IMG/VR virus record: IMGVR_UViG_3300025093_000019
Coordinates: 1 to 64,000 of that record
DNA: 64,000 nucleotides
Strand: one strand, 5' to 3'
From: a virus
In this document: in pieces, positions 1 through 64,000 of the stretch
How the letters are laid out: every line of letters starts with the position of its first letter
How positions within the stretch are numbered: the stretch's first letter is position 1
Notes under the pieces: model-generated
The model's input: only the letters and a program-made list of their open reading frames with translations
What the model was told of the DNA's origin: nothing
Database searches by the model: none
Program-made: the position numbers and the translations under genes

Positions 1-701
1 GATCTATACTTACTGAGATATCAAATCATGCTTGGTTTGCAGAAATAGAAAAGCCAAATCAAACAGATCCTGAATTTATTACATATGATATAAGCTGCAA
101 TGAAGATTTCGCACTTCATGCAAAGTACTATGATTGGGAGAGAATATTTCAATTTTTTGTTGATCACCCAATTGCCAAAGCAACTCTTGCAACTAAGATA
201 ATACCGGTGAATTTCCTAAGCTTTAACCCAAATAGAAAAGTTAGGATTCGATTTAGTCTAATGCCTCAAAAGATAAAAGATATATTAGAACCAAACACTC
301 CGGATATTATTGATAGGATTAAAGCAATCGATGCATTTATAGAGGCAGGGTACGACGTACATGTTAATTTTAGTCCTGTTGTTATTTATGATGGATGGCA
401 AGAAGACTACAAAGAACTATTCATGATGCTAGATGATTATATCGATGACATGAATAAAGAAATAGTAAAAGCTGAGGTAATATTTCTTACTCATAATGAG
501 GACAAGCATTGGTATAACATGACCAATAATATACCAGGTGAAGATCTATTATGGACACCTGAAATCCAAGAGCTTAAACAGTCTCAATACGGAGGAGAAA
601 ACATTAGATACGAAAGAAAGGTAAAGGCTGAGAAAATTAAAGAGTTCATAGAACTACATGATCAGATTATACCGTGGAATACAATACGTTACATTTTTTA
701 A
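1..701 (+). CDS. Spore photoproduct lyase-like radical SAM protein, C-terminal part (5' end outside window)
   Basis: The reading frame is open from base 3 and ends at TAA 699-701; the internal ATG/GTG codons are not the true start. The visible 232 residues resemble the C-terminal half of the SplB family: a 'CNEDFALHAKYYDWE' stretch, then 'FNPNRKVRIRFSLMP', an 'EPNTPDIIDRIKAIDAF' helix, and 'AGYDVHVNFSPVVIYDGW' followed by 'DYKELF'. This is the arrangement in spore photoproduct lyases, which repair UV-induced thymine lesions with a radical SAM mechanism. The CxxxCxxC iron-sulfur motif would lie upstream of the window and cannot be checked. A related radical SAM enzyme with another substrate is possible. 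Family call fairly secure, substrate not. Confidence 0.7.
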   Translation, partial: SILTEISNHAWFAEIEKPNQTDPEFITYDISCNEDFALHAKYYDWERIFQFFVDHPIAKATLATKIIPVNFLSFNPNRKVRIRFSLMPQKIKDILEPNTPDIIDRIKAIDAFIEAGYDVHVNFSPVVIYDGWQEDYKELFMMLDDYIDDMNKEIVKAEVIFLTHNEDKHWYNMTNNIPGEDLLWTPEIQELKQSQYGGENIRYERKVKAEKIKEFIELHDQIIPWNTIRYIF

Positions 702-711
702 AAACAGAGAT

Positions 712-1284
712 ATGGGATTTGATGTATATGGTGTTAACCCAAAAAGAAACACCGAGAAAAAGCCAATTTTATTGAAAGAATATTTTGATCTAAATGAAGA
801 AGAGAGAGAAAAATACATAGAGGAATCTAGAAAATTTGAAAAGGAAAATCCTGGAGAATACTTTAGAAACAATGTATGGTGGTGGAGGCCATTATGGGAT
901 TATGTTTGTCATGTATGCCAGGATGTTATGAGTGAAGAAGATGTTCGAGCAGGACACTACAATGATGGAATCATCATTAACGCAGAAACATGCGATGCAA
1001 TGCTTGAGAAGCTTATGGTAGAACTCGCTACTGATGGACATATAAACTTTGAAAATCAGTACAAGGTTGAACAAGAGAATGCACCATTAATAGATTGTGA
1101 TCTTTGTGAAGGTACAGGTAAAAGAAAGCCTGCACCGAACATTGGAGCAGGAGATGTTCACTGCAACAAATGCGATGGAAAAGGTCAGACAAAACCTTGG
1201 TCATCTAATTATCCTTTTAGCGTGGAAAACGTAGAGGAGTTTGTATCTTTTCTTTCTGAATGTGGAGGAATGCAAATTTGTTAA
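712..1284 (+). CDS. Hypothetical protein with DnaJ-type zinc-binding motifs
   Basis: This 190-residue protein starts at ATG 712 (MGFDVYGVNPK), 10 bases after the preceding stop. An in-frame ATG at 658 would overlap the upstream gene by 44 bases and is less likely. The middle has a Trp-rich 'GEYFRNNVWWWRPLW' stretch. The C-terminal part has two CxxCxGxG motifs (CDLCEGTG and CNKCDGKG) about 30 residues apart, the pattern of the DnaJ central zinc domain, so it probably binds one zinc. No J-domain is present, so it is not a DnaJ chaperone. Proteins of this N-terminal type occur in environmental phages without known function, as far as I recall. It lies in a run of small same-strand genes. Confidence 0.75.
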   Translation: MGFDVYGVNPKRNTEKKPILLKEYFDLNEEEREKYIEESRKFEKENPGEYFRNNVWWWRPLWDYVCHVCQDVMSEEDVRAGHYNDGIIINAETCDAMLEKLMVELATDGHINFENQYKVEQENAPLIDCDLCEGTGKRKPAPNIGAGDVHCNKCDGKGQTKPWSSNYPFSVENVEEFVSFLSECGGMQIC

Positions 1285-1285
1285 G

Positions 1286-1444
1286 ATGAAAGAAGTTGTA
1301 ATAATATCGTGGGTGGTTGCTGGCATAGTGGCCGCCTGCGTTTACATAAATAAAGCGTATGAAGCCTGGACGAAAAAAAGGAGTAAAGAACAAGAACACG
1401 ACAAAGATCATCAAGATCCACAAAGAAAAAATGAAAAAGCTTAG
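1286..1444 (+). CDS. Small single-span membrane protein
   Basis: This 52-residue protein starts at ATG 1286, two bases after the stop of the previous gene. An upstream in-frame ATG at 1241 lies inside the previous gene and is rejected. One hydrophobic segment (residues about 4-20) is followed by a highly charged tail rich in Lys, Asp, Glu and Gln. The topology suggests an inner-membrane protein with a cytoplasmic tail. Function unknown. The tight spacing supports co-translation with its neighbours. Confidence 0.6.
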   Translation: MKEVVIISWVVAGIVAACVYINKAYEAWTKKRSKEQEHDKDHQDPQRKNEKA

Positions 1445-1446
1445 GG

Positions 1447-1662
1447 ATGAAAGAACCAAATAAATTGCCTTTATGGATATCATGGTTAATGGTAGTTTCA
1501 TTAATGCTGTTCATATATTTTATCGTTAAATTTGAGGTGCAAAAAAAGCATAGAAAGCACCAAGAAAGACTAATTAAAAACTTTTCAAGAATGTCTGATA
1601 GCAAAGAGATCCAGGATGCTTATGAAGAGCTTCATCCTGTAAACCAAAACAAAGATGAGTAA
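1447..1662 (+). CDS. Small single-span membrane protein
   Basis: This 71-residue protein has one transmembrane segment (residues about 8-27, LPLWISWLMVVSLMLFIYFI), then a basic His/Lys-rich stretch and an acidic end. It starts two bases after the preceding stop and overlaps the next start by 8 bases. It shares its layout (short N-terminus, one span, charged tail) with the gene before it, so the two may be diverged relatives or partners. No functional assignment. Confidence 0.65.
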   Translation: MKEPNKLPLWISWLMVVSLMLFIYFIVKFEVQKKHRKHQERLIKNFSRMSDSKEIQDAYEELHPVNQNKDE

Positions 1663-1831
1663 AGAAGAATTAAAACAACAACTGATTGAAGAAGTTGTAA
1701 AGGATATAAAGTATTCTTTAGAAATGGGATGGGAAGAAGCAATAGAAGAATTACTTTCTTTCACACCTATTGAAAATCTTATTGGATACTTACCTGAAGA
1801 AAGTTGGGAAAAGTATAAACCTTTAAACTAA
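1655..1831 (+). CDS. Small acidic hypothetical protein
   Basis: This is a 58-residue gene from ATG 1655 to TAA 1829-1831. The sequence runs MSKEELKQQLIEEVVKDIKY and ends EESWEKYKPLN; it is acidic and predicted mainly helical. The start is preceded by AAACAAAG, the same context as the starts at 1839 and 2112, which supports it as a real gene. It overlaps the end of the upstream gene by 8 bases. Function unknown. Confidence 0.65.
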   Translation: MSKEELKQQLIEEVVKDIKYSLEMGWEEAIEELLSFTPIENLIGYLPEESWEKYKPLN

Positions 1832-1838
1832 AACAAAG

Positions 1839-2096
1839 ATGAAAAAGTTATTATACGGAATGGGGGCACTTACTTGGATAGTAATAAACCTAACAATTAT
1901 TTATGGAATAGGAAGAGGAGCTGCTTGGCTTATAACACAGTCACTTGGTAGTTTTTTACTATATCTAGCATTAGGGTTAGGTGGATTATTGCTGCTTATT
2001 GTACTAAGTCTTTTGTCTATAGGACTTATAGGCAGCCTATTTGACGACCATGATAAATGGACAGAAAGACTTGAGAGATGGTTTCCCTTTATGTAA
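1839..2096 (+). CDS. Small membrane protein with two hydrophobic segments
   Basis: This 85-residue protein has two strongly hydrophobic segments (about residues 6-35, with Gly-Arg-Gly, and 38-66, rich in Leu and Gly) and an acidic/basic C-terminus with three aromatic residues near the end. It is probably an inner-membrane protein. Two spans and small size would fit a holin-like protein, but it is far from the lysis genes at 52.7-54.9 kb, so that is not proposed. The start has the AAACAAAG context shared with its neighbours. Confidence 0.65.
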   Translation: MKKLLYGMGALTWIVINLTIIYGIGRGAAWLITQSLGSFLLYLALGLGGLLLLIVLSLLSIGLIGSLFDDHDKWTERLERWFPFM

Positions 2097-2111
2097 TAAA
2101 ACAAAACAAAG

Positions 2112-2423
2112 ATGGCAAAGAAAAGATTAAAGCATAGGTCATTAAATGTAAGTGATGGAACAATGATATCGTTATGTGAAACATGCGTTCATATGCCTCA
2201 AGGATCTGTTCCTCAAAATAATTTTCAAAAGGATGGAGGACATCCGGAGCAGCCGCATATGTATTGTTCTAAGAAAGCATTTTTTCCAGATATCAACTAT
2301 GATAATGATGGTGTACCTTTTTATGACGTGGCAAAGTGTGATGGGTACGATAGATACAATCCTCCTGGAACAAATAAGAAGCCAACACAGAAGCCAAGAA
2401 TAACTAGAGCAAATGAAACTTAA
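2112..2423 (+). CDS. Small Cys-containing, probably zinc-binding protein
   Basis: This 103-residue soluble protein has Cys in a CETC pair (residues about 22-25), another Cys near residue 53 and one in 'KCDGYD', with His nearby. A CxxC...C...C arrangement suggests a structural metal site. The basic C-terminal tail (KKPTQKPRITR) could contact nucleic acid. Its start has the AAACAAAG leader; its end overlaps the next gene by 11 bases. Not recognised as a named family. Confidence 0.6.
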   Translation: MAKKRLKHRSLNVSDGTMISLCETCVHMPQGSVPQNNFQKDGGHPEQPHMYCSKKAFFPDINYDNDGVPFYDVAKCDGYDRYNPPGTNKKPTQKPRITRANET

Positions 2424-2739
2424 AGGAGTTAAAAGAGTACTGATTAAGCATTATGTATTTGCTACATCAGTAGAAGATTTTGCAGAATTTACAGGACTGC
2501 AACCAAAAAATGGATTTAACCATGTAAAGAGTGACAAAGAGCGTTTTATATGGGTTGAAGTAGTTGAAGACATCAAAAAAGCAGAAAAGAAATATCCATC
2601 TCAAGTAAAGTGGAGATCTTCAATGACAGAAAAGTTCATTAAAGAAAATAGTGATAGCTATTTACAATCAATAAACTTATTCTGCGGAAAAGAAATGGAC
2701 ATGAATAGCATTCCAGAAAGCTTAAAACAATATCTATAA
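2413..2739 (+). CDS. Hypothetical protein, last gene of the left rightward cluster
   Basis: This 108-residue soluble protein of mixed charge (MKLKGVKRVLIKHYVFATSV at the start) has no recognisable motif. It overlaps the end of the preceding gene by 11 bases, which suggests translational coupling. It is followed within 7 bases by the terminator hairpin, so it is the last gene of the unit. Function unknown. Confidence 0.65.
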   Translation: MKLKGVKRVLIKHYVFATSVEDFAEFTGLQPKNGFNHVKSDKERFIWVEVVEDIKKAEKKYPSQVKWRSSMTEKFIKENSDSYLQSINLFCGKEMDMNSIPESLKQYL

Positions 2740-2745
2740 AACACA

Positions 2746-2774
2746 AAAGGCCGTCTAGTAATAGCTCGGCCTTT
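2746..2774. terminator. Bidirectional intrinsic terminator between converging units
   Basis: AAAGGCCG (2746-2753) and CGGCCTTT (2767-2774) form a perfect 8-bp inverted repeat around a 13-nt loop. A or T runs lie at the outer ends on both strands. It sits just after the rightward gene ending at 2739 and 56 bases beyond the end of the leftward operon at 2830, so it can stop transcription from both sides. Confidence 0.8.
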
Positions 2775-2829
2775 AATGTTTTTACGCTCTCTTTCGAGAA
2801 GAATTCAACACTACAATATAGTGATTAAT

Positions 2830-3537
2830 TTATAATTCTCCTCTATAAGATACACTAAATTTTAGTGTTATATCTTCTCCTGTAGGAGTATTCGCAATAA
2901 GAAGAGTTATGTCTCCATTTGTGTCTATAGCAATAGTCCATGCACCATTGTTTGCAAAAGAAGTTATAGTAGATGTTTGCTCCCAATATACAGTGAAATA
3001 ACTTTTTACACTTGGTCTTGCTCCTACAGGTAAATTTCCTATTGGATCATCTGAATATGCACCTGTTAAGAATGCTTTAGTAATATCACCTCTGAACATT
3101 ACATGCTCTCCTGAAAGACAATACTCTAAAGTTCCAGCCCAACCATTAGTAGCACCAATAGCAAACCAAGAAGTGAAATCTCCACCTGTACCAGGAATAC
3201 CTTGCGGTCCCTGCGGCCCCTGTGGTCCGGCAGGCCCTTGAGGGCCAATTGGACCTTGAGTACCTGGTGTTCCTTGAGGTCCAGCTGGTCCAGCCGGTCC
3301 TTGTGGACCTTGGCTTCCTGTCGATCCATCACCACATGGCCCTTCAGGTCCTTGAAGATTTACCCATGGTCCCCATGATCCATCAGGATTTCTAAACCTA
3401 ATTTGAGTTCCATTCCATTCATGTTCTGGAACATCGCCAACCCCTCCTTGAGGTCCTTGTGGGCCTGTAGGCCCCATTGGTCCCTGTATAGGTTCAGGGC
3501 AATTACATTTATTCTTTTTACAACTTGGACAAGACAT
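2830..3537 (-). CDS. Collagen-like virion protein, probable fibre or head decoration
   Basis: This 235-residue protein is the last gene of the leftward operon. A short Cys-rich head (MSCPSCKKNKCNCPEP) is followed by a G-x-y triplet repeat (GPMGPTGPQGPQ...), an interruption, and a second block of roughly 17 triplets up to about residue 115. The remaining ~120 residues are a non-repetitive, probably beta-rich C-terminal domain. Collagen-like triplets form trimeric rods in phage fibres, and the C-terminal domain would be the trimerised tip or receptor-binding part. It follows a tail-collar fibre gene, which supports a place in the adhesin set. The Cys-rich N-terminus is unusual. Confidence 0.8.
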   Translation of the reverse strand: MSCPSCKKNKCNCPEPIQGPMGPTGPQGPQGGVGDVPEHEWNGTQIRFRNPDGSWGPWVNLQGPEGPCGDGSTGSQGPQGPAGPAGPQGTPGTQGPIGPQGPAGPQGPQGPQGIPGTGGDFTSWFAIGATNGWAGTLEYCLSGEHVMFRGDITKAFLTGAYSDDPIGNLPVGARPSVKSYFTVYWEQTSTITSFANNGAWTIAIDTNGDITLLIANTPTGEDITLKFSVSYRGEL

Positions 3538-3549
3538 GCTTTCTATTTT

Positions 3550-4518
3550 TTAATTCATTACTTTCATCATCCATGGGAACGCAACAAAGTCTGGTCTGTT
3601 CTCATGAGCTTCACTTGCAGGAGTACCTGATACTGGATCAATTGTAGTAGTTGCTGTAGATCCTGCGTGATTGTGATCACCATTTGGTTGAATAGTTTCC
3701 ATCGCATCGGTATCACCTGTACTTGGACTACTATCAACACTTCTAAAGGAAATTACACCATTAGCAGTACCAGCATCTTTTAATTCTATTGCATCATGAG
3801 AGTGCTGACCATCAGTTACAATATTCAATGATGTTGATGCCGTGTGAGTGTGAGCAGGAACAGCAGTTTGAGCGTCTGTAAGAGTAACACTATTAGCACC
3901 AGCACCTGAACCAATATTTTGGTATTCAGGATCTCCATCATCAAAACCAGCAACAAATTTCTTTCTAAGATCCGGAAGACTAAAGTTCACCCCCGAACCA
4001 CCATAGTTATACCCAATAACTGCAAATAGATCCGGATACAATGTATTATCTAAAGTCTGTCCTTCACACTTCAACCATTTAGCATTTGGAGGAGTTGATA
4101 CAGGATACAAGATCATACTTCCTATAGGCATATTTTCCGTTGCCGCATTTTCTATATTTACAATGTCCCCTTGAATATTAGTTATATCACCTTGAATACT
4201 TGTTATTGTATTCTGAATGATATCAATTGTATTCTGAAAATAAGTAGTAACAGTGTCAAGTGCAGTCTTGATCATTGATGGTCTAACATACAACGCAAAG
4301 CCATTTGCATTATTGTCAATACCATTATCATATTCATTTTGAGTTGCAGTCTCTACAAGACCTTGTTGTGTTTCTGTTGCTGTATCAGATACCTCTACTT
4401 TAAATGTTACTGAATCAGCAAAGTTTCTCATCACCTGTTCCGTCGGCTCATCCTGCGAAAGGAATCGCTCTGTATTCACGGTTGGTGTAAAAAAGTAATT
4501 TCTACTTTGGATAGCCAT
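3550..4518 (-). CDS. Tail fibre with phage tail collar domain
   Basis: This 322-residue protein has an N-terminal attachment region, a short coiled-coil-like stretch of ITSIQGDITNIQGDI repeats (about residues 100-125), and then a phage tail collar domain: 'MPIGSMILYP', 'WLKCEGQTLDNTLYPDLFAVIG' as two elements, and 'FSLPDLRKKFVAG'. The rest is rich in His-x-His pairs (AHTHTA, QHSHD, DHNHAG) as in long tail fibres, where such histidines bind metal along the fibre axis. The C-terminus (NRPDFVAFPWMMKV) matches the usual ending of tail collar fibres. Probably a trimeric receptor-binding fibre. It lies between the collagen-like gene and other tail genes. Confidence 0.85.
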   Translation of the reverse strand: MAIQSRNYFFTPTVNTERFLSQDEPTEQVMRNFADSVTFKVEVSDTATETQQGLVETATQNEYDNGIDNNANGFALYVRPSMIKTALDTVTTYFQNTIDIIQNTITSIQGDITNIQGDIVNIENAATENMPIGSMILYPVSTPPNAKWLKCEGQTLDNTLYPDLFAVIGYNYGGSGVNFSLPDLRKKFVAGFDDGDPEYQNIGSGAGANSVTLTDAQTAVPAHTHTASTSLNIVTDGQHSHDAIELKDAGTANGVISFRSVDSSPSTGDTDAMETIQPNGDHNHAGSTATTTIDPVSGTPASEAHENRPDFVAFPWMMKVMN

Positions 4519-4520
4519 GA

Positions 4521-4973
4521 CTAAACAATTTTAAATGGTGGAATACAATCATCATTATTTTCGATACGCATATAGTCGATTCCCTTCCCTATACTTGTAC
4601 CTAATCCAAATACACTGGATAATATACCCTTCATATCAATGCCGTGTTTGCATTTAAAATATTCAGTCATACACTCAAAGCCAAACTGGTCCCAAATCTC
4701 TTTCATAGTAGGAAGCTTGTCTGGACAATCAGTAGCTGTCTCCGGATATATATTCTTTAGCTTTAATTGCTGCTCGTAAAAAGCAATTTGACCATACACA
4801 AACATGTACCACAGATCATTCATCATATCATATGACTCAGTGGCACCATCTTGATTCCCAAATACTTCATAGTTCTCAGCATTACACATAAGATCAGAAA
4901 GCATAGGGTATATCTTGTCCCAATAGTTCTGGAACAAGACATCATTTATTGTTATTTCTTCACAACAGGTCAT
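4521..4973 (-). CDS. Hypothetical protein in the distal tail/adhesin set
   Basis: This 150-residue Cys-rich, acidic protein starts at MTCCEEIT (ATG 4973), two bases after the stop of the propeller gene. An in-frame start at 4991 would overlap that gene and is less likely. It is mostly helical with many Cys (TCC, CNAE, DCPD, ECMTEYFKCKHG, DDCIPP). The C-terminal part of the neighbouring 803-residue protein has a similar aromatic/Cys-rich helical character, so the two may be related or assemble together. No family recognised. Confidence 0.6.
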   Translation of the reverse strand: MTCCEEITINDVLFQNYWDKIYPMLSDLMCNAENYEVFGNQDGATESYDMMNDLWYMFVYGQIAFYEQQLKLKNIYPETATDCPDKLPTMKEIWDQFGFECMTEYFKCKHGIDMKGILSSVFGLGTSIGKGIDYMRIENNDDCIPPFKIV

Positions 4974-4975
4974 AA

Positions 4976-7387
4976 TTAACAGCTTGAGCAATCACCTCTA
5001 TTAGTCGCAGTGTTCTTCTGCTCCGGACATAGGCAACCGCAGTCCATAATAATATCATGAATCTTAGCAAGGATTGCACATGCATCATGTAAGAAACACA
5101 TGTGATCATCCTGAACTAATTTAGATCCAACAGTGTACAGTTTGTTTCTATAAGCCATTCCAAGATATGTCATATACAATGGAACCAACTTATTAAGAGT
5201 CATTCGTGCAAACTCACGATGTTCTTCTGGTGATCCATCACAACGCTTGCAACAAGGATCTGAACAAGAGCACATTATCTTATCCATAAGGATGTGATAA
5301 CACTCTTGAAGAGCACATGTTTCAAATGCAGAAAAGCTATGAACAACTTCACCTGTTTCAGGATCCTTCATCTCAAAGATGTAAATACCATCTCCAGGTA
5401 ATTCAAATTCAAATGTATTGTCTTGAGACACATCCCATAATACATCATCAATAACAACGTCTTCCGGTGCTCCGCATTCCAATGGTTTTACAGATACCAA
5501 ATATTCTTCTACTTCGCACACTGGAGGACGATGTACATGCCAATTGTTGCATGAGTCTTTGTAAATATCAAAAGGCTCACACACATCAAAGCAAAGGATA
5601 CGCTTGGTGTTGCATCCCGGTAGGCAAACTTCTGCACAATATTTACCAGGAGGAAGACCAGGAACATTGATAATAATAGCATCAAGCTCAGTGTCATTTG
5701 CAACACTATAATCAACAGTAAATACCACTTCTTGAGTGACTTGGTTTACAACTTGGAATGTTATCACTGTTGGGTAAGCAGCAGGATCTATAGTTCCACC
5801 AAGATCAAAAGAGATTACTTCACCAGGTTTAATGCAATCAGGAGCACATGAAGGACCTGTTATGCATATATTGAAATGCGGACAAGCAGGAACTGCTACA
5901 GCACTAAAACAAATATCACACGATATTGTTCCGCATGGTCCAGTAACCTGAAGTTCACATGTTCCTTGTTCAGCTAAAGTAGGAGTGTATTCCAAATCAA
6001 TAACTCCGGAGCCTCCTGCCGGTACATTAATTGGAGAAGAAGAAATGATTGAAAGCCCTGTTGTCGTGCACGATCCTAAAGCAAAGCTAAAGTCATGTGC
6101 ATCTGATCCTGTATTTACGACAGTAACTTGAAACTGGGTAGTGTCTCCAACTAATGTTAAAGGAAGTTCTACCGGACATGTCTCAAGCTCAAAACTTGCA
6201 CAATCTGAACCAACTAATGTAAAAGAATTGACAATCCACTCCGGAGCATTAACACCACAAGATTCTTGAAGAGTAACAGTATAACATCCTGTTAATCCAA
6301 TTGGAACTTCCCCTGTACTTGTAGCACTCATGTTTATTACCTGTCCTATAGCAGTGCTTAAATCAACACCAACTCCATCTTGGACATCCAACAATACTGG
6401 ATCTACTAAAGGATCACAAGGATCTAATCTATAACAATCAAGAGGAGCAGGCTCTTCTGTCCAAATAGACAAAGGAATACTGAGTGCTTCAGACACACTA
6501 TGATTTGGACCACCATCAGTTGTTACATCTATCTGACTAGGAGTAAATGAAATATATCCATTTAAAGGATCATAAAAATGTGCAGCGTCAAGACTAGCTC
6601 CTGATGGGTTTGGTCCTTCTATAAATGTCCATGTAGATCCAGAATCAGTAGATCTTAAAAACTGTTCTCTCGTACCTGTAACCCACATGTTCACTCCATC
6701 TGGCCTCCAAGTTAAGTGATTTAATAGGTCAAGATCAGGATCTGGAGATGAATGAACTATTGGAAAAGTTGTACCTCCATCGGTACTCTTATATATATTG
6801 TTTGCTCCAATAGCTACAATTATCTGTTCATTATCAGAAATGTAGATACCTCCAATTCCACCTTGAAGTCCTGTATATAATAAGGTCCATGAGGATCCAC
6901 CATCTGTAGTTTTCCATACTTCAGATTGAAGTGCACCGAGTTTAGTAACACCTACAACACCAATTAAATCATTTATGAAATGTATTGAACTTGCATCTGC
7001 ATTTAGATCTTCTACACCTCCTGGTGTGGCGTATCCAACAATATTATAGTTATCACCACCATCAACCGATTTAAAAATAGCACCACCCTTTTTTCCCGTT
7101 ACATACGAAATTTGATTATCAACAATCCATATTTCAGGATATTCATCATCGTAAGCAGTTGCATAGTTACCTCCTGCTGCTGTCCAAGTTGCACCAGCAT
7201 CAATTGATTTGTAAATTTGATTGTTTCTACCAACAGCAATCACTTTATCTGGATCCTGTGGAAAAGCCATTACATCTAAAAAACCATCAATTGCTGCTGC
7301 AACAGAAACATCAATCCAGGGAAGCGTAAAATTATCTAATCTTCTAACTTCTCCTGCGGATCTAGTAGTATAATACGTTCTTATCAT
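4976..7387 (-). CDS. Virion adhesin with Asp-box beta-propeller
   Basis: In this 803-residue protein the first ~310 residues contain repeated Asp-box (BNR) motifs: IYKSIDAGATW, IFKSVDGGDNY, VWKTTDGGSSW, IYKSTDGGTTF and FLRSTDSGSTW, plus a degenerate sixth (DVTTDGG). They are spaced about 40-50 residues apart, as in sialidase/YCF48-like propellers. A stretch rich in Cys and Pro follows, with an Ig-like/CARDB-like segment (FQVTVVNTGSDAHDF, residues about 415-500), more beta domains and a Cys-rich helical C-terminus with CSCSDPCCKRC. No catalytic sialidase residues were identified, so carbohydrate binding is likelier than hydrolysis. Its place among tail fibre genes suggests receptor recognition. 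Confidence 0.75.
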   Translation of the reverse strand: MIRTYYTTRSAGEVRRLDNFTLPWIDVSVAAAIDGFLDVMAFPQDPDKVIAVGRNNQIYKSIDAGATWTAAGGNYATAYDDEYPEIWIVDNQISYVTGKKGGAIFKSVDGGDNYNIVGYATPGGVEDLNADASSIHFINDLIGVVGVTKLGALQSEVWKTTDGGSSWTLLYTGLQGGIGGIYISDNEQIIVAIGANNIYKSTDGGTTFPIVHSSPDPDLDLLNHLTWRPDGVNMWVTGTREQFLRSTDSGSTWTFIEGPNPSGASLDAAHFYDPLNGYISFTPSQIDVTTDGGPNHSVSEALSIPLSIWTEEPAPLDCYRLDPCDPLVDPVLLDVQDGVGVDLSTAIGQVINMSATSTGEVPIGLTGCYTVTLQESCGVNAPEWIVNSFTLVGSDCASFELETCPVELPLTLVGDTTQFQVTVVNTGSDAHDFSFALGSCTTTGLSIISSSPINVPAGGSGVIDLEYTPTLAEQGTCELQVTGPCGTISCDICFSAVAVPACPHFNICITGPSCAPDCIKPGEVISFDLGGTIDPAAYPTVITFQVVNQVTQEVVFTVDYSVANDTELDAIIINVPGLPPGKYCAEVCLPGCNTKRILCFDVCEPFDIYKDSCNNWHVHRPPVCEVEEYLVSVKPLECGAPEDVVIDDVLWDVSQDNTFEFELPGDGIYIFEMKDPETGEVVHSFSAFETCALQECYHILMDKIMCSCSDPCCKRCDGSPEEHREFARMTLNKLVPLYMTYLGMAYRNKLYTVGSKLVQDDHMCFLHDACAILAKIHDIIMDCGCLCPEQKNTATNRGDCSSC

Positions 7388-7389
7388 GT

Positions 7390-7767
7390 CTAATTACAAT
7401 TTGCATTAATATCGCATGTGGTAATCGGATCATTACAAAGAATCCGTATTGTCACATTATTATAGGTACAACTTCCATCATCGATAGTCGCACAAGGGTT
7501 ATAGTTACACGCTACAGGATCTGTACATCCTTCTAGTGTACCATCAGCACAATCAGTACAGCTGCTAAATATTGGACCTACATGAGTAATATTCTCTGTA
7601 GGTCCAGAATATTGAGTATCATCAGTGATTAGAGTAACTTGAAAACAAACGCCAGGATACTCCTGAGTTTGGAAATAGCTACCTAATCCAAGCCCGGAAG
7701 CAGCAAGATCACTTAATGTATAAATGATTTGTGTTCCCGAGCAATCTGTTATTTGATAAATTATCAT
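7390..7767 (-). CDS. Small Cys-rich virion-associated protein with a GCTDP repeat
   Basis: This 125-residue protein has an N-terminal half that looks beta-rich. Near residue 80 it carries GCTDPVACNY followed by NPCATIDDGSC, one copy of the 'GCTDP.A.NY.p.A..dDGSC' repeat familiar from secreted proteins of Bacteroidota, where it is often found in tandem. Cys pairs suggest disulfides, so the protein probably works outside the cytoplasm, in the particle or at the host surface. It is 2 bases from the adhesin gene and 11 from the giant gene. Confidence 0.65.
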   Translation of the reverse strand: MIIYQITDCSGTQIIYTLSDLAASGLGLGSYFQTQEYPGVCFQVTLITDDTQYSGPTENITHVGPIFSSCTDCADGTLEGCTDPVACNYNPCATIDDGSCTYNNVTIRILCNDPITTCDINANCN

Positions 7768-7778
7768 ATCACATTTCT

Positions 7779-10700
7779 TTATTCCTCACCTTCCGGGATT
7801 ACCTCCCCTACAGCTTTAACAGTTGAACTAAATGGAACTAACCTGTCTATTTCTTGCCAGCTACCAGTTGCAACTTCCCAATATCTTCCTATTGTTTCAA
7901 GTAGTGGAACACTAACTATAGCATCTGCTATTAAAGATGGCTGCCAAAGCATTAAATCTAAAGCTCCATATTTTAATGTTCTTAGGAATCTTGAGTCTGG
8001 AAGTAAGTTTTGTTTTCCTTTCTTATCGTCATCCCAATCTACTTGTGTCAATCCTGCGTAAATGAAAGACATGATAGCAGCTGATACCGTATCGGCCAGT
8101 AAACGTGATACATTATACTTATCTGTTTTAGACATACTCATCCAGGCTTCTTTTCCATTGTACTTGGCCTTTTTAAGTTCTGTAAACAAAGTTGACATAG
8201 ATCTAACCATGCCTTTTGTCATTCTTTGTTCCCAAACATACTCTCCATCTTTTTTGGTCCATTCACCTTCAACAGGAGAGTACTTCTCAACATCAAAGTA
8301 ATTGTATAATTTATCTGGTAAGTAAGAACGATATTGCATAAACAATCTTCCAACAGTACCTCTTGACAGTCTGGTTTGGGTTAGTGCATCCATTGAACCT
8401 ACTATGTATTTGTCAGCTATTGTTTTAAGCTGTCTTTGCATCATAAGTTCATATCCTCGTGGCATAGCCTCATCTACAGAATTCATAAACCCGTCTTCTA
8501 CAAGTCTATTTTTTATGAACTCTTTCATGGCTTGACCATCTTCACCTTCCCATCTTGGATCTAAGTTCTCATCGTATGCTAATTTACCATTTTTAACTGA
8601 ATAAGCAGCAATTGATCCATCTTTTTGCATAGCGGCAACAGCAGCTAATCCTCTAACATAATAGTCAGTAATCCAGTTCGTCCAGTGCATTGTATGACTA
8701 GTGAATAGATTTTTATCCATTACCTTTTTTCTAGGGTTATGCATAAGATCTCTTTCAGTCATGTCTGCAACTTGGTATTCCTCCATTATAGCTTCAAACA
8801 GTTCTCTACCAGTTTTAGAGGCAAGCATATTTAATGCTTTTTGTGCGTCTTTACGCCCATAAACACCAGAACCACTCATGTCATTAGCAATTGCTGTATT
8901 CATGAATTGGTTTGCATTCATTAAAGCAGATGTCATACCTAGAGGTACGTTTAATCCTAAACTAAATGCTGATGTTACTTGTAATGCTTGATTTACAAAC
9001 TTATCTACATTTACAGGGGCCTCCTTAAATGGAAGATTTAAATTGATATCTGTTGTTTCAGCTTGACCTTTAATAACAGAATTAACATAGCTTGTTAGAT
9101 ATTGAATTGATTTTTCCTGATCACCTTCTAGCTTCATTAATTCTGCATTATGAAGTATAGCTTGACCTCCATTGATAATCGGAAGCAATTCAGATTCAAC
9201 TATTCTTTTTCTATTGCTCGAAGACATCATTAAATTCATGATCATTTCGAGGTTTGTACTTAACGATTCATTAGCAAACTGATCAGTGAGAATGTGACCA
9301 CCAATAGCCTTATCAATACCCATTATACTCATTCTAGTATCAGATCCAAATACATCAGATTGTACTCCAGTTTGACTCATGAATATATCACTCATCTCTG
9401 TAAGTATTTTTTTCTTCTTAGAATCTTTTGATTGCTTTACATTTGCCTCATCATAAAGATCATCCATATTTGAAAGCTGATACATAAACTTCTCATATGC
9501 TTGTTTAGCATTTTTAGTATCCATCTTCATGAGCATTTCATTAACTGACTTGGATATCATAGGAACCATACCTTTTCTCCAAATCTTTTCAAGCTGCTCT
9601 CTAGCATCTTGTTCAGTGTACTTATTTTTGAAGTATCTATTTTGATGGATTAAGTTTTTGATCATCTCTTTTTCTAGAGTGTCAACTACAAACTTACCAA
9701 GTTCTACATCCCCAGGTGCTAATGTTCCATCAGCAATAAGCTTTTTAGTTTCTGGATCATTTTTGTCCCAATGTATTTCACCTGAATTTACTTCTACATC
9801 ATTTCCATTGATGTCTTTTATCATTCTAGTTTTAAATAAAGGCTTGAATTTATCACCAGCTAAATTTTGTAAGAAGTTCCATTTTCTTTGGTCCGGATGC
9901 TTCAAGAAATATCTTTCATCATAAGCTCTAAGTAATGGATTAAATTCATTTTTCTGCCATTTACTAATAGTATCAACATTCTTAGATAAAGTCTGATATG
10001 TTTTTTCTTGAACCCAATTTACTATCTCGTGTTCAATATTATGAGTAGTTGCGGTATAAGATGTTATAAGATTCAAGTCATTTGTACTGATTCTTTCAAA
10101 AGCAACAGGTGTTTTTGTAAGCTGCTTTAAAGTAGCACCTAATAAAGCATACTCTCTATCATCTTTTAAAGACTCTGGATTCTTTTGTTTTTCTAACCTA
10201 AGCATATGCCACTTGACCATTTCAAGAATATCCTCTCTACTTCCAACGCCTGATAGATACTCTTCTATCCTAGAGACAGAACCTTTCATAGTTCTAAACT
10301 CCCAAGAATTAGGATTGTCAGTTGAAAGATCTACTTGTCTTTGCTGATACTCTCTTCTTAAAGAGTACAACCAAGGCTGGTCATAGTCCTCCTCATAAAG
10401 AGTATCATCATTTATTACATCTCTGATTTCAGGAGATAAAGCTTCATACAAAGGCTCAATTTCTCTCATTGCCTTTATATTATCCATATAGTTGTCCATC
10501 AATACATAAGATGATTCCACATCGTTAGAGTGGACACCCATAACTTCAACTAGCTTTATTTTTAGTTCTGGATTTGCCTGCTTCATTGCCATGACTTGTA
10601 GAGTCAAAAGCATTCTTCTCATATCCCCTTCATTGTTACCAAAAGAAACACCTTTTTTCATTGCTTCTTTGTCGTCCATGAAGTTTCTAAAGAGGTTTCC

Positions 10701-13700
10701 TTTACCCAAGAACTTTTTACCAAGTCTTAAAGATGTGATATCAAAAATAGATATTGATCTTCCTGCGTCATCAATTGATTTATGGATAACGATAATAGGA
10801 TCATATCCTTCAAAGGCCTCAATATAAGGTATGTGTTGATTTCCACTGTCCTTAAATTCACTATACCTCATAAAGACATCTGTCTTATCATAGTCCATCT
10901 TCTTTTTAACCTCAGCTAAGACATCAGCATTATATCTAGATCTTCTATCTTTTGTAGGGAAAAAGTCTTTTGATATTTCAGGGTTTGTTTCTGCTCCAGA
11001 AGAAAGCCAATCCATCATAGTGTTCTTGTACTTTTGCTCAAACTCTGTGAACTTAGGTACTATCTCTTCTTTAATGAACTGCTTAGATGCCATTTCATCC
11101 ATGTCCTTAAAGTAGAACTTTTCACCGCTATACCAGTAAGTCTTTGTTTTAGGATCTATGTTTGAATAGATCGTATCAATTAATTCATCTACACGATACT
11201 CAGAGAAGTTTTTGATAACACCAGAAGGTTGTAAAGAGTTAATAATGTCTTTACTAACTGCCGCTTCCGGAACATCATATTCAGCTTCTGCTATCATATA
11301 AGATCCTCCTTTAGGATCTATTACAATTTTGTTGTCTTGATTTATATCCATTGCGGACATAAACTCATATTTACCTTCCTGAATAAAGTCATTAGTTATA
11401 CCTATAACTTGATCTAATGCATTGATTTGATTTGGAGTTCCATCACCAAACATAGATTTAATTCCATTCAAGAACTGATTCCAAGCACTACTCAACCATG
11501 ATTTAGCCTCTGTTTCTATTTCAGCTTCAGGAATACCATCGATACCCTTCATGAATTTTTGTAGGTTGTCATTTGTGTACGCCTCAGCAACAAATTCATC
11601 TAGGTTCTTAAATCCATAATTCTCAAATTTAGGATTTCCTTCTGCATCTTTTACATCAGCTTTTGATTTAACATGATCATAAAGCTTTTTGATATCACGT
11701 TGATACTTTAATGCTGATTCAACTCTAGCTCTTTCTGCTGTATTAAACTTACTAAGATCTATATCTTGATCTATGTTTAATGCGTAAACAGTAAAGTTAT
11801 GTAGCATTTCATGTAGGAAAACTCGTTCAGAATACTGACTAGGATCTGATTTATTAACCTTTCCATTATATATAGTGTCAAGATTAATTTTAATCCCCGT
11901 AGTACCCCAATTGAAATACCCTCCAACTGTGGCACCTTGATCTGCTTTTTCCTTAAAGTCAGCGTCTTCATCTGTACGAAGCCAAGAAACTAATCCTTTA
12001 TCAAGCCATCCACTTTCATTTGCTTTTAATAGCAAGTCTGCAATTAGCCTGTGGCCATCATGCTTAGTTCTTTCTTGTATGGCCCTAAGCAATCCTTCTT
12101 TTGTGTCATTTGATCTATACTCATCAATTGCTTTAGCACTAGGGACGTGTGGACGTAAAGTAACAGTATTTCCAACTACACCTCCAGTTCTATCTATATG
12201 CATAGTAGATCCATCTGGCATATAAACTATTCCAGATCTATAAGAAGGTCTATTTTTGAAAGTGATCTTTATTGATTTTCCTTGTCCAGCATCAATGTAA
12301 TTTTGAAGATCACCAAACTTCTTCATTACTTGAGGATATCCTTTTAGAGTAAAGTCACGTCCCCCTTCCCATTTACCAACCATTGTTAGGTTGCTTTCTA
12401 ATGGATTGTAACTATTAAATGTTTGTGCAACTTTTGACATATACATTTCACCAGTGTCACGATCTGTCATTGTAACATGATCTGCTAAACCTTGGCTACG
12501 TTCTAAATTCTTTTTAAAGAACTTAGGTGCAAGCTCCGGATTTTCAGACCATAGTTTTGCTCTAAATTCATAATTCTGAAGAAGAGCTTTATCATCACTA
12601 TTGTATAATGCATCTTGCATAAAGACATCCATCATTCGCTCATAGGATCTACTAACAGTTGTTCCTTCTGGAGTGTTAAGCTTGAAGGTTAGATCTGGAT
12701 TATCAAATATTGCTTCTTCAACGGAATCTAAGAATTCAGAGAATCTAACAAATATCTCATTATCCATAGCTTGGTAAAGAGTATTTGTCTTAAAGTTAAA
12801 ACCATCTTTCATTAACTGATAAGCATAGAACTTTTCTTTTAAGTTTCTTGGTAGCTTTGCAAAGTCAGCCCTCATATCAATAAGCTGACCTTTAGTTAAT
12901 TTACTAGCGTTCTTAATTTCAAGTACGCTATTTATATTGGTATCTCTAATTGTTAAGTTGTCTAAGAAAACATTGTTAGTTAATAACTTTTGTTCTCCTG
13001 AAGGATTGGGACTTCCATAAGCATCTTCTTTAAGCTTCATAACATAAGAAGGGAACTCTGTACCAAACCTATATCTTCCTGTTGTAGTAGAAAGATCGTA
13101 GCTTCCTACTGCTTTTGTACCAGACAAAGGAGGCATTGTAAGTCCAGGTGTGTTCTTGTTGTAATTAGTAGAAAAATACAGAGAAACATTAAACTTATCG
13201 AATTCTTTGAAGAATGAATAGTAAGACTGCTCACTCATCCAATCGTTTAGTTTGTTATCTCTTAGGTACTTTTTCATTAACCCCTGAACGAACTCACTAT
13301 TCTTAATGAAAGTTACATCCATCCACTGAGTCATTTTGTTGACCGCATCCAAATAACTAACAACATGAGGCAGTGCCTTAACAATTCCAGGTATATCGAT
13401 GTAGCTTCTAATTGCTTCTTCTTTTAATCGCAACTTTTCAAGGTCCTCTTCCGGTAAGAATCTTTTTTTAGATTCCCAAAATTTAGGATCTACATTAGTT
13501 CTACCTTTTGTGAAATCATCTATAGTTTGATTTAGGGCATATTCAATTTGACCTAATTGTTGATTTAACTTGTAATCAAATACAGGAATACCCTGGCTAT
13601 CAAACTTAACTACATTGTTTAATCTAATTACAGCTTCACCTAAATGAGACAGATCTTCTAACCTTCCTAGTTGATCTAGTTGTTCTCTAATGTACGGCTC

Positions 13701-16700
13701 CGGATCATTTTCTATGGATTTAAGATTCTCTAACTCATTCTCCATATTAGAAATCATATTCTGTTTGATTTCTTGATATTGTTCAGGAGTATAAGTTTCA
13801 AATCTTTCCGGAAGCCCCATACGATCTGTAACCAACACAACGTATGTACCATCTTCTTTTATTTCTGCTTCTTCAAATATTGGAGGAACAATGCTATCTG
13901 GTTGTGCCAGTGTAGCTTCTATTAGAGCCATTTTATCTTTTATGGCATCCATTTCATCTTGTGCATTTCCTTCTAACGACTCTCTCTGTGCTTCAATAGC
14001 ATCAGCTATAGTCATCTTTTTAAAGCTAGAAACTCTTCTAGAATACTTAATTCTATCAAAGACTTGTCTTACAGAGTCTTGATCAAGCAATGTACTTATT
14101 TGATCATAAGTGTAATTTAACATTGCTGCTGCACCTATGATGTTACTAGACTCAATAGTAGCACCTAAAGTACCAAGGATAAGTTCTTTGGCATTATCGG
14201 TTGCAGCATTCAAGTATCCTTCTAGTCTATCTGCAATTACCTTAGAATCAATGTCTTCTATTGCCAGTCTTTGGTTTAACTGAATGTTCTGAGCTTTTAA
14301 TGTCTCTAAGGCATGTGTAGTATATGAGAAGTTTTTAATGATGTTGGCAAATACACCAATCATTTTATCTCCTTCAAATATGTTGTCATAGTAGAATGCA
14401 TTGGTTCCGAAATCATGATGGTTGTTTTGGAACCTTTCCATTTGTGCTTTTTTGTCCGCAACTTGTCTTCTTAAAGGATTCAAGTTAATAGGACTCATAT
14501 AGATTTTAGCGTTTGAAGGATCTGTATAATACTCATACATTAAATCAAACTGAGAATTCATGTCTCCTTTCACTCCTTTATCTAGAATCCTACCAGTATC
14601 TCCAACAGACTTAAAGAACACGCTCAATGCATCGATATCGTAGTCACCACCATCTAAGATGTTCTTCAATGAACTTGTGTAAACAGTGTTACCATTATCA
14701 TTAATCCATCCAATTGCTTCACCAATAAAACCACCAGAAGCCTTTGATGTAGGTACACGGTTTAATACAAGCTTTGTAGTTTCTCTTAGATTCTGAACAT
14801 AAGCTATTGCTTTTTCAGCACTCTTGTATTTTTGCTGTATGAATGTGTCTCCATTCTTGCCTTCCTCTGATCTATATTGAGATTCAATAAATGTTTTAAG
14901 ATCCTCATCAGAAACCTTTTTCAAGTTTACAAGCTTACCATCTGCTCTTCTAAACATGAATGCATCATTTAATGAGAAGTCAGGGTTCTCTTCAAGGTAT
15001 TCTCTAAATCCAAACTGATCAATATAACTTAACGGAAGAATAATTTCAGCCGGCTTAACATATACATTTTGAGCAGCAACAGCATTATCAAACTCTTCAA
15101 GTGATTCTATTTTAACACCTGGTTGATCAGCATAGTAAAACTCCATAGGACGAAGCTGACGTTGAGTAAGAGGTGTATCACCAAACTCTCCTTTTTCAAC
15201 TTCTTTTTCCATATAGATATTACCATCCTCAGACTCATAAACATCAAAGAAGAATGCAGGAGCTTGACTCATTTTAACTCCATTTGATTTTGGTCTAATT
15301 GCATGCTTAGTTACCTGGTTAATTAACTGCTGTTTAATCTTACCCATGTTAGGTAAGTTCAAGCTAATATTACCATCTAGCCTACTCTTAAATAAAAGCT
15401 CAGTGTATTGAGTTAACTCTCCAACTTGCTCTGCCTGCTGAATTCCTATATCTTTCAACCAATTAGCAAACGCATCAGGATCTAATCCGCCTTCATCAAC
15501 AAATTTTTTCATCATGTTGCTGATTGCATCATCAGATATCTTAGCTTTCAAGCTGTTTATTTGACCTACCCTTTCTATGTTTTGAGATCCAACACCCATT
15601 TCAGCTAAAAGCTGAGTAGGCTGAGATTGCTTATCTGTCTTTTCAACATCTTGTGCTGCATTTAACTGAATACCAAAGAATCTGTTATCAAGAGTTGTTG
15701 ATACATTCCAAACATCATCATCGATATTTTGTATTGCTCTTGCACCTGTCTTCACTCCAGATCTAAATACTGCTTGTCCAAGTATTTCTGAAGCTCTTCC
15801 TGTTGAAATAACTTCTTCTGTAATTTCATCAAGAGTTCTAGTTCCATTTTCCCAAGATCTATACAGCTGCTGAAGAACTGGTCCAGGCATCATCTTTCTG
15901 AAGTAATCTCTTGCTTTTGCAGAGTTCCTTAAAATACCTTCTGTCAATTCAAGACTTGCATACTTTATATACAAGCTATCATTAGTCGCTAAATCTGTTT
16001 TCTTGTAAACAGGTTTACCCATACCTACACCCATGACACCAAGTTCATTACCCCCTAGAGAGTTCTTGAGCAACCTAGTGTATATTGGGTTTTCAAAAGA
16101 CAAACCATCAGTGTCTTCTGTTGTTGATTTGGCATTGAATATAGTTCTTAACTGATCGTATTCTTGAGTTGAAATATCTTCAAGTATCGCAATGTTCGTA
16201 TTCATTCCAACACCTCTTGGAGTACTCGTATCAACAACCCATAAAGGTGCCACGGCACCGGAACCTCTCTTAAAGTAATTGTCAACACCTTTATACTGCA
16301 TAGTATTTCCGTCAACAATCTGGCTTAAATAGAAATCATTAAAGTGATACATATAGAAGAACGACTCTAATGTAGGGTTTACATCCCACCATGTATAACC
16401 TTTAGGAGTTTTCTTAGTCATATCAGGATAGGCCCAATCAGTTTCAGTAATTCTATCAGTAGCTGTTCCTCCTCGTTCTCTCCATAGCTTAACCTCTTTT
16501 TTCAAGTGGTTAGCAGCATCCATATGAGTTCTAAAGAATATTGACTTAATCATTTCATCAACATTCTTGTCTTCTGTAATGCCTTTTTCTTTTAGATCTT
16601 TTTGTAACTGAGATTCAAAGAATACATCTTTTGCAGCATTAAAGTCCAAATCTACTCCTGCTTGTGCAGCAGTATTAATTTCTGCATTAATCTCTTCATC

Positions 16701-19700
16701 ATAAAAACCACCTTCAATAAGTTCTGCAAGATCTCTTTTGGCTTTTGGAACCTCAGCTGATCTTTTTAACCTACTAAAGTTGTTCCAGTTATAGACTCTA
16801 TCAAACTCCATCATAGCACTAGGACCAGCAAAAACATATTCGTTTCCGTCCTCTAGTTTTCTAATTGTATAGTCACTGTCTATTACTAAATCAGATCTCT
16901 TAAATGCATCTACAATATCCAATCGATTAGCACCTGTTTGCAAATCAGCTAAATACCATTTCATAGTATTAGGATCTGCTATAAACGACTCAACAATTTC
17001 ATTGTATTGCTGAGAAGCATTTTGTGCGTCCAGTGTAGTATCATTTATTACTTGATGTAATTTTGTTCCAGGTATATTTCCAATAACGTCAACTATTCTT
17101 GATGCTGACTTTTTTCTCTGGTTGTTAATGATCCTAAAAATGTTGATTACATTATCCTTAATCCATTGACGATCGACACTTATTGATCCATCTTTTAATG
17201 TAAATGGATTGTTAGGTAGTTTTATATCAAATACCGGGACACCAGCTTTGTTTGATGTGTTATGATAAGGAAGTCTAAACGTCGGAATTCTATTTCCTCT
17301 AGCTACATCTTCAACAAAAAGACCATTTATTACGAACTCAGCAAAATCAAGCTCAGTCATTTGTCTTCCGTGTCTAGATCCATTTCTTTCATTTGCTAGA
17401 CCACCCATTCTAACCATGTCAACAACTTCCCAATCTGATTCAGGATTTAGATATGGATTTAAAACTTCTAAGCCATAAGCTCCAGATTCATCTTGTGTTA
17501 GTTCAAAGTTTGGATTGTTTGATAGTTCATCAAAAGTGGTTCTTTCAATAATTGTTTTAACCATTTCTTTCAATCCGGATCCACTATTCTTTCCACTAAT
17601 TTGTGAGTTAGGAAATAGTCGATCGATAGTACTAGCATTAACATTTCGATAAACTTTTTTACCATCAACAGTGTAATACCACATGGCGTTATTTCCAAGC
17701 TCACTATCTGACTGAACTTTACCAAGGTTCTGAGTAAGTCTCCACATGTCAGTAGGCTTATAGAACTCTTCTCCAATTTCGGCACTATCTATTGTTGAGT
17801 CTTCATTTAGTTCATCTAAAGATTCAGTTTTGTATGCATTCTCTTCATAATACTTCTCAAGAAGACTTCTGATAGAGATGCTAGGATCAACAGCTTCTTT
17901 TGCTGTAAGCATCCACATTCCTGCTATCTCTGCAATCTTAGCTTGATCAACTTTTAAGTCTGGATTATCTTGGTCCGTGTCTTCAACAGTGTCCATATAT
18001 CTATTTATGGCATTGTCGTAAACCAGTTTACCAATATTGAAAAGGTTGAACAATGTTTTTATGTCTGAAGTTCTTACATTTTCACCAAGTTCAAATGAAA
18101 CTATTTGAGATTTATTTTTCCCTTTAACAAACTTGATTACTTGCTTATCTGGTGCACCTTTTATTTTAAGTGTAACACCACTTGAAGTTACAGATATATC
18201 ATTGTTCTTACCTACTAACCTCTCTCTTATCCTTTCAGAAACCATAACCTCCCCATCAACAATAGAGAAAAGCGTATTATCTAGTCTCGATTTAATAGAT
18301 TGAGATATGTGAGATCCAATAGCCATAGAAGATTTCTTAGCATTGTAGAACTTGCTAGAAGTAGTAAATGTCTCTCCTGTAACTTCATCAAAATCTGTGT
18401 ATCTTTTTGTATCAGAATACACATCGATAGTACTTCTTGTGGTAACAGATCCAAAGTGAGTAATAATTGCACTTATTAAATTGTCACTTGCTATACCTTT
18501 AGCTTTCACAACATCAGGATCATAACCTAGTATAGCTAAGTTTGATTTACCAGTAGCAACATTAACCATAGATCCCATTCTAAGTTCTTCATGACTTAAA
18601 AGTTTTTTACTTGGATCAGTATATTCACTAACAGCTGTAGGTCCTTGTGCTGCTTCTGTAACCCCAAAGTAATCTTCATAAAAAGATCTAACAGTGTTGT
18701 ACGTCGGTGTACCCACTCCTGCATTATTAAATATCTCTCTTAAATGATACTTCAGTTTTTGAAGATCATTAAATCCTTTTGTGTTTTCATTTTCAAATCT
18801 AGCTTTTTGAGATGCATCCGAAAGAACTTTAAAGATTGTAGGCTCATCAATAGTTCTACCATCTAAATCTACTTCATAAGTGTTTTCATCAGTATAATAT
18901 CTCAAAGGTGTATGCCTAATATGAAGCTTAACCAAATCAGAAAGAGTATCTGTAAAGTTTCTTTCATCAAGGTTGTCCATCATGTTGGTCTGACTTGTCT
19001 CATTTAAAGATTTCAATATTTCATCATCACCCTGAATTTGTTCTGCTAGATATACACCAAGCTTTTTAATCTTTTTATCTGACAAGTTTAGAGAAGGAAC
19101 AGCAGAGTTAATAAAAGATATTAATGCTTCAGTGTTCTTACCAAATGTATATACCGTGTAAAGTAATGGTTGCTGACCTTTTAGTTTACTTGCATTTGTT
19201 CCATTAACATCAGCATATGTTTTTACATCTTTACTACCATCAGAAAGCTCTAAATTAAAATAGTTGTTCTCAATTATCTGTGACTTAGCCTTATACCAGT
19301 TAACAACATTTGCTATTGTATCACTAATACTCATTGCAGGAGTATTGAGATCCCTATTAAAGTTTGAGAACTTAATTATCTGTTGAGCAACATGTTTCTT
19401 AGCTTCGTCTGCTAATCCATGATCACCATAGATGTTTTTAGCAAACTTCATAAAGCTATCTTTTCTTTCTTCCGGATCTTCTAATACATCTGGATTATCT
19501 TCGTTTGTATCAGGGTTATATTCACCATCGTTTTCACTTGCTTCTACTTCAGAGAATGATCTCTTATTTGGATCGATATTGAATTTACCAAGATCTCTCA
19601 AGAAGTCAGAATCAGTTTGATCAACTATACCACCTTTAGAATGAGTGATTGAAGAGACATCAATTTGATCAGTGCCCAAATAGAATCCATAATTGTTTAC

Positions 19701-22700
19701 ATCTTCTGCTCTTGTTAACAATTGTGATTCCTGCTCTGCTTTTACATTTAGCTTCTTGTCCTTACTAGTAAAATCAACAGTCTGAACAATCTTTCCTTTC
19801 ATTATCTTAGAAATCTTCTTGTCCATTATATCTAAGGCAGATTCTAAGGATTTCAATAAAGCGGCAGGAGTGGTTTTTTGATTAACACCACGTAATCCTA
19901 TTTCTGCTTCATTCTTGACATATAAGTGTTCCGCAAGCTCTGGCCATCTTTGATCGAAAGCTTTTGTATCCGGATCTATTAAATATCCTCTGTTTTGCTG
20001 GAACAATTTATATGCTTTAGTTTTTAAAACATCCCTACCAGTGTAAGCAGTTCCCTTTAGATCGTTTAATTCACCCTTAATAAGGTTGTAGTGATTAGAA
20101 TCATATTCAGGACTTTGAAGTATAATAGTACTCTTGTCAAATGCAGGACCTACCTTCCAAACATCTACAGCCCATGTGGCTATCTTTGAAGGTTTACCTT
20201 TAGCGTTTGTTATTGTCTTGTAATTAGTAGTCCAATAAGGAGTTCCTATCTGGAATCCTTTGTCTTTTAGTTTTCCTTTAAGTGCAGTCCAAGATTGCTT
20301 GTATTCCCCATACTGAACAGAACCTTGTCTTAAAGATTTCAGTTTTGCACGACCTACAAACCCTTGCTCCTGTCCAGCACCCTTTGCTCTAAATCCTGCA
20401 AGATCTAAATTAAACGATCTTAGATTCATTTGCGATTGTGCATTCTTATCGCCTTTAAATCCTTCTCTAATCTTTTTAAGTAGATCTTCTACAGCACCTT
20501 TGTCTTTATAGTTAATTGGCTCTCCTGTTTTTAGGCCGCCATCAACTCTTTTTCCAAAGTCTATTTCAGGTTGCGGAAGTGTAGCTATTACATTGTAATT
20601 GTTGTCCTGAATATACTTTAATGCTTGGTCAAAATTCAATTCATTTCCAACGCTCTTACCATAAGAATCAGCATAGAACCTTGCCATCTCACCAAGAGTT
20701 TTTGAGTCTGCCTTGACTAGCAATACATTATTCATTAACTCTGGCTCTCCATCATCATTTAAAAGCTCAATGTTTTCGTGGAATGTTATATTTACAGCAG
20801 GAGCAGCCGTCCCATCATTCAGCCTTGACTTAATTGATTTGATAAACTCATTTTTAAAGTTTACATGATCATTCTGAAGATCCCATCCTCCTCCAATTGT
20901 ACCTTGTTGGCTTTCTTTTTTCGGGTTCTTATCAAAGAATTCAGCTGCCTTTCTGATCTTGTTCAGGTTTCTGGTTCCGTCAGGATGATACTGATTTTTT
21001 GCTGCTAACAATACTTGCTTGGCAGCACCAATAAGACCAGCATGATAATTAGCCGGCTCTGCATCAAAAGGAATTTCTACTGATATCTCCCAATAAGCCG
21101 TTCTTCCTGCTCTGTCTCCAGGTACAACTTCTTGGTATGAAACTCCAGAGATCCTATCATCTTTAATAACTAAAGAGACATATTTAGAGTTTTCGTTAGA
21201 TTTGTTTGGCTCTGTTACAAACGTACCTACAATTGTTTTTTGCTCATCTACATATGAATCATAATTTAAGTTAAACGCTGTAATTCTTTTGTCTGATAGT
21301 TCTGTTCCATACCATTTTTCAAATCCTCTAGATATACCACGGAACGTCAATTCTATTGCGTCGTCAGGAAATACTCCTGTATTTTGAAAAGTCTTTTGTG
21401 GGCTTTGAGATGCATTACCATACGCAAAAGTGTATCCAGCAGCATGCTTCATTGCACCTTCTTTGTAGATTCTTTCAGGGGTTCCGTTTGCTTCGTTCTG
21501 GTTTAAAGTGTCAATACTAGTAACGTCCTGTGTAGAGAACATTTGCTTAAACTCAGTTTCTGTTAATGGACTTTCCTTATCATGATTGATTTCATAAAAA
21601 GTAGTTCCCTTTACATCTTTGTAAACACCGGTAACTTCAACAAGAGTTGTTGGATCATTATTGTTGACAAACATTTGACTTATGTCAGAATGTCCATCGT
21701 CATAGTTTCTAACATTCTTGTCTTTAAATTCAGGCAAGATATTGTTATCAACCATTGATTCTCCATATGCTTTATACTCTGCAAACTCTTGAGAGTCATA
21801 AGGCATAACAATAAAGTCAGTGTCTTCTACTTTAGCGATACTGGCATTATCTTTAATCATGGCTTTCACTACGCCTACATTTCGGATCTTATATTCAGGT
21901 CTTCCAGACTTTTCATCACCCTTTGTAAGTATTCTAGCGTAACCACCCAATTGTGCTAGAGCAGCATTTAGTCCATTATTGAATTTTTGAGATCCATCCG
22001 GCATCTTAATAAACCCTTTTTCAAAAGGATCTGCCTCATTGGTGTCTTCAAAGAATTCGTGACTTCCAGGAGTAAGTGTTTTAAGATCATAAATATCTAG
22101 AACTGGTATTCCATCTTCTATACCAACTACATCTACAATATCAATAGTTCCTGCAACATCATTAATGTAAACAGCAGCAATGGTTTCAGGAAGAGTTCTG
22201 GATCCACCTTTTGTAAGTCTCTGAGCAATTGGTATTGCAACATTTTGAATTACGTCATTAATAAATGGATGATTTTCAAATGTAGAATCAGCATCATCTC
22301 CAATAGGTTCTATTTTAGATAGCTTTGCTTTTTTACTCTTATTGTGCTTATCTACAGCTTCATTATAAGCCTGAATAAGATTTGTAATCTCTTCTTTATC
22401 AGACTTTAAAAACAATTTGTTTCTTCCTGGTGCTTGTCTTGTTAAATAAGCTTCTACTATTTTATGTGCTGCTTGACCTCTTAAAGAGTAGGATCTATCA
22501 TTAAAGTCTTTTGTTGGATTTGTTAGATCTTGGTTCTTTCTTTCTGTTACAGAATAAAGACCTTTTCCATCCATTACATATCTAAACTCAACTCCACCAA
22601 CTTTAAACTTAGCACCTAAATCAGGTGCCTTTTTAAGTTTGCCTTTTTTGTTAGCATTTTTGATTTGATTTCTTATTCCTTTGAATTGATCATCACTAAG

Positions 22701-25700
22701 TTCTTGAAGTTTAGTGTTTTGCTTTGGACCATCTCCTTCATTGTTTCCAGGTGTACCTGTTTCGCCTACTGGATTTGTTTGTGAACCAGTTATAGAAGAA
22801 AGGAAGTTATCCATTCTTTGAATCTGATCATCTGTTGCTGTTGAAGTCTCTACTATTATTGGAGTACCCTCTTCGCTATATCCGGTAGGAGAAAGAACTA
22901 ATGCATATCCAGCTTTAGAATCATCATATTTTTTAGCTCTAGTGGCAGCTGTAAGCATTGCTCTGTTATACAGGTGCTTTGCATCTGCTTTTTCAATAGC
23001 TACAAATATTCTAGGGAACTCTAAACCTTGAACATAGCTTTCACCTTTTTCCATTGTCTTTATAACACTATCCAGATTCAGGTTAGGGTTATTTATTTTT
23101 GACTGAATATATCCTTTTGCTGCATTTTTATCAGCTTCTGTATATACAATCAAGACACTATTTGTTTGCTTAAACTTATCTTGAGAGTTTAGATCATCTG
23201 CAAATCGATCGTACATTTGGCTTTTGCTTCCGGAGAAATATTCTAAACCATTATTTCTTTCAGAATCATAAGTTCCTTTTGGAAGAGTTACCTCTTCACC
23301 ACTAAATATGTTTATTCTAAATGCATTTTGGAAGTTGTTAATGTCAGCGGCACCAGATCTAAATACCTGTGTCGTTGGCATTGTTCTTTCCATTTTTCTT
23401 TCAACAGCTAAAAGCTCTCTTGCCTGCTGATTAATATCTGTCATTTGAGACTGATCACCCAAAAATATAACCTTTGGCTTTGCTACATTCTGGCCTTTTA
23501 ACGCAGCCACTAGTGTTTTAAATTCAGGTGTACTAATACTAGAGGCTTCATCAATAACAATAACGTCAGTATTCTTAAATGATTCTATGTTATTGTTGAT
23601 TCGATCTATTAGCTGATTAATATTGTATCCTTGGTCCGTTCCATTTTGTCTGATAGACATCATATTGCTTGCAAGAGCAGATTGTAACTCAGTACTAGGT
23701 GCTGAAAGATCGATATTCAAGTTTCTTCCCTTGTAACTAGAGTACATTGATAAAGCTGTTTTTATTATCAATGAAGTTTTACCAGTTCCTGCAAAACCAC
23801 GAACAAATAATGACCTACTTAAAAAGTCATTGATCATGTGTCTTGATGTCTTATCAGATTTAGACTGTCCAGTTATAGCCTCCTCTAAATCCATCAACAT
23901 AGCATTGTCAGGATTCACTAATAACCCATACACATGCTTAATAACTTCCATCTGCTCAAAAGAAGGAAGAACTCCAGATTCTTGTCTTATCTGATTTACA
24001 GCTTCTTGGAAGCTAGAATAAAAACTTTTAGAGTCTAGTCTTGCTATATTCTGAATGTAGTTCTGGAAGTAAACTCTTGCAAATTGTTGCTTCGCTCTTA
24101 AACTATCTGTCATTAAACCTTCCGGTGTTGACATAGAAAAAGACTGATAAGTATATGCATCATCATAATTTGCATCTGTAAACTCATCAGCATTTAAGTA
24201 AGTTAACTTTTTCTTTTTAGCACTCTTATACTTTTCAAAGTATAGAGTTAACTCTTTAGCGACCTTTTTAGAGTCTTGACCTTTTAAGAAGTTGTGTAGA
24301 TCCGACTCAATATCAACAATGATTTTATGAGCCTGGTCTAAAGCTTCTATCGGATAATTTCCATTATCTGCATAAAAAGATTCAGCTTCATTTAATAAAT
24401 CTCTAACTCTTGCTTGATTCGCTTCAATACCTTCGTAAACTTCTTTATCAAGATTAGGAAGAGCAGTAATCATATTTATGATGTCATTCTTAATCTTGTA
24501 GTCATTTAGTCTTAGTCTTGACTCTTTATTCTTTTTGTCATTTACATCTAATCCCTGCTTAATTTTTAAAGACTCCAAAAGAATTGCTTTGTCCATTAAC
24601 TCTTCTTGGATTCTTTTTGCCTGAGCATCTGTTATCTCGGCTTCAGCACTTGGCTTTAAGTGTCCAATGTCATGTTGTTTACCAACCTCTGACATGTATC
24701 TACTTGCATTGACAACATATGAGTTATTTCTAATAGAACGCTCTAAAAGCTCAATGTTCTGTAGATCTTCTTCATTAAGTGTTCTTGATGCTAAATCTTT
24801 CAAAGACTCAGTAATCGATATCTCATTACCTTGTCGATCGACATATGTATCATAATAAAGAGACTTGAAATCATCTTCATTGAATTCAACTGGAGATTGA
24901 GGAGTTATTCCTTGTGGTTTCCCATAATGACTTAGTTGAGATAAAGGAATTGCTTCTTCCCTACCTTCAACCATTGCAAACTGCTCTCCGTCAAAATCTT
25001 CAATGCTTTGAACTTTTCTTGGTACTCCAAATTGTTCTTTACCATCTATTTTCCACTGAACATTATCACCAACTTTAACCTCAGAAGAGGCTTCAAAGTT
25101 CTTAATAGTATTGTCTATTTCGTTCAAAAGCTTAAACGCACTGTTTCTTGCGGAACCAGCTGGAGCTTGCTCAAGTTTACCCATCCAGTAATCTTCAGCA
25201 GTCATACCCATTATTTCTTCCTGCTCTTTAAATGCAGCAACTTCTTCTTCAGTCGGTTCTAAAGCAGAGCTATCTGGAATGCTTTCGAGAATTGCCTCTT
25301 TTTCTGCTTGAAGTTCTTTAATTAACTTCTCTCTTCCTGCTTCACTTATTCCAAGATCTGTTGCTTTTCTTTGCAAATCTGCAATCTTACCTAAAGCAGT
25401 GTCGTAATCTCCAATGTCTTCAGCATATTGACCAGAAATATCTGGATCTACCATAAAGTCATCAGCAAGAACTTTTGATTCAAATTCTTTACGCTGCTTT
25501 GATCTTTCTTTTACTTGCTCAATAGTTTCTGCACGTTTTCTATCATATCTTTTATGAACATCATCCATTGCTGTCGCAGGAGGAACATGATTAGATCCAT
25601 CAGGAGCAACCATATATGTATCATTTTCAGCACTGAAATGCTTTAAATGAGTGTTAACCTGATTTTCTTTTACTCTTCGTCCAGAAGTAATCTCTTTTAA

Positions 25701-28268
25701 TTGAAGTGATAGATCTTTTTTCTGTCTTTGTAGATCTTTTAATTGTTCTTCTAACTCAGCAGTTTTTTCAGCATTCCCTACATTTTCAGCCATCTCGTTA
25801 TTTAAGGCTTCTATCTCTCTTTGTAAGCCTTGTGAAAACTTCTGATACTCAAAGGCTTCTCTAAGCAATGCTTTACCTTCCATGTTAGACATCATCTCTT
25901 CAATGATTCTAGGATTAGGCCTTCCATTCTTTTCGCCTTGTCTTGCTATTTCTTTTTTGATGGTTTCAAAAAGCTTTACAGACTCATCAAGCTCTTGCTT
26001 AAATATTCTGTAATTCTCTTCATGAATACTGATTGAGTTCGGATCATTCTCATCTACTAGTTTACCATCACTAGTAACATCTGTAGGACCAAATGTACCC
26101 ATTGTTCCTTGAACCTTCCCAAATGCCTCATCAGCTTTTTTGTAAAGAATATCTTGATTTCCTGAAACAATAAAGTCAGCAATCATACCATCTCTTGTAG
26201 GTCTTGTGCTTGTGTTTCCATTCATGGCATTTGTGATACCTTGAATACTACCCATAAATCCACCACCTATAGCACCAAGCCAAAACTCTTGTGCTATCTC
26301 TCCTTTAGTGTTATTCCAGTAGTTACTAAAGAAACCATCGTTATGATTGTAATAATTAAACATACCGCCTTCTGGTATATTCTCAATCATGTTTACATTT
26401 TTCTCGTAAGTCTCTTTAGATATTTCTCTTCTTTGCTGATGTTTTTTATCCCACTCGTAATACTTACCGTCTTTAGCTTCGTATTTATATCGATCGGCTT
26501 TAATTCTAGCCTCTCTATTTTGAGAGCTAACTATGTAATCATTAATAGTAGTGTAAGCACCTTCAAGTCTTCCTTCTATAACTTCTTCAGTACCTTCTTC
26601 TAAAGCTGCCTTCATAAAGGTTGGCATCTTTTCATAAGCGTATGAACCACCTCTTTTAGTAAGCTCCCATGTTTTCTTTCCTAAGTTTTTACTGTGTCCT
26701 AAAAGCCTATTAACTAACATCTTAGATGCAGCTTTAGTTTCTTCTTCTGTCAACTCCTTAGCTGTTTTTCCAAACGAACCAGCTGCAATATCAATAATTT
26801 CTCTTTTGATAAGTTCGTCAGCATCAGATTTAACTAAAAATCTTTGTAACCCATCATCCAAGATGTTTGGGCCAAACCTTTCAACAGCAAATGCTGTAGC
26901 AAGCATAGGACCATAAAGAAGTGTTTGCTGATCTTCAGTAAGACCTATTTCGTAACCGGTTCTTTTTAAACCGTCAGCAGCTTGAATTGCCATTAATCCT
27001 GCACCAAGTCTTGTTCCAAGTTTTTGAAGCTTATGTAACTTTTCTATATCAGTAACACCCCTAGCTGCTGCCAACTTTGTAGGTAATTTTCTTGTTATAA
27101 CCATTTCTAGAATTTGGCCAATAACAGCACCTGAATGCCATGCCAATGCAGTTCCATTATCATTCCAAGAAACATCTAAAACATCTTGAGGAGTACTTAC
27201 GGAAGCCCAAGAAGCTAAATTCTTAAAATACTTATCGCCTTGATCTAAAAAATCATCATCTCTTCCCGGAACATGATCTATTCCACTAAAAGTGTATATT
27301 CCATATTGTGAATTCGTTCTCTGTAAAACATCATTAATCCAGTCAGTTAAACCAACAATACCAGAAGGTATTTGAGCTAAAGTATTAACTACCACCTGGT
27401 CCCAAAGGTTTTCATACCATGTAGAATACATTGCTTTAGGACCATTTGAAGCAAATATAGCATCAGAATTATACACATCATCATGAGCAGAAACTTCTCT
27501 AGCAACAGGAACACCTTCTCCATCGTAATCGACAATAAGAACTGTATTTGATTCTGGACCTGGAAAAAGACCTGCACCCCAAGGGCCAAACCACTCATCA
27601 CCATCTTTGTCTAAGTCACCAACTCTTATTTCCTGTCCATCTTCTGTGACTATAGTTTTGTAGTTTCGCTTATTAGGATCATAGCCACTATCTTCATCAC
27701 CTTCATTTACAATAGGTAGATAGTAACCCATATCATAGGCTAACTGCTGATCTGTTTTTTGTCTAATAACTTTACCAGTCTGATCAAACCTCCATCTGGT
27801 ATCACGACCAAAAATATTATAAACTCTTGGCTGATGATATCCTCCTGGATCTTTTAATTCAGCCCAAGGTGAAGTCCATGTTCTTAAATGGTCAGTTATA
27901 CCAAGACCATTGTCATAAACACCTTGTTTATAGTTTTTGTATTGATTAGAGTATGTTTCATATCTTTGTTCAAAATCTGCATCACTAGGTTTAATTCCTA
28001 TTTTTTTTGCAGTCTCATTGTAGCTTTTTCTAGCAAATTCTTTATCTCCTAGAGTTACGTTTATTGTTGGATCGTTCATTACCTTTCGGTATATTCTTTC
28101 ATCATCCAACCCATACATTTTGTATGTAAAATAATCACGATCTGAAGATCCAACTAATGCTTCTTGATTTCCTCCGTTTCCACCAGTATTGTTTCCTGCT
28201 GGCGTTGGATTTGTATCACCGCCTCCTTGATAGTTTTTTCTAACTACAATTTCGTTTTTCTTTTTCAT
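7779..28268 (-). CDS. Giant polyvalent virion protein: helicase, nuclease, RNA polymerase and peptidase motifs
   Basis: One frame of 6,829 residues (about 0.75-0.8 MDa). After a Gly/Asn-rich start (NYQGGGD) and helical, partly membrane-like segments come the following. SF1 helicase, about 1430-1795: GFAGTGKT (K1497), VIDEAS (D1573, E1574), FLGDQSQ, VQGLEF, TAATRAKK (R1777). RecB/Cas4-type nuclease, about 1930-2110: H1935, GTID (D2043), YDLK (D2061, K2063), QLGGY. RNA polymerase region, about 3950-4620: YFKRGSG (K4000), SGVKTG, NRVPT (R4504), DGGDYDID (D4542, D4544, D4546). Zinc peptidase: HEMLH (H5486, H5490), with E5558 or E5562 in LDEFVAEA. The C-terminus has hydrophobic stretches. Giant RNA polymerases of crAss-like phages travel in the virion; that location is inferred here. 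Confidence 0.85.
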   Translation of the reverse strand: MKKKNEIVVRKNYQGGGDTNPTPAGNNTGGNGGNQEALVGSSDRDYFTYKMYGLDDERIYRKVMNDPTINVTLGDKEFARKSYNETAKKIGIKPSDADFEQRYETYSNQYKNYKQGVYDNGLGITDHLRTWTSPWAELKDPGGYHQPRVYNIFGRDTRWRFDQTGKVIRQKTDQQLAYDMGYYLPIVNEGDEDSGYDPNKRNYKTIVTEDGQEIRVGDLDKDGDEWFGPWGAGLFPGPESNTVLIVDYDGEGVPVAREVSAHDDVYNSDAIFASNGPKAMYSTWYENLWDQVVVNTLAQIPSGIVGLTDWINDVLQRTNSQYGIYTFSGIDHVPGRDDDFLDQGDKYFKNLASWASVSTPQDVLDVSWNDNGTALAWHSGAVIGQILEMVITRKLPTKLAAARGVTDIEKLHKLQKLGTRLGAGLMAIQAADGLKRTGYEIGLTEDQQTLLYGPMLATAFAVERFGPNILDDGLQRFLVKSDADELIKREIIDIAAGSFGKTAKELTEEETKAASKMLVNRLLGHSKNLGKKTWELTKRGGSYAYEKMPTFMKAALEEGTEEVIEGRLEGAYTTINDYIVSSQNREARIKADRYKYEAKDGKYYEWDKKHQQRREISKETYEKNVNMIENIPEGGMFNYYNHNDGFFSNYWNNTKGEIAQEFWLGAIGGGFMGSIQGITNAMNGNTSTRPTRDGMIADFIVSGNQDILYKKADEAFGKVQGTMGTFGPTDVTSDGKLVDENDPNSISIHEENYRIFKQELDESVKLFETIKKEIARQGEKNGRPNPRIIEEMMSNMEGKALLREAFEYQKFSQGLQREIEALNNEMAENVGNAEKTAELEEQLKDLQRQKKDLSLQLKEITSGRRVKENQVNTHLKHFSAENDTYMVAPDGSNHVPPATAMDDVHKRYDRKRAETIEQVKERSKQRKEFESKVLADDFMVDPDISGQYAEDIGDYDTALGKIADLQRKATDLGISEAGREKLIKELQAEKEAILESIPDSSALEPTEEEVAAFKEQEEIMGMTAEDYWMGKLEQAPAGSARNSAFKLLNEIDNTIKNFEASSEVKVGDNVQWKIDGKEQFGVPRKVQSIEDFDGEQFAMVEGREEAIPLSQLSHYGKPQGITPQSPVEFNEDDFKSLYYDTYVDRQGNEISITESLKDLASRTLNEEDLQNIELLERSIRNNSYVVNASRYMSEVGKQHDIGHLKPSAEAEITDAQAKRIQEELMDKAILLESLKIKQGLDVNDKKNKESRLRLNDYKIKNDIINMITALPNLDKEVYEGIEANQARVRDLLNEAESFYADNGNYPIEALDQAHKIIVDIESDLHNFLKGQDSKKVAKELTLYFEKYKSAKKKKLTYLNADEFTDANYDDAYTYQSFSMSTPEGLMTDSLRAKQQFARVYFQNYIQNIARLDSKSFYSSFQEAVNQIRQESGVLPSFEQMEVIKHVYGLLVNPDNAMLMDLEEAITGQSKSDKTSRHMINDFLSRSLFVRGFAGTGKTSLIIKTALSMYSSYKGRNLNIDLSAPSTELQSALASNMMSIRQNGTDQGYNINQLIDRINNNIESFKNTDVIVIDEASSISTPEFKTLVAALKGQNVAKPKVIFLGDQSQMTDINQQARELLAVERKMERTMPTTQVFRSGAADINNFQNAFRINIFSGEEVTLPKGTYDSERNNGLEYFSGSKSQMYDRFADDLNSQDKFKQTNSVLIVYTEADKNAAKGYIQSKINNPNLNLDSVIKTMEKGESYVQGLEFPRIFVAIEKADAKHLYNRAMLTAATRAKKYDDSKAGYALVLSPTGYSEEGTPIIVETSTATDDQIQRMDNFLSSITGSQTNPVGETGTPGNNEGDGPKQNTKLQELSDDQFKGIRNQIKNANKKGKLKKAPDLGAKFKVGGVEFRYVMDGKGLYSVTERKNQDLTNPTKDFNDRSYSLRGQAAHKIVEAYLTRQAPGRNKLFLKSDKEEITNLIQAYNEAVDKHNKSKKAKLSKIEPIGDDADSTFENHPFINDVIQNVAIPIAQRLTKGGSRTLPETIAAVYINDVAGTIDIVDVVGIEDGIPVLDIYDLKTLTPGSHEFFEDTNEADPFEKGFIKMPDGSQKFNNGLNAALAQLGGYARILTKGDEKSGRPEYKIRNVGVVKAMIKDNASIAKVEDTDFIVMPYDSQEFAEYKAYGESMVDNNILPEFKDKNVRNYDDGHSDISQMFVNNNDPTTLVEVTGVYKDVKGTTFYEINHDKESPLTETEFKQMFSTQDVTSIDTLNQNEANGTPERIYKEGAMKHAAGYTFAYGNASQSPQKTFQNTGVFPDDAIELTFRGISRGFEKWYGTELSDKRITAFNLNYDSYVDEQKTIVGTFVTEPNKSNENSKYVSLVIKDDRISGVSYQEVVPGDRAGRTAYWEISVEIPFDAEPANYHAGLIGAAKQVLLAAKNQYHPDGTRNLNKIRKAAEFFDKNPKKESQQGTIGGGWDLQNDHVNFKNEFIKSIKSRLNDGTAAPAVNITFHENIELLNDDGEPELMNNVLLVKADSKTLGEMARFYADSYGKSVGNELNFDQALKYIQDNNYNVIATLPQPEIDFGKRVDGGLKTGEPINYKDKGAVEDLLKKIREGFKGDKNAQSQMNLRSFNLDLAGFRAKGAGQEQGFVGRAKLKSLRQGSVQYGEYKQSWTALKGKLKDKGFQIGTPYWTTNYKTITNAKGKPSKIATWAVDVWKVGPAFDKSTIILQSPEYDSNHYNLIKGELNDLKGTAYTGRDVLKTKAYKLFQQNRGYLIDPDTKAFDQRWPELAEHLYVKNEAEIGLRGVNQKTTPAALLKSLESALDIMDKKISKIMKGKIVQTVDFTSKDKKLNVKAEQESQLLTRAEDVNNYGFYLGTDQIDVSSITHSKGGIVDQTDSDFLRDLGKFNIDPNKRSFSEVEASENDGEYNPDTNEDNPDVLEDPEERKDSFMKFAKNIYGDHGLADEAKKHVAQQIIKFSNFNRDLNTPAMSISDTIANVVNWYKAKSQIIENNYFNLELSDGSKDVKTYADVNGTNASKLKGQQPLLYTVYTFGKNTEALISFINSAVPSLNLSDKKIKKLGVYLAEQIQGDDEILKSLNETSQTNMMDNLDERNFTDTLSDLVKLHIRHTPLRYYTDENTYEVDLDGRTIDEPTIFKVLSDASQKARFENENTKGFNDLQKLKYHLREIFNNAGVGTPTYNTVRSFYEDYFGVTEAAQGPTAVSEYTDPSKKLLSHEELRMGSMVNVATGKSNLAILGYDPDVVKAKGIASDNLISAIITHFGSVTTRSTIDVYSDTKRYTDFDEVTGETFTTSSKFYNAKKSSMAIGSHISQSIKSRLDNTLFSIVDGEVMVSERIRERLVGKNNDISVTSSGVTLKIKGAPDKQVIKFVKGKNKSQIVSFELGENVRTSDIKTLFNLFNIGKLVYDNAINRYMDTVEDTDQDNPDLKVDQAKIAEIAGMWMLTAKEAVDPSISIRSLLEKYYEENAYKTESLDELNEDSTIDSAEIGEEFYKPTDMWRLTQNLGKVQSDSELGNNAMWYYTVDGKKVYRNVNASTIDRLFPNSQISGKNSGSGLKEMVKTIIERTTFDELSNNPNFELTQDESGAYGLEVLNPYLNPESDWEVVDMVRMGGLANERNGSRHGRQMTELDFAEFVINGLFVEDVARGNRIPTFRLPYHNTSNKAGVPVFDIKLPNNPFTLKDGSISVDRQWIKDNVINIFRIINNQRKKSASRIVDVIGNIPGTKLHQVINDTTLDAQNASQQYNEIVESFIADPNTMKWYLADLQTGANRLDIVDAFKRSDLVIDSDYTIRKLEDGNEYVFAGPSAMMEFDRVYNWNNFSRLKRSAEVPKAKRDLAELIEGGFYDEEINAEINTAAQAGVDLDFNAAKDVFFESQLQKDLKEKGITEDKNVDEMIKSIFFRTHMDAANHLKKEVKLWRERGGTATDRITETDWAYPDMTKKTPKGYTWWDVNPTLESFFYMYHFNDFYLSQIVDGNTMQYKGVDNYFKRGSGAVAPLWVVDTSTPRGVGMNTNIAILEDISTQEYDQLRTIFNAKSTTEDTDGLSFENPIYTRLLKNSLGGNELGVMGVGMGKPVYKKTDLATNDSLYIKYASLELTEGILRNSAKARDYFRKMMPGPVLQQLYRSWENGTRTLDEITEEVISTGRASEILGQAVFRSGVKTGARAIQNIDDDVWNVSTTLDNRFFGIQLNAAQDVEKTDKQSQPTQLLAEMGVGSQNIERVGQINSLKAKISDDAISNMMKKFVDEGGLDPDAFANWLKDIGIQQAEQVGELTQYTELLFKSRLDGNISLNLPNMGKIKQQLINQVTKHAIRPKSNGVKMSQAPAFFFDVYESEDGNIYMEKEVEKGEFGDTPLTQRQLRPMEFYYADQPGVKIESLEEFDNAVAAQNVYVKPAEIILPLSYIDQFGFREYLEENPDFSLNDAFMFRRADGKLVNLKKVSDEDLKTFIESQYRSEEGKNGDTFIQQKYKSAEKAIAYVQNLRETTKLVLNRVPTSKASGGFIGEAIGWINDNGNTVYTSSLKNILDGGDYDIDALSVFFKSVGDTGRILDKGVKGDMNSQFDLMYEYYTDPSNAKIYMSPINLNPLRRQVADKKAQMERFQNNHHDFGTNAFYYDNIFEGDKMIGVFANIIKNFSYTTHALETLKAQNIQLNQRLAIEDIDSKVIADRLEGYLNAATDNAKELILGTLGATIESSNIIGAAAMLNYTYDQISTLLDQDSVRQVFDRIKYSRRVSSFKKMTIADAIEAQRESLEGNAQDEMDAIKDKMALIEATLAQPDSIVPPIFEEAEIKEDGTYVVLVTDRMGLPERFETYTPEQYQEIKQNMISNMENELENLKSIENDPEPYIREQLDQLGRLEDLSHLGEAVIRLNNVVKFDSQGIPVFDYKLNQQLGQIEYALNQTIDDFTKGRTNVDPKFWESKKRFLPEEDLEKLRLKEEAIRSYIDIPGIVKALPHVVSYLDAVNKMTQWMDVTFIKNSEFVQGLMKKYLRDNKLNDWMSEQSYYSFFKEFDKFNVSLYFSTNYNKNTPGLTMPPLSGTKAVGSYDLSTTTGRYRFGTEFPSYVMKLKEDAYGSPNPSGEQKLLTNNVFLDNLTIRDTNINSVLEIKNASKLTKGQLIDMRADFAKLPRNLKEKFYAYQLMKDGFNFKTNTLYQAMDNEIFVRFSEFLDSVEEAIFDNPDLTFKLNTPEGTTVSRSYERMMDVFMQDALYNSDDKALLQNYEFRAKLWSENPELAPKFFKKNLERSQGLADHVTMTDRDTGEMYMSKVAQTFNSYNPLESNLTMVGKWEGGRDFTLKGYPQVMKKFGDLQNYIDAGQGKSIKITFKNRPSYRSGIVYMPDGSTMHIDRTGGVVGNTVTLRPHVPSAKAIDEYRSNDTKEGLLRAIQERTKHDGHRLIADLLLKANESGWLDKGLVSWLRTDEDADFKEKADQGATVGGYFNWGTTGIKINLDTIYNGKVNKSDPSQYSERVFLHEMLHNFTVYALNIDQDIDLSKFNTAERARVESALKYQRDIKKLYDHVKSKADVKDAEGNPKFENYGFKNLDEFVAEAYTNDNLQKFMKGIDGIPEAEIETEAKSWLSSAWNQFLNGIKSMFGDGTPNQINALDQVIGITNDFIQEGKYEFMSAMDINQDNKIVIDPKGGSYMIAEAEYDVPEAAVSKDIINSLQPSGVIKNFSEYRVDELIDTIYSNIDPKTKTYWYSGEKFYFKDMDEMASKQFIKEEIVPKFTEFEQKYKNTMMDWLSSGAETNPEISKDFFPTKDRRSRYNADVLAEVKKKMDYDKTDVFMRYSEFKDSGNQHIPYIEAFEGYDPIIVIHKSIDDAGRSISIFDITSLRLGKKFLGKGNLFRNFMDDKEAMKKGVSFGNNEGDMRRMLLTLQVMAMKQANPELKIKLVEVMGVHSNDVESSYVLMDNYMDNIKAMREIEPLYEALSPEIRDVINDDTLYEEDYDQPWLYSLRREYQQRQVDLSTDNPNSWEFRTMKGSVSRIEEYLSGVGSREDILEMVKWHMLRLEKQKNPESLKDDREYALLGATLKQLTKTPVAFERISTNDLNLITSYTATTHNIEHEIVNWVQEKTYQTLSKNVDTISKWQKNEFNPLLRAYDERYFLKHPDQRKWNFLQNLAGDKFKPLFKTRMIKDINGNDVEVNSGEIHWDKNDPETKKLIADGTLAPGDVELGKFVVDTLEKEMIKNLIHQNRYFKNKYTEQDAREQLEKIWRKGMVPMISKSVNEMLMKMDTKNAKQAYEKFMYQLSNMDDLYDEANVKQSKDSKKKKILTEMSDIFMSQTGVQSDVFGSDTRMSIMGIDKAIGGHILTDQFANESLSTNLEMIMNLMMSSSNRKRIVESELLPIINGGQAILHNAELMKLEGDQEKSIQYLTSYVNSVIKGQAETTDINLNLPFKEAPVNVDKFVNQALQVTSAFSLGLNVPLGMTSALMNANQFMNTAIANDMSGSGVYGRKDAQKALNMLASKTGRELFEAIMEEYQVADMTERDLMHNPRKKVMDKNLFTSHTMHWTNWITDYYVRGLAAVAAMQKDGSIAAYSVKNGKLAYDENLDPRWEGEDGQAMKEFIKNRLVEDGFMNSVDEAMPRGYELMMQRQLKTIADKYIVGSMDALTQTRLSRGTVGRLFMQYRSYLPDKLYNYFDVEKYSPVEGEWTKKDGEYVWEQRMTKGMVRSMSTLFTELKKAKYNGKEAWMSMSKTDKYNVSRLLADTVSAAIMSFIYAGLTQVDWDDDKKGKQNLLPDSRFLRTLKYGALDLMLWQPSLIADAIVSVPLLETIGRYWEVATGSWQEIDRLVPFSSTVKAVGEVIPEGEE

Positions 28269-28277
28269 TCTTAAAGA

Positions 28278-30191
28278 TTATGGCATTGTTGCTTGTTGAT
28301 CTATTCCTTCATCGCTACCCAACATGTCCTTAACCGTTCTCATTTGTCTAGCGTAATCTCCTGTTGATGTAACTATGTTTATATCAGCACCTTTAGCTCT
28401 ACTAGCATTTGGATTTGCTAAATCAGCATAATGCATTGAATTTGTCATATTAGAACCTAGATTGATTTCTAGCCACTCACGCTTCCATTCTTGACCTTCT
28501 TTTGGAAGAGTTATACCATAAGATCCTTCAAGCTCATCTTGTAATCTCCAGTTAATTAAATGAGCTGCAAAATCTTCACCATGAGATGTTTGCCCACTAA
28601 CTATAGGTCTTATTTCTCCAACACCTTCAGTACCATCAAAAGCCATGAGCTTTCCACCCTCTACTAGATCATCGTCTTCATTGATTAAGACTTTCCAGTT
28701 TGCCACCCACTCTTGTTTTTTCACACGATTACCAAGATCATTTGTAGTCCATTCATCGCCATTCATCAAGGTAAGGTTATTAACACCGACAACTCTCATT
28801 CGCTTTAACTCGTCTGCTGTATATTCTGTCCACAATCCATCTAAATTTAACTGACCATTTTGTGCTAAATCGTACATTGTTGTAGTTCCATCCTCCTTAA
28901 CAAAAGCGTCTTGAAATTGCTGTAAATACGGTCCAAAGTTTTGCCAATTATACTGATCAGTTTTATAAGCATCTTTAAGTACTATCTCTTTTCCATTTAC
29001 ATATTCACCACTCTCAGTATAGTTATTTACACCAACTTGATCTGTCTCTGGTCCTGCCCCTTCCGAAATATTAGCATACATAAATTGACTTTGATCTTGA
29101 AGAACTTGACCAGTTTTAGGATCATAATTTTGATAAGCCCACTCATCTCTCTTTTTTGATTCTGTCTTCTTTTGTTTTAGTTTTTCTGCATAGTCACCAA
29201 CTCTAGAAGCAAAATAAAACTCTTCAGCAACTTGAATTTTATCAGGATCATTTAGTTCATCAAATGTAAACTTTCTATTTTCTAAAACTAGTTGTCCATT
29301 TTCATCTCTATAATAACTACCATCATCATTTAGTTTAGGCATTGAAAATGAACGATTTCTATGATACGCATCAAACATTTCTTGACGCAGAAAGTATTCA
29401 TGATTTTCATCTAGTCCATATTTTCTTATATAGTCAACAGCCGCTTTAACTTGTTCATAGTTGTTTGCTGTAAGTCCTCCTGATTGATGAAGCTCACCTA
29501 ATCCAAAGCCAAAACTTGATGTATTGTCTTGGGTTACCTTTGTTATATTGTCCCAAGCACTACTATTAATACCACGATCGCTAAAGTAAGCATTCATCAT
29601 GGCGTTAAACTTATCCATATCCCCAGTTCCTTCATCATAATCAATAGGCATTAAACCTACTGTTCCATCATCATGATATCCTAGATTAGGGTTATTTACT
29701 CTTTGCTCTAAGTATTCCTTTTTTGTAGTACCAGTAATTTTTCCTTTATCGTCCTGATTCCACTGCTTCATCATATAGTTACCACCACCAACATCCCTCA
29801 GTTCATACTGGCCTTGTTGCTGCCCGGAACCATAAGTTCTTAAAGCAATATCTCTAGCTTTTGTTAACTCTAAATTTCTAGTTAAGGCTTGTTTATTGTA
29901 AGCATAATAGTTTTGAGTTCCTGCCAATTGCCTATATTTAGGATCTGCTTGAACCCAATCCATTTCACCTCCATACTGACTATAAAGAGACTTTAGTCCT
30001 GTTTGATAGTTTAGTTGATTTTGATACATCCATTGACCATCTCCCGGAAGACCTTCAACTTCCAGGTCGGGCATACCAGGCATAGCGTCTTGTGGCTTTT
30101 TATATCTTGTAAAACCTAAAGGCTGTCTAGCCCTAGCTCTTTGATAAGCCATTGTCCCAGGTGCATCACCCATGTAATTTACTAACGCCAT
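28278..30191 (-). CDS. Large virion protein, possibly ejected with DNA
   Basis: This 637-residue soluble protein is rich in Tyr, Asn, Gln and Asp (LYSQYGGEMDW, QNYYAYNKQALTR), with no recognisable enzyme motif and no strong membrane span. It sits directly before the giant gene (9 bases) and after two other Gly/Gln-rich large proteins. In crAss-like and other podophages this position holds proteins stored in the virion and injected at infection. The role is inferred from context only. A structural tail component is the main alternative. Confidence 0.6.
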   Translation of the reverse strand: MALVNYMGDAPGTMAYQRARARQPLGFTRYKKPQDAMPGMPDLEVEGLPGDGQWMYQNQLNYQTGLKSLYSQYGGEMDWVQADPKYRQLAGTQNYYAYNKQALTRNLELTKARDIALRTYGSGQQQGQYELRDVGGGNYMMKQWNQDDKGKITGTTKKEYLEQRVNNPNLGYHDDGTVGLMPIDYDEGTGDMDKFNAMMNAYFSDRGINSSAWDNITKVTQDNTSSFGFGLGELHQSGGLTANNYEQVKAAVDYIRKYGLDENHEYFLRQEMFDAYHRNRSFSMPKLNDDGSYYRDENGQLVLENRKFTFDELNDPDKIQVAEEFYFASRVGDYAEKLKQKKTESKKRDEWAYQNYDPKTGQVLQDQSQFMYANISEGAGPETDQVGVNNYTESGEYVNGKEIVLKDAYKTDQYNWQNFGPYLQQFQDAFVKEDGTTTMYDLAQNGQLNLDGLWTEYTADELKRMRVVGVNNLTLMNGDEWTTNDLGNRVKKQEWVANWKVLINEDDDLVEGGKLMAFDGTEGVGEIRPIVSGQTSHGEDFAAHLINWRLQDELEGSYGITLPKEGQEWKREWLEINLGSNMTNSMHYADLANPNASRAKGADINIVTSTGDYARQMRTVKDMLGSDEGIDQQATMP

Positions 30192-30209
30192 AACCTCAAA
30201 GTTAAAAAA

Positions 30210-32066
30210 TTAAGATGAATATAATTCGCCTAGCTGTCTTCTTTCGTCTTCAGTCATTTTCATGTAGTCTGAAAAAGATAAATACCCACTTTTTGGATTG
30301 TTAGGATCTTTTCCTGCCATCATTTTAGCTTTGTCTAAAGATTTATAATCCATGTATGCAATATCCATATCCATAGAAGACTTTTCATTAATCAATCCTT
30401 GATCTCTGTATAGTCCAGCTTCTTCTGCGTCAAATATCTCACGAACATTTCCTGCAATCTTCTCACCTTTGTCTGCTGCAAACGCAGATCTAGCAGCTTC
30501 ATTTTGCATATCTCTTTGCATCTTCTGACCAAGCCAAGTAGAATTGTATTGATCTTCTCTTACTCTGTCTTGATTTAATTGCTGGTTTTGCATTGTCCAT
30601 AAAGAAGACGCTATCTTGTTTTGAGAGTCCATCTGATTTGCACTAATGCCTGTAGTACCAACTGGAGATCCCCCCATTTGCTTATTGATATAGTGAGCCA
30701 ATCTAGCTTGCTTACTTACGTCTGCTTCAGCATCTTGTTTCATTGTCTCATAGTCCATCCTTGTAGATGAAGGACGAACTCGAATTGGATCAGGAAGATC
30801 TTTGTATTGACGACTAAGATTCCAAAGCCCCATCCCTGCATTTGCCAATTGCTCTCTTTGAGTCAAAGCTTCACTTCTCTCCATTAACCCAGCCAAAGCT
30901 TTTTCTTCTGGACTTTGTTCTTCAAATTTAGATGTATCTCTAGGATCTGTTGGATCTTTAAATTCGGCATCTAATTCCGGATCGTATAGTTCATGACCCT
31001 CTGGAAACTTTCCACCTGGATAATTATTACGATTAGTGAATGCATCGTCAGAAAGGCGTAATGGCTGTCCTGTTTTTTCCTCCCATGTTGGAAGAGATGC
31101 AGGCATCTGCATGTGATATGGATCCAAATCTTTACCAACGATATAGTTGATTGGATTATCAGGATCTCTCAAATCGAAACCACGCTTACCAGCTCGTATC
31201 TGTTCCTTTTGACGCTCAATCTCTTCAGGAGATAATCCAGACCATCCGCCTCCAATAGTAGACCAATCAAGATCATCGATATTGTCAGCGTTGTAAACTC
31301 CTGGAATCATGTTTCCTGCAATACTTGGATCTCCAGTTCCCATGGTAGGAGTATTGGCATTTACTCCAGCTGCACCCACTCCTTCTCCTTCAGCTACTTC
31401 TTCTGATGTTGGTGATATTGGTGATGTTGGTGATGTTGAAGTATTTTGATATTGAGCCATTATTGATGGATCCATTTCTAAAAACTGGTATTGACTATTT
31501 CCTTGTAGATATTTAGGCCATTCTCTTCCAGCTAATTTATGAGCACCTTCAACTGCACCATCAGTAAGATCGTTGTCTCCATACATATTTTGTATTAATG
31601 CAGCTACAAACTCTAATGGAACGTCTGTTCCACCACCATTTTGATACGAAGGATACTGATTATTGTTATTCATCATCAGCCCATATAATTTACTATCTAC
31701 CATATCCTTTACTTGTTTAGTGGTTCCACCTTTTACTCTTTTGTTGTATGGAGAATTTGGAGAAAGAGCTTCTGGATCTATTCCCAATTCATTTTGCATT
31801 CTATCAACTTGTTCTTGATTCAGGAAATACTCTTTAGATGAAATATTAATATCCATTCCGGATCCTCCGCCTTGGTTCATGCTAACTTTTTGATTTGGAT
31901 CATAACCTAATGCAGCAACAATCTTTTTAACTGATTCAACATTCTCGTGAGGCACAACATGCCCCGGACCAGCATTCATTTGTTTATCGTCTGCTTTAGG
32001 ATTTCCATTCCCCGGAACAATTCCGTAAGAACCACGTTTAGTCATATTTCCAAATAGAGATCCCAT
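30210..32066 (-). CDS. Large Gly/Asn-rich virion protein
   Basis: This 618-residue protein starts at ATG 32066, whose A is shared with the TAA stop of the upstream gene (TAATG), a typical coupled junction; an ATG nine bases earlier is possible. The N-terminal third has Gly-Gly motifs (SMNQGGGSG, YQNGGGT) and 'SSKEYFLNQEQVDRM', a pattern seen in internal virion proteins of marine podophages. A Ser/Pro/Thr repeat (SPTSPISPTSEE) comes from a 9-base tandem repeat at 31405-31440. The C-terminal half is helical and charged. Probably virion-associated; function inferred from neighbours. Confidence 0.6.
   Translation of the reverse strand: MGSLFGNMTKRGSYGIVPGNGNPKADDKQMNAGPGHVVPHENVESVKKIVAALGYDPNQKVSMNQGGGSGMDINISSKEYFLNQEQVDRMQNELGIDPEALSPNSPYNKRVKGGTTKQVKDMVDSKLYGLMMNNNNQYPSYQNGGGTDVPLEFVAALIQNMYGDNDLTDGAVEGAHKLAGREWPKYLQGNSQYQFLEMDPSIMAQYQNTSTSPTSPISPTSEEVAEGEGVGAAGVNANTPTMGTGDPSIAGNMIPGVYNADNIDDLDWSTIGGGWSGLSPEEIERQKEQIRAGKRGFDLRDPDNPINYIVGKDLDPYHMQMPASLPTWEEKTGQPLRLSDDAFTNRNNYPGGKFPEGHELYDPELDAEFKDPTDPRDTSKFEEQSPEEKALAGLMERSEALTQREQLANAGMGLWNLSRQYKDLPDPIRVRPSSTRMDYETMKQDAEADVSKQARLAHYINKQMGGSPVGTTGISANQMDSQNKIASSLWTMQNQQLNQDRVREDQYNSTWLGQKMQRDMQNEAARSAFAADKGEKIAGNVREIFDAEEAGLYRDQGLINEKSSMDMDIAYMDYKSLDKAKMMAGKDPNNPKSGYLSFSDYMKMTEDERRQLGELYSS
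31405..31440. repeat. Four copies of a 9-bp tandem repeat inside a virion gene
   Basis: GATGTTGGT is repeated four times with small changes. On the coding strand it gives Ser-Pro-Thr-type triplets in a predicted flexible linker. Slippage at such repeats could change linker length. Confidence 0.7.
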
Positions 32067-33565
32067 TAGCACCAACCTTTTTTAGTCATTCCACCTTTCT
32101 TATACGGCATCTTTCCACCAGACATCATTCCAAGCATATTCTGTTCTTCAAAATTAGGGCTAGAGTTTAGAGAAGGTCTAAACATATTCCCATCAGGCAA
32201 CGGAACTGTAACAGTTGGAATATTACTTCCCGGAGTCTTTTCTTTTGTAAGTCCACCATCTTCAAAAGAAGGAACATTGGCCTCTGCCATAAAATCTTTT
32301 GTTTTTACTCTTTTGAATTGGCCATAGTCAACGCCTTGAGAATCAACATAACCTTGTCTGATTCTTTGATTAACCATTCTTTTAATCTCTCTTGCACCTT
32401 TTCTGTCTCTAGACATTGCCGGCTGGTAGTTTCCTTCAGGACGAGTATCTTTACTATCCCAATATTCACCCCATTCAACTCTTTCAGATCTTGGAACTCT
32501 ATCAGCTGGAGTCATTCCCCCTGCTCGATAGTTCATCATATTAGTTAAGTTATTGTTTTGTTTCATTTTTCCTGGAATTGCTGCACCATCTTTTGCTGAA
32601 TATACACTTCCTTGGTTTGCGTAAACAGAACCTCTTTGTTGTTGTTGATCATGTAAACCTTCAGCTATTTGCTCTTGTCTTACCATTTCTCTTCTTGCAG
32701 AGCGTTTACCTATAAAATGATCTGCAAGCATAAGTCCTGCACCTATAACATCTCCTGATTTAACTTTATCAAAAGCACCTTTAGCTGCATCACCTGTACT
32801 ATTTGCATCTTGTTCTGCTTGCATTTGCTCCAACTGCTGAGTTTCAGTGTTTACAACTTGCTCCATTTGACTCTCTTGACCAGGCATAGGCTCTCCTAAG
32901 TTTTGAGATTGTGCTCCCATTGCAGCAGGAGATCCTAAAACTTTAGGCCCTTGATTTGCACCCAACTCAGGAACAACATTACCTGTTGCTTCAGGAGCTT
33001 GGCCAAAGTTTTCTGGTAATTGTATTTCTGATTGCTCTGCACCCTGAACTGCATTTTGTATGCCTTGAGTGTCAGCATAATTCATTGTCTGTCCAGCATT
33101 TTGAAGTCCTTGACCTGTAAGTTTTCCTAGATAATCAAAAAACTCCGGACTTATTCCGCCCATCTGATAAGAAGGTTTTTTAATCTTTCCTCCTCTAGCA
33201 ACATTCATTGTTTCGGTTGCTGTTTGATTTCCTAAGTACTGATTAGCCGGTGTAGATCTCTGTGCTGTATGGCCTTGGTTTTTGTTTTTTTGCATCATTC
33301 CCATGACACTTTTACCAATTTGAGGAATCATTTTTGACATACCTCCTCCACCACCAGAGCCACCTCCGCCCATCATTCCACCCATCTTGGACATAAGGCC
33401 TCCGCCTCCGCCTCCACCCATGAGTCCACTTAACATTCCACCACCACCGGCTGCTCCACCGGCTGCTCCTGCGGCTCCTGCTCCTGCGGCTCCACCGGCA
33501 GCCCCTGCTGCGGCTCCGCCTGCTAATACTTTTCCTGCTATTGCTGCTATTGCTGGCCAAGGCAT
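32066..33565 (-). CDS. Gly/Ala-rich virion protein with membrane-active-looking N-terminus
   Basis: In this 499-residue protein, residues about 5-85 are extreme low complexity: Ala-Gly runs (AGGAAAGAAGGAAG), then poly-Gly with Met (LMGGGGGGGLMSKMGGMMGG). Such Gly/Ala/Met segments occur in phage proteins that cross or perturb membranes. The rest is Gln-rich and contains several aromatic-x-Gly-Gly motifs (SYQMGG, NYRAGG, SFEDGG, YKKGG). It ends in GWC and is coupled to the next gene by TAATG. It belongs to the putative ejected-protein group between the stabilization protein and the giant gene. No enzymatic motif seen. Confidence 0.65.
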   Translation of the reverse strand: MPWPAIAAIAGKVLAGGAAAGAAGGAAGAGAAGAAGGAAGGGGMLSGLMGGGGGGGLMSKMGGMMGGGGSGGGGGMSKMIPQIGKSVMGMMQKNKNQGHTAQRSTPANQYLGNQTATETMNVARGGKIKKPSYQMGGISPEFFDYLGKLTGQGLQNAGQTMNYADTQGIQNAVQGAEQSEIQLPENFGQAPEATGNVVPELGANQGPKVLGSPAAMGAQSQNLGEPMPGQESQMEQVVNTETQQLEQMQAEQDANSTGDAAKGAFDKVKSGDVIGAGLMLADHFIGKRSARREMVRQEQIAEGLHDQQQQRGSVYANQGSVYSAKDGAAIPGKMKQNNNLTNMMNYRAGGMTPADRVPRSERVEWGEYWDSKDTRPEGNYQPAMSRDRKGAREIKRMVNQRIRQGYVDSQGVDYGQFKRVKTKDFMAEANVPSFEDGGLTKEKTPGSNIPTVTVPLPDGNMFRPSLNSSPNFEEQNMLGMMSGGKMPYKKGGMTKKGWC

Positions 33566-33577
33566 AATTTCTAATTT

Positions 33578-36500
33578 TTAGTTGTGCGACTGTCTAAAAT
33601 GAGTCAACACTGATTTGATAAAGATACGACTTTTTGTTTTCCATTCTATTCGAATTTTGATCCACCTACCACGGAATCTACTGTCAACGTCGTATATATT
33701 ATTTGTAGGATTTTGTAAGTCTTGAGTTCTTATTATTGGAAGCTTCCATAAATTTTCAGTATATGCAGGATCTCTCCAATAACTAGCTTCTGTTCCTTCT
33801 ATCCAAGGAAAGTGTTCTGATATCTGATGTTGTGTTTCGTAAACAACACGATAAATGTTATCTGAGCTTGTACTTAGTTCTAGATTGTCAAACACCTTTG
33901 TAATATCTGCTGCTTCATTAACTACGAATTCCACAAAACATAAATCCGGATCATCATTGTCAAAGAATGTAGTTGCATTTTCGTTTCCTGCAATTTCATA
34001 GATGTCTTTCAAATAACCAACTGATGTTATAATTGGATCCGGATTCATACTAGGAAATGACAATTTACCAAACGCAAAGAAGTCTTCATTGATTGTAAAC
34101 CTCATTGCTGAATCAGCTGTTCTTTCACCATGGAAAGCTCCTTGAAGTTCATTAAATACTATTGTTCTTCCAACATCTTTTATAGAGCAATCATCTAGTC
34201 TTTCAGGGCTTCCATATATCCAAGTGAAATATATGTCTTGATGTTTTCTATCGTACACACTAGTAATACCAGTTCTACAAACTGGGTTATCTAAAAAGAA
34301 TTCAACACGATCACTTTCGTCATTATTAAACTCACAAAGCTCGTGGAGTGTCGATCGATAACCTTGCATGTCGGACAATACCTCCATTTGCATATTACCT
34401 TTCATTCTCCAAATCTTTCTCTTATTAAAGTCAACACCATATATTGCAATCTCTGTTGAAACAATTGACCACTGATGCTGAGATCCAACATAGTCTGTTA
34501 AGTTCTGATGTTTAGAATCCAGTATATCCCCAGTACCAAGTAATAACTCACCTGTAGATGATCCTTGATTAAGTACAGCTTTTTCGTTTACAAAATGCCT
34601 GTTAACCCCTTCTTCTTGAATAGAAAACAATGCATTATTTAAAACCTGTAGAGATTTTATTTCACCCATTCTATAATCATACTCTTTCAGTGCAGATAAA
34701 TCGATAACACGATATGCATCTAAGAATGATCCTGGTCTATGCTTATTGCTAAACATAATACCAACAGGTTTGTTTTCCGGGAAGAAAGGTACCTCTAAAT
34801 CTATACCATTATAAAACTTGCTTGACAGAACTTTATTATAACCCGGATTAAGCAACTCAGACTCTCTTTCAATGTCTTTTACAGCTTGCTCGTAAACATC
34901 TGCATATGAACCTGGATAAAACTTATTGATGAAATCATCCAATCTCATCTCAGTATTTATTTTGTTTTCAGATATAAAAGAGTAGCAAACACCAAAAGAA
35001 TATAGTCTTTCTCCAATTAAGCCATCAAACAATCCAATGTCTATACCACCAGCAGCTATATTTCCTCCGTCGTCTTTTACTCCTGGTCCATACTTAGGAT
35101 TGTACATTTGCTTGTGCCATGTTCTTTGCAAAAAGCAATCTCCTTTGTAGAATATTTGATCATTAATCAGTCCATTATTAGCTTGAACGTCAGCTATACG
35201 ATAATACTTTGATATCTTAAAGTAAGTTGTTGCTTTTACATCATACAAGTCTGTTATATCAAAACTAGCAGGATCTACACTTGTGTTATACAAGTTAATC
35301 ATTCTATAGTCGTATTGAATGTCTGCATCTATGCCTATATAGCTCATATATGCCGATTCAAGATTAATCAACTCAATAAACTTGGTATCAGCTAAATTTT
35401 CTGCTAAAAAGTAATACATTGAATCGAAATCATTTCTTGATCCTTGATTAAAATAAGATGTATAGCTATTGTTGTTGGCTTGTTCCCATGGTGCTATATT
35501 ATGAACATCATGAAGATATTTTATCCCAGTACTAAAATTATATGTTTGATCTTGATAAAAATAATCCTCTTTACTGGGATCTATATCAGTAAATCTTTGA
35601 AAATCAATTGTTCCAAATGGATAAACTAGTGCTTTTGGTATCCCAAGTGTTTTTACAAAGAAATGATCAGATGAATGAAAGCCCCATTTGCCTTCTACCT
35701 GTTGAGTGTGTCTTTTAATGTGGTTGACAAAAGTGAACACCTGAGTAAACAGGTCACTAAAGTCATACTTTGTTTGATAAGGAAAAGAAGCTATTCTATT
35801 AGGTTGATTTAATATTCCTTTTTCTTCTTCAAACATTGGAACTACATCCTCATTTCTTTTTTCTATTTGTGGATATTCACCAATCAAAAAGTAAAGACCT
35901 CTTGATGAGGCACCATCAGCTGCATTATAGCATGGTAATGTAAATCCTTGATAAAGAAGTGTTTCTTGACGCTCTGCTCTTACAATATAGAATCCGGTTA
36001 CATTATCTAAAATGTATTGTGGTATAGATGCAAAAGCATTTGTAACGTCAAACTGAACACCCATTACATTAATTAAGTTTCCAGAAACTGTTGGAGACAC
36101 GTTGATGTTCGGAAATCTATAAACACCACTTGTGTTTGGCGTACCACCTAGATTCCAATCATCACGACCAGCAATTGGGAATGCCTGTGTCTCTCTTCCG
36201 TTCTTTAAAACATAGACAATGCCATAAGCATACGCTTCACCTCTAAAATATCCAGTTCTATTATAGACATTTATTTCGTTGTTATAGATTCCTACATCTC
36301 CATTTCCATTTCTATGCTGTAACTGCAAAGTAGCATTGTGACTTGGAACAATCAGTTGAGCAAAATTAAATAGATCTGTTATTGCTTCGTCACCATAGTC
36401 TGTAGTATCAAAAAGATTTCCTGCAAAGTATCTGTTCTCTAATTGAGTGTGCGTTAAAGCACCATCATACTGAGGTTTGGTTTTTATTATTTCATCTAAT

Positions 36501-37501
36501 CCAGTTTCAAAAGTTCCTTCGTATCCTGTAATCTCTATATCAAGAGTAGATAAATTTGGATCTATTGAATAAAGCTTATCTATGATTCCATATTCAACTG
36601 TGTCACTAAAGTAGTACATGTAGCCTATCTCTAGATAAGAATATGTTGTATCAATATTTGAATACCTAAGCTTTATACTTTTGTTGGTTTCTTTGCCGCC
36701 TTCATCACCATGATGTCTAATACCTTCAGACAAATAAGTTCCTTGAGTTATTTGTATTGCATTTGTCTCAGTGAAAAAAGAAGTCTTGTCAAAGTTTTCT
36801 GTTGAGTATCTAGCAAAAAATATCCAGTTTCCTGCACGAGTTTTTCCAGCCTGTCCAAGGCCTTGAAAAGAAACATCAGCATGTATATCAGATTCATGCA
36901 AAAGGTTTACTGCATTTGGAAATGAGTTGTCCCAATACCTTCTTTTGAATGATGTACAATTTCCATCTTGATCAAAACCAGTATTGTAAACTCTAACCGG
37001 CAATCCTTTCTGAGCCATATATAAGCTTACAGATCCATCGTAATCCTCTCTTGCAAATATCTCAACTTGATTTTCACAATCAAAACCTAGCAAATCTGTT
37101 CTAAAGTATTGAGATAGTGAGTTCTCATCTCTAGGTGTATTTGGTCCTGTAAAATTAAAGAGTGGGGAATATTGTTTTGCAGTTCCCCATCCCGAGAAAG
37201 AACAATCTTGATTTACCAATGCTAATGGTGCAGGATAGCATCCTATTTCACTTTGACCAGTACTAGGGTTTGTTGATGCTATATAGGCAACACCGTTATA
37301 CTCACAAACTCCAACAGGAACAAAACCATCTTCTAAACTAAATTTTGCTTCGGATCCACCGACATTAGTAAGAACGGCAGTTTTTCCATCAACCTCAATA
37401 TAACGCATGTTTTGGATTCTCCTAGAAGTATCCTTTGGTATGATCAATAAATCAAGATCTCTATTATCTCCTTTATGAAACTCGTTTATACTAGTTGGCA
37501 T
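33578..37501 (-). CDS. Tail stabilization-like protein (P22 gp10/crAss Tstab type)
   Basis: This 1,307-residue protein is mainly beta-strand with many aromatic residues. The start resembles stabilization proteins of crAss-like phages: a short leader, 'IPKDTSRRIQNMRYIEVDGK', then 'LTNVGGSE' and 'GVCEYNGVAYIASTN', where a list of genome-segment-like 'n.r' motifs is followed by a propeller-type fold. These proteins plug and brace the portal-tail channel. It follows ring/tail tube-like genes, the expected position. The sequence shows no metal-binding or catalytic motif. The assignment rests on N-terminal resemblance, size and order. Confidence 0.6.
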   Translation of the reverse strand: MPTSINEFHKGDNRDLDLLIIPKDTSRRIQNMRYIEVDGKTAVLTNVGGSEAKFSLEDGFVPVGVCEYNGVAYIASTNPSTGQSEIGCYPAPLALVNQDCSFSGWGTAKQYSPLFNFTGPNTPRDENSLSQYFRTDLLGFDCENQVEIFAREDYDGSVSLYMAQKGLPVRVYNTGFDQDGNCTSFKRRYWDNSFPNAVNLLHESDIHADVSFQGLGQAGKTRAGNWIFFARYSTENFDKTSFFTETNAIQITQGTYLSEGIRHHGDEGGKETNKSIKLRYSNIDTTYSYLEIGYMYYFSDTVEYGIIDKLYSIDPNLSTLDIEITGYEGTFETGLDEIIKTKPQYDGALTHTQLENRYFAGNLFDTTDYGDEAITDLFNFAQLIVPSHNATLQLQHRNGNGDVGIYNNEINVYNRTGYFRGEAYAYGIVYVLKNGRETQAFPIAGRDDWNLGGTPNTSGVYRFPNINVSPTVSGNLINVMGVQFDVTNAFASIPQYILDNVTGFYIVRAERQETLLYQGFTLPCYNAADGASSRGLYFLIGEYPQIEKRNEDVVPMFEEEKGILNQPNRIASFPYQTKYDFSDLFTQVFTFVNHIKRHTQQVEGKWGFHSSDHFFVKTLGIPKALVYPFGTIDFQRFTDIDPSKEDYFYQDQTYNFSTGIKYLHDVHNIAPWEQANNNSYTSYFNQGSRNDFDSMYYFLAENLADTKFIELINLESAYMSYIGIDADIQYDYRMINLYNTSVDPASFDITDLYDVKATTYFKISKYYRIADVQANNGLINDQIFYKGDCFLQRTWHKQMYNPKYGPGVKDDGGNIAAGGIDIGLFDGLIGERLYSFGVCYSFISENKINTEMRLDDFINKFYPGSYADVYEQAVKDIERESELLNPGYNKVLSSKFYNGIDLEVPFFPENKPVGIMFSNKHRPGSFLDAYRVIDLSALKEYDYRMGEIKSLQVLNNALFSIQEEGVNRHFVNEKAVLNQGSSTGELLLGTGDILDSKHQNLTDYVGSQHQWSIVSTEIAIYGVDFNKRKIWRMKGNMQMEVLSDMQGYRSTLHELCEFNNDESDRVEFFLDNPVCRTGITSVYDRKHQDIYFTWIYGSPERLDDCSIKDVGRTIVFNELQGAFHGERTADSAMRFTINEDFFAFGKLSFPSMNPDPIITSVGYLKDIYEIAGNENATTFFDNDDPDLCFVEFVVNEAADITKVFDNLELSTSSDNIYRVVYETQHQISEHFPWIEGTEASYWRDPAYTENLWKLPIIRTQDLQNPTNNIYDVDSRFRGRWIKIRIEWKTKSRIFIKSVLTHFRQSHN

Positions 37502-37512
37502 TTTTTAATAGT

Positions 37513-40500
37513 TTATTTAAATCCAGCACCTCCAAACATTTTTTGCATCTGCATATAGTTTATCAATCCACGTTCACCAGGACTTTGAACTGCATCAGTA
37601 TTTACACTTGCAGACTGTACTTTTTGTTGTTCTGCTGGTTGTTCTTCAACAGGAACTTCTTCTCCCTTGCTTTCTGCAATTGTTTGAGATCCAGCCCTTG
37701 TTGCCGTTTTTTGTGCGGCAACTTTTTCAGCCTGAATAAGAGTAGGAGTGATTAAGCTTCCTGCTGAAATATCATCAATTGATCGACTACCTATTGCAGT
37801 AAATTCGTCAAGTTTTCTTGGTAACAAATACTCTCCAGTATTAAACATGTTTCTTCCTAAAGCGTCTTTAAGACCAGGATTTACAATTTTATTGTCTATT
37901 TGGAGTAATGAGTTTTGCCAATAATTTTGAGGTTGAGAAACCATTTGATTTACATTTATTCTCTGGTTTAAAGGCAAACTTAAATAGTGTTTTCTAAATT
38001 CAGGATTACTCATCATTTCTGCTCTTGACGGAATAGATTTTGTTGCAGCGTCTTCTACAGCTTCTCTTGTAATTCCTGTCGGAAGACTTTTTCCTTTATT
38101 TGCACGAGTCATTAAATTTCCTAAGCTGTACTGAGATGCTGCGGCCTCTGTTAAAGGAGTTGCTTGATACATTAAATTATCTCCATATTGAGATGCGTAT
38201 TTAGCAAGTTCATCATTATTTTTTAATGCTTGTTGCCACATTGCATCAGAAGGATTAAATTGTCCACTAGCTATTCTATCTTTTAATTCTTGTAATGATT
38301 CTTTTCCTGTAAGTCTAACAAGATCTTTTCTTTTAAATAATTGACTAGGTTTAGCAACTCCTCTTAAAACTTGATTTACTCCAAGCTCTTTAGCTGTTGC
38401 ATAACCAAGCATTTTTGACGCTCCTGTAAGTTCACTAGCACCAGTAATACCACCAATAAGGTTAGCACCGGCATATCCTAAATCTTTTAATCCTTCAGCG
38501 TATTCACCTTTGTCAAAATCATCAGCAGCATCACTCATACTAACGCCTGCTTGAGTTGCATAATGTAATGGATTAAATACTTTAAAAGCGTCATTTATCC
38601 ATGACTCTGAATCTCCAGAAATATCATATAGATCTTGAGTAGTTACTCCATATCTGTCTGCAACCTGTTGTGCTTTCTCTGGATCACTAAGCCAAGCTTC
38701 TTGACCAACCATTGCACCTTCTCCTTGCATCCATTGAGATCCTGTTAATATAGGATCATCCATAAATGCTACAACTTGCTGTCCAGCTTTTTTGTACCAT
38801 GGCATATCATCCCATATCTTTTGCTCTTGTGCCTGGAAGTTTTGTATTTTTTTCTGTTGCATTTCTGGTGCGTACATAGCTTGAACCAATGCAACATCGT
38901 CATAATCTCCTGTTTCCGGATTAATAAAATCATCTCTACTCAGCCCTAATTCATCTTCCCACAAAACTCTATTTGTGTAATACTCATTCATTGCACTTCG
39001 AACAAATGCCTGTTGTTCAGCTCTAACTTGTTGGGGTGTTTTAATTTGAAAATCAAATGTATTATCAAAACTGCTATCAACAATGTTTGTCACGTCTGTT
39101 GATTCTGCAACTACAGGCATTGAATCATAACCTAATTCTATATTAGGCTGCTGATCACGTTGCTGCTCTCTTTCAATCCTGTCTGCCTCTTCCAAGAGTT
39201 TAGCACCTTCAATAGTTGGACCTCCAGCATAAGCTTCATCCCTTAGTTGTTGAGCAGTTTTTGAATCGGTTCTAGTAAGTAATGGCGGGGCTGGAGCAGT
39301 GTAGGTTTCTTCACCTGTTTCTTGTTCTTTTTGACGTTGCATAAGATCTCTAGCTGCTCTTTCTGCTGCTAGTTTTCTACTGGCTATTCCTTCAGCACGT
39401 TCACCAAATATTCTTTCAAGACCTTCTTCTGTTCCAAAATTAGATTTTATGAGTTCATTGAATGCACCTGATTTAGTAAAGCCCATATCCATGTACTCTT
39501 GAATCTTTCTCATGCCTCTCTCATCATATTTTGCTTGATGATAGTCATATACAGGCTGGAACATTTCATCTATTCTAGCACGATCTGCACCGGTTATTTC
39601 AGCAAGTTTGTTACCTCTATATCCATGTTGCATTATTCCTTCAGATATGTCAGCAACTTCATAGGCACTCAAGGATCCGTCTTCATTCATTACAGGGAAA
39701 TAATTCATATCCCTATACTCATTGAATATCTGATCCATAAAAGGAACTTCACCAGTATATCCTGATTCGTATTCTGCTAGTTGATCTTTTGTAAATGTAA
39801 TCTTAGGCTTAATTTTACCGCCATCTTGAAAGTTGAACCGAGCTCTTATCCCTGGCTTTATTTTGTTTATTCCTTTTTGATTTTTGCCATCAGCTATATT
39901 GTAAGTTCCAGTTAACCCTACAGAAAATTTAGGGAAGTTTTTTGATATACCTCCGAAAGCTTCTCCTTTCCAATATTTATTTGGCTGATAAGGAATAATA
40001 GCTCCAATATTTCCTTCTAAACCAGATGGAATATGTCCTGCACCCATTAAACCAAAGATTCCTTCTGGATTTGGATTAGCAAACATGTATTTGTACATAT
40101 TACTTTCTTTACCTCCTCCAAACTGGTGATTTAACCCAATGTCTATTGGAGTCCTTTCTTCAGGTAAGTTGGCCTTAGTATTTAAAAGTACATTCTTTAT
40201 ATTCTGTTTTGGAGGATCTGTTGGTCCACCATCTTCCATATAAACTTTACCACCAAACTTCCATCCTTCTTGAGGTTGTTCAAGTTCTGGCTGTTTGCGA
40301 TAATCAACTGTAATTTCTTCTCCTGCTCCAATCTTATCAATTGGCATAATAAAATGCTTGTTACCAATTTTTGTAACCCTAGCATTTGGTGTCTCGGAAT
40401 GATTATAGTTTTGTCCTAAATCTGTTGTTGGCCAATTGTCCTCATGGGTAGTTCCGAAAAATCCATCATTTACTGATAGATCTTCACCAGCAAACAATCC

Positions 40501-40551
40501 ATTTCCATGAATTTGAGAAGGTCCTACATATGTCTTTGTTCCCTTTTTCAT
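37513..40551 (-). CDS. Virion protein with N-terminal SET lysine-methyltransferase-like domain
   Basis: In this 1,012-residue protein, residues 8-85 match a compact SET domain: 'SQIHGNGLFAGEDL' (S-adenosylmethionine-binding G-x-G-L-F-A), 'NYNHSETPNARV' (N50-H51) and 'IGAGEEITVDYR' with Y84 as the conserved Tyr. SET proteins transfer methyl groups to lysine side chains. The linker has Gly-Gly motifs (FGGKVYMEDGG, FNFQDGG), and the remaining 900 residues are helical with a hydrophobic Gly/Ala-rich stretch near 700-740. Its place among large virion proteins suggests it is injected and could methylate host or phage proteins. It starts inside the previous stop (TAATG). The domain call is firm; activity and target are not shown. 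Confidence 0.8.
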   Translation of the reverse strand: MKKGTKTYVGPSQIHGNGLFAGEDLSVNDGFFGTTHEDNWPTTDLGQNYNHSETPNARVTKIGNKHFIMPIDKIGAGEEITVDYRKQPELEQPQEGWKFGGKVYMEDGGPTDPPKQNIKNVLLNTKANLPEERTPIDIGLNHQFGGGKESNMYKYMFANPNPEGIFGLMGAGHIPSGLEGNIGAIIPYQPNKYWKGEAFGGISKNFPKFSVGLTGTYNIADGKNQKGINKIKPGIRARFNFQDGGKIKPKITFTKDQLAEYESGYTGEVPFMDQIFNEYRDMNYFPVMNEDGSLSAYEVADISEGIMQHGYRGNKLAEITGADRARIDEMFQPVYDYHQAKYDERGMRKIQEYMDMGFTKSGAFNELIKSNFGTEEGLERIFGERAEGIASRKLAAERAARDLMQRQKEQETGEETYTAPAPPLLTRTDSKTAQQLRDEAYAGGPTIEGAKLLEEADRIEREQQRDQQPNIELGYDSMPVVAESTDVTNIVDSSFDNTFDFQIKTPQQVRAEQQAFVRSAMNEYYTNRVLWEDELGLSRDDFINPETGDYDDVALVQAMYAPEMQQKKIQNFQAQEQKIWDDMPWYKKAGQQVVAFMDDPILTGSQWMQGEGAMVGQEAWLSDPEKAQQVADRYGVTTQDLYDISGDSESWINDAFKVFNPLHYATQAGVSMSDAADDFDKGEYAEGLKDLGYAGANLIGGITGASELTGASKMLGYATAKELGVNQVLRGVAKPSQLFKRKDLVRLTGKESLQELKDRIASGQFNPSDAMWQQALKNNDELAKYASQYGDNLMYQATPLTEAAASQYSLGNLMTRANKGKSLPTGITREAVEDAATKSIPSRAEMMSNPEFRKHYLSLPLNQRINVNQMVSQPQNYWQNSLLQIDNKIVNPGLKDALGRNMFNTGEYLLPRKLDEFTAIGSRSIDDISAGSLITPTLIQAEKVAAQKTATRAGSQTIAESKGEEVPVEEQPAEQQKVQSASVNTDAVQSPGERGLINYMQMQKMFGGAGFK

Positions 40552-41303
40552 TATGCAACATTTCTAGACATTTTTACTTTAGGAACAATGTTATGTAGGA
40601 GCATGCTTATTTCGTTCATGTCGTCACGAGAAACATCTCTAAAGTTTCCTTTTGCTTTTGCAACATAGTGACCTAATCGATCGTTCAAGTACATATATCT
40701 TCCATCTGGAATCAATCCATTCATATAGTCCTCAAAATAAAGTTTAGTCATGCAATACCAAAAGCAAGCTTCTTGATGTCCATCTCTAATCATTGGAAGA
40801 CCTTCGTGATCTACAGCTACTCCTATGTAGTCTATATCAACAGTGTATTCTTGACTGAATGTTCCAGGATCATCAAGGTTAAATCGAAGATAAGCTCCAT
40901 CCCAATCATATTTTGGAACAGAACACTTATTTCTATAAACACTCAAGATCCTATAAATGTTACAAGGTAGATATGCTTTATTATGCTTCACAGTAACTTT
41001 TACATTTCTGTACTTCACAAAAGCATCATACATTGCTATCTCATCTGTCTCACATTCACCACACCATTCCGCAATATCATATATGTCAAACTCTTTACCT
41101 TTGACGTTTCTAGATATTCTTGCGGCTACATTTCTTACAGAGACATATTTACCTGAGTTAATATGCTCTACAGCTTCAGCAGAAAAACTCTTTTGAGAGC
41201 AATCTCCTGTACCGGGAACATTAATATCACAACTGCTTGCAGATTGTCCAGTGACATTTAAGTTTACCGTGTTGGCTGGATTATTGAAACTACTATGACT
41301 CAT
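40551..41303 (-). CDS. Probable tail tube/ring protein of the crAss-like head-tail connector
   Basis: This 250-residue protein starts at MSHSSF (ATG 41303), one base after the preceding stop; an earlier ATG at 41324 overlaps. After a Ser/Asn/Thr-rich leader comes a conserved-looking core: 'KVTVKHNKAYLPCNIYRIL', 'YTVDIDYIGVAVDHEGLPMI' and 'EACFWYCMTKLYFEDYM'. This resembles the tail tubular/ring proteins of crAss-like phages, related to P22 gp4 and T7 gp11. The position between the HU/IHF-like gene and the large virion genes fits. Medium confidence because no alignment was run. Confidence 0.55.
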   Translation of the reverse strand: MSHSSFNNPANTVNLNVTGQSASSCDINVPGTGDCSQKSFSAEAVEHINSGKYVSVRNVAARISRNVKGKEFDIYDIAEWCGECETDEIAMYDAFVKYRNVKVTVKHNKAYLPCNIYRILSVYRNKCSVPKYDWDGAYLRFNLDDPGTFSQEYTVDIDYIGVAVDHEGLPMIRDGHQEACFWYCMTKLYFEDYMNGLIPDGRYMYLNDRLGHYVAKAKGNFRDVSRDDMNEISMLLHNIVPKVKMSRNVA

Positions 41304-41304
41304 A

Positions 41305-41757
41305 CTATTCGTATTTATGACCACTCTTTATTAAATGGTACATTTTTGTTCTTAACCTAGTATTAAATCTTAGACGATAATGCTTCTTGTTTCTTTTTGT
41401 TATTTCTTGGTTTATCTTTAATCTTGGAGTAAAGACTCTACCATCAGATTCAATATCATAAATATAATCAGAACGATTTTCATTTGCTGTATTCGATACT
41501 TTTAAATAACCAAATCCAGGAGATGGAAAAACAAATATTTCATTGTTCTCAATCAGATCTGTAGATAGTTTACTTAAAAAAGAATTGAACACATGTGTTG
41601 CAATACTCTTTGCTTCTGATTCTGTTTTTGTTCCTAATAGATCTTTATATGAACTGAAGGATCTCTTTTTAAAGTTGTCTAAACTTAAAACATCAGACAA
41701 GCTATTTATCTTGTATGCATAAGTAGCATCATCATTGACAAATTGCTCATATCTCAT
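41305..41757 (-). CDS. Possible HU/IHF-like DNA-binding virion protein
   Basis: This 150-residue basic protein starts at MRYEQFVND (ATG 41757), one base after the upstream stop. 'SEAKSIATHVFNSFLSKLSTDL', given here as positions 49-70, is a helical pair followed by 'NEIFVFPSPGFGYLKV', which resembles the HU/IHF transition into the beta-arm (a..a..a...i..aL..g..v.i.gFG.f.v). The C-terminal third is Lys/Arg-rich. An IHF-like gene next to the tail genes is a hallmark of crAss-like phages, which supports the idea. The typical proline of the arm tip is not evident, so this is a tentative call. Confidence 0.45.
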   Translation of the reverse strand: MRYEQFVNDDATYAYKINSLSDVLSLDNFKKRSFSSYKDLLGTKTESEAKSIATHVFNSFLSKLSTDLIENNEIFVFPSPGFGYLKVSNTANENRSDYIYDIESDGRVFTPRLKINQEITKRNKKHYRLRFNTRLRTKMYHLIKSGHKYE

Positions 41758-41758
41758 A

Positions 41759-42151
41759 TTAATGTTTAAATCGATCGGTAGGCTGAATTTCACTTGCTGT
41801 CTTCCAGATTTGATTTGGATCCGGATGTGCAACTATCTCTGAAAAGTCAGTACCTGGGTTTAAATGTTGATCTCTTCTTGCTACATCAAAGTCTTGGCTT
41901 TCTTTTGGAATCGCTACGTTTGTCTCTACTACATACTTTTGATCTACATAAAATATGTTTCCAGAAACACAAACACCATAGTGTTTAACTATAGCTTTTT
42001 TTGTTCCTCCACATCCACAACCAATTTCTAACCAAACAATCCTATCAAATTCATATTGATGATTTATCTTAAACAGATGACCACCCATGTACAATCTATT
42101 TTGAAAAGTAACATGGCCACATACATCTTCTTGTCTAACGATATTCGGCAT
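41759..42151 (-). CDS. Small beta-rich connector-region protein
   Basis: This 130-residue protein has a beta-strand-rich N-terminal half and 'EIGCGCGGTKK' near residue 45. It starts within the stop of the upstream gene. It lies between two probable connector proteins, which suggests a small head-tail joining or decoration part. No known motif. Function inferred from position only. Confidence 0.55.
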   Translation of the reverse strand: MPNIVRQEDVCGHVTFQNRLYMGGHLFKINHQYEFDRIVWLEIGCGCGGTKKAIVKHYGVCVSGNIFYVDQKYVVETNVAIPKESQDFDVARRDQHLNPGTDFSEIVAHPDPNQIWKTASEIQPTDRFKH

Positions 42152-42816
42152 TATTCAATTCTACTTGGTTTATTTAATTGATCCGGACTTTCATCTCTAG
42201 CATTATTGCCTTCGTCTGGACCTATCTGGATTGTGCTCATAAACTGCTGTATAGCCAATAACTCTAACTTGTGTATTAAATGTCTAGCAATAGGGAATGG
42301 ATCATCTTCATTACAAATGTCTCTAGGATCTTCAAGAACACCAATCAAACAAACAAATTTCAAACCATGAGTAGGAAGGTTTTTTAATATCGCTTTATCA
42401 TCAACCAGTGTAAATGATGGAGCTTTACCTGTATATTTCTCATGATCAGAATATAAAAACCCTTGGAAGCTTGTTCTTCTAAATGGATTTCTTTTGTCAA
42501 CTGTTCCTAAATACTTAATAGCATCATAGCCAACCGACGATTCTACTTTAGGTATTTTTATGTAATATTCTTTTACTCCAGAGTTATATCCATTACAATG
42601 AATAACATCACACTCTACTTCTAAGCAACACTCAGTTGTATAGTCTTGATCATTTAATTTTCTGAACTTTCTGTATTCTTCTTTCAAAAGCAGAGATCTA
42701 ATATCCCAACACTTATCATAAACAAGTTGAATATCAATGCGTTCATCATCAGTAGGATAATATCCTTTAATTTGATTCCTGATGCTGTAACCTATTTCTG
42801 CTAATGTTTTTGACAT
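42151..42816 (-). CDS. Probable head-tail connector/ring protein
   Basis: This 221-residue protein starts at MSKTLAEIG (ATG 42816), one base after the upstream stop; an earlier ATG at 42828 overlaps. The helical N-terminus ('YDKCWDIRSLLLKEEYRKF') and the C-terminal 'DPFPIARHLIHKLELLAIQQF' resemble structural genes that follow the capsid gene in crAss-like phages. The tail of the protein is rich in Asn, Asp and Pro and likely flexible. Ring or adaptor function is inferred from order, size and this resemblance. Confidence 0.5.
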   Translation of the reverse strand: MSKTLAEIGYSIRNQIKGYYPTDDERIDIQLVYDKCWDIRSLLLKEEYRKFRKLNDQDYTTECCLEVECDVIHCNGYNSGVKEYYIKIPKVESSVGYDAIKYLGTVDKRNPFRRTSFQGFLYSDHEKYTGKAPSFTLVDDKAILKNLPTHGLKFVCLIGVLEDPRDICNEDDPFPIARHLIHKLELLAIQQFMSTIQIGPDEGNNARDESPDQLNKPSRIE

Positions 42817-42817
42817 C

Positions 42818-43147
42818 TTAAAGCCCAATTAATTTATTCCTCAAAACCCACATTACAGTATTAATGTACGAAGAACTGACACATGAAAAAACCCATAGAA
42901 GATATGTTCTTGCGTCTTTAAAATCTACATTACAATAATATGCTACTAAAAAGTAGATTATCGTACCCCAAAAACTTGACATGCATGCACAACAAACAAT
43001 TACTGGTTTCATCACCCATACAGGTGTGTTGTTTACAAACCAAGATCTAATAGGATATCCGATTCTGCCCCCATCTACGTCGTCAGTAATCTCACGCAGA
43101 CCGAGGCAGAAAATAGATATCATTGTTATTGTCCAAACAATACTCAT
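42818..43147 (-). CDS. Small membrane protein, DUF1360-like
   Basis: This 109-residue protein has an N-terminal hydrophobic segment, 'MKPVIVCCACMSSFWGTII' running into a second span, and a third near residues 80-100. A 'CxxCxSFW' signature in a multi-span protein recalls the DUF1360 group. Membrane proteins are unexpected inside the structural block, so it may act on the host membrane late in infection. Function unknown. Confidence 0.6.
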   Translation of the reverse strand: MSIVWTITMISIFCLGLREITDDVDGGRIGYPIRSWFVNNTPVWVMKPVIVCCACMSSFWGTIIYFLVAYYCNVDFKDARTYLLWVFSCVSSSYINTVMWVLRNKLIGL

Positions 43148-43917
43148 TATAGAGTACCACCATTTGCAACTGGAATCAATCCTGCAATAGGAGTATCAAA
43201 CGCTGCAAAGTTTGGATCATTTGCACGAACATAGAAGTAAACTTCTTTTTCGTACTCATTGTAATGGTTTGCTCCATCCACATCCTGAACGTCTTCTAGT
43301 CCACGGATCGTAAAGTGATACTCACAATAGTCATCTCCTAGAACTGGGATGTTAGGTTGTGCACCTTGCATACCCCAACGGATTGGGAACAATCTACTCA
43401 TGTACTCAGAATCAAGAACCGCTTTCACGTAAGCAACTGTTTCAGTCACTGTTCCTGATGCAGTGTAAGCATTGAAGTTTACACCTGGTTTCCCAGTAAG
43501 TGTAATCACAGTACCTACAACTGATGCAGTAACACATGCAAACGGATCTGCGTTGATTGAAGCTGCGATTGCAGCAGCTGTATCGGCAGCAGTTGGTGTT
43601 CCACCAGCAGGATCCTCATAGCAGTAAGTGCGGATTGCAGGGAATGTTGTTTGAACTTCATAGTTCTGAAGGTTCGGCAAACATTCAACTGTCATGCACC
43701 ACTCGTAAGGACACTCGCATGATGTTGGAATAGCTACATCTACTTCAACCTCTTTTGGAGTTTCAGCAGAAGTACAAGTCTTGTGAGACTCGATTTGGTT
43801 TGCAGCAGTTAGAATGCCATAGCCTTCCACTGTTGCTGTAACATTAGGTGTTACATTCGTAATAATTGCCGGATCAATGTTGTTGATTAAGATCCTATCG
43901 GCTGCTCTTCTTAACAT
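43147..43917 (-). CDS. Abundant-looking virion protein, candidate tail or decoration protein
   Basis: In this 256-residue protein the middle region 'TPTAADTAAAIAASINADPF' followed by 'VVGTVITLTGKPGVNFNAY' matches a pattern common in phage tail-tube and sheath-like proteins. There are several Cys in the N-terminal third (CECPYEWC). Codon use is noticeably richer in G and C than in neighbouring genes and similar to the capsid gene, as expected for highly expressed proteins. It starts after a 28-base gap and is followed by a membrane protein. Exact role not determined. Confidence 0.55.
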   Translation of the reverse strand: MLRRAADRILINNIDPAIITNVTPNVTATVEGYGILTAANQIESHKTCTSAETPKEVEVDVAIPTSCECPYEWCMTVECLPNLQNYEVQTTFPAIRTYCYEDPAGGTPTAADTAAAIAASINADPFACVTASVVGTVITLTGKPGVNFNAYTASGTVTETVAYVKAVLDSEYMSRLFPIRWGMQGAQPNIPVLGDDYCEYHFTIRGLEDVQDVDGANHYNEYEKEVYFYVRANDPNFAAFDTPIAGLIPVANGGTL

Positions 43918-43945
43918 TTTCTTTCTTTTTTAGAATGTTTAAAAC

Positions 43946-44668
43946 TTATGTAATTGACTGAGAATCTTCTGCGATCTTTTGCTGGTATCTTGGTGACTCA
44001 TATATGCCTAACTTTTTACGGATAGCTACATCTACAATCTCCTCTCTAATATGTAGCGGAAGTTCACAAGGAATATCCACATTAGACTGAGGAGTTGGAA
44101 CTTGGATTCTTCTCGGATACCTAAGATAATCTATCAAGGCATATACCGCATAAGAATCCGTTCCTGTTTTGCATCTTATAGTATTTCCAAGCATCTTGTA
44201 ATACAACCTATCATTTGTTGGCTTGTTGTAAGGATCTTTTGCAATAGCATATTCCTTATCAGCCCTTAATGGTTTAGCTGCAATAGGATCAGAAATACCA
44301 GTTCTTCCGCATTTATCGTTTATGTACTCAATCTTAAAAGCAACATTCAACAAGAACATATACCCATTGTTGTCGCCATTAGGATTTCCAGGAGTAGTAA
44401 CGAAACTATTTGGACTATAAGGCAGTTCAAATATTTCTCCTCCCGGCTCAGTAACGCCTACATTTACAAGTTCATCACGGCACTCAATGATTCTAAGATC
44501 ATCAATTCTCTTCTGAGTTTTCTCGACTTCTGTGTATTTGTTTTTAACTAACTCGTCTTGCGACCAATTAATTAATCGATTAAACTCATCTGGAGTAACT
44601 GTGCCAGTGTGTTCCTTGTTAATTCCATCAAGGAATTCTGTAAACATATTTTGAGCAGTTACAAACAT
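43946..44668 (-). CDS. Probable connector/adaptor protein
   Basis: This 240-residue protein has a helical N-terminus with 'FNRLINWSQDELVKNKYTEV' and a coiled stretch, then a beta-rich middle and a helical end. Size, fold type by eye and position after the capsid gene suggest a ring or adaptor protein of the head-tail interface, as in crAss-like phages. It lies 3 bases from the previous gene. No catalytic motif. Confidence 0.5.
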   Translation of the reverse strand: MFVTAQNMFTEFLDGINKEHTGTVTPDEFNRLINWSQDELVKNKYTEVEKTQKRIDDLRIIECRDELVNVGVTEPGGEIFELPYSPNSFVTTPGNPNGDNNGYMFLLNVAFKIEYINDKCGRTGISDPIAAKPLRADKEYAIAKDPYNKPTNDRLYYKMLGNTIRCKTGTDSYAVYALIDYLRYPRRIQVPTPQSNVDIPCELPLHIREEIVDVAIRKKLGIYESPRYQQKIAEDSQSIT

Positions 44669-44671
44669 CTA

Positions 44672-45550
44672 TTAGTCTTTTTTCGCACCAGCTTTAGCTC
44701 TAGGCTTTCTAGCAGGCTTTGATTCTTTGTCGTTTTCTTCTTTTTTAGAAGCTGTTTCTGAAGCAGGCTTAACTTGTTCCATCTCTTGGATTCTTGGTTC
44801 TGCCGGACCAGACTTCATCATTTTATGCCACTGGGTAACAATTGATGAGTTTAGAGGATCCTTCAACCACTGAATAGCATAATCTTCATTGATACCAATC
44901 AAGTCTTTACCATTCATGTATCTACCATTATCCAAATAGATAACATGATTCTCAAGAAGCTTTTTCAAGAAGATCTTATGTTTTAGATCCTTATCATTGC
45001 TTACATCAAGAATTTGCTGAGGTTTTTCTTCTGCAATTTCATAAAGAACACTTTCAATTTGAGTCCCTGACAAGTTCGTAGTGTACTTACCAAGTATTCT
45101 TGAGTAGTTCATCATTTCCTCCATTGACAATGAAGCAATGGTAGCAAACGCTTTACCTTTCAATTTACTCTTACTGATAGTAGCAGTTGCCTCTTTCTCT
45201 TTGTCTTCAATGTAAAATCTATGACGATCCGGGTTGATCCCGTTTTTGTCGTGAGCAACCATTGGATCATCTTTAATAACCTCAAACAGAAGTGCATCAT
45301 TTGGATTGTCCAAGTCAAAAACTTGCAAATGATAGGCACGTACAGTTAGTTCATCAATTACATTATCGTCACGATCTCTTTTTGGTTCCAGTGTGATTGT
45401 TACTCTTTCCTGTAACTCTGGAGTCAATCTTGACTTGTAATCAATAACCTGTCGTGTTGAGGGATCTTCTTTAGGTGCTATAAACACCGGAGCCTCGTGA
45501 TATCTTTTATCTATGGCTACCAACCTTTTTTTATTTGAAACAGTTTCCAT
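44672..45550 (-). CDS. Virion-region protein with Lys-rich tail
   Basis: This 292-residue protein is strongly charged and follows the capsid gene by 44 bases. The N-terminal ~110 residues look beta-rich; the middle is helical ('MEEMMNYSRILGKY'). The C-terminal ~35 residues are Lys/Ala/Arg-rich (SKKEENDKESKPARKPRAKA), like nucleic-acid-binding tails. It may bind packaged DNA or decorate the capsid. Family not recognised. Confidence 0.55.
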   Translation of the reverse strand: METVSNKKRLVAIDKRYHEAPVFIAPKEDPSTRQVIDYKSRLTPELQERVTITLEPKRDRDDNVIDELTVRAYHLQVFDLDNPNDALLFEVIKDDPMVAHDKNGINPDRHRFYIEDKEKEATATISKSKLKGKAFATIASLSMEEMMNYSRILGKYTTNLSGTQIESVLYEIAEEKPQQILDVSNDKDLKHKIFLKKLLENHVIYLDNGRYMNGKDLIGINEDYAIQWLKDPLNSSIVTQWHKMMKSGPAEPRIQEMEQVKPASETASKKEENDKESKPARKPRAKAGAKKD

Positions 45551-45594
45551 TTTTTTCTAGTTTCTTAGTTCTTAATTCTTATTCTATGATCTTA

Positions 45595-47061
45595 TTAAAC
45601 TCCTGGCTTATAGAGTTCAGCAAATCCAAATGGATTTTTCAAGCAAAGACCTGTCTCAGACAGAACTTGTACTTGGTATCCATCAACTGAATTTGAAGCA
45701 AATTCTCTACGTCCAGTTCCTCCTGGAGAAGCCATACCATCGATCACTTTCTTCACATATCGACGATCATCTGATCCGTTTCCAAGTGCGATTAGATCTA
45801 CGTTTGCATCTCCACCAATTGTGTTTCCAAGTGAAACAAAGAATCCACGGTAAGACTCAAGGTTTGTTCCATAGATGTCTTTTTGTTGTGGTCGCCATGC
45901 AGCGTCCATTGCTTTGTTCCAAGCTACAACAATACGAACACCAGCCATTTCATAGCTGTTAAACGCAACTTTCACACCTTTTTCTTGATCACCTTTTGAC
46001 ACAAACAATGGCTCAGGATTGTACTTGAACACATCACGCATCAATCTCTGGAAGTTCCAGATAAATGCTTGACCTCCCATTACAAACACCTCAGTCATTC
46101 CGTCATTGTTTGCAAGAAGCTGCATATTCTGCATAATGTTCTCAATTGTCTTGATGTTCAAGTTGTTATACTGGAACTTCAATGAAGCATCCCCTTGAGC
46201 AACAAGTCCATCACCTTGAACGATCTCACGGCCTTTAAGGTCACGAAGATATACGTTCTCATTTGCATCGATGGAAGCACGTCCAAAGATCAATTGGTTC
46301 TCACGAGCATAAGCCCAACGACGCAACATTTCCATTTCTTGTTGCTTGAACCATAATTTCTGACCATTGTGCTCAACCCACAATACTGTGTTTTGTGCAG
46401 ATCCAGAAATTGAGAATTGCATACGCTGAATTGTCATGTAGTTCGTATGCCACTCAGGATAAGTATTTTTCTCATATCCTGTTTCAGAAAGCTCAGGAAA
46501 CGCTGTATAGCTGAAACCAACTTCTTTACCAACATCTAGTAAAGATGGATCAACAAAAGCTCCAACAACATTGCTAACAAGCTTACACTTGTACACCCAT
46601 TGTCCGCTTGTGTTTTCAACTGGATACTCATCCATGATTTGGATGATTGTTCTTCTATCTCCAAGCTCTAACGTATCGTTAGGAGAGAAGAAGTTTGTAT
46701 CCAAAGTCAACAAGAAAACAGATCCTCCTGTTGCAGTGATGATTCCTGGTGTTGACGTTGCAGCACCGGAAGCGTCAGTTACAGCAGCAGTGATTGTTCC
46801 TTTACGGAAAGGATAACCTTTCAATGCCCATTGGAATTTCCTGTTACCAATTACCTTGAAGTCTGATGTTTCCATTCCAGGCTTCAATCCTTTTTTCTGA
46901 TACCCTCTACGGGCAAGATAAGACGAAAACGCTGTGAAGTTATCCTCGAAAAGATTCACGACGTTTGTTGCAATCTCGGGGCGAGTCAATAAAGCTGCCG
47001 CAAGAGAGTTCGTCATTGTAGTCCTATTAGCATCATATGTGCCAGTACCAATAATTTTCAT
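45595..47061 (-). CDS. Major capsid protein
   Basis: This 488-residue protein begins MKIIGTGTYDANRTTMTNSL and has 'ATNVVNLFEDNFTAFSSYLARRGY', with N-terminal helices, central 'NTVLWVEHNGQKLWFKQQEMEMLRRWAYARENQ' (positions about 218-250) and 'ASNSVDGYQVQVLSETGLCL' near the end. Length, position after portal and probable scaffold, and the codon use of a highly expressed gene fit the HK97-fold capsid protein of crAss-like phages. No cleavage site was identified, so maturation cannot be judged. Confidence 0.75.
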   Translation of the reverse strand: MKIIGTGTYDANRTTMTNSLAAALLTRPEIATNVVNLFEDNFTAFSSYLARRGYQKKGLKPGMETSDFKVIGNRKFQWALKGYPFRKGTITAAVTDASGAATSTPGIITATGGSVFLLTLDTNFFSPNDTLELGDRRTIIQIMDEYPVENTSGQWVYKCKLVSNVVGAFVDPSLLDVGKEVGFSYTAFPELSETGYEKNTYPEWHTNYMTIQRMQFSISGSAQNTVLWVEHNGQKLWFKQQEMEMLRRWAYARENQLIFGRASIDANENVYLRDLKGREIVQGDGLVAQGDASLKFQYNNLNIKTIENIMQNMQLLANNDGMTEVFVMGGQAFIWNFQRLMRDVFKYNPEPLFVSKGDQEKGVKVAFNSYEMAGVRIVVAWNKAMDAAWRPQQKDIYGTNLESYRGFFVSLGNTIGGDANVDLIALGNGSDDRRYVKKVIDGMASPGGTGRREFASNSVDGYQVQVLSETGLCLKNPFGFAELYKPGV

Positions 47062-47088
47062 TTTCTCTTTTTTTTAAATAAAGTTTAA

Positions 47089-48195
47089 CTAGAAGCCACC
47101 AAATCTTTCTGGAGCCGCTAGTGCGTCAAAATCTATTTGAGAAGGATCATTTTCAGCACCACCCTTTCTTGGTCCGTTAGGCTTTTTGTCAAGCTTATTT
47201 AGAATTGCATCTTTTCCGGATTCTTTTGCATCAGTTAACGCTGCTCTAATTTTTTCATCACCTTTCCACAGCATCATTGCTACTTTTACTAGCGTTTCGT
47301 TGCTTTGCAACATTTGCATCATTGGAGCTGATCCTGTTTCATCTGGCGTAACAAGCTTTGAAAAATAATTTCCGAACTCCTGTTTTTCGCTTGGCGTTAT
47401 TGGAAGTCCGTACACATCTTCTGCTTGATTAATTAGGCTAAGAGACTCTTTAATTTGTTTGTCTCTTTCTAAGTTAATTGATTTCGTTTGCTCTTCATAA
47501 TTAGCTTGATCTTGTTCAGCTTGTTGTCTCAATTGAGTTTGCTGCTGTTCATTGATCTGATTTCTCAATTTGCCTGCTTCTATTTCTAGCATGCCGGCAT
47601 TGTCTAATTTGTCAAGAACTTGGTTGACTTTTTTATCATCCCAATCCTTATAATGATGCTGATAGTTTGCAGCAAGCAATTCTCTGTCACTCATCGCAGA
47701 AACATTGTCTCTTTGTTGCATTGACTTCATTACTTGTTCAAAACTAGCACCAGTATTTAAAGCCTCTTGCATAGCTACTAATTCAGGATGAAACTCCTGC
47801 TGTTCACTTTGTTGAGGTGTTAGTACCTTCTGAAGAACATCTATATAGTTTTCTTCATTGATACCTTCCGGGATCTCCCACTCAGGATTAGCCTCTTTGA
47901 GTTGTTCAAATGGCTTCATCCAGTAGTGATCTTGTACATCGGATTGAGTTGATGTATTATCAACTGTTTGATCTTGACTGTTGTTTTGATCTAATTCTTG
48001 GTTCTGATTTGAAACATCCTCGTCTAGGTTAGGAAGATTCTCAGGAATGCCATCACCACCTGGAGGATTATCCGGATCAGCATTTTCAGCTGGAAATAGT
48101 ACCGGATCATAATTTCCTTCAGGTGCAGATAATGCATCCAAGTTTACTTCTAAACCTTCTGAATTATTTTCAGTATTTTGATTATTCTCTGTCAT
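47089..48195 (-). CDS. Probable scaffolding protein
   Basis: This 368-residue protein is acidic, Asn/Gln-rich and disordered for the first ~100 residues, then a long Gln/Glu-rich helical region (EQQQTQLRQQAEQDQANYEE). It lies between portal and capsid genes, the usual scaffold position. Oddly, a similar short motif occurs near both ends: LDALSAPEG near residue 20 and FDALAAPER at the C-terminus. Scaffold end motifs often bind capsid or portal. No protease signature was seen. Confidence 0.65.
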   Translation of the reverse strand: MTENNQNTENNSEGLEVNLDALSAPEGNYDPVLFPAENADPDNPPGGDGIPENLPNLDEDVSNQNQELDQNNSQDQTVDNTSTQSDVQDHYWMKPFEQLKEANPEWEIPEGINEENYIDVLQKVLTPQQSEQQEFHPELVAMQEALNTGASFEQVMKSMQQRDNVSAMSDRELLAANYQHHYKDWDDKKVNQVLDKLDNAGMLEIEAGKLRNQINEQQQTQLRQQAEQDQANYEEQTKSINLERDKQIKESLSLINQAEDVYGLPITPSEKQEFGNYFSKLVTPDETGSAPMMQMLQSNETLVKVAMMLWKGDEKIRAALTDAKESGKDAILNKLDKKPNGPRKGGAENDPSQIDFDALAAPERFGGF

Positions 48196-48238
48196 AACAT
48201 TGTTTTTATTTCTGTGATCTTTTTTTCTCTTTCTCTAG

Positions 48239-48246
48239 CAAATATA
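48239..48246 (-). promoter_or_regulatory. Possible internal -7 element ahead of scaffold and capsid genes
   Basis: The minus strand reads TATATTTG (48246 to 48239), matching the Bacteroidota -7 consensus TAnnTTTG, about 43 bases before the scaffold ATG in one of the few larger gaps of the operon. No TTG was found at the expected -33 spacing, so this is a half-match only. Confidence 0.3.
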
Positions 48247-48263
48247 AGAAATTCAACTTTTAA

Positions 48264-50789
48264 TTAAGTATCCTTTACTTTCTCTTTCTTTTGTCCAGCT
48301 TTAACTAACTGATCCTGTGTAGCTTCAGCACCCTGTATAGCAAGGTCTGCTTTAGCCATTACAAAGTCCATATTTGTTGCACGTTTCTGCTCGTCAAGAT
48401 AAGCCATCTCAACATCTCTTTCAGTATCGATTTGCTTATTGTCAGTCGTGTTTTCAATATTAAGTTTTTGCTGTTCAAATTGTTGTTGCATTCCAAACTT
48501 CTGCATTTCCCAATTAAGTTTAGCTTGCTCAATTTGAGCCATCATATTTTTAGCATCATCAGCTTGTTTGTCAAGAGCCATTTTTAACTCAGCATCCATC
48601 TGCTTCATCTGTGTTTCATGATCCCTTGTTGCTTGATTATTCTGCTCTACTCTTTGCATTGCAAGTTCTTCATACTGCTCTACTTTTGCTTCTAACTCTC
48701 TCAAGTTATCTACGTTGTAAAGCTTAACAAGGTTTCCAAAAGTTAACATTCCTTCTTGATGTTTTGCAAAAGCCATTTGCTTTATATCTTGAAGTGCTCT
48801 TTCTTCTTTACCACTATCTGTAGTAAAGATCATGTAATCTGCTCTGTCTAAAGTTTCTTGCGGAACATCTAATAACTCTTGTGCAAAGTCACCTAAAATG
48901 TAGGATCCCTTTTTACCTTTTTTCCATGCTTTTCTACACAGGTTAATCACTCTGTTCAAAACTTTTCTTTTTACTTGTTCGTGATCATAGAATATAATTT
49001 CAGTAACAAGTGCTGAGTTTTTAATCGATTGTTCTGTTGTTCCTACTTGATCTGTTGGTGCAATATCCCCCATACGCTGAGGTGATACACCAGTAATACT
49101 TGAAGCCAACTGTTCAAGGTGTTGAAGCATTTGAAGCAAGTATTGAATACCTGGCCCCATTGAATCATCAAAGTTTTGGAATTGATTAAAAGATGGCTGA
49201 CGATTCATTCCTGACCTCACCGACTGAATCCAACCAACTCCCATCTTGCGTTGATACATCCACTCTTTCAAGGACATTCCTTCTGGAACTTGAGACTTAT
49301 CCATAATAAATCCTTTTACTCCTGACAAAGCAAGCCATAATTCTTTATGATAGTGAATAAGGTTGTATAGTATTTGAACATCTTTAGCCGCCCAAACAAG
49401 TGAGTATGGTTTTCTCGTGTACATGTTGTGTGCACGCCCAACATATGGAAGCTCAACTCTTCCGTAATTGTCTTGAGATCTTACTACACTTTTCTTTCTG
49501 CAATCGACATAAATATCTTGATCAATAAGAACACCTTGGTATATGTCATTCTTGTATCCGACAACTTCTTTTTCTCCTTTGTCTGTTCTTGCAGATTCAG
49601 ACTCAGACATCATATGAGTAAAATAACTTCCTTCTCTGTGTGGGTTTGGAGATTTTTTAGCTCTTAGTTTTGTAGGTGATTGCCAATAGCAGCGAGCAAC
49701 ACGGATAACATTAGCGTAGTCTTCAGAACCAGCATAAAGAGTATCGGGTCCGCAACCATCAACATTATTATTTCCATACTCACCTCCGTTAACTGAATAG
49801 TTATATCCATAATATCCATAGCCATATCCAGTTTGAGTGTTTATATAAGAAGATCTACTTTTTAGCTTCTCGATATCTTGAAAGCTCATCTTATCACCAA
49901 ACTCATCGATGATTTGATTTATACTCATAAATCTTTCTTCCATACACCACTCAGAATCACCAACCCAATCAACTTGGCTATCACCAGCATAATAGAATCC
50001 CATTGGATTTACTTTTCTGATAACAGGATCTTCTGACTGATCACTCTCTTCCCAATCAGCAAAATAGTATTCTTTATCAACTATCAGTTTATCTTCAAAT
50101 CCAAGATTAAAGAGATCTCTTAGATTTTGAGTGGCTATTAGATATTTCAATCCTTTCTCAGCCATAATCTCTAAGAAGTCCTTGAACTTATATTTGAAGT
50201 AAAGCTCAATATCTTTTAGCTCATCTTCATTAATCAAATTTTCATGGGATATAACATATCTACCCATTGTCAATTGATTCTCAGCAGCTTTTAATTGCAT
50301 TTCCAATTCTGGTGGAACTTGCCCTCCCTCTTCTGCGGCTTGTTGTCTTGCTTGGTTTATTTGTTGCTGAATCATATCCAAGTTTTCTAAAGCTTGCTTG
50401 TAAGCTAAAGAAACTTGCATTTTCTTTTGAGACATTATTGAAACAATCTTCTCAAATTTCTTTTGATTCTTGTCGTTAACAGAATTACTATCGATACTAA
50501 AGACTCTCCAGTTGAAAGGTCTTTTAGTTTCTTCTGCTCTTAACCTGTCAAATTTTGGGCGAAGTAATGGAACGAATCTAATCTTTGCAGGGTATTCATA
50601 GTCGCCAACTTTTCTTAGATAATCAAAGTCTTGGTCATTTTGAATACCATTATACATGTCATAGCAGAACTTATCTTTTGCCTTACTGATCTTGCTGGTA
50701 AATGACATTTTTACAATTGCACTTACGCATCGTTTCATCCATTCTTTGTTCTTGGAACTTTCAGGTATATTTTGATTCGGTAACGGCAT
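48264..50789 (-). CDS. Portal protein
   Basis: This 841-residue protein follows TerL by 4 bases. The start (NIPESSKNKEWMKRCVSAIV) and 'IRFVPLLRPKFDRLRAEETKR' resemble portals of crAss-like phages. A central region has 'KVNPMGFYYAGDSQVDW' and 'TGVSPQRMGDIAPTDQVGTTEQS', the latter typical of portal proteins. The last ~170 residues are a long charged coiled coil (KQMDAELKMALDKQADDAKN), expected for the internal barrel or crown. Portals form the dodecameric ring through which TerL pumps DNA. Confidence 0.8.
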   Translation of the reverse strand: MPLPNQNIPESSKNKEWMKRCVSAIVKMSFTSKISKAKDKFCYDMYNGIQNDQDFDYLRKVGDYEYPAKIRFVPLLRPKFDRLRAEETKRPFNWRVFSIDSNSVNDKNQKKFEKIVSIMSQKKMQVSLAYKQALENLDMIQQQINQARQQAAEEGGQVPPELEMQLKAAENQLTMGRYVISHENLINEDELKDIELYFKYKFKDFLEIMAEKGLKYLIATQNLRDLFNLGFEDKLIVDKEYYFADWEESDQSEDPVIRKVNPMGFYYAGDSQVDWVGDSEWCMEERFMSINQIIDEFGDKMSFQDIEKLKSRSSYINTQTGYGYGYYGYNYSVNGGEYGNNNVDGCGPDTLYAGSEDYANVIRVARCYWQSPTKLRAKKSPNPHREGSYFTHMMSESESARTDKGEKEVVGYKNDIYQGVLIDQDIYVDCRKKSVVRSQDNYGRVELPYVGRAHNMYTRKPYSLVWAAKDVQILYNLIHYHKELWLALSGVKGFIMDKSQVPEGMSLKEWMYQRKMGVGWIQSVRSGMNRQPSFNQFQNFDDSMGPGIQYLLQMLQHLEQLASSITGVSPQRMGDIAPTDQVGTTEQSIKNSALVTEIIFYDHEQVKRKVLNRVINLCRKAWKKGKKGSYILGDFAQELLDVPQETLDRADYMIFTTDSGKEERALQDIKQMAFAKHQEGMLTFGNLVKLYNVDNLRELEAKVEQYEELAMQRVEQNNQATRDHETQMKQMDAELKMALDKQADDAKNMMAQIEQAKLNWEMQKFGMQQQFEQQKLNIENTTDNKQIDTERDVEMAYLDEQKRATNMDFVMAKADLAIQGAEATQDQLVKAGQKKEKVKDT

Positions 50790-50793
50790 TTTT

Positions 50794-52665
50794 TTAAAAA
50801 TTTTGCATTAGTTTTCCTCCACTACTTTTAAAATGAAAAAACTCTTCTTTTTGCGTTTTATATTGATCTTTATTGATCTTAATATTGACGTTATCTTTTG
50901 CATGGCAAATAGCTAAAGAAGAAGATATTGTGATGTCACAGTTGTATCCTTTTTCATTTCTAAATTTAATTGCTCTTTCAACTTGGTATGAATCATACAT
51001 AACTTCAGAATAATCTTCAATGTAATCTCTATACATTACAAGCCATTCATTCTTTGTTCCTGGATCCACACCATACTTGTTGTTTACTTTACTATCTTTT
51101 ACGTTTGCATAAGCAATGGCCGGTCTTAATTTTAAGTATCCTTCAAATCCATTATTCTTATACCAGTTAAAGATAGCGATATTTGACCACTCGATTAGAT
51201 TTGGTGCTCGATAGTACATACATAGTTTTGCAGTTTCTTCGTAAAACTTTTCAGCTGTGGCTGGTCTGTCTGTGTATCTAGCAACAAACATATTTGAAGT
51301 TGAATCTACATCTTTAAACATCTTATACATAGAACAAGATCCTTTTGAGTCTGATGTCTGTGCTTCATCTTTGTCGTAAGAATCTGTTCCTGCGACATAT
51401 AAGTTTAAGAACACTTCATCGTTCTGATCTTTTTCCGGATGCTCCATTATTAGCAAGCTTCCATTTTCATCATGAACAAATCTGACATCAATGATTTTAC
51501 CAAGTTCATTTTTAATCCATTCAAGTCTTCCTCTGTCTGGTAAGTTTAAAAGTGCTTTATTGTTTCTTAGTCTAGCAAACTGCTGATTAAGTAAAGCTTG
51601 ATTAAACATATTACCACCGGTCCTCATAAATGCTTCACTCGGAACAATCGGATCCTGTGTAATCGTGTTTACAAAGTCATCTACCTTTTTAGACTTTCTT
51701 GCTGCTTCTCTTTTTTCATTGATAAAATCAAGGCTCTCTTGTTTTAATGAGTTCCCTTCCTTGTCAACCATCTTGAATTTCCAAGCAGGACAGAAGTATC
51801 CGACCTTATCTTCTCCTCCATCCTCTTCGTATTCATTCTCAAAGGCCATCATATCATAGGCCTCTGGAAAATAGAACATTTGCTCAAGTTCGGCAGCACC
51901 CTTTTCCATGTCTCCACCAGTACCAACAATAATTGCAAATCCTGTCTTTTCACCACCCTCTGCTTCGAGTGCTGGTTGAATATACTTGAATGAATCAATT
52001 AGTCCTGGGAACTTACCGGCCTCTTCAAAGATTATCAATGAAGGAGACTTACCGATAGTTGCTTGCGGATTGTTTTTAGATGTAATGTTATAGATTTCAC
52101 TATGTATCCCTTTCCAATATGGAACACCTCCTTCAATAACTTTATATCTAGCTTGGATATACTCAAGAGTGTCTGGCTGTCTTCTTTTGTAAAACTCAGT
52201 TTCTTTTAAAGAGTTTAGACCACGGACACACATCCTCATAGTTGCATTAGAATACTTTTCTTCTCCAGCAGTAATAATTGTTTGAGAGTGAGGAAAGAAT
52301 GTGAATTCTTTACCCATTAGTGCAGCATGCTTTTCAGAAAATCCTTTCTGACGAGCTTTTACAACACACAAATGTTTTCCTGCACTTCTTGCTTTTTCTA
52401 CAGCTAAGAAATACTCAAGATCCATGTCGATAAATCTAGGAGGTATTAATGTTTTCCTTCCTGTAGTTTTATCCTTACCACGAATCTTCCAAAAGTTTAA
52501 GTACCAGTAATAATCGCCAGGGATATAAATTCCTCCGACTTCATAACCCTCTATGCATCTTCTTTTTTGCTCCATCCACCACTCACGATATTCATAAGAA
52601 AGTGGATTAGCATTAGTAATGCCATCCATTATTACTGGTGAAAAGTATTCTGTATTCACCAACAT
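50794..52665 (-). CDS. terL: Terminase large subunit
   Basis: This 623-residue protein starts at MLVNTEYFSP (ATG 52665); a TTG 18 bases earlier is possible. The ATPase domain has a variant Walker A 'ARQKGFSEK' (about 104-112), Walker B 'LIIFEE' (210-215) and a coupling motif 'VGTGG' (247-251). The nuclease domain begins near 'VAGTDSYD' with D428 as likely first metal ligand. The N-terminal 'GIYIPGDYYWYLNFW' is as in crAss-like TerL. It cuts and packages concatemeric DNA together with the portal. No separate small subunit was recognised nearby. Confidence 0.9.
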   Translation of the reverse strand: MLVNTEYFSPVIMDGITNANPLSYEYREWWMEQKRRCIEGYEVGGIYIPGDYYWYLNFWKIRGKDKTTGRKTLIPPRFIDMDLEYFLAVEKARSAGKHLCVVKARQKGFSEKHAALMGKEFTFFPHSQTIITAGEEKYSNATMRMCVRGLNSLKETEFYKRRQPDTLEYIQARYKVIEGGVPYWKGIHSEIYNITSKNNPQATIGKSPSLIIFEEAGKFPGLIDSFKYIQPALEAEGGEKTGFAIIVGTGGDMEKGAAELEQMFYFPEAYDMMAFENEYEEDGGEDKVGYFCPAWKFKMVDKEGNSLKQESLDFINEKREAARKSKKVDDFVNTITQDPIVPSEAFMRTGGNMFNQALLNQQFARLRNNKALLNLPDRGRLEWIKNELGKIIDVRFVHDENGSLLIMEHPEKDQNDEVFLNLYVAGTDSYDKDEAQTSDSKGSCSMYKMFKDVDSTSNMFVARYTDRPATAEKFYEETAKLCMYYRAPNLIEWSNIAIFNWYKNNGFEGYLKLRPAIAYANVKDSKVNNKYGVDPGTKNEWLVMYRDYIEDYSEVMYDSYQVERAIKFRNEKGYNCDITISSSLAICHAKDNVNIKINKDQYKTQKEEFFHFKSSGGKLMQNF

Positions 52666-52713
52666 AATAACGCCAATAAGCAAAGAACGATCAATAGATC
52701 TTTCTTCTTGTTT

Positions 52714-53370
52714 CTAAAACTCTCTCAATAAACAGTAAGTAACAAATTTTTGCTTACCACTGTTTAATGCATCTTCATACCATTCCATTTGATCAAGATA
52801 TTCTTCTCTTTCATTTGTGACCTGGCATCCAGCACTCCAACCTCCAATTGTCCAAATTGTTTTGTCTAGATTTGCATCAGAAAAATCATAAGTGTTCATA
52901 TGATAGTTGATTCCATACCAACCAGATATTGGTTCTCCTAATTCTTCTGATTTACCATCCATGTCGCCATCACGATAAACAATAACCTCTGCACCTCTCT
53001 GACGAAGAGCAGGCATTCTTCCTCTGTGCATTCCATACTTCCAAACATTGTAATACCACATATTTGACTTTAATACAGCTGCTCCTTTTGGATTGAAAGA
53101 CTTAAAACCTCCTTTAAGGATTTTTATTCCTGGATTTGTCGTACCGGTTAATACCCGAATGAAAAGCATTTTACTAGTATCCATAGTAAATTCTTCTCCA
53201 ATGTTTTCATATTCATAAAACTTATCATCATATACATTTGAAGTATCCTCTTGGGATCTTACTCCAATGATGAATCGACCTTTAGGAAATCCTTTAAATC
53301 CTTCTACAAGCATAGATCCTTCAAGAAGATCTCTGTCTGTATATTTTCTAACTGCTGTGTGTTCTGACAT
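52714..53370 (-). CDS. Candidate endolysin with His...SAGCQ motif
   Basis: This 218-residue protein starts at MSEHTAVRKY (ATG 53370), one base after the spanin stop. The last third has 'WYGINYHMNTYDFSD' (H157) and 'GGWSAGCQVTNEREEY' (C182). A His followed ~25 residues later by S-x-G-C is the signature of L,D-transpeptidase-like cysteine enzymes, and a variant with SAGCQ occurs in phage peptidoglycan-targeting proteins. Its place directly after the spanin supports a lysis role in cutting cell-wall peptides. The bond cut is unknown; confidence is moderate. Confidence 0.55.
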   Translation of the reverse strand: MSEHTAVRKYTDRDLLEGSMLVEGFKGFPKGRFIIGVRSQEDTSNVYDDKFYEYENIGEEFTMDTSKMLFIRVLTGTTNPGIKILKGGFKSFNPKGAAVLKSNMWYYNVWKYGMHRGRMPALRQRGAEVIVYRDGDMDGKSEELGEPISGWYGINYHMNTYDFSDANLDKTIWTIGGWSAGCQVTNEREEYLDQMEWYEDALNSGKQKFVTYCLLREF

Positions 53371-53371
53371 T

Positions 53372-53797
53372 TTATCTCTGTTTTCTAAATTGTAATACAA
53401 AGTAAAGCACTGCTAAAATAAACAATGCAATTAATATCCATTTTACTGACGACATCCATTCTGGTGTCTTTTCAAAATATCGTACAGGAACTACTCTTTC
53501 TTCAACCATAACCGTATCTCTACATTGACCTTCAATGTAAACAGAATCTCTAACTCTATATACTTTTACTTCTAATCTGTCGTGGTTTACATGTATTGTA
53601 TCAAGAAGTTCTCTGATGTGAGTAACAGTATCATGCTCTACCTTTGGAACATAAACTGAATCAGTAATGTAGAGTGTGTCTTGCTCATGGACATAGGGAA
53701 ACCTGTCAACTAATCGTTGATGTCTTTTAATTGGATCACAAGAAGTAGATCCAAAGAAAACAATAAGCAAAATCGATATGCTAATTGCTACCCTCAT
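53372..53797 (-). CDS. One-piece spanin (u-spanin) candidate
   Basis: This 141-residue protein has an N-terminal lipoprotein signal ending in FFGSTSC (C20 to be lipidated, so outer-membrane anchored), a ~90-residue beta-strand-rich periplasmic part (DTLYITDSVYV, VRDSVYIEG), and a C-terminal transmembrane helix (WILIALFILAVLYFVL) with a basic tail. Lipid anchor plus inner-membrane anchor in one chain is the defining layout of unimolecular spanins such as T1 gp11, which fuse the two membranes in the last step of lysis. It lies between small membrane proteins and the endolysin candidate. It overlaps the upstream gene by 17 bases. Confidence 0.75.
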   Translation of the reverse strand: MRVAISISILLIVFFGSTSCDPIKRHQRLVDRFPYVHEQDTLYITDSVYVPKVEHDTVTHIRELLDTIHVNHDRLEVKVYRVRDSVYIEGQCRDTVMVEERVVPVRYFEKTPEWMSSVKWILIALFILAVLYFVLQFRKQR

Positions 53798-54029
53798 TTT
53801 TCTCTTTGTCTATTCTAGTTTTTCTTATGTCTTGCCAAACGGCAACACCAAGCATAACACAAACAAACCCCAAAAGTATTTCAAGCACTGTTACATAATT
53901 TTTAGAACCAGTAAATCTAATAACCACATATATAACTAAAGCAAAAGTCAAAAGAGCTAAAAATCTTTTAGATGAGTCTGGAGAATCAGACTTAACTATA
54001 CTACCAAGATATTTCCAGATCTTATTCAT
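53781..54029 (-). CDS. Two-span membrane protein, holin candidate
   Basis: This 82-residue protein has two clear hydrophobic segments (about residues 23-42 and 48-66) and a charged C-terminal tail (RKTRIDKEKNEG). Size, topology and location next to the spanin and endolysin candidates fit a class II holin, which would open the inner membrane at a set time. It overlaps its upstream neighbour by 4 bases (ATGA). Holins have no diagnostic motif, so the call is by context. Confidence 0.5.
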   Translation of the reverse strand: MNKIWKYLGSIVKSDSPDSSKRFLALLTFALVIYVVIRFTGSKNYVTVLEILLGFVCVMLGVAVWQDIRKTRIDKEKNEGSN

Positions 54030-54367
54030 TTTAACTTATCTATTGCGGCTGTAATTTTTTCAACTATCCTAAGTTCCATTTGAGCAATAGCTGTTTCTAG
54101 TTTGCTATGTCCAGTGCTCATTTCTTTTTGAATGTCTTGAATAACATTGTTTTGATCGTCAATACGTTTGTGTAATGCGGTATTCATTTCTTTTTTACGT
54201 TCTCGAACATCTTGAAGCTCTTTTTCCTGTTCCTCATTTTTAGCTTCTTGTAAATCAAGACGTGCTTTTAATTTATAGTATGCTCCCATAGCACCAAGGA
54301 TTCCTGATCCGGCCCCAATTAAAACATCCAATCCTATTTGCATTTCGTTCAAAGCGGCAAGTATCAT
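54026..54367 (-). CDS. One-span coiled-coil membrane protein in lysis region
   Basis: This 113-residue protein has an N-terminal hydrophobic Gly-rich segment (about residues 11-30, IGLDVLIGAGSGILGAMGAY), then a long charged coiled coil to the end. Such a layout occurs in holin/antiholin-associated and Rz-like proteins. It overlaps both neighbours by 4 bases (ATGA), so it is co-translated with the lysis genes. Specific role not determined. Confidence 0.5.
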   Translation of the reverse strand: MILAALNEMQIGLDVLIGAGSGILGAMGAYYKLKARLDLQEAKNEEQEKELQDVRERKKEMNTALHKRIDDQNNVIQDIQKEMSTGHSKLETAIAQMELRIVEKITAAIDKLK

Positions 54368-54882
54368 TTTTGGTTTTTCTTAAATATATACAACTCGTAA
54401 GCTGCAATACAATGATCTTCATGTTTAAAGTCCAACCTACTTAAAACATTAGATATTAGTATCCCAGTTTTATTTAGTTTTCCCCTCTTTTTAAGATCAC
54501 CTAAAGCAGCACTTATTGTAATATCGCCCTCTCCAAAATATGTACATTCTTCTGATGTAACTAGATCTTCTATTAATTCGCCAATCAAAACATTTCCTAG
54601 CAAATCAATCAAAAATCCAACAAATAAGAAACCTCTTCTTATTACTACCCAACATTGATATAACACATTAAGACACCATCTACCGATTCTTTTCAATCTT
54701 TCTGGCCAACTTCTTTTTCTATAATCATAAAAAGGTTTTGAGAAAGTATAGACTATTCCTAATGGAAATAGTCCTACCGGGATAATGTCCCATATCCAGA
54801 ACCATGGTAACGCTAAAGCAACAGCCAAAAATGCCACTAGTAGCGTACCAAATTCTTTAAGAATGAAATTTATTGTTTTCAT
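54364..54882 (-). CDS. Membrane protein upstream of the lysis genes
   Basis: This 172-residue protein starts at MKTINFILKEF (ATG 54882), one base after the preceding stop; a GTG nine bases earlier is possible. It has two hydrophobic segments near the start (LLVAFLAVALALPWFWIWDI and PVGLFPLGIVYTF), a basic Arg/Trp stretch and a third hydrophobic segment near residue 90. The C-terminal part is soluble. It may assist the holin or modify the host membrane. No family recognised. Confidence 0.5.
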   Translation of the reverse strand: MKTINFILKEFGTLLVAFLAVALALPWFWIWDIIPVGLFPLGIVYTFSKPFYDYRKRSWPERLKRIGRWCLNVLYQCWVVIRRGFLFVGFLIDLLGNVLIGELIEDLVTSEECTYFGEGDITISAALGDLKKRGKLNKTGILISNVLSRLDFKHEDHCIAAYELYIFKKNQK

Positions 54883-54883
54883 C

Positions 54884-55192
54884 TTATTCACTTTTCATAC
54901 CTTCAACATCATCTTGGAAAACCAAGATGTCTTCATGAATCACTCCCCATCTACTTGCTTTAACATACCCTTTTAAGTTGTCTGCGTCATTATCTTCAAA
55001 CTTAATTAGGTCATTAGTATTTGGAGCAGCTTCTACTGCTTTCATGATTCTCAATCTTTTCCTCATTTCAGATGGAGATATACCTCCTTGAGGAACAGCA
55101 TTTAATGCTACCGCAATAAGATCTGCATAAACTGCATTTGTTTCTCCGTCTGGATTCTTTAGCGTTGTTTCTTTGTTCTGTAAAACTTTCAT
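54884..55192 (-). CDS. Small hypothetical virion-region protein
   Basis: This 102-residue soluble protein begins MKVLQNKETTLKNPDGET, with 'ISPSEMRKRLRIMKAVEAA' in the middle and an acidic second half. It lies between a fibre-like gene and the lysis genes. The motif recalls small phage proteins found near tail genes, but no function is assigned. Confidence 0.55.
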   Translation of the reverse strand: MKVLQNKETTLKNPDGETNAVYADLIAVALNAVPQGGISPSEMRKRLRIMKAVEAAPNTNDLIKFEDNDADNLKGYVKASRWGVIHEDILVFQDDVEGMKSE

Positions 55193-55221
55193 CTTATTAT
55201 TATTTATTGGTTACACTATTT

Positions 55222-56751
55222 TTAAAAACTAATTTCTTTTTCAAAAACATTTTGCACCAAAATACCTACTGCACCTTCAATCGTCCAATCTGCGTTTGAT
55301 ACATTTTCTAATGCAAAATAAAAACCGCCTAAAACAAAAGGATCATTAGCAGATGCTGTATAGGTTACAAAAACGTGCTGTTGCCCTGTTATACCACTTG
55401 TACTATCATATCTTTGAACAGGTATAGCAGAACCAATTACACTGTCATCTTCATATCTACGAAGTTGTAAGTTTGCATATTTAACTGCTCCCGTATTTAC
55501 ATTAAAGTTTACTCTGATATAATGTTGTATTCTTGTATTAAAATAAGGTTTACCTGTATACGGTATTAATAAGTGGTCAGGCACAGGTGTACTTCCACCC
55601 GTAAACTCTTGTACTATATTACCACTTAAATCTCCCGTCAAATTAGTAATAGTCATATTTATTAAATTAGCTCTTGAAGAACAAAATCTTAATCTACCAT
55701 CAGCACCACTTCCTAAAGCAAAAAGCCTAATATTTAATGCGTTTAATGCCGCTTCGTGTGTTGCAACAAAATCACTAGCAGTTGTAAACTCATCAGTGTT
55801 AAAAGTCACTAAATAATTAGTAACCCCTCCGTCAAAAGAAACATTAGCAGTACCCCCAACAGTTTGAGTTAACTGTATTGAAAGTCCGTAAGCAATATTG
55901 TACTCATCATAAGGTGTAGTACCAGCAGAATACATTGTTAAAGTTGCTGTCTCATTATCTGAAGCACCTCCTCCTTGAACTATTGTAACTACATCTCCTT
56001 CTGTATAATTATTACCTTTATCGTTTATTGTAATTGAAGTGATATCCCCACCTACTGCAACTATGTCAAATGTCAAACCTACTCCTGTACCACCTGTTGT
56101 AGGAACATTGTTTGCAGTAACATAACCTGTACCAACAACTCCATCTAAAGTTGCAGATTCTACAACAGGGTTTACCTTATCACTTGCTAAATCTGTTACA
56201 GTTGCAGTTTCATCATCAGATGCTCCACCACCTTGTACAATAGTAATAACATCATTTAAAGTATATCCAAAACCTGGATTATTTATTGTTACTGAAGTAA
56301 CATCTCCACCACCATCTGCTACAATATCGACCGTCATTCCTGTACCACTACCTGTTGTTGTAGTTGCAACTCCATTAGCTGTTACATAACCTGTTCCTGT
56401 TACACCTCCTAAAGTTAATTCAGAAGCGTATAAGTCATCTCTAAAAAACGTAAGTCCATTTGCAGTTGCTCCTGTTAATAAAACAGTTGCAGGTGAAGTT
56501 TTTTCCCATTGTGTAGATGAAATATTGTATGCATTTGTGCTTGCTCCACCAGAAGAAACTTCTTTCCATACAGCTGCACCTGTTCCGGAGTCAGCACAAA
56601 GAAATACTTTGTTTAGTGTTGTATTAACCCAAACTGATCCTTCTTCGTATCCTGATGTATTGTCATCTCCAACAGCTGGATTTACAGTTGCTGACAGATT
56701 GTTTTTTGTCGGAAACTCCGCATTGCTATCTATATTACCAAATCTTCCCAT
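55222..56751 (-). CDS. Fibre-like virion protein with tandem repeats
   Basis: This 509-residue protein is rich in Gly, Thr, Asn and Val. Two imperfect repeats of about 75 residues follow each other (about residues 97-250). Each starts with 'GTGYVTAN', ends near 'VTIVQGGGASD' plus 'ETAT', and has an inner 'ITSITIN' or 'VTSVTIN' strand. The C-terminal half is beta-rich and looks like a receptor- or capsid-binding domain. Such repeats are common in phage fibres. It is the first of two large fibre-like genes ahead of the lysis cassette. Confidence 0.6.
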   Translation of the reverse strand: MGRFGNIDSNAEFPTKNNLSATVNPAVGDDNTSGYEEGSVWVNTTLNKVFLCADSGTGAAVWKEVSSGGASTNAYNISSTQWEKTSPATVLLTGATANGLTFFRDDLYASELTLGGVTGTGYVTANGVATTTTGSGTGMTVDIVADGGGDVTSVTINNPGFGYTLNDVITIVQGGGASDDETATVTDLASDKVNPVVESATLDGVVGTGYVTANNVPTTGGTGVGLTFDIVAVGGDITSITINDKGNNYTEGDVVTIVQGGGASDNETATLTMYSAGTTPYDEYNIAYGLSIQLTQTVGGTANVSFDGGVTNYLVTFNTDEFTTASDFVATHEAALNALNIRLFALGSGADGRLRFCSSRANLINMTITNLTGDLSGNIVQEFTGGSTPVPDHLLIPYTGKPYFNTRIQHYIRVNFNVNTGAVKYANLQLRRYEDDSVIGSAIPVQRYDSTSGITGQQHVFVTYTASANDPFVLGGFYFALENVSNADWTIEGAVGILVQNVFEKEISF

Positions 56752-56775
56752 TTTAATAAATTTTATGTAAGTTCA

Positions 56776-58299
56776 TTATAAAATAATATTAACAGATCTT
56801 AGGTCTGAAAGCAAAGTACCAACAACGTCTGCAAGCTCATCTAGTGATGTAGAGTTTGCATCATATGCACGATCAGTTGTTACGTTTGTTTCAGTGTATG
56901 TTTGACCTGTTTCGTAAGTCGATATATCAGAAAGAAAAGCAATTGTTCCAGACGCATCTTGCAATGTTGCTGTATGAACTGCGGTTTGAGTTGCTGGAAC
57001 AATATCAATTCTTCCAGCCCACGTATCATTTCCAAATCTTAATAATGGAACATCTCCTCCGCTAGGAGTTAGGTAAACCCCTCCGTTTGGAAGAAGCTTA
57101 ACACCAAATTCATTTACTCCGTCATCTGCGAATTTACCGATGATCAAGCCATCTGTATTTCTAAATGCAGTTGCATCTGATATTACATTTGCTTGTTTAA
57201 AGTATCCTTTTACAGTTGAAAAATTATCCAGGAAAGATAAATTTTGACCTCCAGAAATATGAATTGGATTTGGTCCAGTTACATATCCAACAGCTAGAAC
57301 ATCTTGTAATGATGATGCTACAATATCAGAAAGTAGTGCAAATGTTCCTGTCTGATCAGGAAGGGTCCAGAATTGATTTCCTGTTAGGCTTGTTGGATCC
57401 AGGGTTCCAAAGAATCCATCTTGCTCAAATCTTAATTGAACAGAACTATCTATGTCGATATAAGATGTTCCACCATTTGATTCAAACTTAAACCTTTTAT
57501 ATCCAACGTCATCTAAAGTTATGAAGTGACTATCAGGACCTTCTCCTGGTTGAGTGTATCCAATTGATGCCAGGCCTTCTTGGAAGAATGCATATCCTCC
57601 ACTATTTACAATTCCAGCACCTAATCTAAGAATAGCTATTCCATCGGAACCAGCACCCCCATCTTCAAAATCTATGAAGAATCTATTGTTTGATGTTGCA
57701 TTGTTTGTCCAGATCTTTCTGTTTCCTGACACTTCTGTACTCATTATAATATCATGAGCACCAGTAAAGTTTCCTTCGTTTAAAGTAACTTCAAGATTCT
57801 CTACTGCAAAGAAAGCAGATGCAAGAACATTATATTTATCATAAGAAGATCCATTCCATCTACAAAAAACAAGAGTATCTGTTAGTTGAATGTCTGATAT
57901 AGGAAGTCCACAAATATCCCATAGATATGCAAAGTCATTCATATCGACAGCTGAATCTGGAATTGGAACACCTCCACTACTACCTCCTGATAAAACAAGG
58001 TTGTCTCCTACTCTTGTTAAAAGTTGATCATTAGTATCAATTCCTGCACCTCCAAATAACTCCCAATTAGCTATATCAGCATTAAAGTCTTCTGAAGCTG
58101 TATGATCTACAAGACATCTGTAGTAATTTCCGTCTGGTGCAAGAACCTCTCTTCCTGCGTCGTATTCAAATCTTTGTGACCACGGTGGAATATCTCCAGG
58201 TCTTAGTCCGTGATAATTGTCTCCGGCACCTTGGCCGCCTCCTTCGGCTTTCGATTGTTTGCCAAATAATTTTGATTCAGGTCCAAATAAATTTGCCAT
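56776..58299 (-). CDS. Fibre-like protein with carbohydrate-binding-like module
   Basis: In this 507-residue protein, residues about 42-80 ('RFEYDAGREVLAPDGNYYRC' then 'WELFGG') match the pattern of CBM5/12-type chitin-binding modules (aromatic, G-V, G-x-Y, W). The middle is beta-rich with 'FWTLPDQTGTFALLSDI' repeated in looser form ('QDASGTIAFLSDIS'), as in fibre shafts. The C-terminus 'TDRAYDANSTSLDELADVVG' is a motif I associate with ends of phage fibres of Bacteroidota. Likely a receptor-binding fibre. Confidence 0.6.
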   Translation of the reverse strand: MANLFGPESKLFGKQSKAEGGGQGAGDNYHGLRPGDIPPWSQRFEYDAGREVLAPDGNYYRCLVDHTASEDFNADIANWELFGGAGIDTNDQLLTRVGDNLVLSGGSSGGVPIPDSAVDMNDFAYLWDICGLPISDIQLTDTLVFCRWNGSSYDKYNVLASAFFAVENLEVTLNEGNFTGAHDIIMSTEVSGNRKIWTNNATSNNRFFIDFEDGGAGSDGIAILRLGAGIVNSGGYAFFQEGLASIGYTQPGEGPDSHFITLDDVGYKRFKFESNGGTSYIDIDSSVQLRFEQDGFFGTLDPTSLTGNQFWTLPDQTGTFALLSDIVASSLQDVLAVGYVTGPNPIHISGGQNLSFLDNFSTVKGYFKQANVISDATAFRNTDGLIIGKFADDGVNEFGVKLLPNGGVYLTPSGGDVPLLRFGNDTWAGRIDIVPATQTAVHTATLQDASGTIAFLSDISTYETGQTYTETNVTTDRAYDANSTSLDELADVVGTLLSDLRSVNIIL

Positions 58300-58304
58300 A
58301 GCTC

Positions 58305-58601
58305 TTAATCATTGCAGCATTGCTCACCGAATGCCATATTACTAATTAGAATGTTTCTTAGGTTTCTACCCCAAATAGTAGAATAAAAAGCATTCATTTT
58401 GAATCCGCCTGCCGGAAGCTGTCCAGCTGCTTCAGTCACACAACATGCTGAAGATTTTGGATCAGGCTTTGCTTTTGCTACTTGCGGAATATCATTTCCA
58501 AAAATAGTTCTTTTTTCTTTTCCGTTTTTTAAATCGGAAAACATGGATCCAGAACTGAACCCTTTAAACATATCGTTACTTGCTGAATAATCTGGTATCA
58601 T
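58305..58601 (-). CDS. Small hypothetical virion-region protein
   Basis: This 98-residue protein is Gly/Ser/Lys-rich in the first half (MFKGFSSGSMFSDLKNGKEK) with three Cys (SACC and QCCND). It is 5 bases before the fibre-like gene. The neighbour encoded at 58613-59092 has a similar short leader, suggesting both may be attached to the particle. Function unknown. Confidence 0.5.
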   Translation of the reverse strand: MIPDYSASNDMFKGFSSGSMFSDLKNGKEKRTIFGNDIPQVAKAKPDPKSSACCVTEAAGQLPAGGFKMNAFYSTIWGRNLRNILISNMAFGEQCCND

Positions 58602-58612
58602 AATTTTTTAAT

Positions 58613-59092
58613 TTAATTTGGACAAGGCCCTAAAAATTCAAAACTTAAACCTGGGAAGGTTATACACGCTAGTGCTTGGCATCCTACAGGATTAATTAAA
58701 ATATTGCTGTTTCCGTCAACATCTATTGACCACTCCTCCGCACAGAAATCTATTATATAACCTCCTTTAACATCTGGAACAATATATGATTGTGGATTTC
58801 CGGCTTCATCTATCCATGTTACATTATATGCTGCCGTAACACCGCTACCTACATTCATTCTGTATTGAACAATATTAGGCACTTCAAAGTCTTCTAATTC
58901 TACTGGATCGTAAACAGGTTCTGCTGGTTCACATGAAGTTGGGCTAGTTGGGCTTTGAGGATTGTCTTCTATTGCACATGGACAATCAAGACCTTTTTCA
59001 TCATCATTCGTAAAAAGCGATTTCTCTTCCTCTATTGAAGAATCAGGGAAGAACCCCCTGCTGTTACCACTCTTTGCGAAAAAACTTCCCAT
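58613..59092 (-). CDS. Small virion-region protein with Cys-rich, beta-rich domain
   Basis: This 159-residue protein has a disordered N-terminal half with SPTSPTSCEP, then a beta-rich domain with 'AAYNVTWIDEAGNPQSYIVP' and 'GCQALACITFPG'. It looks like a secreted or particle-exposed domain. A related Ser-Pro-Thr stretch appears in the large protein at 30210-32066. It overlaps the next upstream gene by one base. Function unknown. Confidence 0.5.
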   Translation of the reverse strand: MGSFFAKSGNSRGFFPDSSIEEEKSLFTNDDEKGLDCPCAIEDNPQSPTSPTSCEPAEPVYDPVELEDFEVPNIVQYRMNVGSGVTAAYNVTWIDEAGNPQSYIVPDVKGGYIIDFCAEEWSIDVDGNSNILINPVGCQALACITFPGLSFEFLGPCPN

Positions 59093-59613
59093 TATCCGTC
59101 TTCAAACATTTTAGACTCACCACCACCAACTTGCCTGGCCAGTGCTTCTTTGTTTACTTTTTGTTCAAGCTTGTCGTAATAGTCAAATAGTTCTTCACAT
59201 CCTTTAACCATTGATCGATAAACTTTTTCGTTCTTTTCGCTGATTTCCATTGTGTCGAAATAATCAATGTATTCATCGATTTTTTTCTTACACCCATGAA
59301 GCAACCTCTCTGTGTGAGAGTATTGTATTTCATTTAGTTTCTCAACAATTAATTGAAATTGGTCGCTTTGTTCTGCTTTCTTCCAATAGTCTTTCTCTCC
59401 AACAACATCAGCTGATACTAGCTTCTGCCTGTCATGGATTTCCATTGCTTGATAGATTGATCTTTTATCATAGACACTAAAAACATACGATGCCAACTTG
59501 TGAAATCTTGCTTTGTTTTTAGAGTGATCTTGATCATATAAATCTTTTATCGCCTTGTTCAGAAGACCTTGGTCTGTGACAACAACCTTCCCATTTTTCA
59601 ATTCAAAGAACAT
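59092..59613 (-). CDS. Helical hypothetical protein
   Basis: This 173-residue protein is almost all charged helix (KLASYVFSVYDKRSIYQAM, MEISEKNEKVYRSMVKGCEE). It shares one base with the next gene and lies 2 bases from the previous one. No motif recognised. It could be a coiled-coil assembly factor or chaperone for the fibre genes that follow. Confidence 0.55.
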   Translation of the reverse strand: MFFELKNGKVVVTDQGLLNKAIKDLYDQDHSKNKARFHKLASYVFSVYDKRSIYQAMEIHDRQKLVSADVVGEKDYWKKAEQSDQFQLIVEKLNEIQYSHTERLLHGCKKKIDEYIDYFDTMEISEKNEKVYRSMVKGCEELFDYYDKLEQKVNKEALARQVGGGESKMFEDG

Positions 59614-59615
59614 AA

Positions 59616-59942
59616 CTAGGAAACTTCTTGTGATGGTATCTCTTTTGGGAATGAGTCTTTTTGCGGATTCAACTTTTGTTTCTTTCCAAATGGTATTAAT
59701 TCCATCGTAAGAAATCTTCCACGATCATATCTACCATCTTTGTCGAACCAGTGGCATTCAATTCCAACTGTAAAAGTCTTTGGAACCTTATTGCCTTTTT
59801 CATCTATTAGAACCTCAGTCTTTTTGAGAATATCATCAACAATCATTTTCCTTTCCGGAAACTCCCTATGTGCCACAGGCACACCAGGCTTAATCCAGTA
59901 CTTGCTGTCTCTCTGTTCTATTTGGCTCTGTTTGTCTGACAT
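59616..59942 (-). CDS. Small hypothetical protein
   Basis: This 108-residue soluble protein contains 'KYWIKPGVPVAHREFPERKM' and 'FTVGIECHWFDKDGRYDRGR'. The pattern looks like a small SH3-like beta-barrel (short strands with conserved Trp and Gly), but this is only an impression. It lies between RusA and the helical gene in the promoter-proximal part of the operon. Confidence 0.55.
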   Translation of the reverse strand: MSDKQSQIEQRDSKYWIKPGVPVAHREFPERKMIVDDILKKTEVLIDEKGNKVPKTFTVGIECHWFDKDGRYDRGRFLTMELIPFGKKQKLNPQKDSFPKEIPSQEVS

Positions 59943-59970
59943 CTTCGACGCTAAGTTACAAATTTATTTC

Positions 59971-60429
59971 TTAAAAAATAGATATTAAAACACCAGGGTT
60001 ATTTTTATCTACTTCGTACTCTAAAAAGTATGGTCTGACATTTACACAATCGTCATCTTCAATCCATCCATGCTTTACCATCATGTCTTGAACTATCTGT
60101 GCTGCGTTTATGTAATCAAACTTTCTTTTTGTCTTTCGGAAAAACTTAAAACAGATTCTGTAGGGCGGCTCGAAATTTTTCACGAGTTCTTTGAACTCCT
60201 TTTTGTTTGCTGCATACTCCCACTCCCTTTCCTTGATATATCTCTTGGTTGCCTTAGAGCTATTAAGATTTAGTCTCACCGGCATGTATGCACCATTCTT
60301 CAAATGATATATACTAGACTTAGATCCCTTCTTCATGTAAAGAAACCCTATTTCTTTTGAGTTCTTCGATGAGGGTACTTCTCCCGGCATAAAAATGCCT
60401 CTCTCTATGATCTGCTGTTCTGTACTCAT
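59971..60429 (-). CDS. rusA: RusA-type Holliday junction resolvase
   Basis: This 152-residue protein has the RusA core: 'GEVPSSKNSKEIG', 'SKATKRYIKEREWEY', a strand 'YRICFKFFRKTKRKFDYIN' (D105, N108), a helix 'AAQIVQDMMVKHGW' (D115), and 'IEDDD' (D125-D127). RusA cuts four-way junctions in DNA. The second Asp of the E. coli D-x-D-N motif is replaced by Ile (D-Y-I-N), as I recall from other Bacteroidota phage members. In a late operon it would clear branched DNA before packaging. It overlaps the upstream gene by 110 bases. Confidence 0.75.
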   Translation of the reverse strand: MSTEQQIIERGIFMPGEVPSSKNSKEIGFLYMKKGSKSSIYHLKNGAYMPVRLNLNSSKATKRYIKEREWEYAANKKEFKELVKNFEPPYRICFKFFRKTKRKFDYINAAQIVQDMMVKHGWIEDDDCVNVRPYFLEYEVDKNNPGVLISIF

Positions 60430-60586
60430 TGTTCAAAATATTTATCTTCCCCCATGACAAGCAAAGAGGACAATCGTCAATGTAATCTTCTTTCTTAAAA
60501 ACTTTGTTTCTAAAAACAATGCGTTCAAATTTAACAAATCCTTTTCCGATGCAACACGGACATTCTTCTTTTTTAATCACCATCAT
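60320..60586 (-). CDS. Small zinc-ribbon protein overlapping the resolvase gene
   Basis: This 88-residue protein has CPCCIGKG near the start and CPLC ~33 residues later, a likely four-Cys zinc site with a CxxCxGxG-like first knuckle. The last ~36 residues overlap the start of the resolvase gene in another frame, an unusually long overlap in this otherwise tight operon. The zinc half lies outside the overlap, supporting a real gene. Role unknown; a nucleic-acid-binding partner of the resolvase is conceivable. Confidence 0.55.
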   Translation of the reverse strand: MMVIKKEECPCCIGKGFVKFERIVFRNKVFKKEDYIDDCPLCLSWGKINILNNEYRTADHRERHFYAGRSTLIEELKRNRVSLHEEGI

Positions 60587-61163
60587 TATTATCTTTTGAT
60601 CTTTCTTCCATTATTTTATCTGTAGTGAGATTGCTCTCTGGTATATCTCTATAATCAGGATCCATCTTAACCATGTCCTCTTTTGTTTCCGGATACTTTC
60701 CAGGATTCTCTACAGAGATCCTTCTAAGTTGTGCTCCCAAATAACAGATCGATGTTTCCATGTGGTCAATTGCTCTATCGATCGACCTCATACCAAGCAA
60801 CTGGAACTTAGGTGTAGGTATTGGAGATCTCTGCATTCTTATCGATACAATTTTTGCCATGATCATATCCAAGCTTCTTATTAAAAACTTGATATGTTTC
60901 ACGTCTGAAAAATCGTCGTTCACTTCCACCAGGGAAGTGTCCACCTTATCAACATCCAATTCTATGATCTCATTTCTTTCATCATACATATTCGGATACG
61001 GATTATTACTTCCAGAATAAAACGCATACCTACCCATTGCCATCCTAGCTTCAACTAAATTCTGAAAGGCATTCCTTAAATTAATTTCTTCCAATGATAA
61101 GCTTTTGGACATGTACTCTAAACCATAATCGATTTCGATTCTTATTTCACTTCCTCCATACAT
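60573..61163 (-). CDS. Hypothetical protein near the start of the late operon
   Basis: This 196-residue mostly helical protein contains 'LEEINLRNAFQNLVEARMAM', 'DVKHIKFLIRSLDMIMAKIV' and 'RSIDRAIDHMETSICYLG'. Soluble and charged at the C-terminus. It starts 3 bases after the first gene of the operon and overlaps the zinc-ribbon gene by 14 bases. No motif recognised; a helical scaffold or regulatory role cannot be told apart. Confidence 0.6.
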   Translation of the reverse strand: MYGGSEIRIEIDYGLEYMSKSLSLEEINLRNAFQNLVEARMAMGRYAFYSGSNNPYPNMYDERNEIIELDVDKVDTSLVEVNDDFSDVKHIKFLIRSLDMIMAKIVSIRMQRSPIPTPKFQLLGMRSIDRAIDHMETSICYLGAQLRRISVENPGKYPETKEDMVKMDPDYRDIPESNLTTDKIMEERSKDNNDGD

Positions 61164-61166
61164 AAT

Positions 61167-61370
61167 TCACAATTGATTGTTAATAAATATACTATTCTTT
61201 ACTTCCTCACTTAAACCATCAATAACTAGTTCCTTGATTGAATTAGGCAATACGTTAAGCTCAGAGATAAGTCCGTCTATAGAAAGGGTGCGAAGAGGAG
61301 CCTCGGCATACCCCCCTTCAGAGAGTGCACCCCAGTTAACATCAAAGTCTAATGTGATTTCTTCAAACAT
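61167..61370 (-). CDS. First gene of the leftward late operon, small hypothetical protein
   Basis: This 67-residue acidic protein (MFEEITLDFDVNWGALSEGG) has a leucine-rich-repeat-like stretch 'LPNSIKELVIDGLSEEVKN'. A single leucine-rich-repeat-like unit in such a small protein is unusual. It lies 27 bases downstream of the leader hairpin and about 100 bases from the promoter. Function unknown. Confidence 0.6.
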   Translation of the reverse strand: MFEEITLDFDVNWGALSEGGYAEAPLRTLSIDGLISELNVLPNSIKELVIDGLSEEVKNSIFINNQL

Positions 61371-61396
61371 CTGCCGAGATATTTATACTAAGTTAC

Positions 61397-61461
61397 AAAA
61401 AAAGCCGGAGGAGAACAAGCGTTCACTTAACCAAACACAAAGCAGATCCCCCCGGCCTTTT
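61397..61461 (-). terminator. Terminator-like hairpin in the leader of the late operon
   Basis: On the minus strand, GGCCGGGGGG (61457 to 61448) pairs with CCTCCGGC (61411 to 61404), giving about 8 bp with one G-U, directly followed by seven T (61403 to 61397). A small inner hairpin GAAC-GCTT-GTTC lies in the 36-nt loop. It sits between the promoter and the first ATG, so it could reduce or condition entry into the operon. Flanking A and T runs also make it work in the other direction. Confidence 0.6.
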
Positions 61462-61472
61462 GATGGTGACTC

Positions 61473-61504
61473 CAAATATATATAACACCCCCCATACTTC
61501 CAAA
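61473..61504 (-). promoter_or_regulatory. Bacteroidota-type promoter for the leftward late operon
   Basis: The minus strand reads TTTG (61504 to 61501), 20 bases, TATATTTG (61480 to 61473). This fits the Bacteroidota housekeeping consensus of TTG about -33 and TAnnTTTG about -7. Start of transcription is expected near 61466, leaving a leader of about 95 bases before ATG 61370. It implies use of the host polymerase for late genes. Confidence 0.7.
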
Positions 61505-61582
61505 TAGTTTGCGACTATATACTCCTGAAGTACCACCACTGTATCCCCCCTACCTTTCAACATATCAAAATAGTTAAATGTT

Positions 61583-61921
61583 ATGAAACAAAACATCTTA
61601 AAACTTAAAGATGTCGTTGCACAAGCAAAGCGTTTGTTAGCGGGCGACATTGAGGCGGAACCACAGGATGTGGTTATCACTCGAACTATTGACTACAAGA
61701 ACGGGAAGACTAAGCGTGATTCTCAGTGGCAGGGCTACATGATGCAGTTCAGCGAAACTGATAAGGGCAAGGTCGAAGTTCCTGTGTCTGCTGGTCTTCT
61801 ACTCACTATCGCTGAGGAGAACGACAAGGTGAACGAAGTGTTCACTCAGCACAAAGACGGTAGCATGACACTCAAGCATTTGAAGTGGGGTGTGAAGGAT
61901 GGTCAGTTTATCTTAGGATAG
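61583..61921 (+). CDS. First gene of the right-hand rightward cluster, hypothetical
   Basis: In this 112-residue soluble protein, the start (MKQNILKLKDVVAQAKRLLA) is helical; the rest is beta-rich ('VPVSAGLLLTIAEENDKV', 'GSMTLKHLKWGVKDG'). Its G+C content and third-position G/C are clearly higher than those of all nearby genes. This suggests either high expression or recent transfer. It lies next to the divergent control region and ends just before a terminator. No family recognised. Confidence 0.65.
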   Translation: MKQNILKLKDVVAQAKRLLAGDIEAEPQDVVITRTIDYKNGKTKRDSQWQGYMMQFSETDKGKVEVPVSAGLLLTIAEENDKVNEVFTQHKDGSMTLKHLKWGVKDGQFILG

Positions 61922-61927
61922 ACTGAT

Positions 61928-61944
61928 CGGCCTTCGGCCGTTTT
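61928..61944 (+). terminator. Intrinsic terminator after the first rightward gene
   Basis: CGGCC (61928-61932) and GGCCG (61936-61940) form a short stem with loop TTC, followed by TTTT. It starts 7 bases after the stop of the preceding gene. The stem is short, so termination may be partial and allow read-through. Confidence 0.55.
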
Positions 61945-61952
61945 GATTCTAT

Positions 61953-62041
61953 CTCCCAATACAGGGAGTATTGTTTAACCAAAGATTGTCCGTTTGTGTA
62001 CGGGGCTGAGAAGATCTGCAAGCCAATACACTTCTCTTTTT
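61953..62041 (+). promoter_or_regulatory. Structured leader with alternative hairpins
   Basis: This gene-free leader contains CTCCC (61953-61957) paired with GGGAG (61964-61968), or instead CAATAC (61957-61962) with GTATTG (61968-61973). It then contains CCGT/ACGG (61990-61993/62000-62003), followed by GGCT/AGCC (62004-62007/62021-62024), which conflicts with GAGAAG/CTTCTC (62008-62013/62031-62036) plus T5. Such mutually exclusive pairings ahead of the lipoprotein gene suggest RNA-level control. No known riboswitch class recognised. Confidence 0.4.
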
Positions 62042-62063
62042 ATTTACTTAAAACCAATACATC

Positions 62064-62264
62064 GTGAAGAAGATACTTATACTTTTCGCAGCAGGATTAT
62101 TAATCACATCATGTGCTCCAGTACAGAAGGATGTGAAACCAGGTACATTAGAAATCTGGACTGATGATCAAGGAGATATTCATCGTGAATTTAAAGGTGA
62201 CGATGGATCTTATTCTCATTTGGTGAATGGCGTGCTTGTTGAACTCAAAGTGGTTCGCAAGTAG
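62064..62264 (+). CDS. Small lipoprotein
   Basis: This 66-residue protein starts at GTG 62064. It has a signal peptide MKKILILFAAGLLITSC, with the Cys at residue 17 as lipid anchor, then a short acidic domain (LEIWTDDQGDIHREFKGDDG). It is likely attached to a host membrane, facing the periplasm or surface. Small phage lipoproteins often block receptors or superinfection, which would fit an early gene, but nothing in the sequence proves it. The structured leader lies just upstream. Confidence 0.65.
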   Translation: MKKILILFAAGLLITSCAPVQKDVKPGTLEIWTDDQGDIHREFKGDDGSYSHLVNGVLVELKVVRK

Positions 62265-62280
62265 GCCACGCCTATTTATT

Positions 62281-62450
62281 TACAACTGTATTCTAAATAC
62301 TAGTTAATCCAACAAATAAAGAGTAATAAATATGTGTTTATCTAAATACATTACTTAATATACTCTACTATGTTGTATTACTTAATTATGATACAGAGTA
62401 AATTGGTTTAAGTAATTTGTATTAAGTAACTTGTTTTCTACAACTGTATT
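62281..62450. repeat. AT-rich repeat array, possible origin or operator region
   Basis: Within a 250-base gene-free, very AT-rich stretch, TACAACTGTATT occurs at 62281-62292 and 62439-62450. Between them are two direct copies of ATTACTTAAT (62350-62359, 62377-62386) and two inverted copies of its core (62408-62416, 62421-62429). Such an ordered set of sites resembles iterons of replication origins or operator arrays. No protein partner identified. Confidence 0.55.
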
Positions 62451-62515
62451 AAGACGAAGTTATATACAATAAAAGAGAAATTCAACTTATCTTTTAAACA
62501 ATAAAATGTTAACAA

Positions 62516-62716
62516 GTGAAAAATCGTGGGAATTTTGGAGCTTTAGAACCATATTATGGGTATAAAGTGACCGTAAAGGATATATTTGGGGACATCAAAT
62601 CATTTAAGATTTTGGCTCGATCAGAATACGAAGCTCGTGAAAGAGTATATGCTAAATTCATGCAGTTTCAACCTGATTTACAAGAATACTCATTTGGTGT
62701 AAGAACTTTAATTTAA
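62516..62716 (+). CDS. Small hypothetical protein
   Basis: This 66-residue protein starts at GTG 62516. It has a beta-alpha pattern ('YKVTVKDIFGDIKSFKILA', then 'SEYEARERVYAKFMQF'). An upstream ATG at 62506 is in another frame and hits a stop after 19 codons. It lies just downstream of the AT-rich repeat array and could be expressed from within it. Function unknown. Confidence 0.55.
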   Translation: MKNRGNFGALEPYYGYKVTVKDIFGDIKSFKILARSEYEARERVYAKFMQFQPDLQEYSFGVRTLI

Positions 62717-62797
62717 TTGGCACTGTAGATCGTGTCACCGGGGAAGGGAGCATCCGGTAATCACACTCTCATTTTTTTACGCTTAAATTCAACAAAA

Positions 62798-63304
62798 GTG
62801 AAAAATCAAACTCAATTAAAAGCTGGCTTAATAGCCTTTATCTTGTCTTTATTTGCAATACAATATTTGCATGGACAAGGTGACATGTTTACTGCACATA
62901 ATCTTAATTCATCTCCTGAGATTGAAAAAGAAATGATGCAACCGTACATTACTATTTATGGTGATGTAATTAACTCTGATGTTCGTAGAGACAAAGTGGA
63001 CATACAAGTATTTATGCTTGATGACTCTACATGTACTTGGCAAAAGATCGAACATTACACTGACAATGAATTCTATTTATTACTTGAACGTGGTAAAGAA
63101 TATCAAGTCTGGTTTGACAATGGATCTAAATACAAAATACTATACGTGGATCCTGGTTACATTGGAAACTATGCTTATCGCATCAATGCTAATTTTACCA
63201 AAGATGGATGTGCTAGAATGACACCAACTGAATCAGGTAAGAAATATTTTGTTGATTACATTAGTCACAGTGAGCTTAAATCACTTGCCTATAATAGTAA
63301 TTAG
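62798..63304 (+). CDS. Secreted protein with signal peptide
   Basis: This 168-residue protein starts at GTG 62798 (MKNQTQLKAGLIAFILSLFA), which gives a proper signal peptide ending near HGQG. An upstream in-frame GTG at 62732 adds 22 residues without it and is rejected. The mature part contains 'ITIYGDVINSDVRRDKVDIQ' and 'YHI-type' strands with 'EYQVWFDNGSKYKILYVDPG', resembling carboxypeptidase-regulatory-like or Ig-type domains of Bacteroidota exported proteins. Such domains often start with 'GDV.n.......i.v'. Periplasmic or surface role inferred. It abuts the next gene. Confidence 0.6.
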   Translation: MKNQTQLKAGLIAFILSLFAIQYLHGQGDMFTAHNLNSSPEIEKEMMQPYITIYGDVINSDVRRDKVDIQVFMLDDSTCTWQKIEHYTDNEFYLLLERGKEYQVWFDNGSKYKILYVDPGYIGNYAYRINANFTKDGCARMTPTESGKKYFVDYISHSELKSLAYNSN

Positions 63305-63739
63305 ATGAAAAGGAGAAAGGTAGATGTATCGCTTACTCACAATACGGGTAAGCGGTACACTGGTAAACGGAAACCAGTTAGTCCACTTCCTCTTCCATTG
63401 CGTAACATGCTTAGACAATTTTGTAGTGACAATGGTATCTTTATGGATCCACAAGGTCAATACATTATGTTGTTTGATAATGTTAATGGTAAAGGTAAAA
63501 TGAAAGAGATCAAATTTTATCTTAATTACCATAAGACTCAAGATAAACATTATGAAAACTCATCTGGTATTGAATTAAACATACCAGGACGTGAGTACAT
63601 CATTGCATCTAATCATCGAATGCAAAAGCAAGTAAATGTCACTCGTTTGATGGCACATACATTTGCTTTTGATAAAGCCGTGTCAAACACTAACTTTGAT
63701 GATAAAATGAAACAGTTCATCTTAAACTTGACACAATGA
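63305..63739 (+). CDS. Hypothetical basic protein
   Basis: This 144-residue protein is Lys/Arg-rich at the start (MKRRKVDVSLTHNTGKRYTG). The end has 'QVNVTRLMAHTFAF', which recalls the 'v.RLvA.tF' helix of HNH-endonuclease-associated domains, but no HNH catalytic motif is visible. A nucleic-acid-binding role is possible. It starts directly after the previous stop and overlaps the next gene by four bases (ATGA). Confidence 0.55.
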   Translation: MKRRKVDVSLTHNTGKRYTGKRKPVSPLPLPLRNMLRQFCSDNGIFMDPQGQYIMLFDNVNGKGKMKEIKFYLNYHKTQDKHYENSSGIELNIPGREYIIASNHRMQKQVNVTRLMAHTFAFDKAVSNTNFDDKMKQFILNLTQ

Positions 63740-63903
63740 TCAGATTTTTTAGAATACATAAGTTCAGGCCAACAGCAGGAATAATCACTAATGATTTTGT
63801 GTTATTAGGATTTGGTTACAGCGGTGGTTATAATGCACTCCTATTTTGTGTGTTTAACCTGTATGTTGGCCTGAGCATAACTCGTAAATTCAATAAGAAG
63901 TGA
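63736..63903 (+). CDS. Small membrane protein
   Basis: This 55-residue protein runs from ATG 63736 (overlapping the preceding stop) to TGA 63901-63903. The start is basic (MIRFFRIHKFRPTAG) and is followed by a hydrophobic stretch (FVLLGFGYSGGYNALLFCVF) and a basic end. Probably one or two membrane spans. Coupled by ATGA to the gene before and by GTGA to the next. Function unknown. Confidence 0.55.
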   Translation: MIRFFRIHKFRPTAGIITNDFVLLGFGYSGGYNALLFCVFNLYVGLSITRKFNKK

Positions 63904-64000
63904 AAATATCAGAACAACCTTTGGAGAAGTTATTTGAAACATTTCAGCGTGATATGGTTAAAATGACTCAAGACACTTTTAATAGTATGTATCCTAATAG
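63900..64000 (+). CDS. Partial gene, continues beyond the window
   Basis: A frame opens at GTG 63900, overlapping the preceding stop by four bases (GTGA), and stays open to the end of the window (about 33 residues: MKISEQPLEKLFETFQRDMV...). Helical and charged. The overlap and the cluster's frequent use of GTG support a real start, but too little is visible for any function. Confidence 0.45.
   Translation, partial: MKISEQPLEKLFETFQRDMVKMTQDTFNSMYPN

Follow-up and report, generated by a model that had tools for sequence, protein, structure and literature searches.

Can the transcription machinery of crAss-like phages, which is known as several virion proteins, be made as one polypeptide? The question is raised by the minus strand of the stretch of DNA analysed here (the window, 64 kb out of a 79,289-base IMG/VR virus record), in which positions 7779-28268 form one ORF of 6829 amino acids with an ATG start and a single terminal stop. 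An earlier note on this DNA had described the frame as one protein that combines helicase, nuclease, RNA polymerase and peptidase motifs and had suggested that it is delivered with the genome. We refer to the predicted product as the giant.

A single coding frame in a crAss-like genome

With this base composition, a frame of such length would lack a stop by chance with a probability of about 10^-250, and a codon-usage score trained on the window's other genes ranked the giant frame first of the six possible frames in 67 of 67 overlapping 200-codon windows. GC3 stays between 0.19 and 0.29 along the whole ORF. Since the frame is best throughout and GC3 is steady, no frame change or non-coding stretch is visible in it, and the uninterrupted frame of 6,829 residues described in the earlier note is real.

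The surrounding genome is that of a crAss-like virus. The Crassvirales markers TerL, portal and major capsid protein are all present (matching PHROG families phrog_6681, phrog_6547 and phrog_11589 with E values of 1.1e-95, 2.4e-86 and 1.2e-44, respectively), and the Crassvirales gene order is kept in that the structural block is followed downstream by the giant transcription protein. In a GenBank phage collection TerL matched 152 records, mostly crAss-like and all below 60% identity, and tblastn of TerL and the capsid protein likewise returned mostly crAss-like records, again all below 60% identity. As ten IMG/VR contigs carry a terminase that is the same as this one or close to it (76-100%), the phage represents a real lineage, distant from the named crAss-like groups. 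These ten contigs, all of 4-17 kb, are too short to reach the giant, and the TerL search found no close contigs in genome_contigs. Close relatives of the giant itself were found neither in viral_contigs, searched with RNA polymerase, helicase and C-terminal slices, nor in genome_contigs, searched with alignment A2. The remainder of the record encodes a DnaB-like helicase, a DnaG-like primase (CHC2 and Toprim), a DnaA-like domain and AAA_24 and MoxR-like ATPases; given the DnaB-like protein, the helicase of the giant is not the sole helicase of the phage.

Upstream of the giant, on the same strand, lie three ORFs which by their position are candidate ejection proteins. They comprise 637 (28278-30191, directly upstream), 621 (30210-32075) and 499 amino acids (32066-33565); the two larger ones have no profile match, and comparison of all three with gp45 and gp46 profiles gave nothing above controls. 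The 499-residue ORF begins with a hydrophobic N-terminus rich in Gly and Ala, which might be expected of an ejection protein that inserts into membranes. Further upstream, a 1307-residue virion structural protein (33578-37501, minus strand) is a homologue of phi14:2 g071 and phiCrAss001 gp44. Just downstream of the giant, an 803-residue ORF (4976-7387, minus strand) contains beta-propeller repeats of the BNR/Vps10 type, along with an ASH-like match, and is possibly a receptor-binding or virion surface protein; at 2830-4518 two ORFs of the same strand have matches to numerous tail fibre and tail collar families. At both ends of this minus-strand late block, at 1-2700 and 62000-64000, the GC skew switches, and so does the direction in which the longer ORFs run.

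Enzyme parts and their order along the chain

Plain hmmsearch of the whole giant with long family profiles reported nothing; matches were obtained with slices searched under --max and with hhalign, run in local mode, which replaced global mode. The four signatures of the earlier note, for which it had named a profile search of slices as the check, fared unequally. An SF1 helicase, an RNA polymerase (RNAP) and a zincin were matched by profile comparison and in the order proposed, whereas no slice matched a PD-(D/E)XK profile and the nuclease is a probable assignment from an ordered motif.

The N-terminal region (residues 1-1400; 24069-28268, minus strand) is weakly similar to gp47-type proteins, via a short segment only (EEGTEE, residues ~552-585), with E values of 0.002-0.006 (0.0055 and 0.0022). 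It is followed by a RecD-like SF1 helicase at residues 1404-1800 (22869-24059, minus strand), at a distance from the N-terminus similar to that in two of the relatives discussed below (G001 and G005). The SF1 RecD-like set of Walker A, DE box, GDxxQ, QGxE and TR motifs is entirely present, including GFAGTGKTS (1491-1499), VIDEASS (1571-1577), GDQSQ (1604-1608) and TAATRA (1773-1778). Pfam AAA_30 matches with an E value of 5.5e-13 (49.5 bits against a cut-off of 27) and TIGR01447 (recD) with 5.4e-14, well under its equivalog cut-off. Pfam, NCBIfam, the motifs and the profiles of relatives together support the assignment, helicase activity being predicted.

The nuclease would come next. The ordered RecB-type motif H-x3-E..GxxD..DxKT..QxxxY occurs once in the giant, at residues 1935-2110 (H1935, D2043, D2061-K2063 and Q2106-Y2110, within a region of residues 1925-2125; 21894-22496, minus strand). 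A stricter form is expected 0.003 times per shuffled copy of the protein, a figure that serves as a guide only because the motif was written after the region had been noticed. The giant has no match to a PD-(D/E)XK family in Pfam, NCBIfam or PDB, a profile of crAss replication-block exonucleases gave no signal in the region, and an AlphaFold model from single-sequence input had a pLDDT of 35, too low to be of use. When 159,159 residues of other block proteins were scanned for the same motif, it matched in two of them. One, ProJPt gp16 (L056 26154-30809), adjoins the ProJPt giant and is independently called PDDEXK_1 by Pfam (1.6e-6); the other, ProJPt gp14, is a muzzle protein and hence a false positive. 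PD-(D/E)XK domains have been noted in large crAss-like transcription proteins, and SF1 helicases among crAss-like genes (PMC7886860). We regard residues 1931-2114 as a probable PD-(D/E)XK nuclease of the RecB type.

No domain was recognised between residues ~2125 and 4160, a stretch which lies partly inside the estimated extent of the polymerase, the equivalent of gp50/gp66 (residues ~3020-5240; 12549-19211, minus strand, with borders extrapolated from the ORFs of relatives). The polymerase core itself occupies residues 4163-4746 (14031-15782, minus strand), with RVP at 4504-4506, DYDID at 4542-4546 and AATDNAKE at 4688-4695. Local hhalign of residues 3500-5300 against a 14-sequence alignment of crAss RNAPs gave a probability of 93% and an E value of 2.8e-7 over the core and placed DYDID on the catalytic DFDID of these enzymes; the reversed-sequence control gave nothing. 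Because hmmsearch of the RNAP slice scored little above reversed controls, we base the claim on hhalign together with an alignment of seven sequences, IMG/VR relatives included, in which R and P of RxP, G and the three D of GxDxDxD, and DNAK are invariant. With these seven sequences as input, AlphaFold modelled the core at a pLDDT of 35, too low for two double-psi beta-barrels to be read from the model. From hhalign and the alignment, a crAss-type RNA polymerase core, presumably catalytic, is supported. A DNA pattern for GGDYDIDA gave 0 matches; a looser pattern gave nine contigs, which were rejected as relatives, having no homology to the giant.

Where crAss RNAPs read RxPxQ..GSDFDID, the giant keeps DxDxD but reads RVPTS..GGDYDIDA, so that Q and the residue after the motif differ. 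The latter is Ala in the giant (DYDIDA, 14628-14651, minus strand) and Lys or His in the aligned crAss-like phages. This substitution, the very long chain with its large unassigned stretches and a zincin of the polyvalent type would suit a tape-measure-like protein or polyvalent effector with a degenerate RNAP part and a mainly structural or anti-host role. We consider such a protein extremely improbable, since the chain retains the catalytic aspartates and the conserved residues around them, the relatives are short-tailed crAss-like phages that have no such tape measure, and the order of the parts matches that of a transcription block. We therefore continue to read residues 4163-4746 as a polymerase core.

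The C-terminal part is gp49-like. It contains a zincin at residues 5457-5650 (11319-11900, minus strand), with LHEMLHNF at 5485-5492, its HExxH at 5486-5490 and DEF at 5557-5559, and the conserved C-terminal region of gp49-type proteins at residues 6274-6751 (8016-9449, minus strand). A gp49-family profile built without the giant matches both (1.8e-11 and 8.1e-8, respectively), as does hhalign to crAss gp49-type proteins (2.6e-7 and 1.6e-9). The zincin is also homologous to that of N4-like virion RNAPs (tblastn E value 2e-5, hhalign 4.8e-8), those of Presley (3492 residues) and FBKp27 (3546 residues) among them, and to an internal virion protein of the Autographiviridae phage SKa-3 (gp49 profile, 1e-9); the loci that share it are L060 2452-12930, L061 2338-12978 and L062 1489-6066. 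Beyond the zincin, the giant showed no similarity to these proteins. HExxH is absent from gp49 of phiCrAss001, Dulem virus 41 and cr50_1 and is consequently not essential across the order. The zincin assignment is supported, and peptidase action is predicted. With several unrelated enzyme domains and a zincin in one phage chain, the giant has the make-up of a polyvalent protein. N4-like RNAPs fused to zincin domains have been described (Iyer et al. 2017, PMC5512222), and in an N4 structure preprint the HExxH subdomain precedes a large helical C-terminal subdomain (PMC12633501). Helicase, RNAP core, zincin and gp49-type C-terminus, each with homologues in other phages, follow one another in this order within one coding frame.

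Divided and joined blocks in relatives

But how unusual is such a chain? The earlier note had called the combination unusual, and this holds for the full fusion; as a set, the helicase protein, the RNAP and a third, gp49-like protein are ordered adjacent genes in distant relatives. All relatives examined distribute the equivalent parts over at least two proteins, and the giant is the longest chain among those examined.

In the Steigviridae, phiCrAss001 has gp47 (2341 residues), gp50 (the RNAP, 2412 residues) and gp49 (1349 residues) as separate genes, and phi14:2 g067, g066 and g065 are their positional counterparts. These phages share with the giant the RNAP core, the gp49-type C-terminus and the placement after the structural block, and phi14:2 g065 also shares the zincin HExxH. 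They differ from it in that the block is made as three separate proteins of 1349-2412 residues and that gp49 of phiCrAss001 lacks HExxH. Pfam scans of gp47, gp49, gp50, g065 and g067 showed neither a helicase nor a nuclease.

A search of IMG/VR with the RNAP motif alignment provided six relatives. Read with TGA as Trp, four of these (G001, G002, G005 and G006) show consecutive ORFs for a helicase protein of 2755-3038, an RNAP of 3020-3263 and a third protein of 1148-1557 residues, spaced by at most 15 bases or slightly overlapping. The first ORF of G001 matches Pfam AAA_30 (9.4e-10), and in two of the four (G001 and G005) BLAST links the third ORF to the giant's gp49-type region. The order is that of the giant; unlike the giant, the parts are separate ORFs with in-frame TGA, and the helicase ORFs showed no recognisable nuclease motif. 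At all four loci (L041, L042, L045 and L046) the transcription block is open only with TGA as Trp, and at a further locus, L044, an open frame requires TAG to be read as a residue. Slices of the giant match the profiles of the first, second and third ORFs of the four recoded relatives with E values of 2.5e-10, 6.8e-7 and 3.8e-8, in the same order, and the reversed-sequence control gave none under 0.02. Since its slices match consecutive ORFs in order, the giant is equivalent to neighbouring genes of the same orientation fused into one, and fusion rather than splitting was presumably the direction of change.

Partial fusions are found elsewhere. CrAss-like RNAP genes of up to ~6,000 residues have already been published (PMC10136315), and Suoliviridae with annotated giants have one protein of 4,400-6,386 residues with the RNAP DxDxD (such as cr272_1 gp23, 6386; cr130_1 gp79, 5801; cr50_1 gp59, 4774), followed by a separate gp49-type gene. 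They resemble the giant in carrying the RNAP within a single giant chain but differ from it in the separate gp49-type gene, and, read with the standard code, several of these genomes contain in-frame stops. In cr50_1 gp59 (L027 13826-28150) the chain also includes a RecD-like helicase, which however lies after the RNAP (residues 4249-4448) and not before it; either the helicase has moved or it was acquired twice. Flavobacterium phage Fpv3 gp32 (4287 residues; L057 15940-28803), with LDYDIDK at 3110 and HEVIH at 4061, is probably an RNAP and a zincin in one protein. Like the giant it has DYDID and HExxH in one chain, but it is shorter, has no Pfam helicase and leaves the gp49-like C-terminus to the adjacent ORF gp33. 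In ProJPt the block is divided into other pieces. The comparison covers regions other than those of Bohxovirus and Dulem virus 42, which are annotated as many short ORFs.

From these relatives two joints can be estimated in the giant, the first between the helicase-protein part and the RNAP part (residues 2500-3050; 19119-20771, minus strand; extrapolated from the relatives' ORFs), the second between the RNAP part and the gp49-like part (residues 5190-5380; 12129-12701, minus strand; from the relatives and the gp49 matches). Could separate genes have been joined here by sequencing error, or separate proteins be made from internal starts? The giant frame is known from one assembly only, a search for the exact joint sequence in viral_contigs, a collection that may leave out near-identical records, gave 0 matches and hence no second assembly spanning a joint, and there are internal in-frame ATGs with Shine-Dalgarno-like sequence, for example at residue 5315. 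Against this, an error would be needed at both joints, the frame shows no change or non-coding gap anywhere, and large fusions are present in many Suoliviridae. We judge an artefact of this kind very improbable and take the giant as one chain.

New are the complete joining of the block, a chain longer than any other examined and the evidence from gene order. The crAss-like transcription block can be one polypeptide, and its parts must therefore tolerate equal copy number and joint packaging. The giant also supports the view that helicase protein, polymerase and gp49-like protein are one functional unit and gives this unit a defined order.

Proposed working and comparison with giant virion polymerases

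Taken together, it is highly probable that the giant represents the transcription and ejection cargo of crAss-like virions in the form of a single chain. It would consist of a protein, probably of gp47 type, that carries the helicase and a probable nuclease, of a two-barrel-type RNAP and of a gp49-type protein. That it is delivered with the genome, as the earlier note had suggested, is probable in view of the homology of its RNAP and gp49-like parts to proteins detected in virions. The virions of phiCrAss001 contain gp45, gp46, gp47, gp49 and gp50, with mass spectrometry for gp47, gp49 and gp50, and a model proposed for ejection in this phage involves partial unfolding (PMC10172136); phi14:2 g065 and g066 are annotated as virion proteins from MS/MS.

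By analogy with these relatives we infer that the giant is packaged, ejected and catalytically active and acts as one chain. It would be made late and packed into the capsid, as in the relatives, and, following the route of phiCrAss001, would leave through the tail partly unfolded, before the DNA and accompanied by the ejection proteins encoded next to it. After refolding in the host, the RNAP part would transcribe early genes and the helicase part would open the entering DNA or move it; the nuclease, should it be real, might act on DNA ends or host DNA, and the zincin might trim phage or host proteins. A more integrated machine, in which the chain of ~0.77 MDa (from its length) is ejected whole, the helicase, perhaps with the nuclease, feeds opened DNA to the RNAP during entry and the parts act at a stoichiometry of 1:1:1 set by the fusion, seems doubtful to us. 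The same doubt attaches to its strongest form taken jointly, in which the internal zincin later cuts the chain and releases its parts. The helicase-polymerase fusion does fit the idea of the P23-45 authors that such fusions couple DNA entry and transcription (PMC10770324), and if ejected whole, the giant would be an extreme example of protein threading through a phage tail.

Alternatively, the chain may be a polyprotein from which its own zincin, or a different protease, releases separate helicase, RNAP and gp49-like proteins, whether before ejection or afterwards. The zincin lies just past the estimated second joint, zincin processing of multidomain phage proteins has been proposed (Iyer et al., PMC5512222), and the same parts are separate proteins in relatives. 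However, no cleavage site or product is known, several gp49 homologues lack HExxH, and in the relatives that retain it but have separate genes there is no chain of this kind to be cut. Moreover, the 5,002-residue DxDxD RNAP fusion of P23-45 is present at full size in virions (PMC10770324). Processing into separate proteins is in our view unlikely, and we retain the single-chain cargo as the preferred reading.

CrAss-like, N4-like and Autographiviridae phages have this zincin in common in proteins that they eject, and its role in phage entry thereby becomes a concrete question. The N4-like virion RNAPs of the Schitoviridae are ejected, as the giant would be, and resemble it as very large single-chain polymerases with a homologous zincin (PMC12633501), but theirs is a single-subunit, T7-like polymerase in a chain of ~3,500 residues. 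The giant itself does not fit an N4-like enzyme, the similarity being confined to the zincin, with no T7-like polymerase by Pfam and a core that matches crAss RNAP. By description, gp96 of P23-45 (5002 residues), the tape measure of a long-tailed phage and not part of a crAss-like block, resembles the giant in that it joins a DxDxD-type RNAP and a metallopeptidase domain in a single chain, here one found in virions (PMC10770324).

Follow-up and report, generated by a model that had tools for sequence, protein, structure and literature searches.

A Predicted crAss-Type Two-Barrel RNA Polymerase Core within a 6829-Residue Protein of an Uncultured crAss-like Phage

The Giant Open Reading Frame and Its Genomic Setting

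The window analyzed here is the whole stretch of 64,000 nucleotides that forms positions 1 to 64,000 of the IMG/VR virus record IMGVR_UViG_3300025093_000019, and it contains, at 7779–28268 on the minus strand, a giant open reading frame (ORF) that encodes 6829 amino acids (aa) under translation table 11 and has no internal stops. The full virus record comprises 79,289 bases and, since its terminal 127 bases are identical to its first 127, it is consistent with a complete genome. The ORF call has a one-ORF counterpart in a relative, designated G001 (77,884 bases), in which the giant protein is a single ORF of 6414 aa that is 41% identical to ours across 6214 aligned residues, and whose terminase large subunit (TerL) is 81% identical to that of the window.

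The other recognizable genes, which likewise lie on the minus strand, are those of a crAss-like structural block: TerL (50794–52683; PHROG 6681, E 1.1e-95), the portal protein (48264–50789; PHROG 6547, E 2.4e-86), the major capsid protein (MCP; 45595–47061; PHROG 11589, E 1.2e-44), a tail tubular protein (40551–41324), and a large tail protein (33578–37501) placed at the position of phi14:2 gp71 by PHROG and hhalign comparison. TerL gave tblastn matches in 152 phage records, and among the matches listed almost all belonged to crAss-like or Flavobacterium phages, with identities of up to about 34%. The structural set of the Crassvirales (TerL, portal, MCP, tail stabilization, and tail tubular proteins) is thus represented, the tubular protein by weak hhalign matches to crAss001 gp43 (E 5.9e-5) and phi14:2 gp72, and the order of the genes, namely TerL, portal, MCP, structural, tubular, tail, and giant protein, is that of phi14:2, crAss001, and Flavobacterium phage Fpv3. 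Judged from its sequence, the source virus is an uncultured crAss-like phage. Of 16 proteins of the window put through this comparison, eight (637, 621, 499, 1012, 175, 130, 256, and 368 aa) remained unmatched at E 0.01; the 175-aa ORF at 41305–41832, which occupies the IHF position, had no PHROG, hhalign, or Pfam matches, and a repeat search of the early region yielded no convincing promoter-like families.

Domains Flanking the Polymerase

Ahead of the polymerase, the chain carries a predicted SF1 helicase domain at residues ∼1484–1780 (22929–23819, minus strand; Pfam AAA_30, E 1.1e-12, and 4.1e-12 in G001), with the motifs GFAGTGKT (from residue 1491) and DEAS (from residue 1573) retained in G001. 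It is followed at residues ∼1935–2110 (21939–22466, minus strand) by a possible RecB/Cas4-like PD-(D/E)XK nuclease, a candidate identified by motif reading: the stretch displays the spacing RG..H, GTID, DxK, and Q...Y, which we take to be a RecB/Cas4-like signature, and the residues concerned (H1935, D2043, D2061-x-K2063, and Q2106-x3-Y2110) are conserved in G001. Neither Pfam nor the PDB returned a match for the candidate nuclease region, and the model of the helicase/nuclease region is poor (pLDDT 43, pTM 0.32). A tblastn search with residues 1001–2829 produced no phage matches at E 0.01, and comparison of the N-terminal 3300 residues with phi14:2 gp67 and crAss001 gp47 found no homology, with weak signals to proteins of cr4_1 (best E 1.1e-4).

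Beyond the polymerase, residues 5442–5624 (11397–11945, minus strand) form a putative zincin-like metallopeptidase domain that aligns with residues 207–352 of phi14:2 gp65 (hhalign, E 6.7e-10), and whose HEMLH motif (5486–5490) lies 944 residues downstream of the polymerase DxDxD loop; HExxH is retained in G001. Weak tblastn matches to the N4-like virion polymerases of Klebsiella and Acinetobacter phages also fall within this domain. Finally, hhalign relates a C-terminal domain at residues 6417–6748 (8025–9020, minus strand) to the C-terminal regions of cr4_1, cr55_1, and crAss001 gp49-type proteins at E 1.7e-6 to 3e-5, and blastp gave a match to crAss001 gp49 at E 2e-7. Hydrophobic segments are present in this domain. 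With helicase, polymerase, and HExxH domain in the same chain, the giant protein displays the defining trait of the polyvalent proteins, i.e., several enzymatic domains, often including a zincin-like peptidase, in a single chain encoded by a late phage gene.

The zincin-like domain also raises the question of whether the 6829-aa chain is a precursor, processed, conceivably by the peptidase domain that it contains, into gp67-, gp66-, and gp65-like pieces, in which case the fusion would exist at the genetic level only. For some polyvalent proteins, autoproteolysis by domains of this sort has been put forward (PMC5512222), but the same paper describes the N4 virion RNA polymerase (vRNAP), a polyvalent protein bearing a zincin-like domain, as being packaged unprocessed. 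We regard processing of this kind as quite conceivable, albeit at less than even chances, and it would be compatible with the interpretation developed below.

Active-Site Motifs of the Polymerase Core

The polymerase core occupies residues 3967–4742 (14043–16370, minus strand). The initial annotation had assigned a multisubunit-type RNA polymerase active site to the interval 14400–16400, which does take in most of the conserved core and leaves outside its last block, NAATDNAK (residues 4687–4694; 14187–14210, minus strand), which aligns with NAFVDNAK of gp66 and contains the invariant D4691. From the N-terminal side, the remaining blocks, all on the minus strand, are YKGVDNYFKR (3992–4001; 16266–16295), aligned with YKNMVDFFKR of gp66; the invariant lysine K4102 (15963–15965); SGVKTG (4170–4175; 15744–15761), in which K4173 is nearly invariant; RPKSNGVKMSQAP (4325–4337; 15258–15296), which lines up with the “K..GgsfIQmS” segment found in crAss-type polymerases; NRVPT (4503–4507; 14748–14762); and the catalytic loop DGGDYDID (14631–14654), whose aspartates D4542, D4544, and D4546 are expected to bind metal. 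The residues named at the outset are located in the ORF as numbered, including K4000, the three aspartates, and the spacing of 38 residues from R4504 of NRVPT to D4542, as are SGVKTG and RPKSNGVKMSQAP, which starts at residue 4325.

Eight positions are invariant in an alignment of 55 sequences, namely K4102, R4504, P4506, G4540, D4542, D4544, D4546, and D4691, although the invariance of DxDxD is in part a product of selection, because the 80 crAss-type loci from which the alignment was drawn were found with patterns that included DFD[VI]DK and used the motif as an anchor. The alignment consists of 53 of these 80 loci together with the giant protein and G001; not included were three loci translated with TAG as Gln, and others that were redundant, short, or surplus in number. 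DFDID or DFDVD occurs in all 80 loci, which were partly selected by this motif.

The initial annotation had made its reading depend on conservation of the DxDxD loop in close homologues, and the loop proved to be conserved: DYDID is intact in G001, the sole close relative found, in which every catalytic residue is retained, and DFDID, DFDVD, or DYDID stands at the equivalent site in 10 named crAss-like polymerases, ∼40 residues downstream of RxP[T/N]. DYDID is followed by Ala in the giant protein and by Gln in G001, whereas the majority of the named relatives have Lys at this site. Azobacteroides phage ProJPt-Bp1 was left out of these 10, its polymerase gene being only partly covered and the portion covered lacking D[FYW]DxD, as was the unannotated MT835470.

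Homology to crAss-Type Polymerases

When a profile of the giant protein and G001 was compared by hhalign with a profile of 90 crAss-type polymerases, the two aligned over 635 columns with a probability of 99.4 and an E-value of 6e-22, residues 3967–4742 being matched to residues 860–1663 of phi14:2 gp66. The 90 sequences, which were aligned by MAFFT at faster settings, comprise the 80 loci of a crAss-alignment scan (kept at ≥470) and the 10 named polymerases. The giant protein alone reached 6e-16 and G001 alone 3.8e-23 against the same profile, and the controls remained at background, with E-values of 0.84, 0.44, and 0.029 for three regions elsewhere in the giant protein, 0.36 for a reversed profile, and 0.048–0.94 for five column shuffles. 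The blocks YKN..D..KR, sGvKvG, “GgsfIQmS”, RIPN, DFDID, and NA.vDnaKD all fall in register, and D4542, D4544, and D4546, which are retained in G001, align with D1361, D1363, and D1365 of gp66. In the trimmed core alignment the giant protein is 48% identical to G001 and ∼21% identical at best to the other 90, and in the polymerase-core tree it groups with G001 alone, so that the core appears, on alignment evidence, to be a deep branch (∼20% identical) of the crAss-type virion RNA polymerase.

Simpler searches capture little of this relationship. Pfam and PHROG gave no matches in the polymerase part; tblastn with residues 3200–4900 against 50,697 phage records gave best E-values of only 0.3 and 0.9; and neither phmmer nor a two-sequence profile retrieved polymerases from the PDB sequences. 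A profile of the 10 named sequences revealed a single clear block at 4632–4739 (E 7.7e-8; reversed and five shuffled versions, 0.23–0.88), and in HMMER it gave E 1 for the whole giant protein (best domain 4.6e-5). The 55-row profile did retrieve phi14:2 gp66 (PDB 6VR4) from the PDB sequences at E 9.8e-277, which is expected because that profile contains relatives of gp66; the calmodulins listed after it, at E 5e-4 or higher, are regarded as noise.

Further relatives were sought among viral contigs. Scans with a 1701-aa core piece and with the C-terminal 930 aa recovered none, nor did a DNA pattern requiring a codon start of the Gly/Ala/Asp/Glu/Val type (GC) after DxDxD, and a scan with A2 returned solely G001 once more. 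Two candidates, L025 and L026, were rejected, their 44-residue matches at E 1e-3 being accompanied by no similar long ORF in the stretches examined. A DNA scan for DGGDxDxD found seven stretches, only one of which, that in G001, had a BLAST match to the giant protein, and the other six were rejected as relatives.

These counts bear on the alternative that DxDxD arose by chance in a structural protein devoid of polymerase. The loop is indeed easily produced: a bare D[FYW]DxD occurs in 519 of 2000 composition shuffles of the giant protein, and six of the seven DGGDxDxD contig stretches were unmatched to it. The combination of RxP[T/N] with D[FYW]DxD 28–42 residues later, however, is present at one site in the giant protein and at one across the six frames of the window, and among 2000 shuffles only 3 contain it; the motif pair is therefore informative, whereas the loop alone is not. 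The weight of the evidence lies in the full collinear set of motifs, and a chance origin, which would have to coincide with a 635-column match whose controls are clean, a model that matches 6VR4, and a motif left intact in G001, is in our estimation next to negligible.

Predicted Fold of the Polymerase Core

An AlphaFold2 model of residues 3930–4790, built with the 55-row alignment, reached a pLDDT of 80.5 and a pTM of 0.80. In a Foldseek search of the PDB it matched 6VR4 with E 9.9e-19 and a TM-score of 0.59 by query length, the next match being QDE-1 at 1.3e-2, so that no PDB chain other than 6VR4 reached E ≤ 1e-3; the family named in the initial annotation, that of phi14:2 gp66, is accordingly the one recovered by profile (E 6e-22) and by fold alike. 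A second aligner superposed the model on residues 825–1692 of 6VR4 with Z 17.2 over 670 residues (rmsd 4.7), followed by QDE-1/RDR2 (Z up to 13.8), the P74/P32 phage RNA polymerases (RNAPs; 10.1), and P23-45 gp96 (8.7), the P23-45 group as a whole lying at Z 8.7–10.1. Cellular largest subunits scored Z 7.6–8.0 and covered the second half of the model. Because the underlying alignment includes relatives of gp66, the fold match depends in part on the homology claim, and it supports family membership rather than providing a stand-alone proof of the fold.

The initial annotation had proposed looking for two double-psi beta-barrels. The predicted model matches the two-barrel polymerases gp66, QDE-1, RDR2, and those of the P23-45 group, with its second half matching the cellular largest subunits, and structural alignment with 6VR4 and QDE-1/RDR2 thus places two double-psi barrels in one chain of the model. 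Its term “multisubunit-type” fits the active site but not the architecture of the enzyme, which would be single-chain and QDE-1-like: cellular multisubunit RNAPs carry the barrels on two separate subunits, and here a single uninterrupted ORF spans the core. A T7-type polymerase fold was not among the fold matches listed, the model matching a different fold.

That the closest folds after gp66 are QDE-1 and RDR2 could be read as a sign that the enzyme uses RNA or single-stranded templates, as they do, rather than duplex phage DNA. Its nearest relative by both sequence and fold is nevertheless gp66, described in the accessible parts of PMC7886860 and PMC10136315 as the transcriber of the phage early genes, and we consider such a template preference unlikely.

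The Fusion in Comparison with Known Systems

The crAss-type virion RNA polymerase is a kind already known; what is new, as far as can be read from the predicted domains, is the architecture, in which an SF1 helicase, a possible nuclease, a polymerase, a zincin-like peptidase, and a gp49-type C-terminal domain share a single chain. None of the 80 other crAss-type polymerase records has a polymerase ORF of at least 6000 aa, the longest being 5549 aa, with lengths taken from the best-scoring row per record and many of the records being fragments. As crAss polymerase genes of up to ∼6000 aa are described in the available text of a review (PMC10136315), size alone is a modest extension. The combination of a polymerase with an HExxH domain in one ORF is also not unique: a peptidase profile matched 22 ORFs in the 80 loci, nine of which were the polymerase ORF, and in eight of these nine HExxH lies 823–1230 residues downstream of DxDxD. 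According to PMC7886860, moreover, some crAss-like phages have large transcription proteins with PDDEXK domains. No description of the one-chain form was found in the literature searched, including the accessible sections of PMC7886860, PMC10136315, PMC12386605, and PMC11054128.

The closest structural parallel, phi14:2 gp66, shares with the giant protein the two-barrel core, the DxDxD loop with RxP ∼40 residues ahead, the collinear motifs, and the position in the late block, but in phi14:2 gp65 is a separate gene, and gp66 and gp67 have no Pfam helicase, in contrast to the giant protein. In crAss001, gp50 has a DFDVD core and the C-terminus of gp49 matches residues 6632–6749 of the giant protein, whereas gp50, gp49, and gp47 are three separate genes. 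Fpv3 gp32 likewise has DYDID, and it has polymerase and HExxH in one 4287-aa protein at an almost identical spacing (949 versus 944 residues), yet it has no Pfam helicase and the next large protein, gp33, is encoded separately. The giant polymerases of the Suoliviridae are likewise very long chains (cr130_1, 5801 aa; cr50_1, 4774 aa; cr4_1, 4491 aa; cr55_1, 4551 aa) whose second large protein is encoded apart; the cr50_1 polymerase protein includes an SF1 helicase as well, but at 4249–4448, near its end, whereas that of the giant protein, at 1484–1780, precedes the polymerase. Outside the crAss-like phages, the N4-like virion RNAPs also carry a metallopeptidase domain inside a giant virion polymerase but are built on a T7-type polymerase module (PMC5512222, in the part available) rather than a two-barrel core, and P23-45 gp96 is a two-barrel virion polymerase within a giant protein that is structurally farther from the model (Z 8.7 versus 17.2 for gp66) and, in the available text of PMC10770324, is fused to the tape measure protein.

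Proposed Role in Infection

The annotation of phi14:2 gp65, gp66, and gp67 is MS/MS-based, and crAss001 gp47, gp49, and gp50 were detected in virions by mass spectrometry (PMC10172136, in the part available). From homology to these virion proteins we infer that the giant protein is packaged, and its status as a virion polymerase would follow from this homology together with the position of its gene, which lies in the minus-strand late block adjoining the tail genes and is followed by the gp65-type sequence. The contrary view, in which a crAss-type polymerase is made and used inside the cell and never enters the virion, has a precedent in P23-45 gp64, a two-barrel phage polymerase of that type (PMC10770324, as far as the available text goes). 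It is at odds with the placement of the gene in a late structural block beside tail genes, as in phi14:2, and with the gp65- and gp49-type domains of packaged proteins that the giant protein carries, and we judge it to be very unlikely.

The explanation that we favor, and hold with high confidence, is that of a crAss-type two-barrel polymerase core in a protein that is made late, packaged, ejected, and active in the transcription of early genes. Residues 3967–4742 would form the catalytic core of a DNA-dependent RNA polymerase of the phi14:2 gp66 type, with both barrels in a single chain, in which D4542, D4544, and D4546, in one double-psi barrel, would hold the catalytic magnesium ions and face conserved lysines of the other barrel region, for which K4102 and K4173 are candidates. 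The giant protein would be produced late, alongside the other minus-strand structural proteins, packed into the capsid, ejected with the DNA in a partly unfolded state, and refolded in the host, where it would transcribe the plus-strand early genes (∼61.5 kb via the joined record ends to 2.7 kb) independently of the host RNA polymerase. Homology, motifs, gene order, and fusion were established here in silico, as was the predicted fold; packaging, ejection, early-gene transcription, and the roles of the fused domains are what we infer from them.

Whereas phi14:2 encodes gp67, gp66, and gp65 separately, in the present phage a single chain holds an N-terminal helicase module, the polymerase, and, beyond it, a peptidase of the gp65 type and a C-terminal domain of the gp49 type. 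A bolder reading, which we offer tentatively and consider rather unlikely in its entirety, is that the ejected transcription apparatus has collapsed into one ∼7000-residue chain, in which helicase, RecB-like nuclease, virion RNAP, peptidase, and C-terminal domain would enter the cell together, open or process the incoming DNA, and start early transcription.

Significance for the crAss-like Phages

The present analysis extends the crAss-type polymerase to a lineage beyond the reach of plain sequence search, and the giant protein may represent a natural all-in-one counterpart of the multiprotein set ejected by phi14:2 and crAss001. If it is packaged whole, it would be, to our knowledge, among the largest single polypeptides that pass through a phage tail, and its chain could reveal in what order, and with which contacts, the separate proteins of other crAss-like phages are arranged.

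Further Genes of the Virus Record

The region of the tail genes includes a 1012-aa protein (37513–40551, minus strand) whose N-terminal part contains a SET-domain-like stretch (PF00856; at E 2.2e-4, marginally below the cut-off), its gene being flanked by a tail tubular gene and a large tail gene. Also encoded on the minus strand are an 803-aa protein with a YCF48/sortilin-like region (4976–7387; E 9.8e-8 and 2.5e-7), possibly with a tail or host-binding role, and a 235-aa protein in which collagen-like GPxGPQ repeats can be read directly from the sequence (2830–3537).

In L032, a later stretch of the same virus record, a MoxR-type ATPase (PF20030, E 1.5e-21) is followed by a 405-aa protein that appears vWA-like by eye and has no match in Pfam (L032:13192–15457; record 73192–75457). 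A 209-aa protein carrying a DnaA C-terminal DNA-binding domain (L032:16942–17571; PF08299, E 9.6e-10) is encoded near a DnaG-type primase. A protein with a CxxxCxxC stretch, radical-SAM-like as judged by eye, extends across the record's 127-base terminal repeat (1–701 and L032:19003–19287).

Additional Domains of the Polymerase Proteins

The polymerase protein of the crAss-like phage cr126_1 (L022:6322–13530) bears a NADAR domain close to its N-terminus (PF08719, E 1.7e-13). Close to the C-terminus of the giant protein, residues 6723–6790 (7899–8102) include two moderately hydrophobic segments (Kyte-Doolittle 1.49 and 1.54, 19-residue span), both of which might contact a membrane. Its zincin-like domain (residues 5442–5624; 11397–11945) is of a kind common to crAss gp65-type proteins and N4-like virion polymerases, the crAss-type and N4-like enzymes being unrelated kinds of polymerase.

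Follow-up and report, generated by a model that had tools for sequence, protein, structure and literature searches.

A crAss-like phage encodes, within its tail module, a 1012-aa protein whose first 86 residues form a genuine SET domain of minimal size. The gene (37513-40551, minus strand) lies in a window of 64,000 nucleotides, the whole stretch of DNA analysed here, which comes from a virus contig of 79,289 bases, and its product consists of the SET domain (40294-40551, minus strand) followed by about 920 aa without a recognised family. It is chiefly from eukaryotes that SET lysine methyltransferases are known; viral and phage SET domains have been described before, and so has a packaged viral SET protein. 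No report of a SET domain in a phage virion, tail or ejection module was found in the open-access literature searched, within the terms used, and the only paper found there that pairs "SET domain" with "crAss-like" refers to immunoglobulin "C2-set domains". The location of SET in a crAss-like tail module, and beside ejection genes elsewhere, suggests that phage infection involves a level of protein methylation as yet unexplored, for which methyl-lysine on virion or early-infection proteins offers a concrete place to look.

A minimal SET domain at the start of a large protein

The region 40295-40551, in which an earlier note had recognised a SET-like domain from the sequence alone, corresponds to the first ~85 codons of the minus-strand ORF 37513-40551, and in that frame G16-N-G18-L-F-A, N50-H51-S52 and G77-E-E-I-T-V-D-Y84 all fall at the residues named there. 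Scanned alone, residues 1-98 match the Pfam SET family (PF00856) at residues 36-84 with 26.5 bits (E 9e-6), against a curated cut-off of 22.4 bits; a six-frame search also exceeds this value (24.2 bits), and the full-length 1012-aa protein falls just below it (22.0 bits). A SET profile of 40 rows, from which the crAss-like rows were omitted, gives 76.3 bits with the real 98 residues and at best 8.3 bits with 2000 shuffles of them, so the match is not due to chance. In a phmmer search the best PDB match is vSET of PBCV-1 (E 0.0028), and the alignment pairs N50-H51-S and GEEIT-x-x-Y84 with the motifs of that enzyme.

Structure prediction agrees with the profile search. The AF2 model of the domain, made from a 46-row alignment, reaches a pLDDT of 86.2 and a pTM of 0.77, and among the PDB matches listed all are SET proteins, with Z scores of 10.0-11.4 over 74-88 residues. 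These include COMPASS (6chg, Z 11.4), MLL1 with AdoHcy (7u5v, Z 11.3, 1.5 A over 80 residues), vSET (3kma, Z 10.7, rmsd 2.0 A over 80 residues) and SMYD3 with SAM (5ccl, Z 10.3). For the S-adenosylmethionine site, the feature by which the earlier note had proposed to judge the model, the ligand-free prediction superposes on SETs bound to SAM or AdoHcy (e.g. 4ypu, 5ccl and 7u5v), a superposition that bears on the cofactor pocket only indirectly. The domain is compact: a stretch of 32 residues separates the second G of GxG from the NHS asparagine, where vSET has about 52 as read from the alignment, and owing to these ~20 missing residues substrate binding may need a partner.

Conservation was followed in the same alignment, which holds the window and 45 of 92 SET rows kept at <80% identity; of the confirmed SET stretches, the analysis covered 80 of the 102 from a six-peptide scan and 80 of the 127 from a scan with EEIT[VL]DY, and loci L086-L094, L246 and L247 were left out of the analysis. 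In the GxG cofactor-loop motif (residues 16-18; 40498-40506, minus strand), G16 and G18 are invariant. N50 and H51 of the NHS motif (40399-40404, minus strand), which pair with N-H-S of vSET, are present in 46/46 and 45/46 rows, and Y84 (40300-40302, minus strand), the presumed catalytic tyrosine, which aligns with the tyrosine of GEEITISY in vSET, in 46/46, although the scan patterns contained EEIT[VL]DY or GEEITVDY and therefore partly forced Y84 in those rows. These three residues had been set beforehand as the test of the domain, and they are also kept in L082, reached via the muzzle protein, and in L212 and L229, reached via the capsid protein, all of which were found without SET motifs, as well as in relatives just 34-52% identical to the window domain. 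The crAss-like SETs are under purifying selection, with synonymous change near saturation (pS 0.54-0.78 and pN 0.10-0.33 across all 21 pairs of seven domains).

Directly downstream of the domain lie a C-flank, PELEQP (residues 88-93; 40273-40290, minus strand), in which P88, E91, Q92 and P93 are invariant in 8 rows and which is common to crAss-like SETs and some lone phage SETs, and the Gly-Gly linkers FGG and EDGG (residues 100-109; 40225-40254, minus strand). The fused proteins of relatives (L002, L003, L004, L097 and L212) have comparable xGG linkers after their SET domain.

The gene slot between ring protein 1 and the muzzle

The phage is crAss-like, as Crassvirales muzzle and ring proteins are present. 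Ring protein 1 of the tail barrel (R1; 40551-41324, minus strand) matches PF24228 (CrAss_Ring_1) with 81 bits and the muzzle protein (MUZ; 33578-37501, minus strand) matches PF25731 (crAss_MUZ) with 165 bits, the cut-off being 27 bits for both, and the portal, terminase and capsid genes match head-and-packaging PHROGs. The SET gene sits between R1, upstream, and MUZ, downstream, which agrees with the previous description of a SET domain N-terminal to a large protein and places that protein in the tail module; from this gene position we infer that it is probably a virion protein. Since R1 and MUZ are adjacent in more distant crAss-like phages, crAss001 and phi14:2 among them, the window has a gene inserted at that junction. 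Further along the operon, after the cargo region, lies a single ORF of 6829 aa (7779-28268, minus strand) with GGDYDIDA around residue 4542, which we take to resemble the DxDxD loop of crAss-like virion RNA polymerases. Near the operon end are found an 803-aa protein with YCF48/BNR-like repeats (4976-7387, minus strand; 32 bits) and a Phage Tail Collar domain protein (3550-4518, minus strand; 63 bits).

The major capsid protein (MCP; 45595-47061, minus strand; phrog_11589) served to find relatives without any SET bias. A single-sequence scan with MUZ was empty, and alignment-based MUZ and MCP scans yielded relatives; R1, MUZ and SET HMMs were run on all 38 records gathered via the capsid protein. 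SET directly follows R1 in seven of them (L004, L082, L207, L208, L209, L210 and L212, with L207 = L097, L209 = L003 and L210 = L002 being the same contigs under two labels), and R1 adjoins MUZ without SET in six (L217, L220, L222, L225, L226 and L239). L214 has a different gene after R1, and the visible part of its product, 654 residues, shows no SET; this slot protein (L214:8085-10046, cut) starts close to a YADGG linker, so the slot may be open to modules of other kinds. The contigs of L211 and L230 end within R1, and 21 of the 38 records show neither R1, MUZ nor SET and are uninformative. No SET was found elsewhere in the records behind the SET-less loci or in the complete genomes of crAss001 and phi14:2. 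The capsid tree places all eight rows with SET in the slot, window included, within one 14-row part (branch support 86/90, below the starred level), which also holds L214 and five unknowns. A simple reading, although not proven, is that SET was gained once and subsequently lost or replaced.

A more distant crAss-like phage, L229, whose capsid is 70% identical, has its SET as the C-terminal domain of a 645-aa protein (L229:15091-17028), with no R1 or MUZ found; the domain order is thus reversed with respect to the window, and NH and Tyr are retained. Its N-terminal part looked peptidase-like by eye and has no Pfam or PHROG match.

At the R1 junction (TAATG, 40549-40553, minus strand) the R1 stop overlaps the slot-gene start by one base, an arrangement found in 8/8 SET-bearing relatives, window included, which suggests that translation of the SET protein is coupled with that of R1. 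The slot proteins share SET throughout, and the remainder ranges from almost nothing up to about 920 aa: the seven complete genes encode 1012 (window), 909, 708, 621, 568, 344 and 109 aa, the gene of L208 being cut by the contig end. By blastp, matches of the window protein to L002, L003, L004 and L082 are confined to about the first 110 residues; L003 and L004 look alike beyond SET. The slot gene of L082 is a lone SET of 109 aa, so fusion to cargo is not needed. A tblastn search with the 1012-aa protein gave no match in 50,697 phage records, no relatives of the full protein were confirmed in viral contigs, and residues 98-1012 had none even at E 10; such proteins may diverge fast.

An outer-membrane barrel in the fused part, suspected at residues 103-248, which look beta-rich by eye, was dropped as an idea; AF2 run without an alignment gave this region a pLDDT of 33. 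In L003 and in L004, a stretch of ~50 residues resembles the family phrog_2307, "L-alanyl-D-glutamate peptidase" (E 5e-6 and 2e-5), but also phrog_5115, "ferredoxin", with DUF3597 below its cut-off, so that a peptidoglycan link is suggestive only; the stretch was not found in the window protein. In L212, the SET-fused protein (L212:16525-18651) contains three GGS-L/I-Y-x-MM-like motifs, one of them at the extreme C-terminus, which possibly represent a docking or linker element.

SET genes beside ejection genes in other phages

The statement in the earlier note that SET domains are rare in phages was too strong. Viral contigs contain 102 SET-coding stretches confirmed in one pattern scan and 127 in another (the sets overlap), and 11 phage records match SET at E up to 10; standalone SETs are widespread in phages. 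A scan of genome contigs gave 45 loci, whose SETs are distant and lie for the most part in contigs of bacteria.

A scan of genes next to SET covered 80 of 213 neighbour proteins. Among 40 further SET records with <80% mutual identity, 21 have a phrog_598 "DNA ejection" gene and 23 a phrog_578 "head closure Hc3" gene. We take these families to be P22 gp7 and gp10, respectively, hence the label "P22-like". Wherever phrog_598 is present (21/21), it is encoded downstream of SET and on its strand. The distance to the SET match stays within 150 bases in 18 cases and amounts to 201, 554 and 566 bases in the remaining three; because the 40 records are mutually related, these are not 21 independent events. 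The match is absent from the remaining 19, several of which are short fragments and others different phage kinds. In L008, L012, L016, L033 and similar loci, SET is C-terminal in a ~215-310-aa protein, often just before the "DNA ejection" gene, and the N-terminal half of some of these proteins (e.g. L130) looks cupin-like by eye. In the podovirus MW202744, a SET gene annotated as PBCV-1-like clusters with capsid, stabilization-protein and terL genes. The lone SETs of two other phages lie outside virion modules: the SET-matching gene of P-SSM7, a T4-like cyanophage, between nrdB and talC, and that of phage Ps15 among small genes annotated without function. The recurrent position of phage SETs beside genes for injected proteins suggests that some phages methylate proteins at assembly or right after entry.

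Possible function and comparison with known systems

SET enzymes need S-adenosylmethionine, which is found in the cytoplasm; the SET domain can therefore work only in the producing cell or once it has been injected. We propose that the tail module encodes a stripped-down, catalytically competent SET-type protein-lysine methyltransferase, which would probably be translated in step with R1 and which, in most members of the lineage, would form the N-terminal domain of a protein with a quickly changing C-terminal part. This protein would most likely be packed into the tail or capsid along with other cargo and reach the new host by ejection, its SET domain being perhaps small enough for threading and refolding, and would there draw on the S-adenosylmethionine of the host to methylate one lysine or a few in a host protein or in co-injected phage proteins. 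The individual parts of the proposal differ in strength. The domain is very probably catalytically active. Carriage in the virion is moderately probable: the long variable fusions, the tail slot and the ejection neighbours elsewhere speak for a protein carried along with the tail, and against this counts that phi14:2 and crAss001, whose virions have been analysed, have no SET gene. Action after entry rather than during assembly is close to evenly balanced, with a slight lean towards entry. The ejected-cargo reading also has to accommodate that known crAss cargo genes come after MUZ, that the lone SETs of P-SSM7 and Ps15 lie outside virion modules, and that 19 of the 40 SET records lack phrog_598. 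The whole proposal, a virion-carried, ejected and active SET methyltransferase, is accordingly tentative, its chance of being right standing a little short of even.

The main rival is methylation at assembly. Here SET would act in the producing cell on ring, muzzle or ejection/cargo proteins during tail assembly, tuning their stability or charge; its target might even be its own C-terminal part, and any copy in the virion would be an assembly leftover. The overlap with R1 in all eight loci, the lone SET of L082 at the same site and the ejection genes next to SET in every record that has one would all suit such an enzyme, as would the cytoplasm, where tails are built and S-adenosylmethionine is at hand. 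For an assembly enzyme, however, the long, changing C-terminal fusions of 6/7 complete slot genes would be superfluous, and kin with the same R1-MUZ tail manage without SET. We regard this course as a genuine possibility, if a doubtful one. Alternatively, SET might be an accessory gene for host takeover or anti-defence that has lodged in the tail operon, expressed late, left unpackaged and directed at host proteins of the producing cell. Its patchy presence among crAss-like phages and the lone SETs in accessory regions of P-SSM7 and Ps15 fit this explanation, but the fixed slot, the conserved overlap with a structural gene, the long fused parts and the recurrent ejection-gene neighbour make it improbable. 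Finally, that SET has lost catalysis and persists as a small module with a binding or capping role in a virion protein, as its shortening relative to vSET and the weaker C-terminal copy in L229 might indicate, is decidedly improbable given the low pN relative to pS and the retention of N50, H51 and Y84 in divergent relatives.

The proposal of an ejected methyltransferase can be extended to unrelated tailed phages. Phages of the crAss-like and P22-like podovirus groups might repeatedly have placed minimal SETs in ejection modules, so that a methyltransferase would enter with the genome and modify host or phage proteins within the first minutes. It would be a bacterial-virus counterpart of the packaged vSET, and in its crAss-like form it would be physically joined to a protein that is ejected; at this breadth the idea is rather unlikely.

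Among known tail-module proteins, the crAss001 cargo proteins gp45 and gp46 resemble the window protein in being large, and they are expected to be ejected, according to PMC10172136. Their genes come after MUZ, whereas the SET gene precedes it and so does not occupy the cargo gene position. The same study describes crassviruses as storing cargo proteins in the capsid and tail barrel for ejection, and in the crAss001 model these are extruded partly unfolded (PMC10172136).

The closest sequence families are the phage SETs of phrog_34170 and phrog_28741 (25.7 and 20.7 bits with residues 1-98), which have the same short SET form and are of "unknown function" in PHROGs; many relatives of this type are the proteins with a C-terminal SET beside a "DNA ejection" gene described above, and lack the long tail-slot fusion. 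The best viral structural match is A0A218ML49 (E 1.1e-8, 36% identity), a "SET domain-containing protein" of 971 aa from an uncultured virus in BFVD, which by its database listing is also large. The best-known counterpart is vSET of PBCV-1 (A612L; 1n3j and 3kma), likewise viral and minimal, with aligned N-H-S and GEEIT-x-x-Y motifs. It is a free protein of a eukaryotic virus that acts on histone H3, whereas the window SET is a phage domain, usually joined to a long partner, and is shorter still. In PMC7019647, vSET is called the smallest histone methyltransferase, and PBCV-1 is said to be a virus that "encodes and packages" it in the virion (see also PMC3089700).
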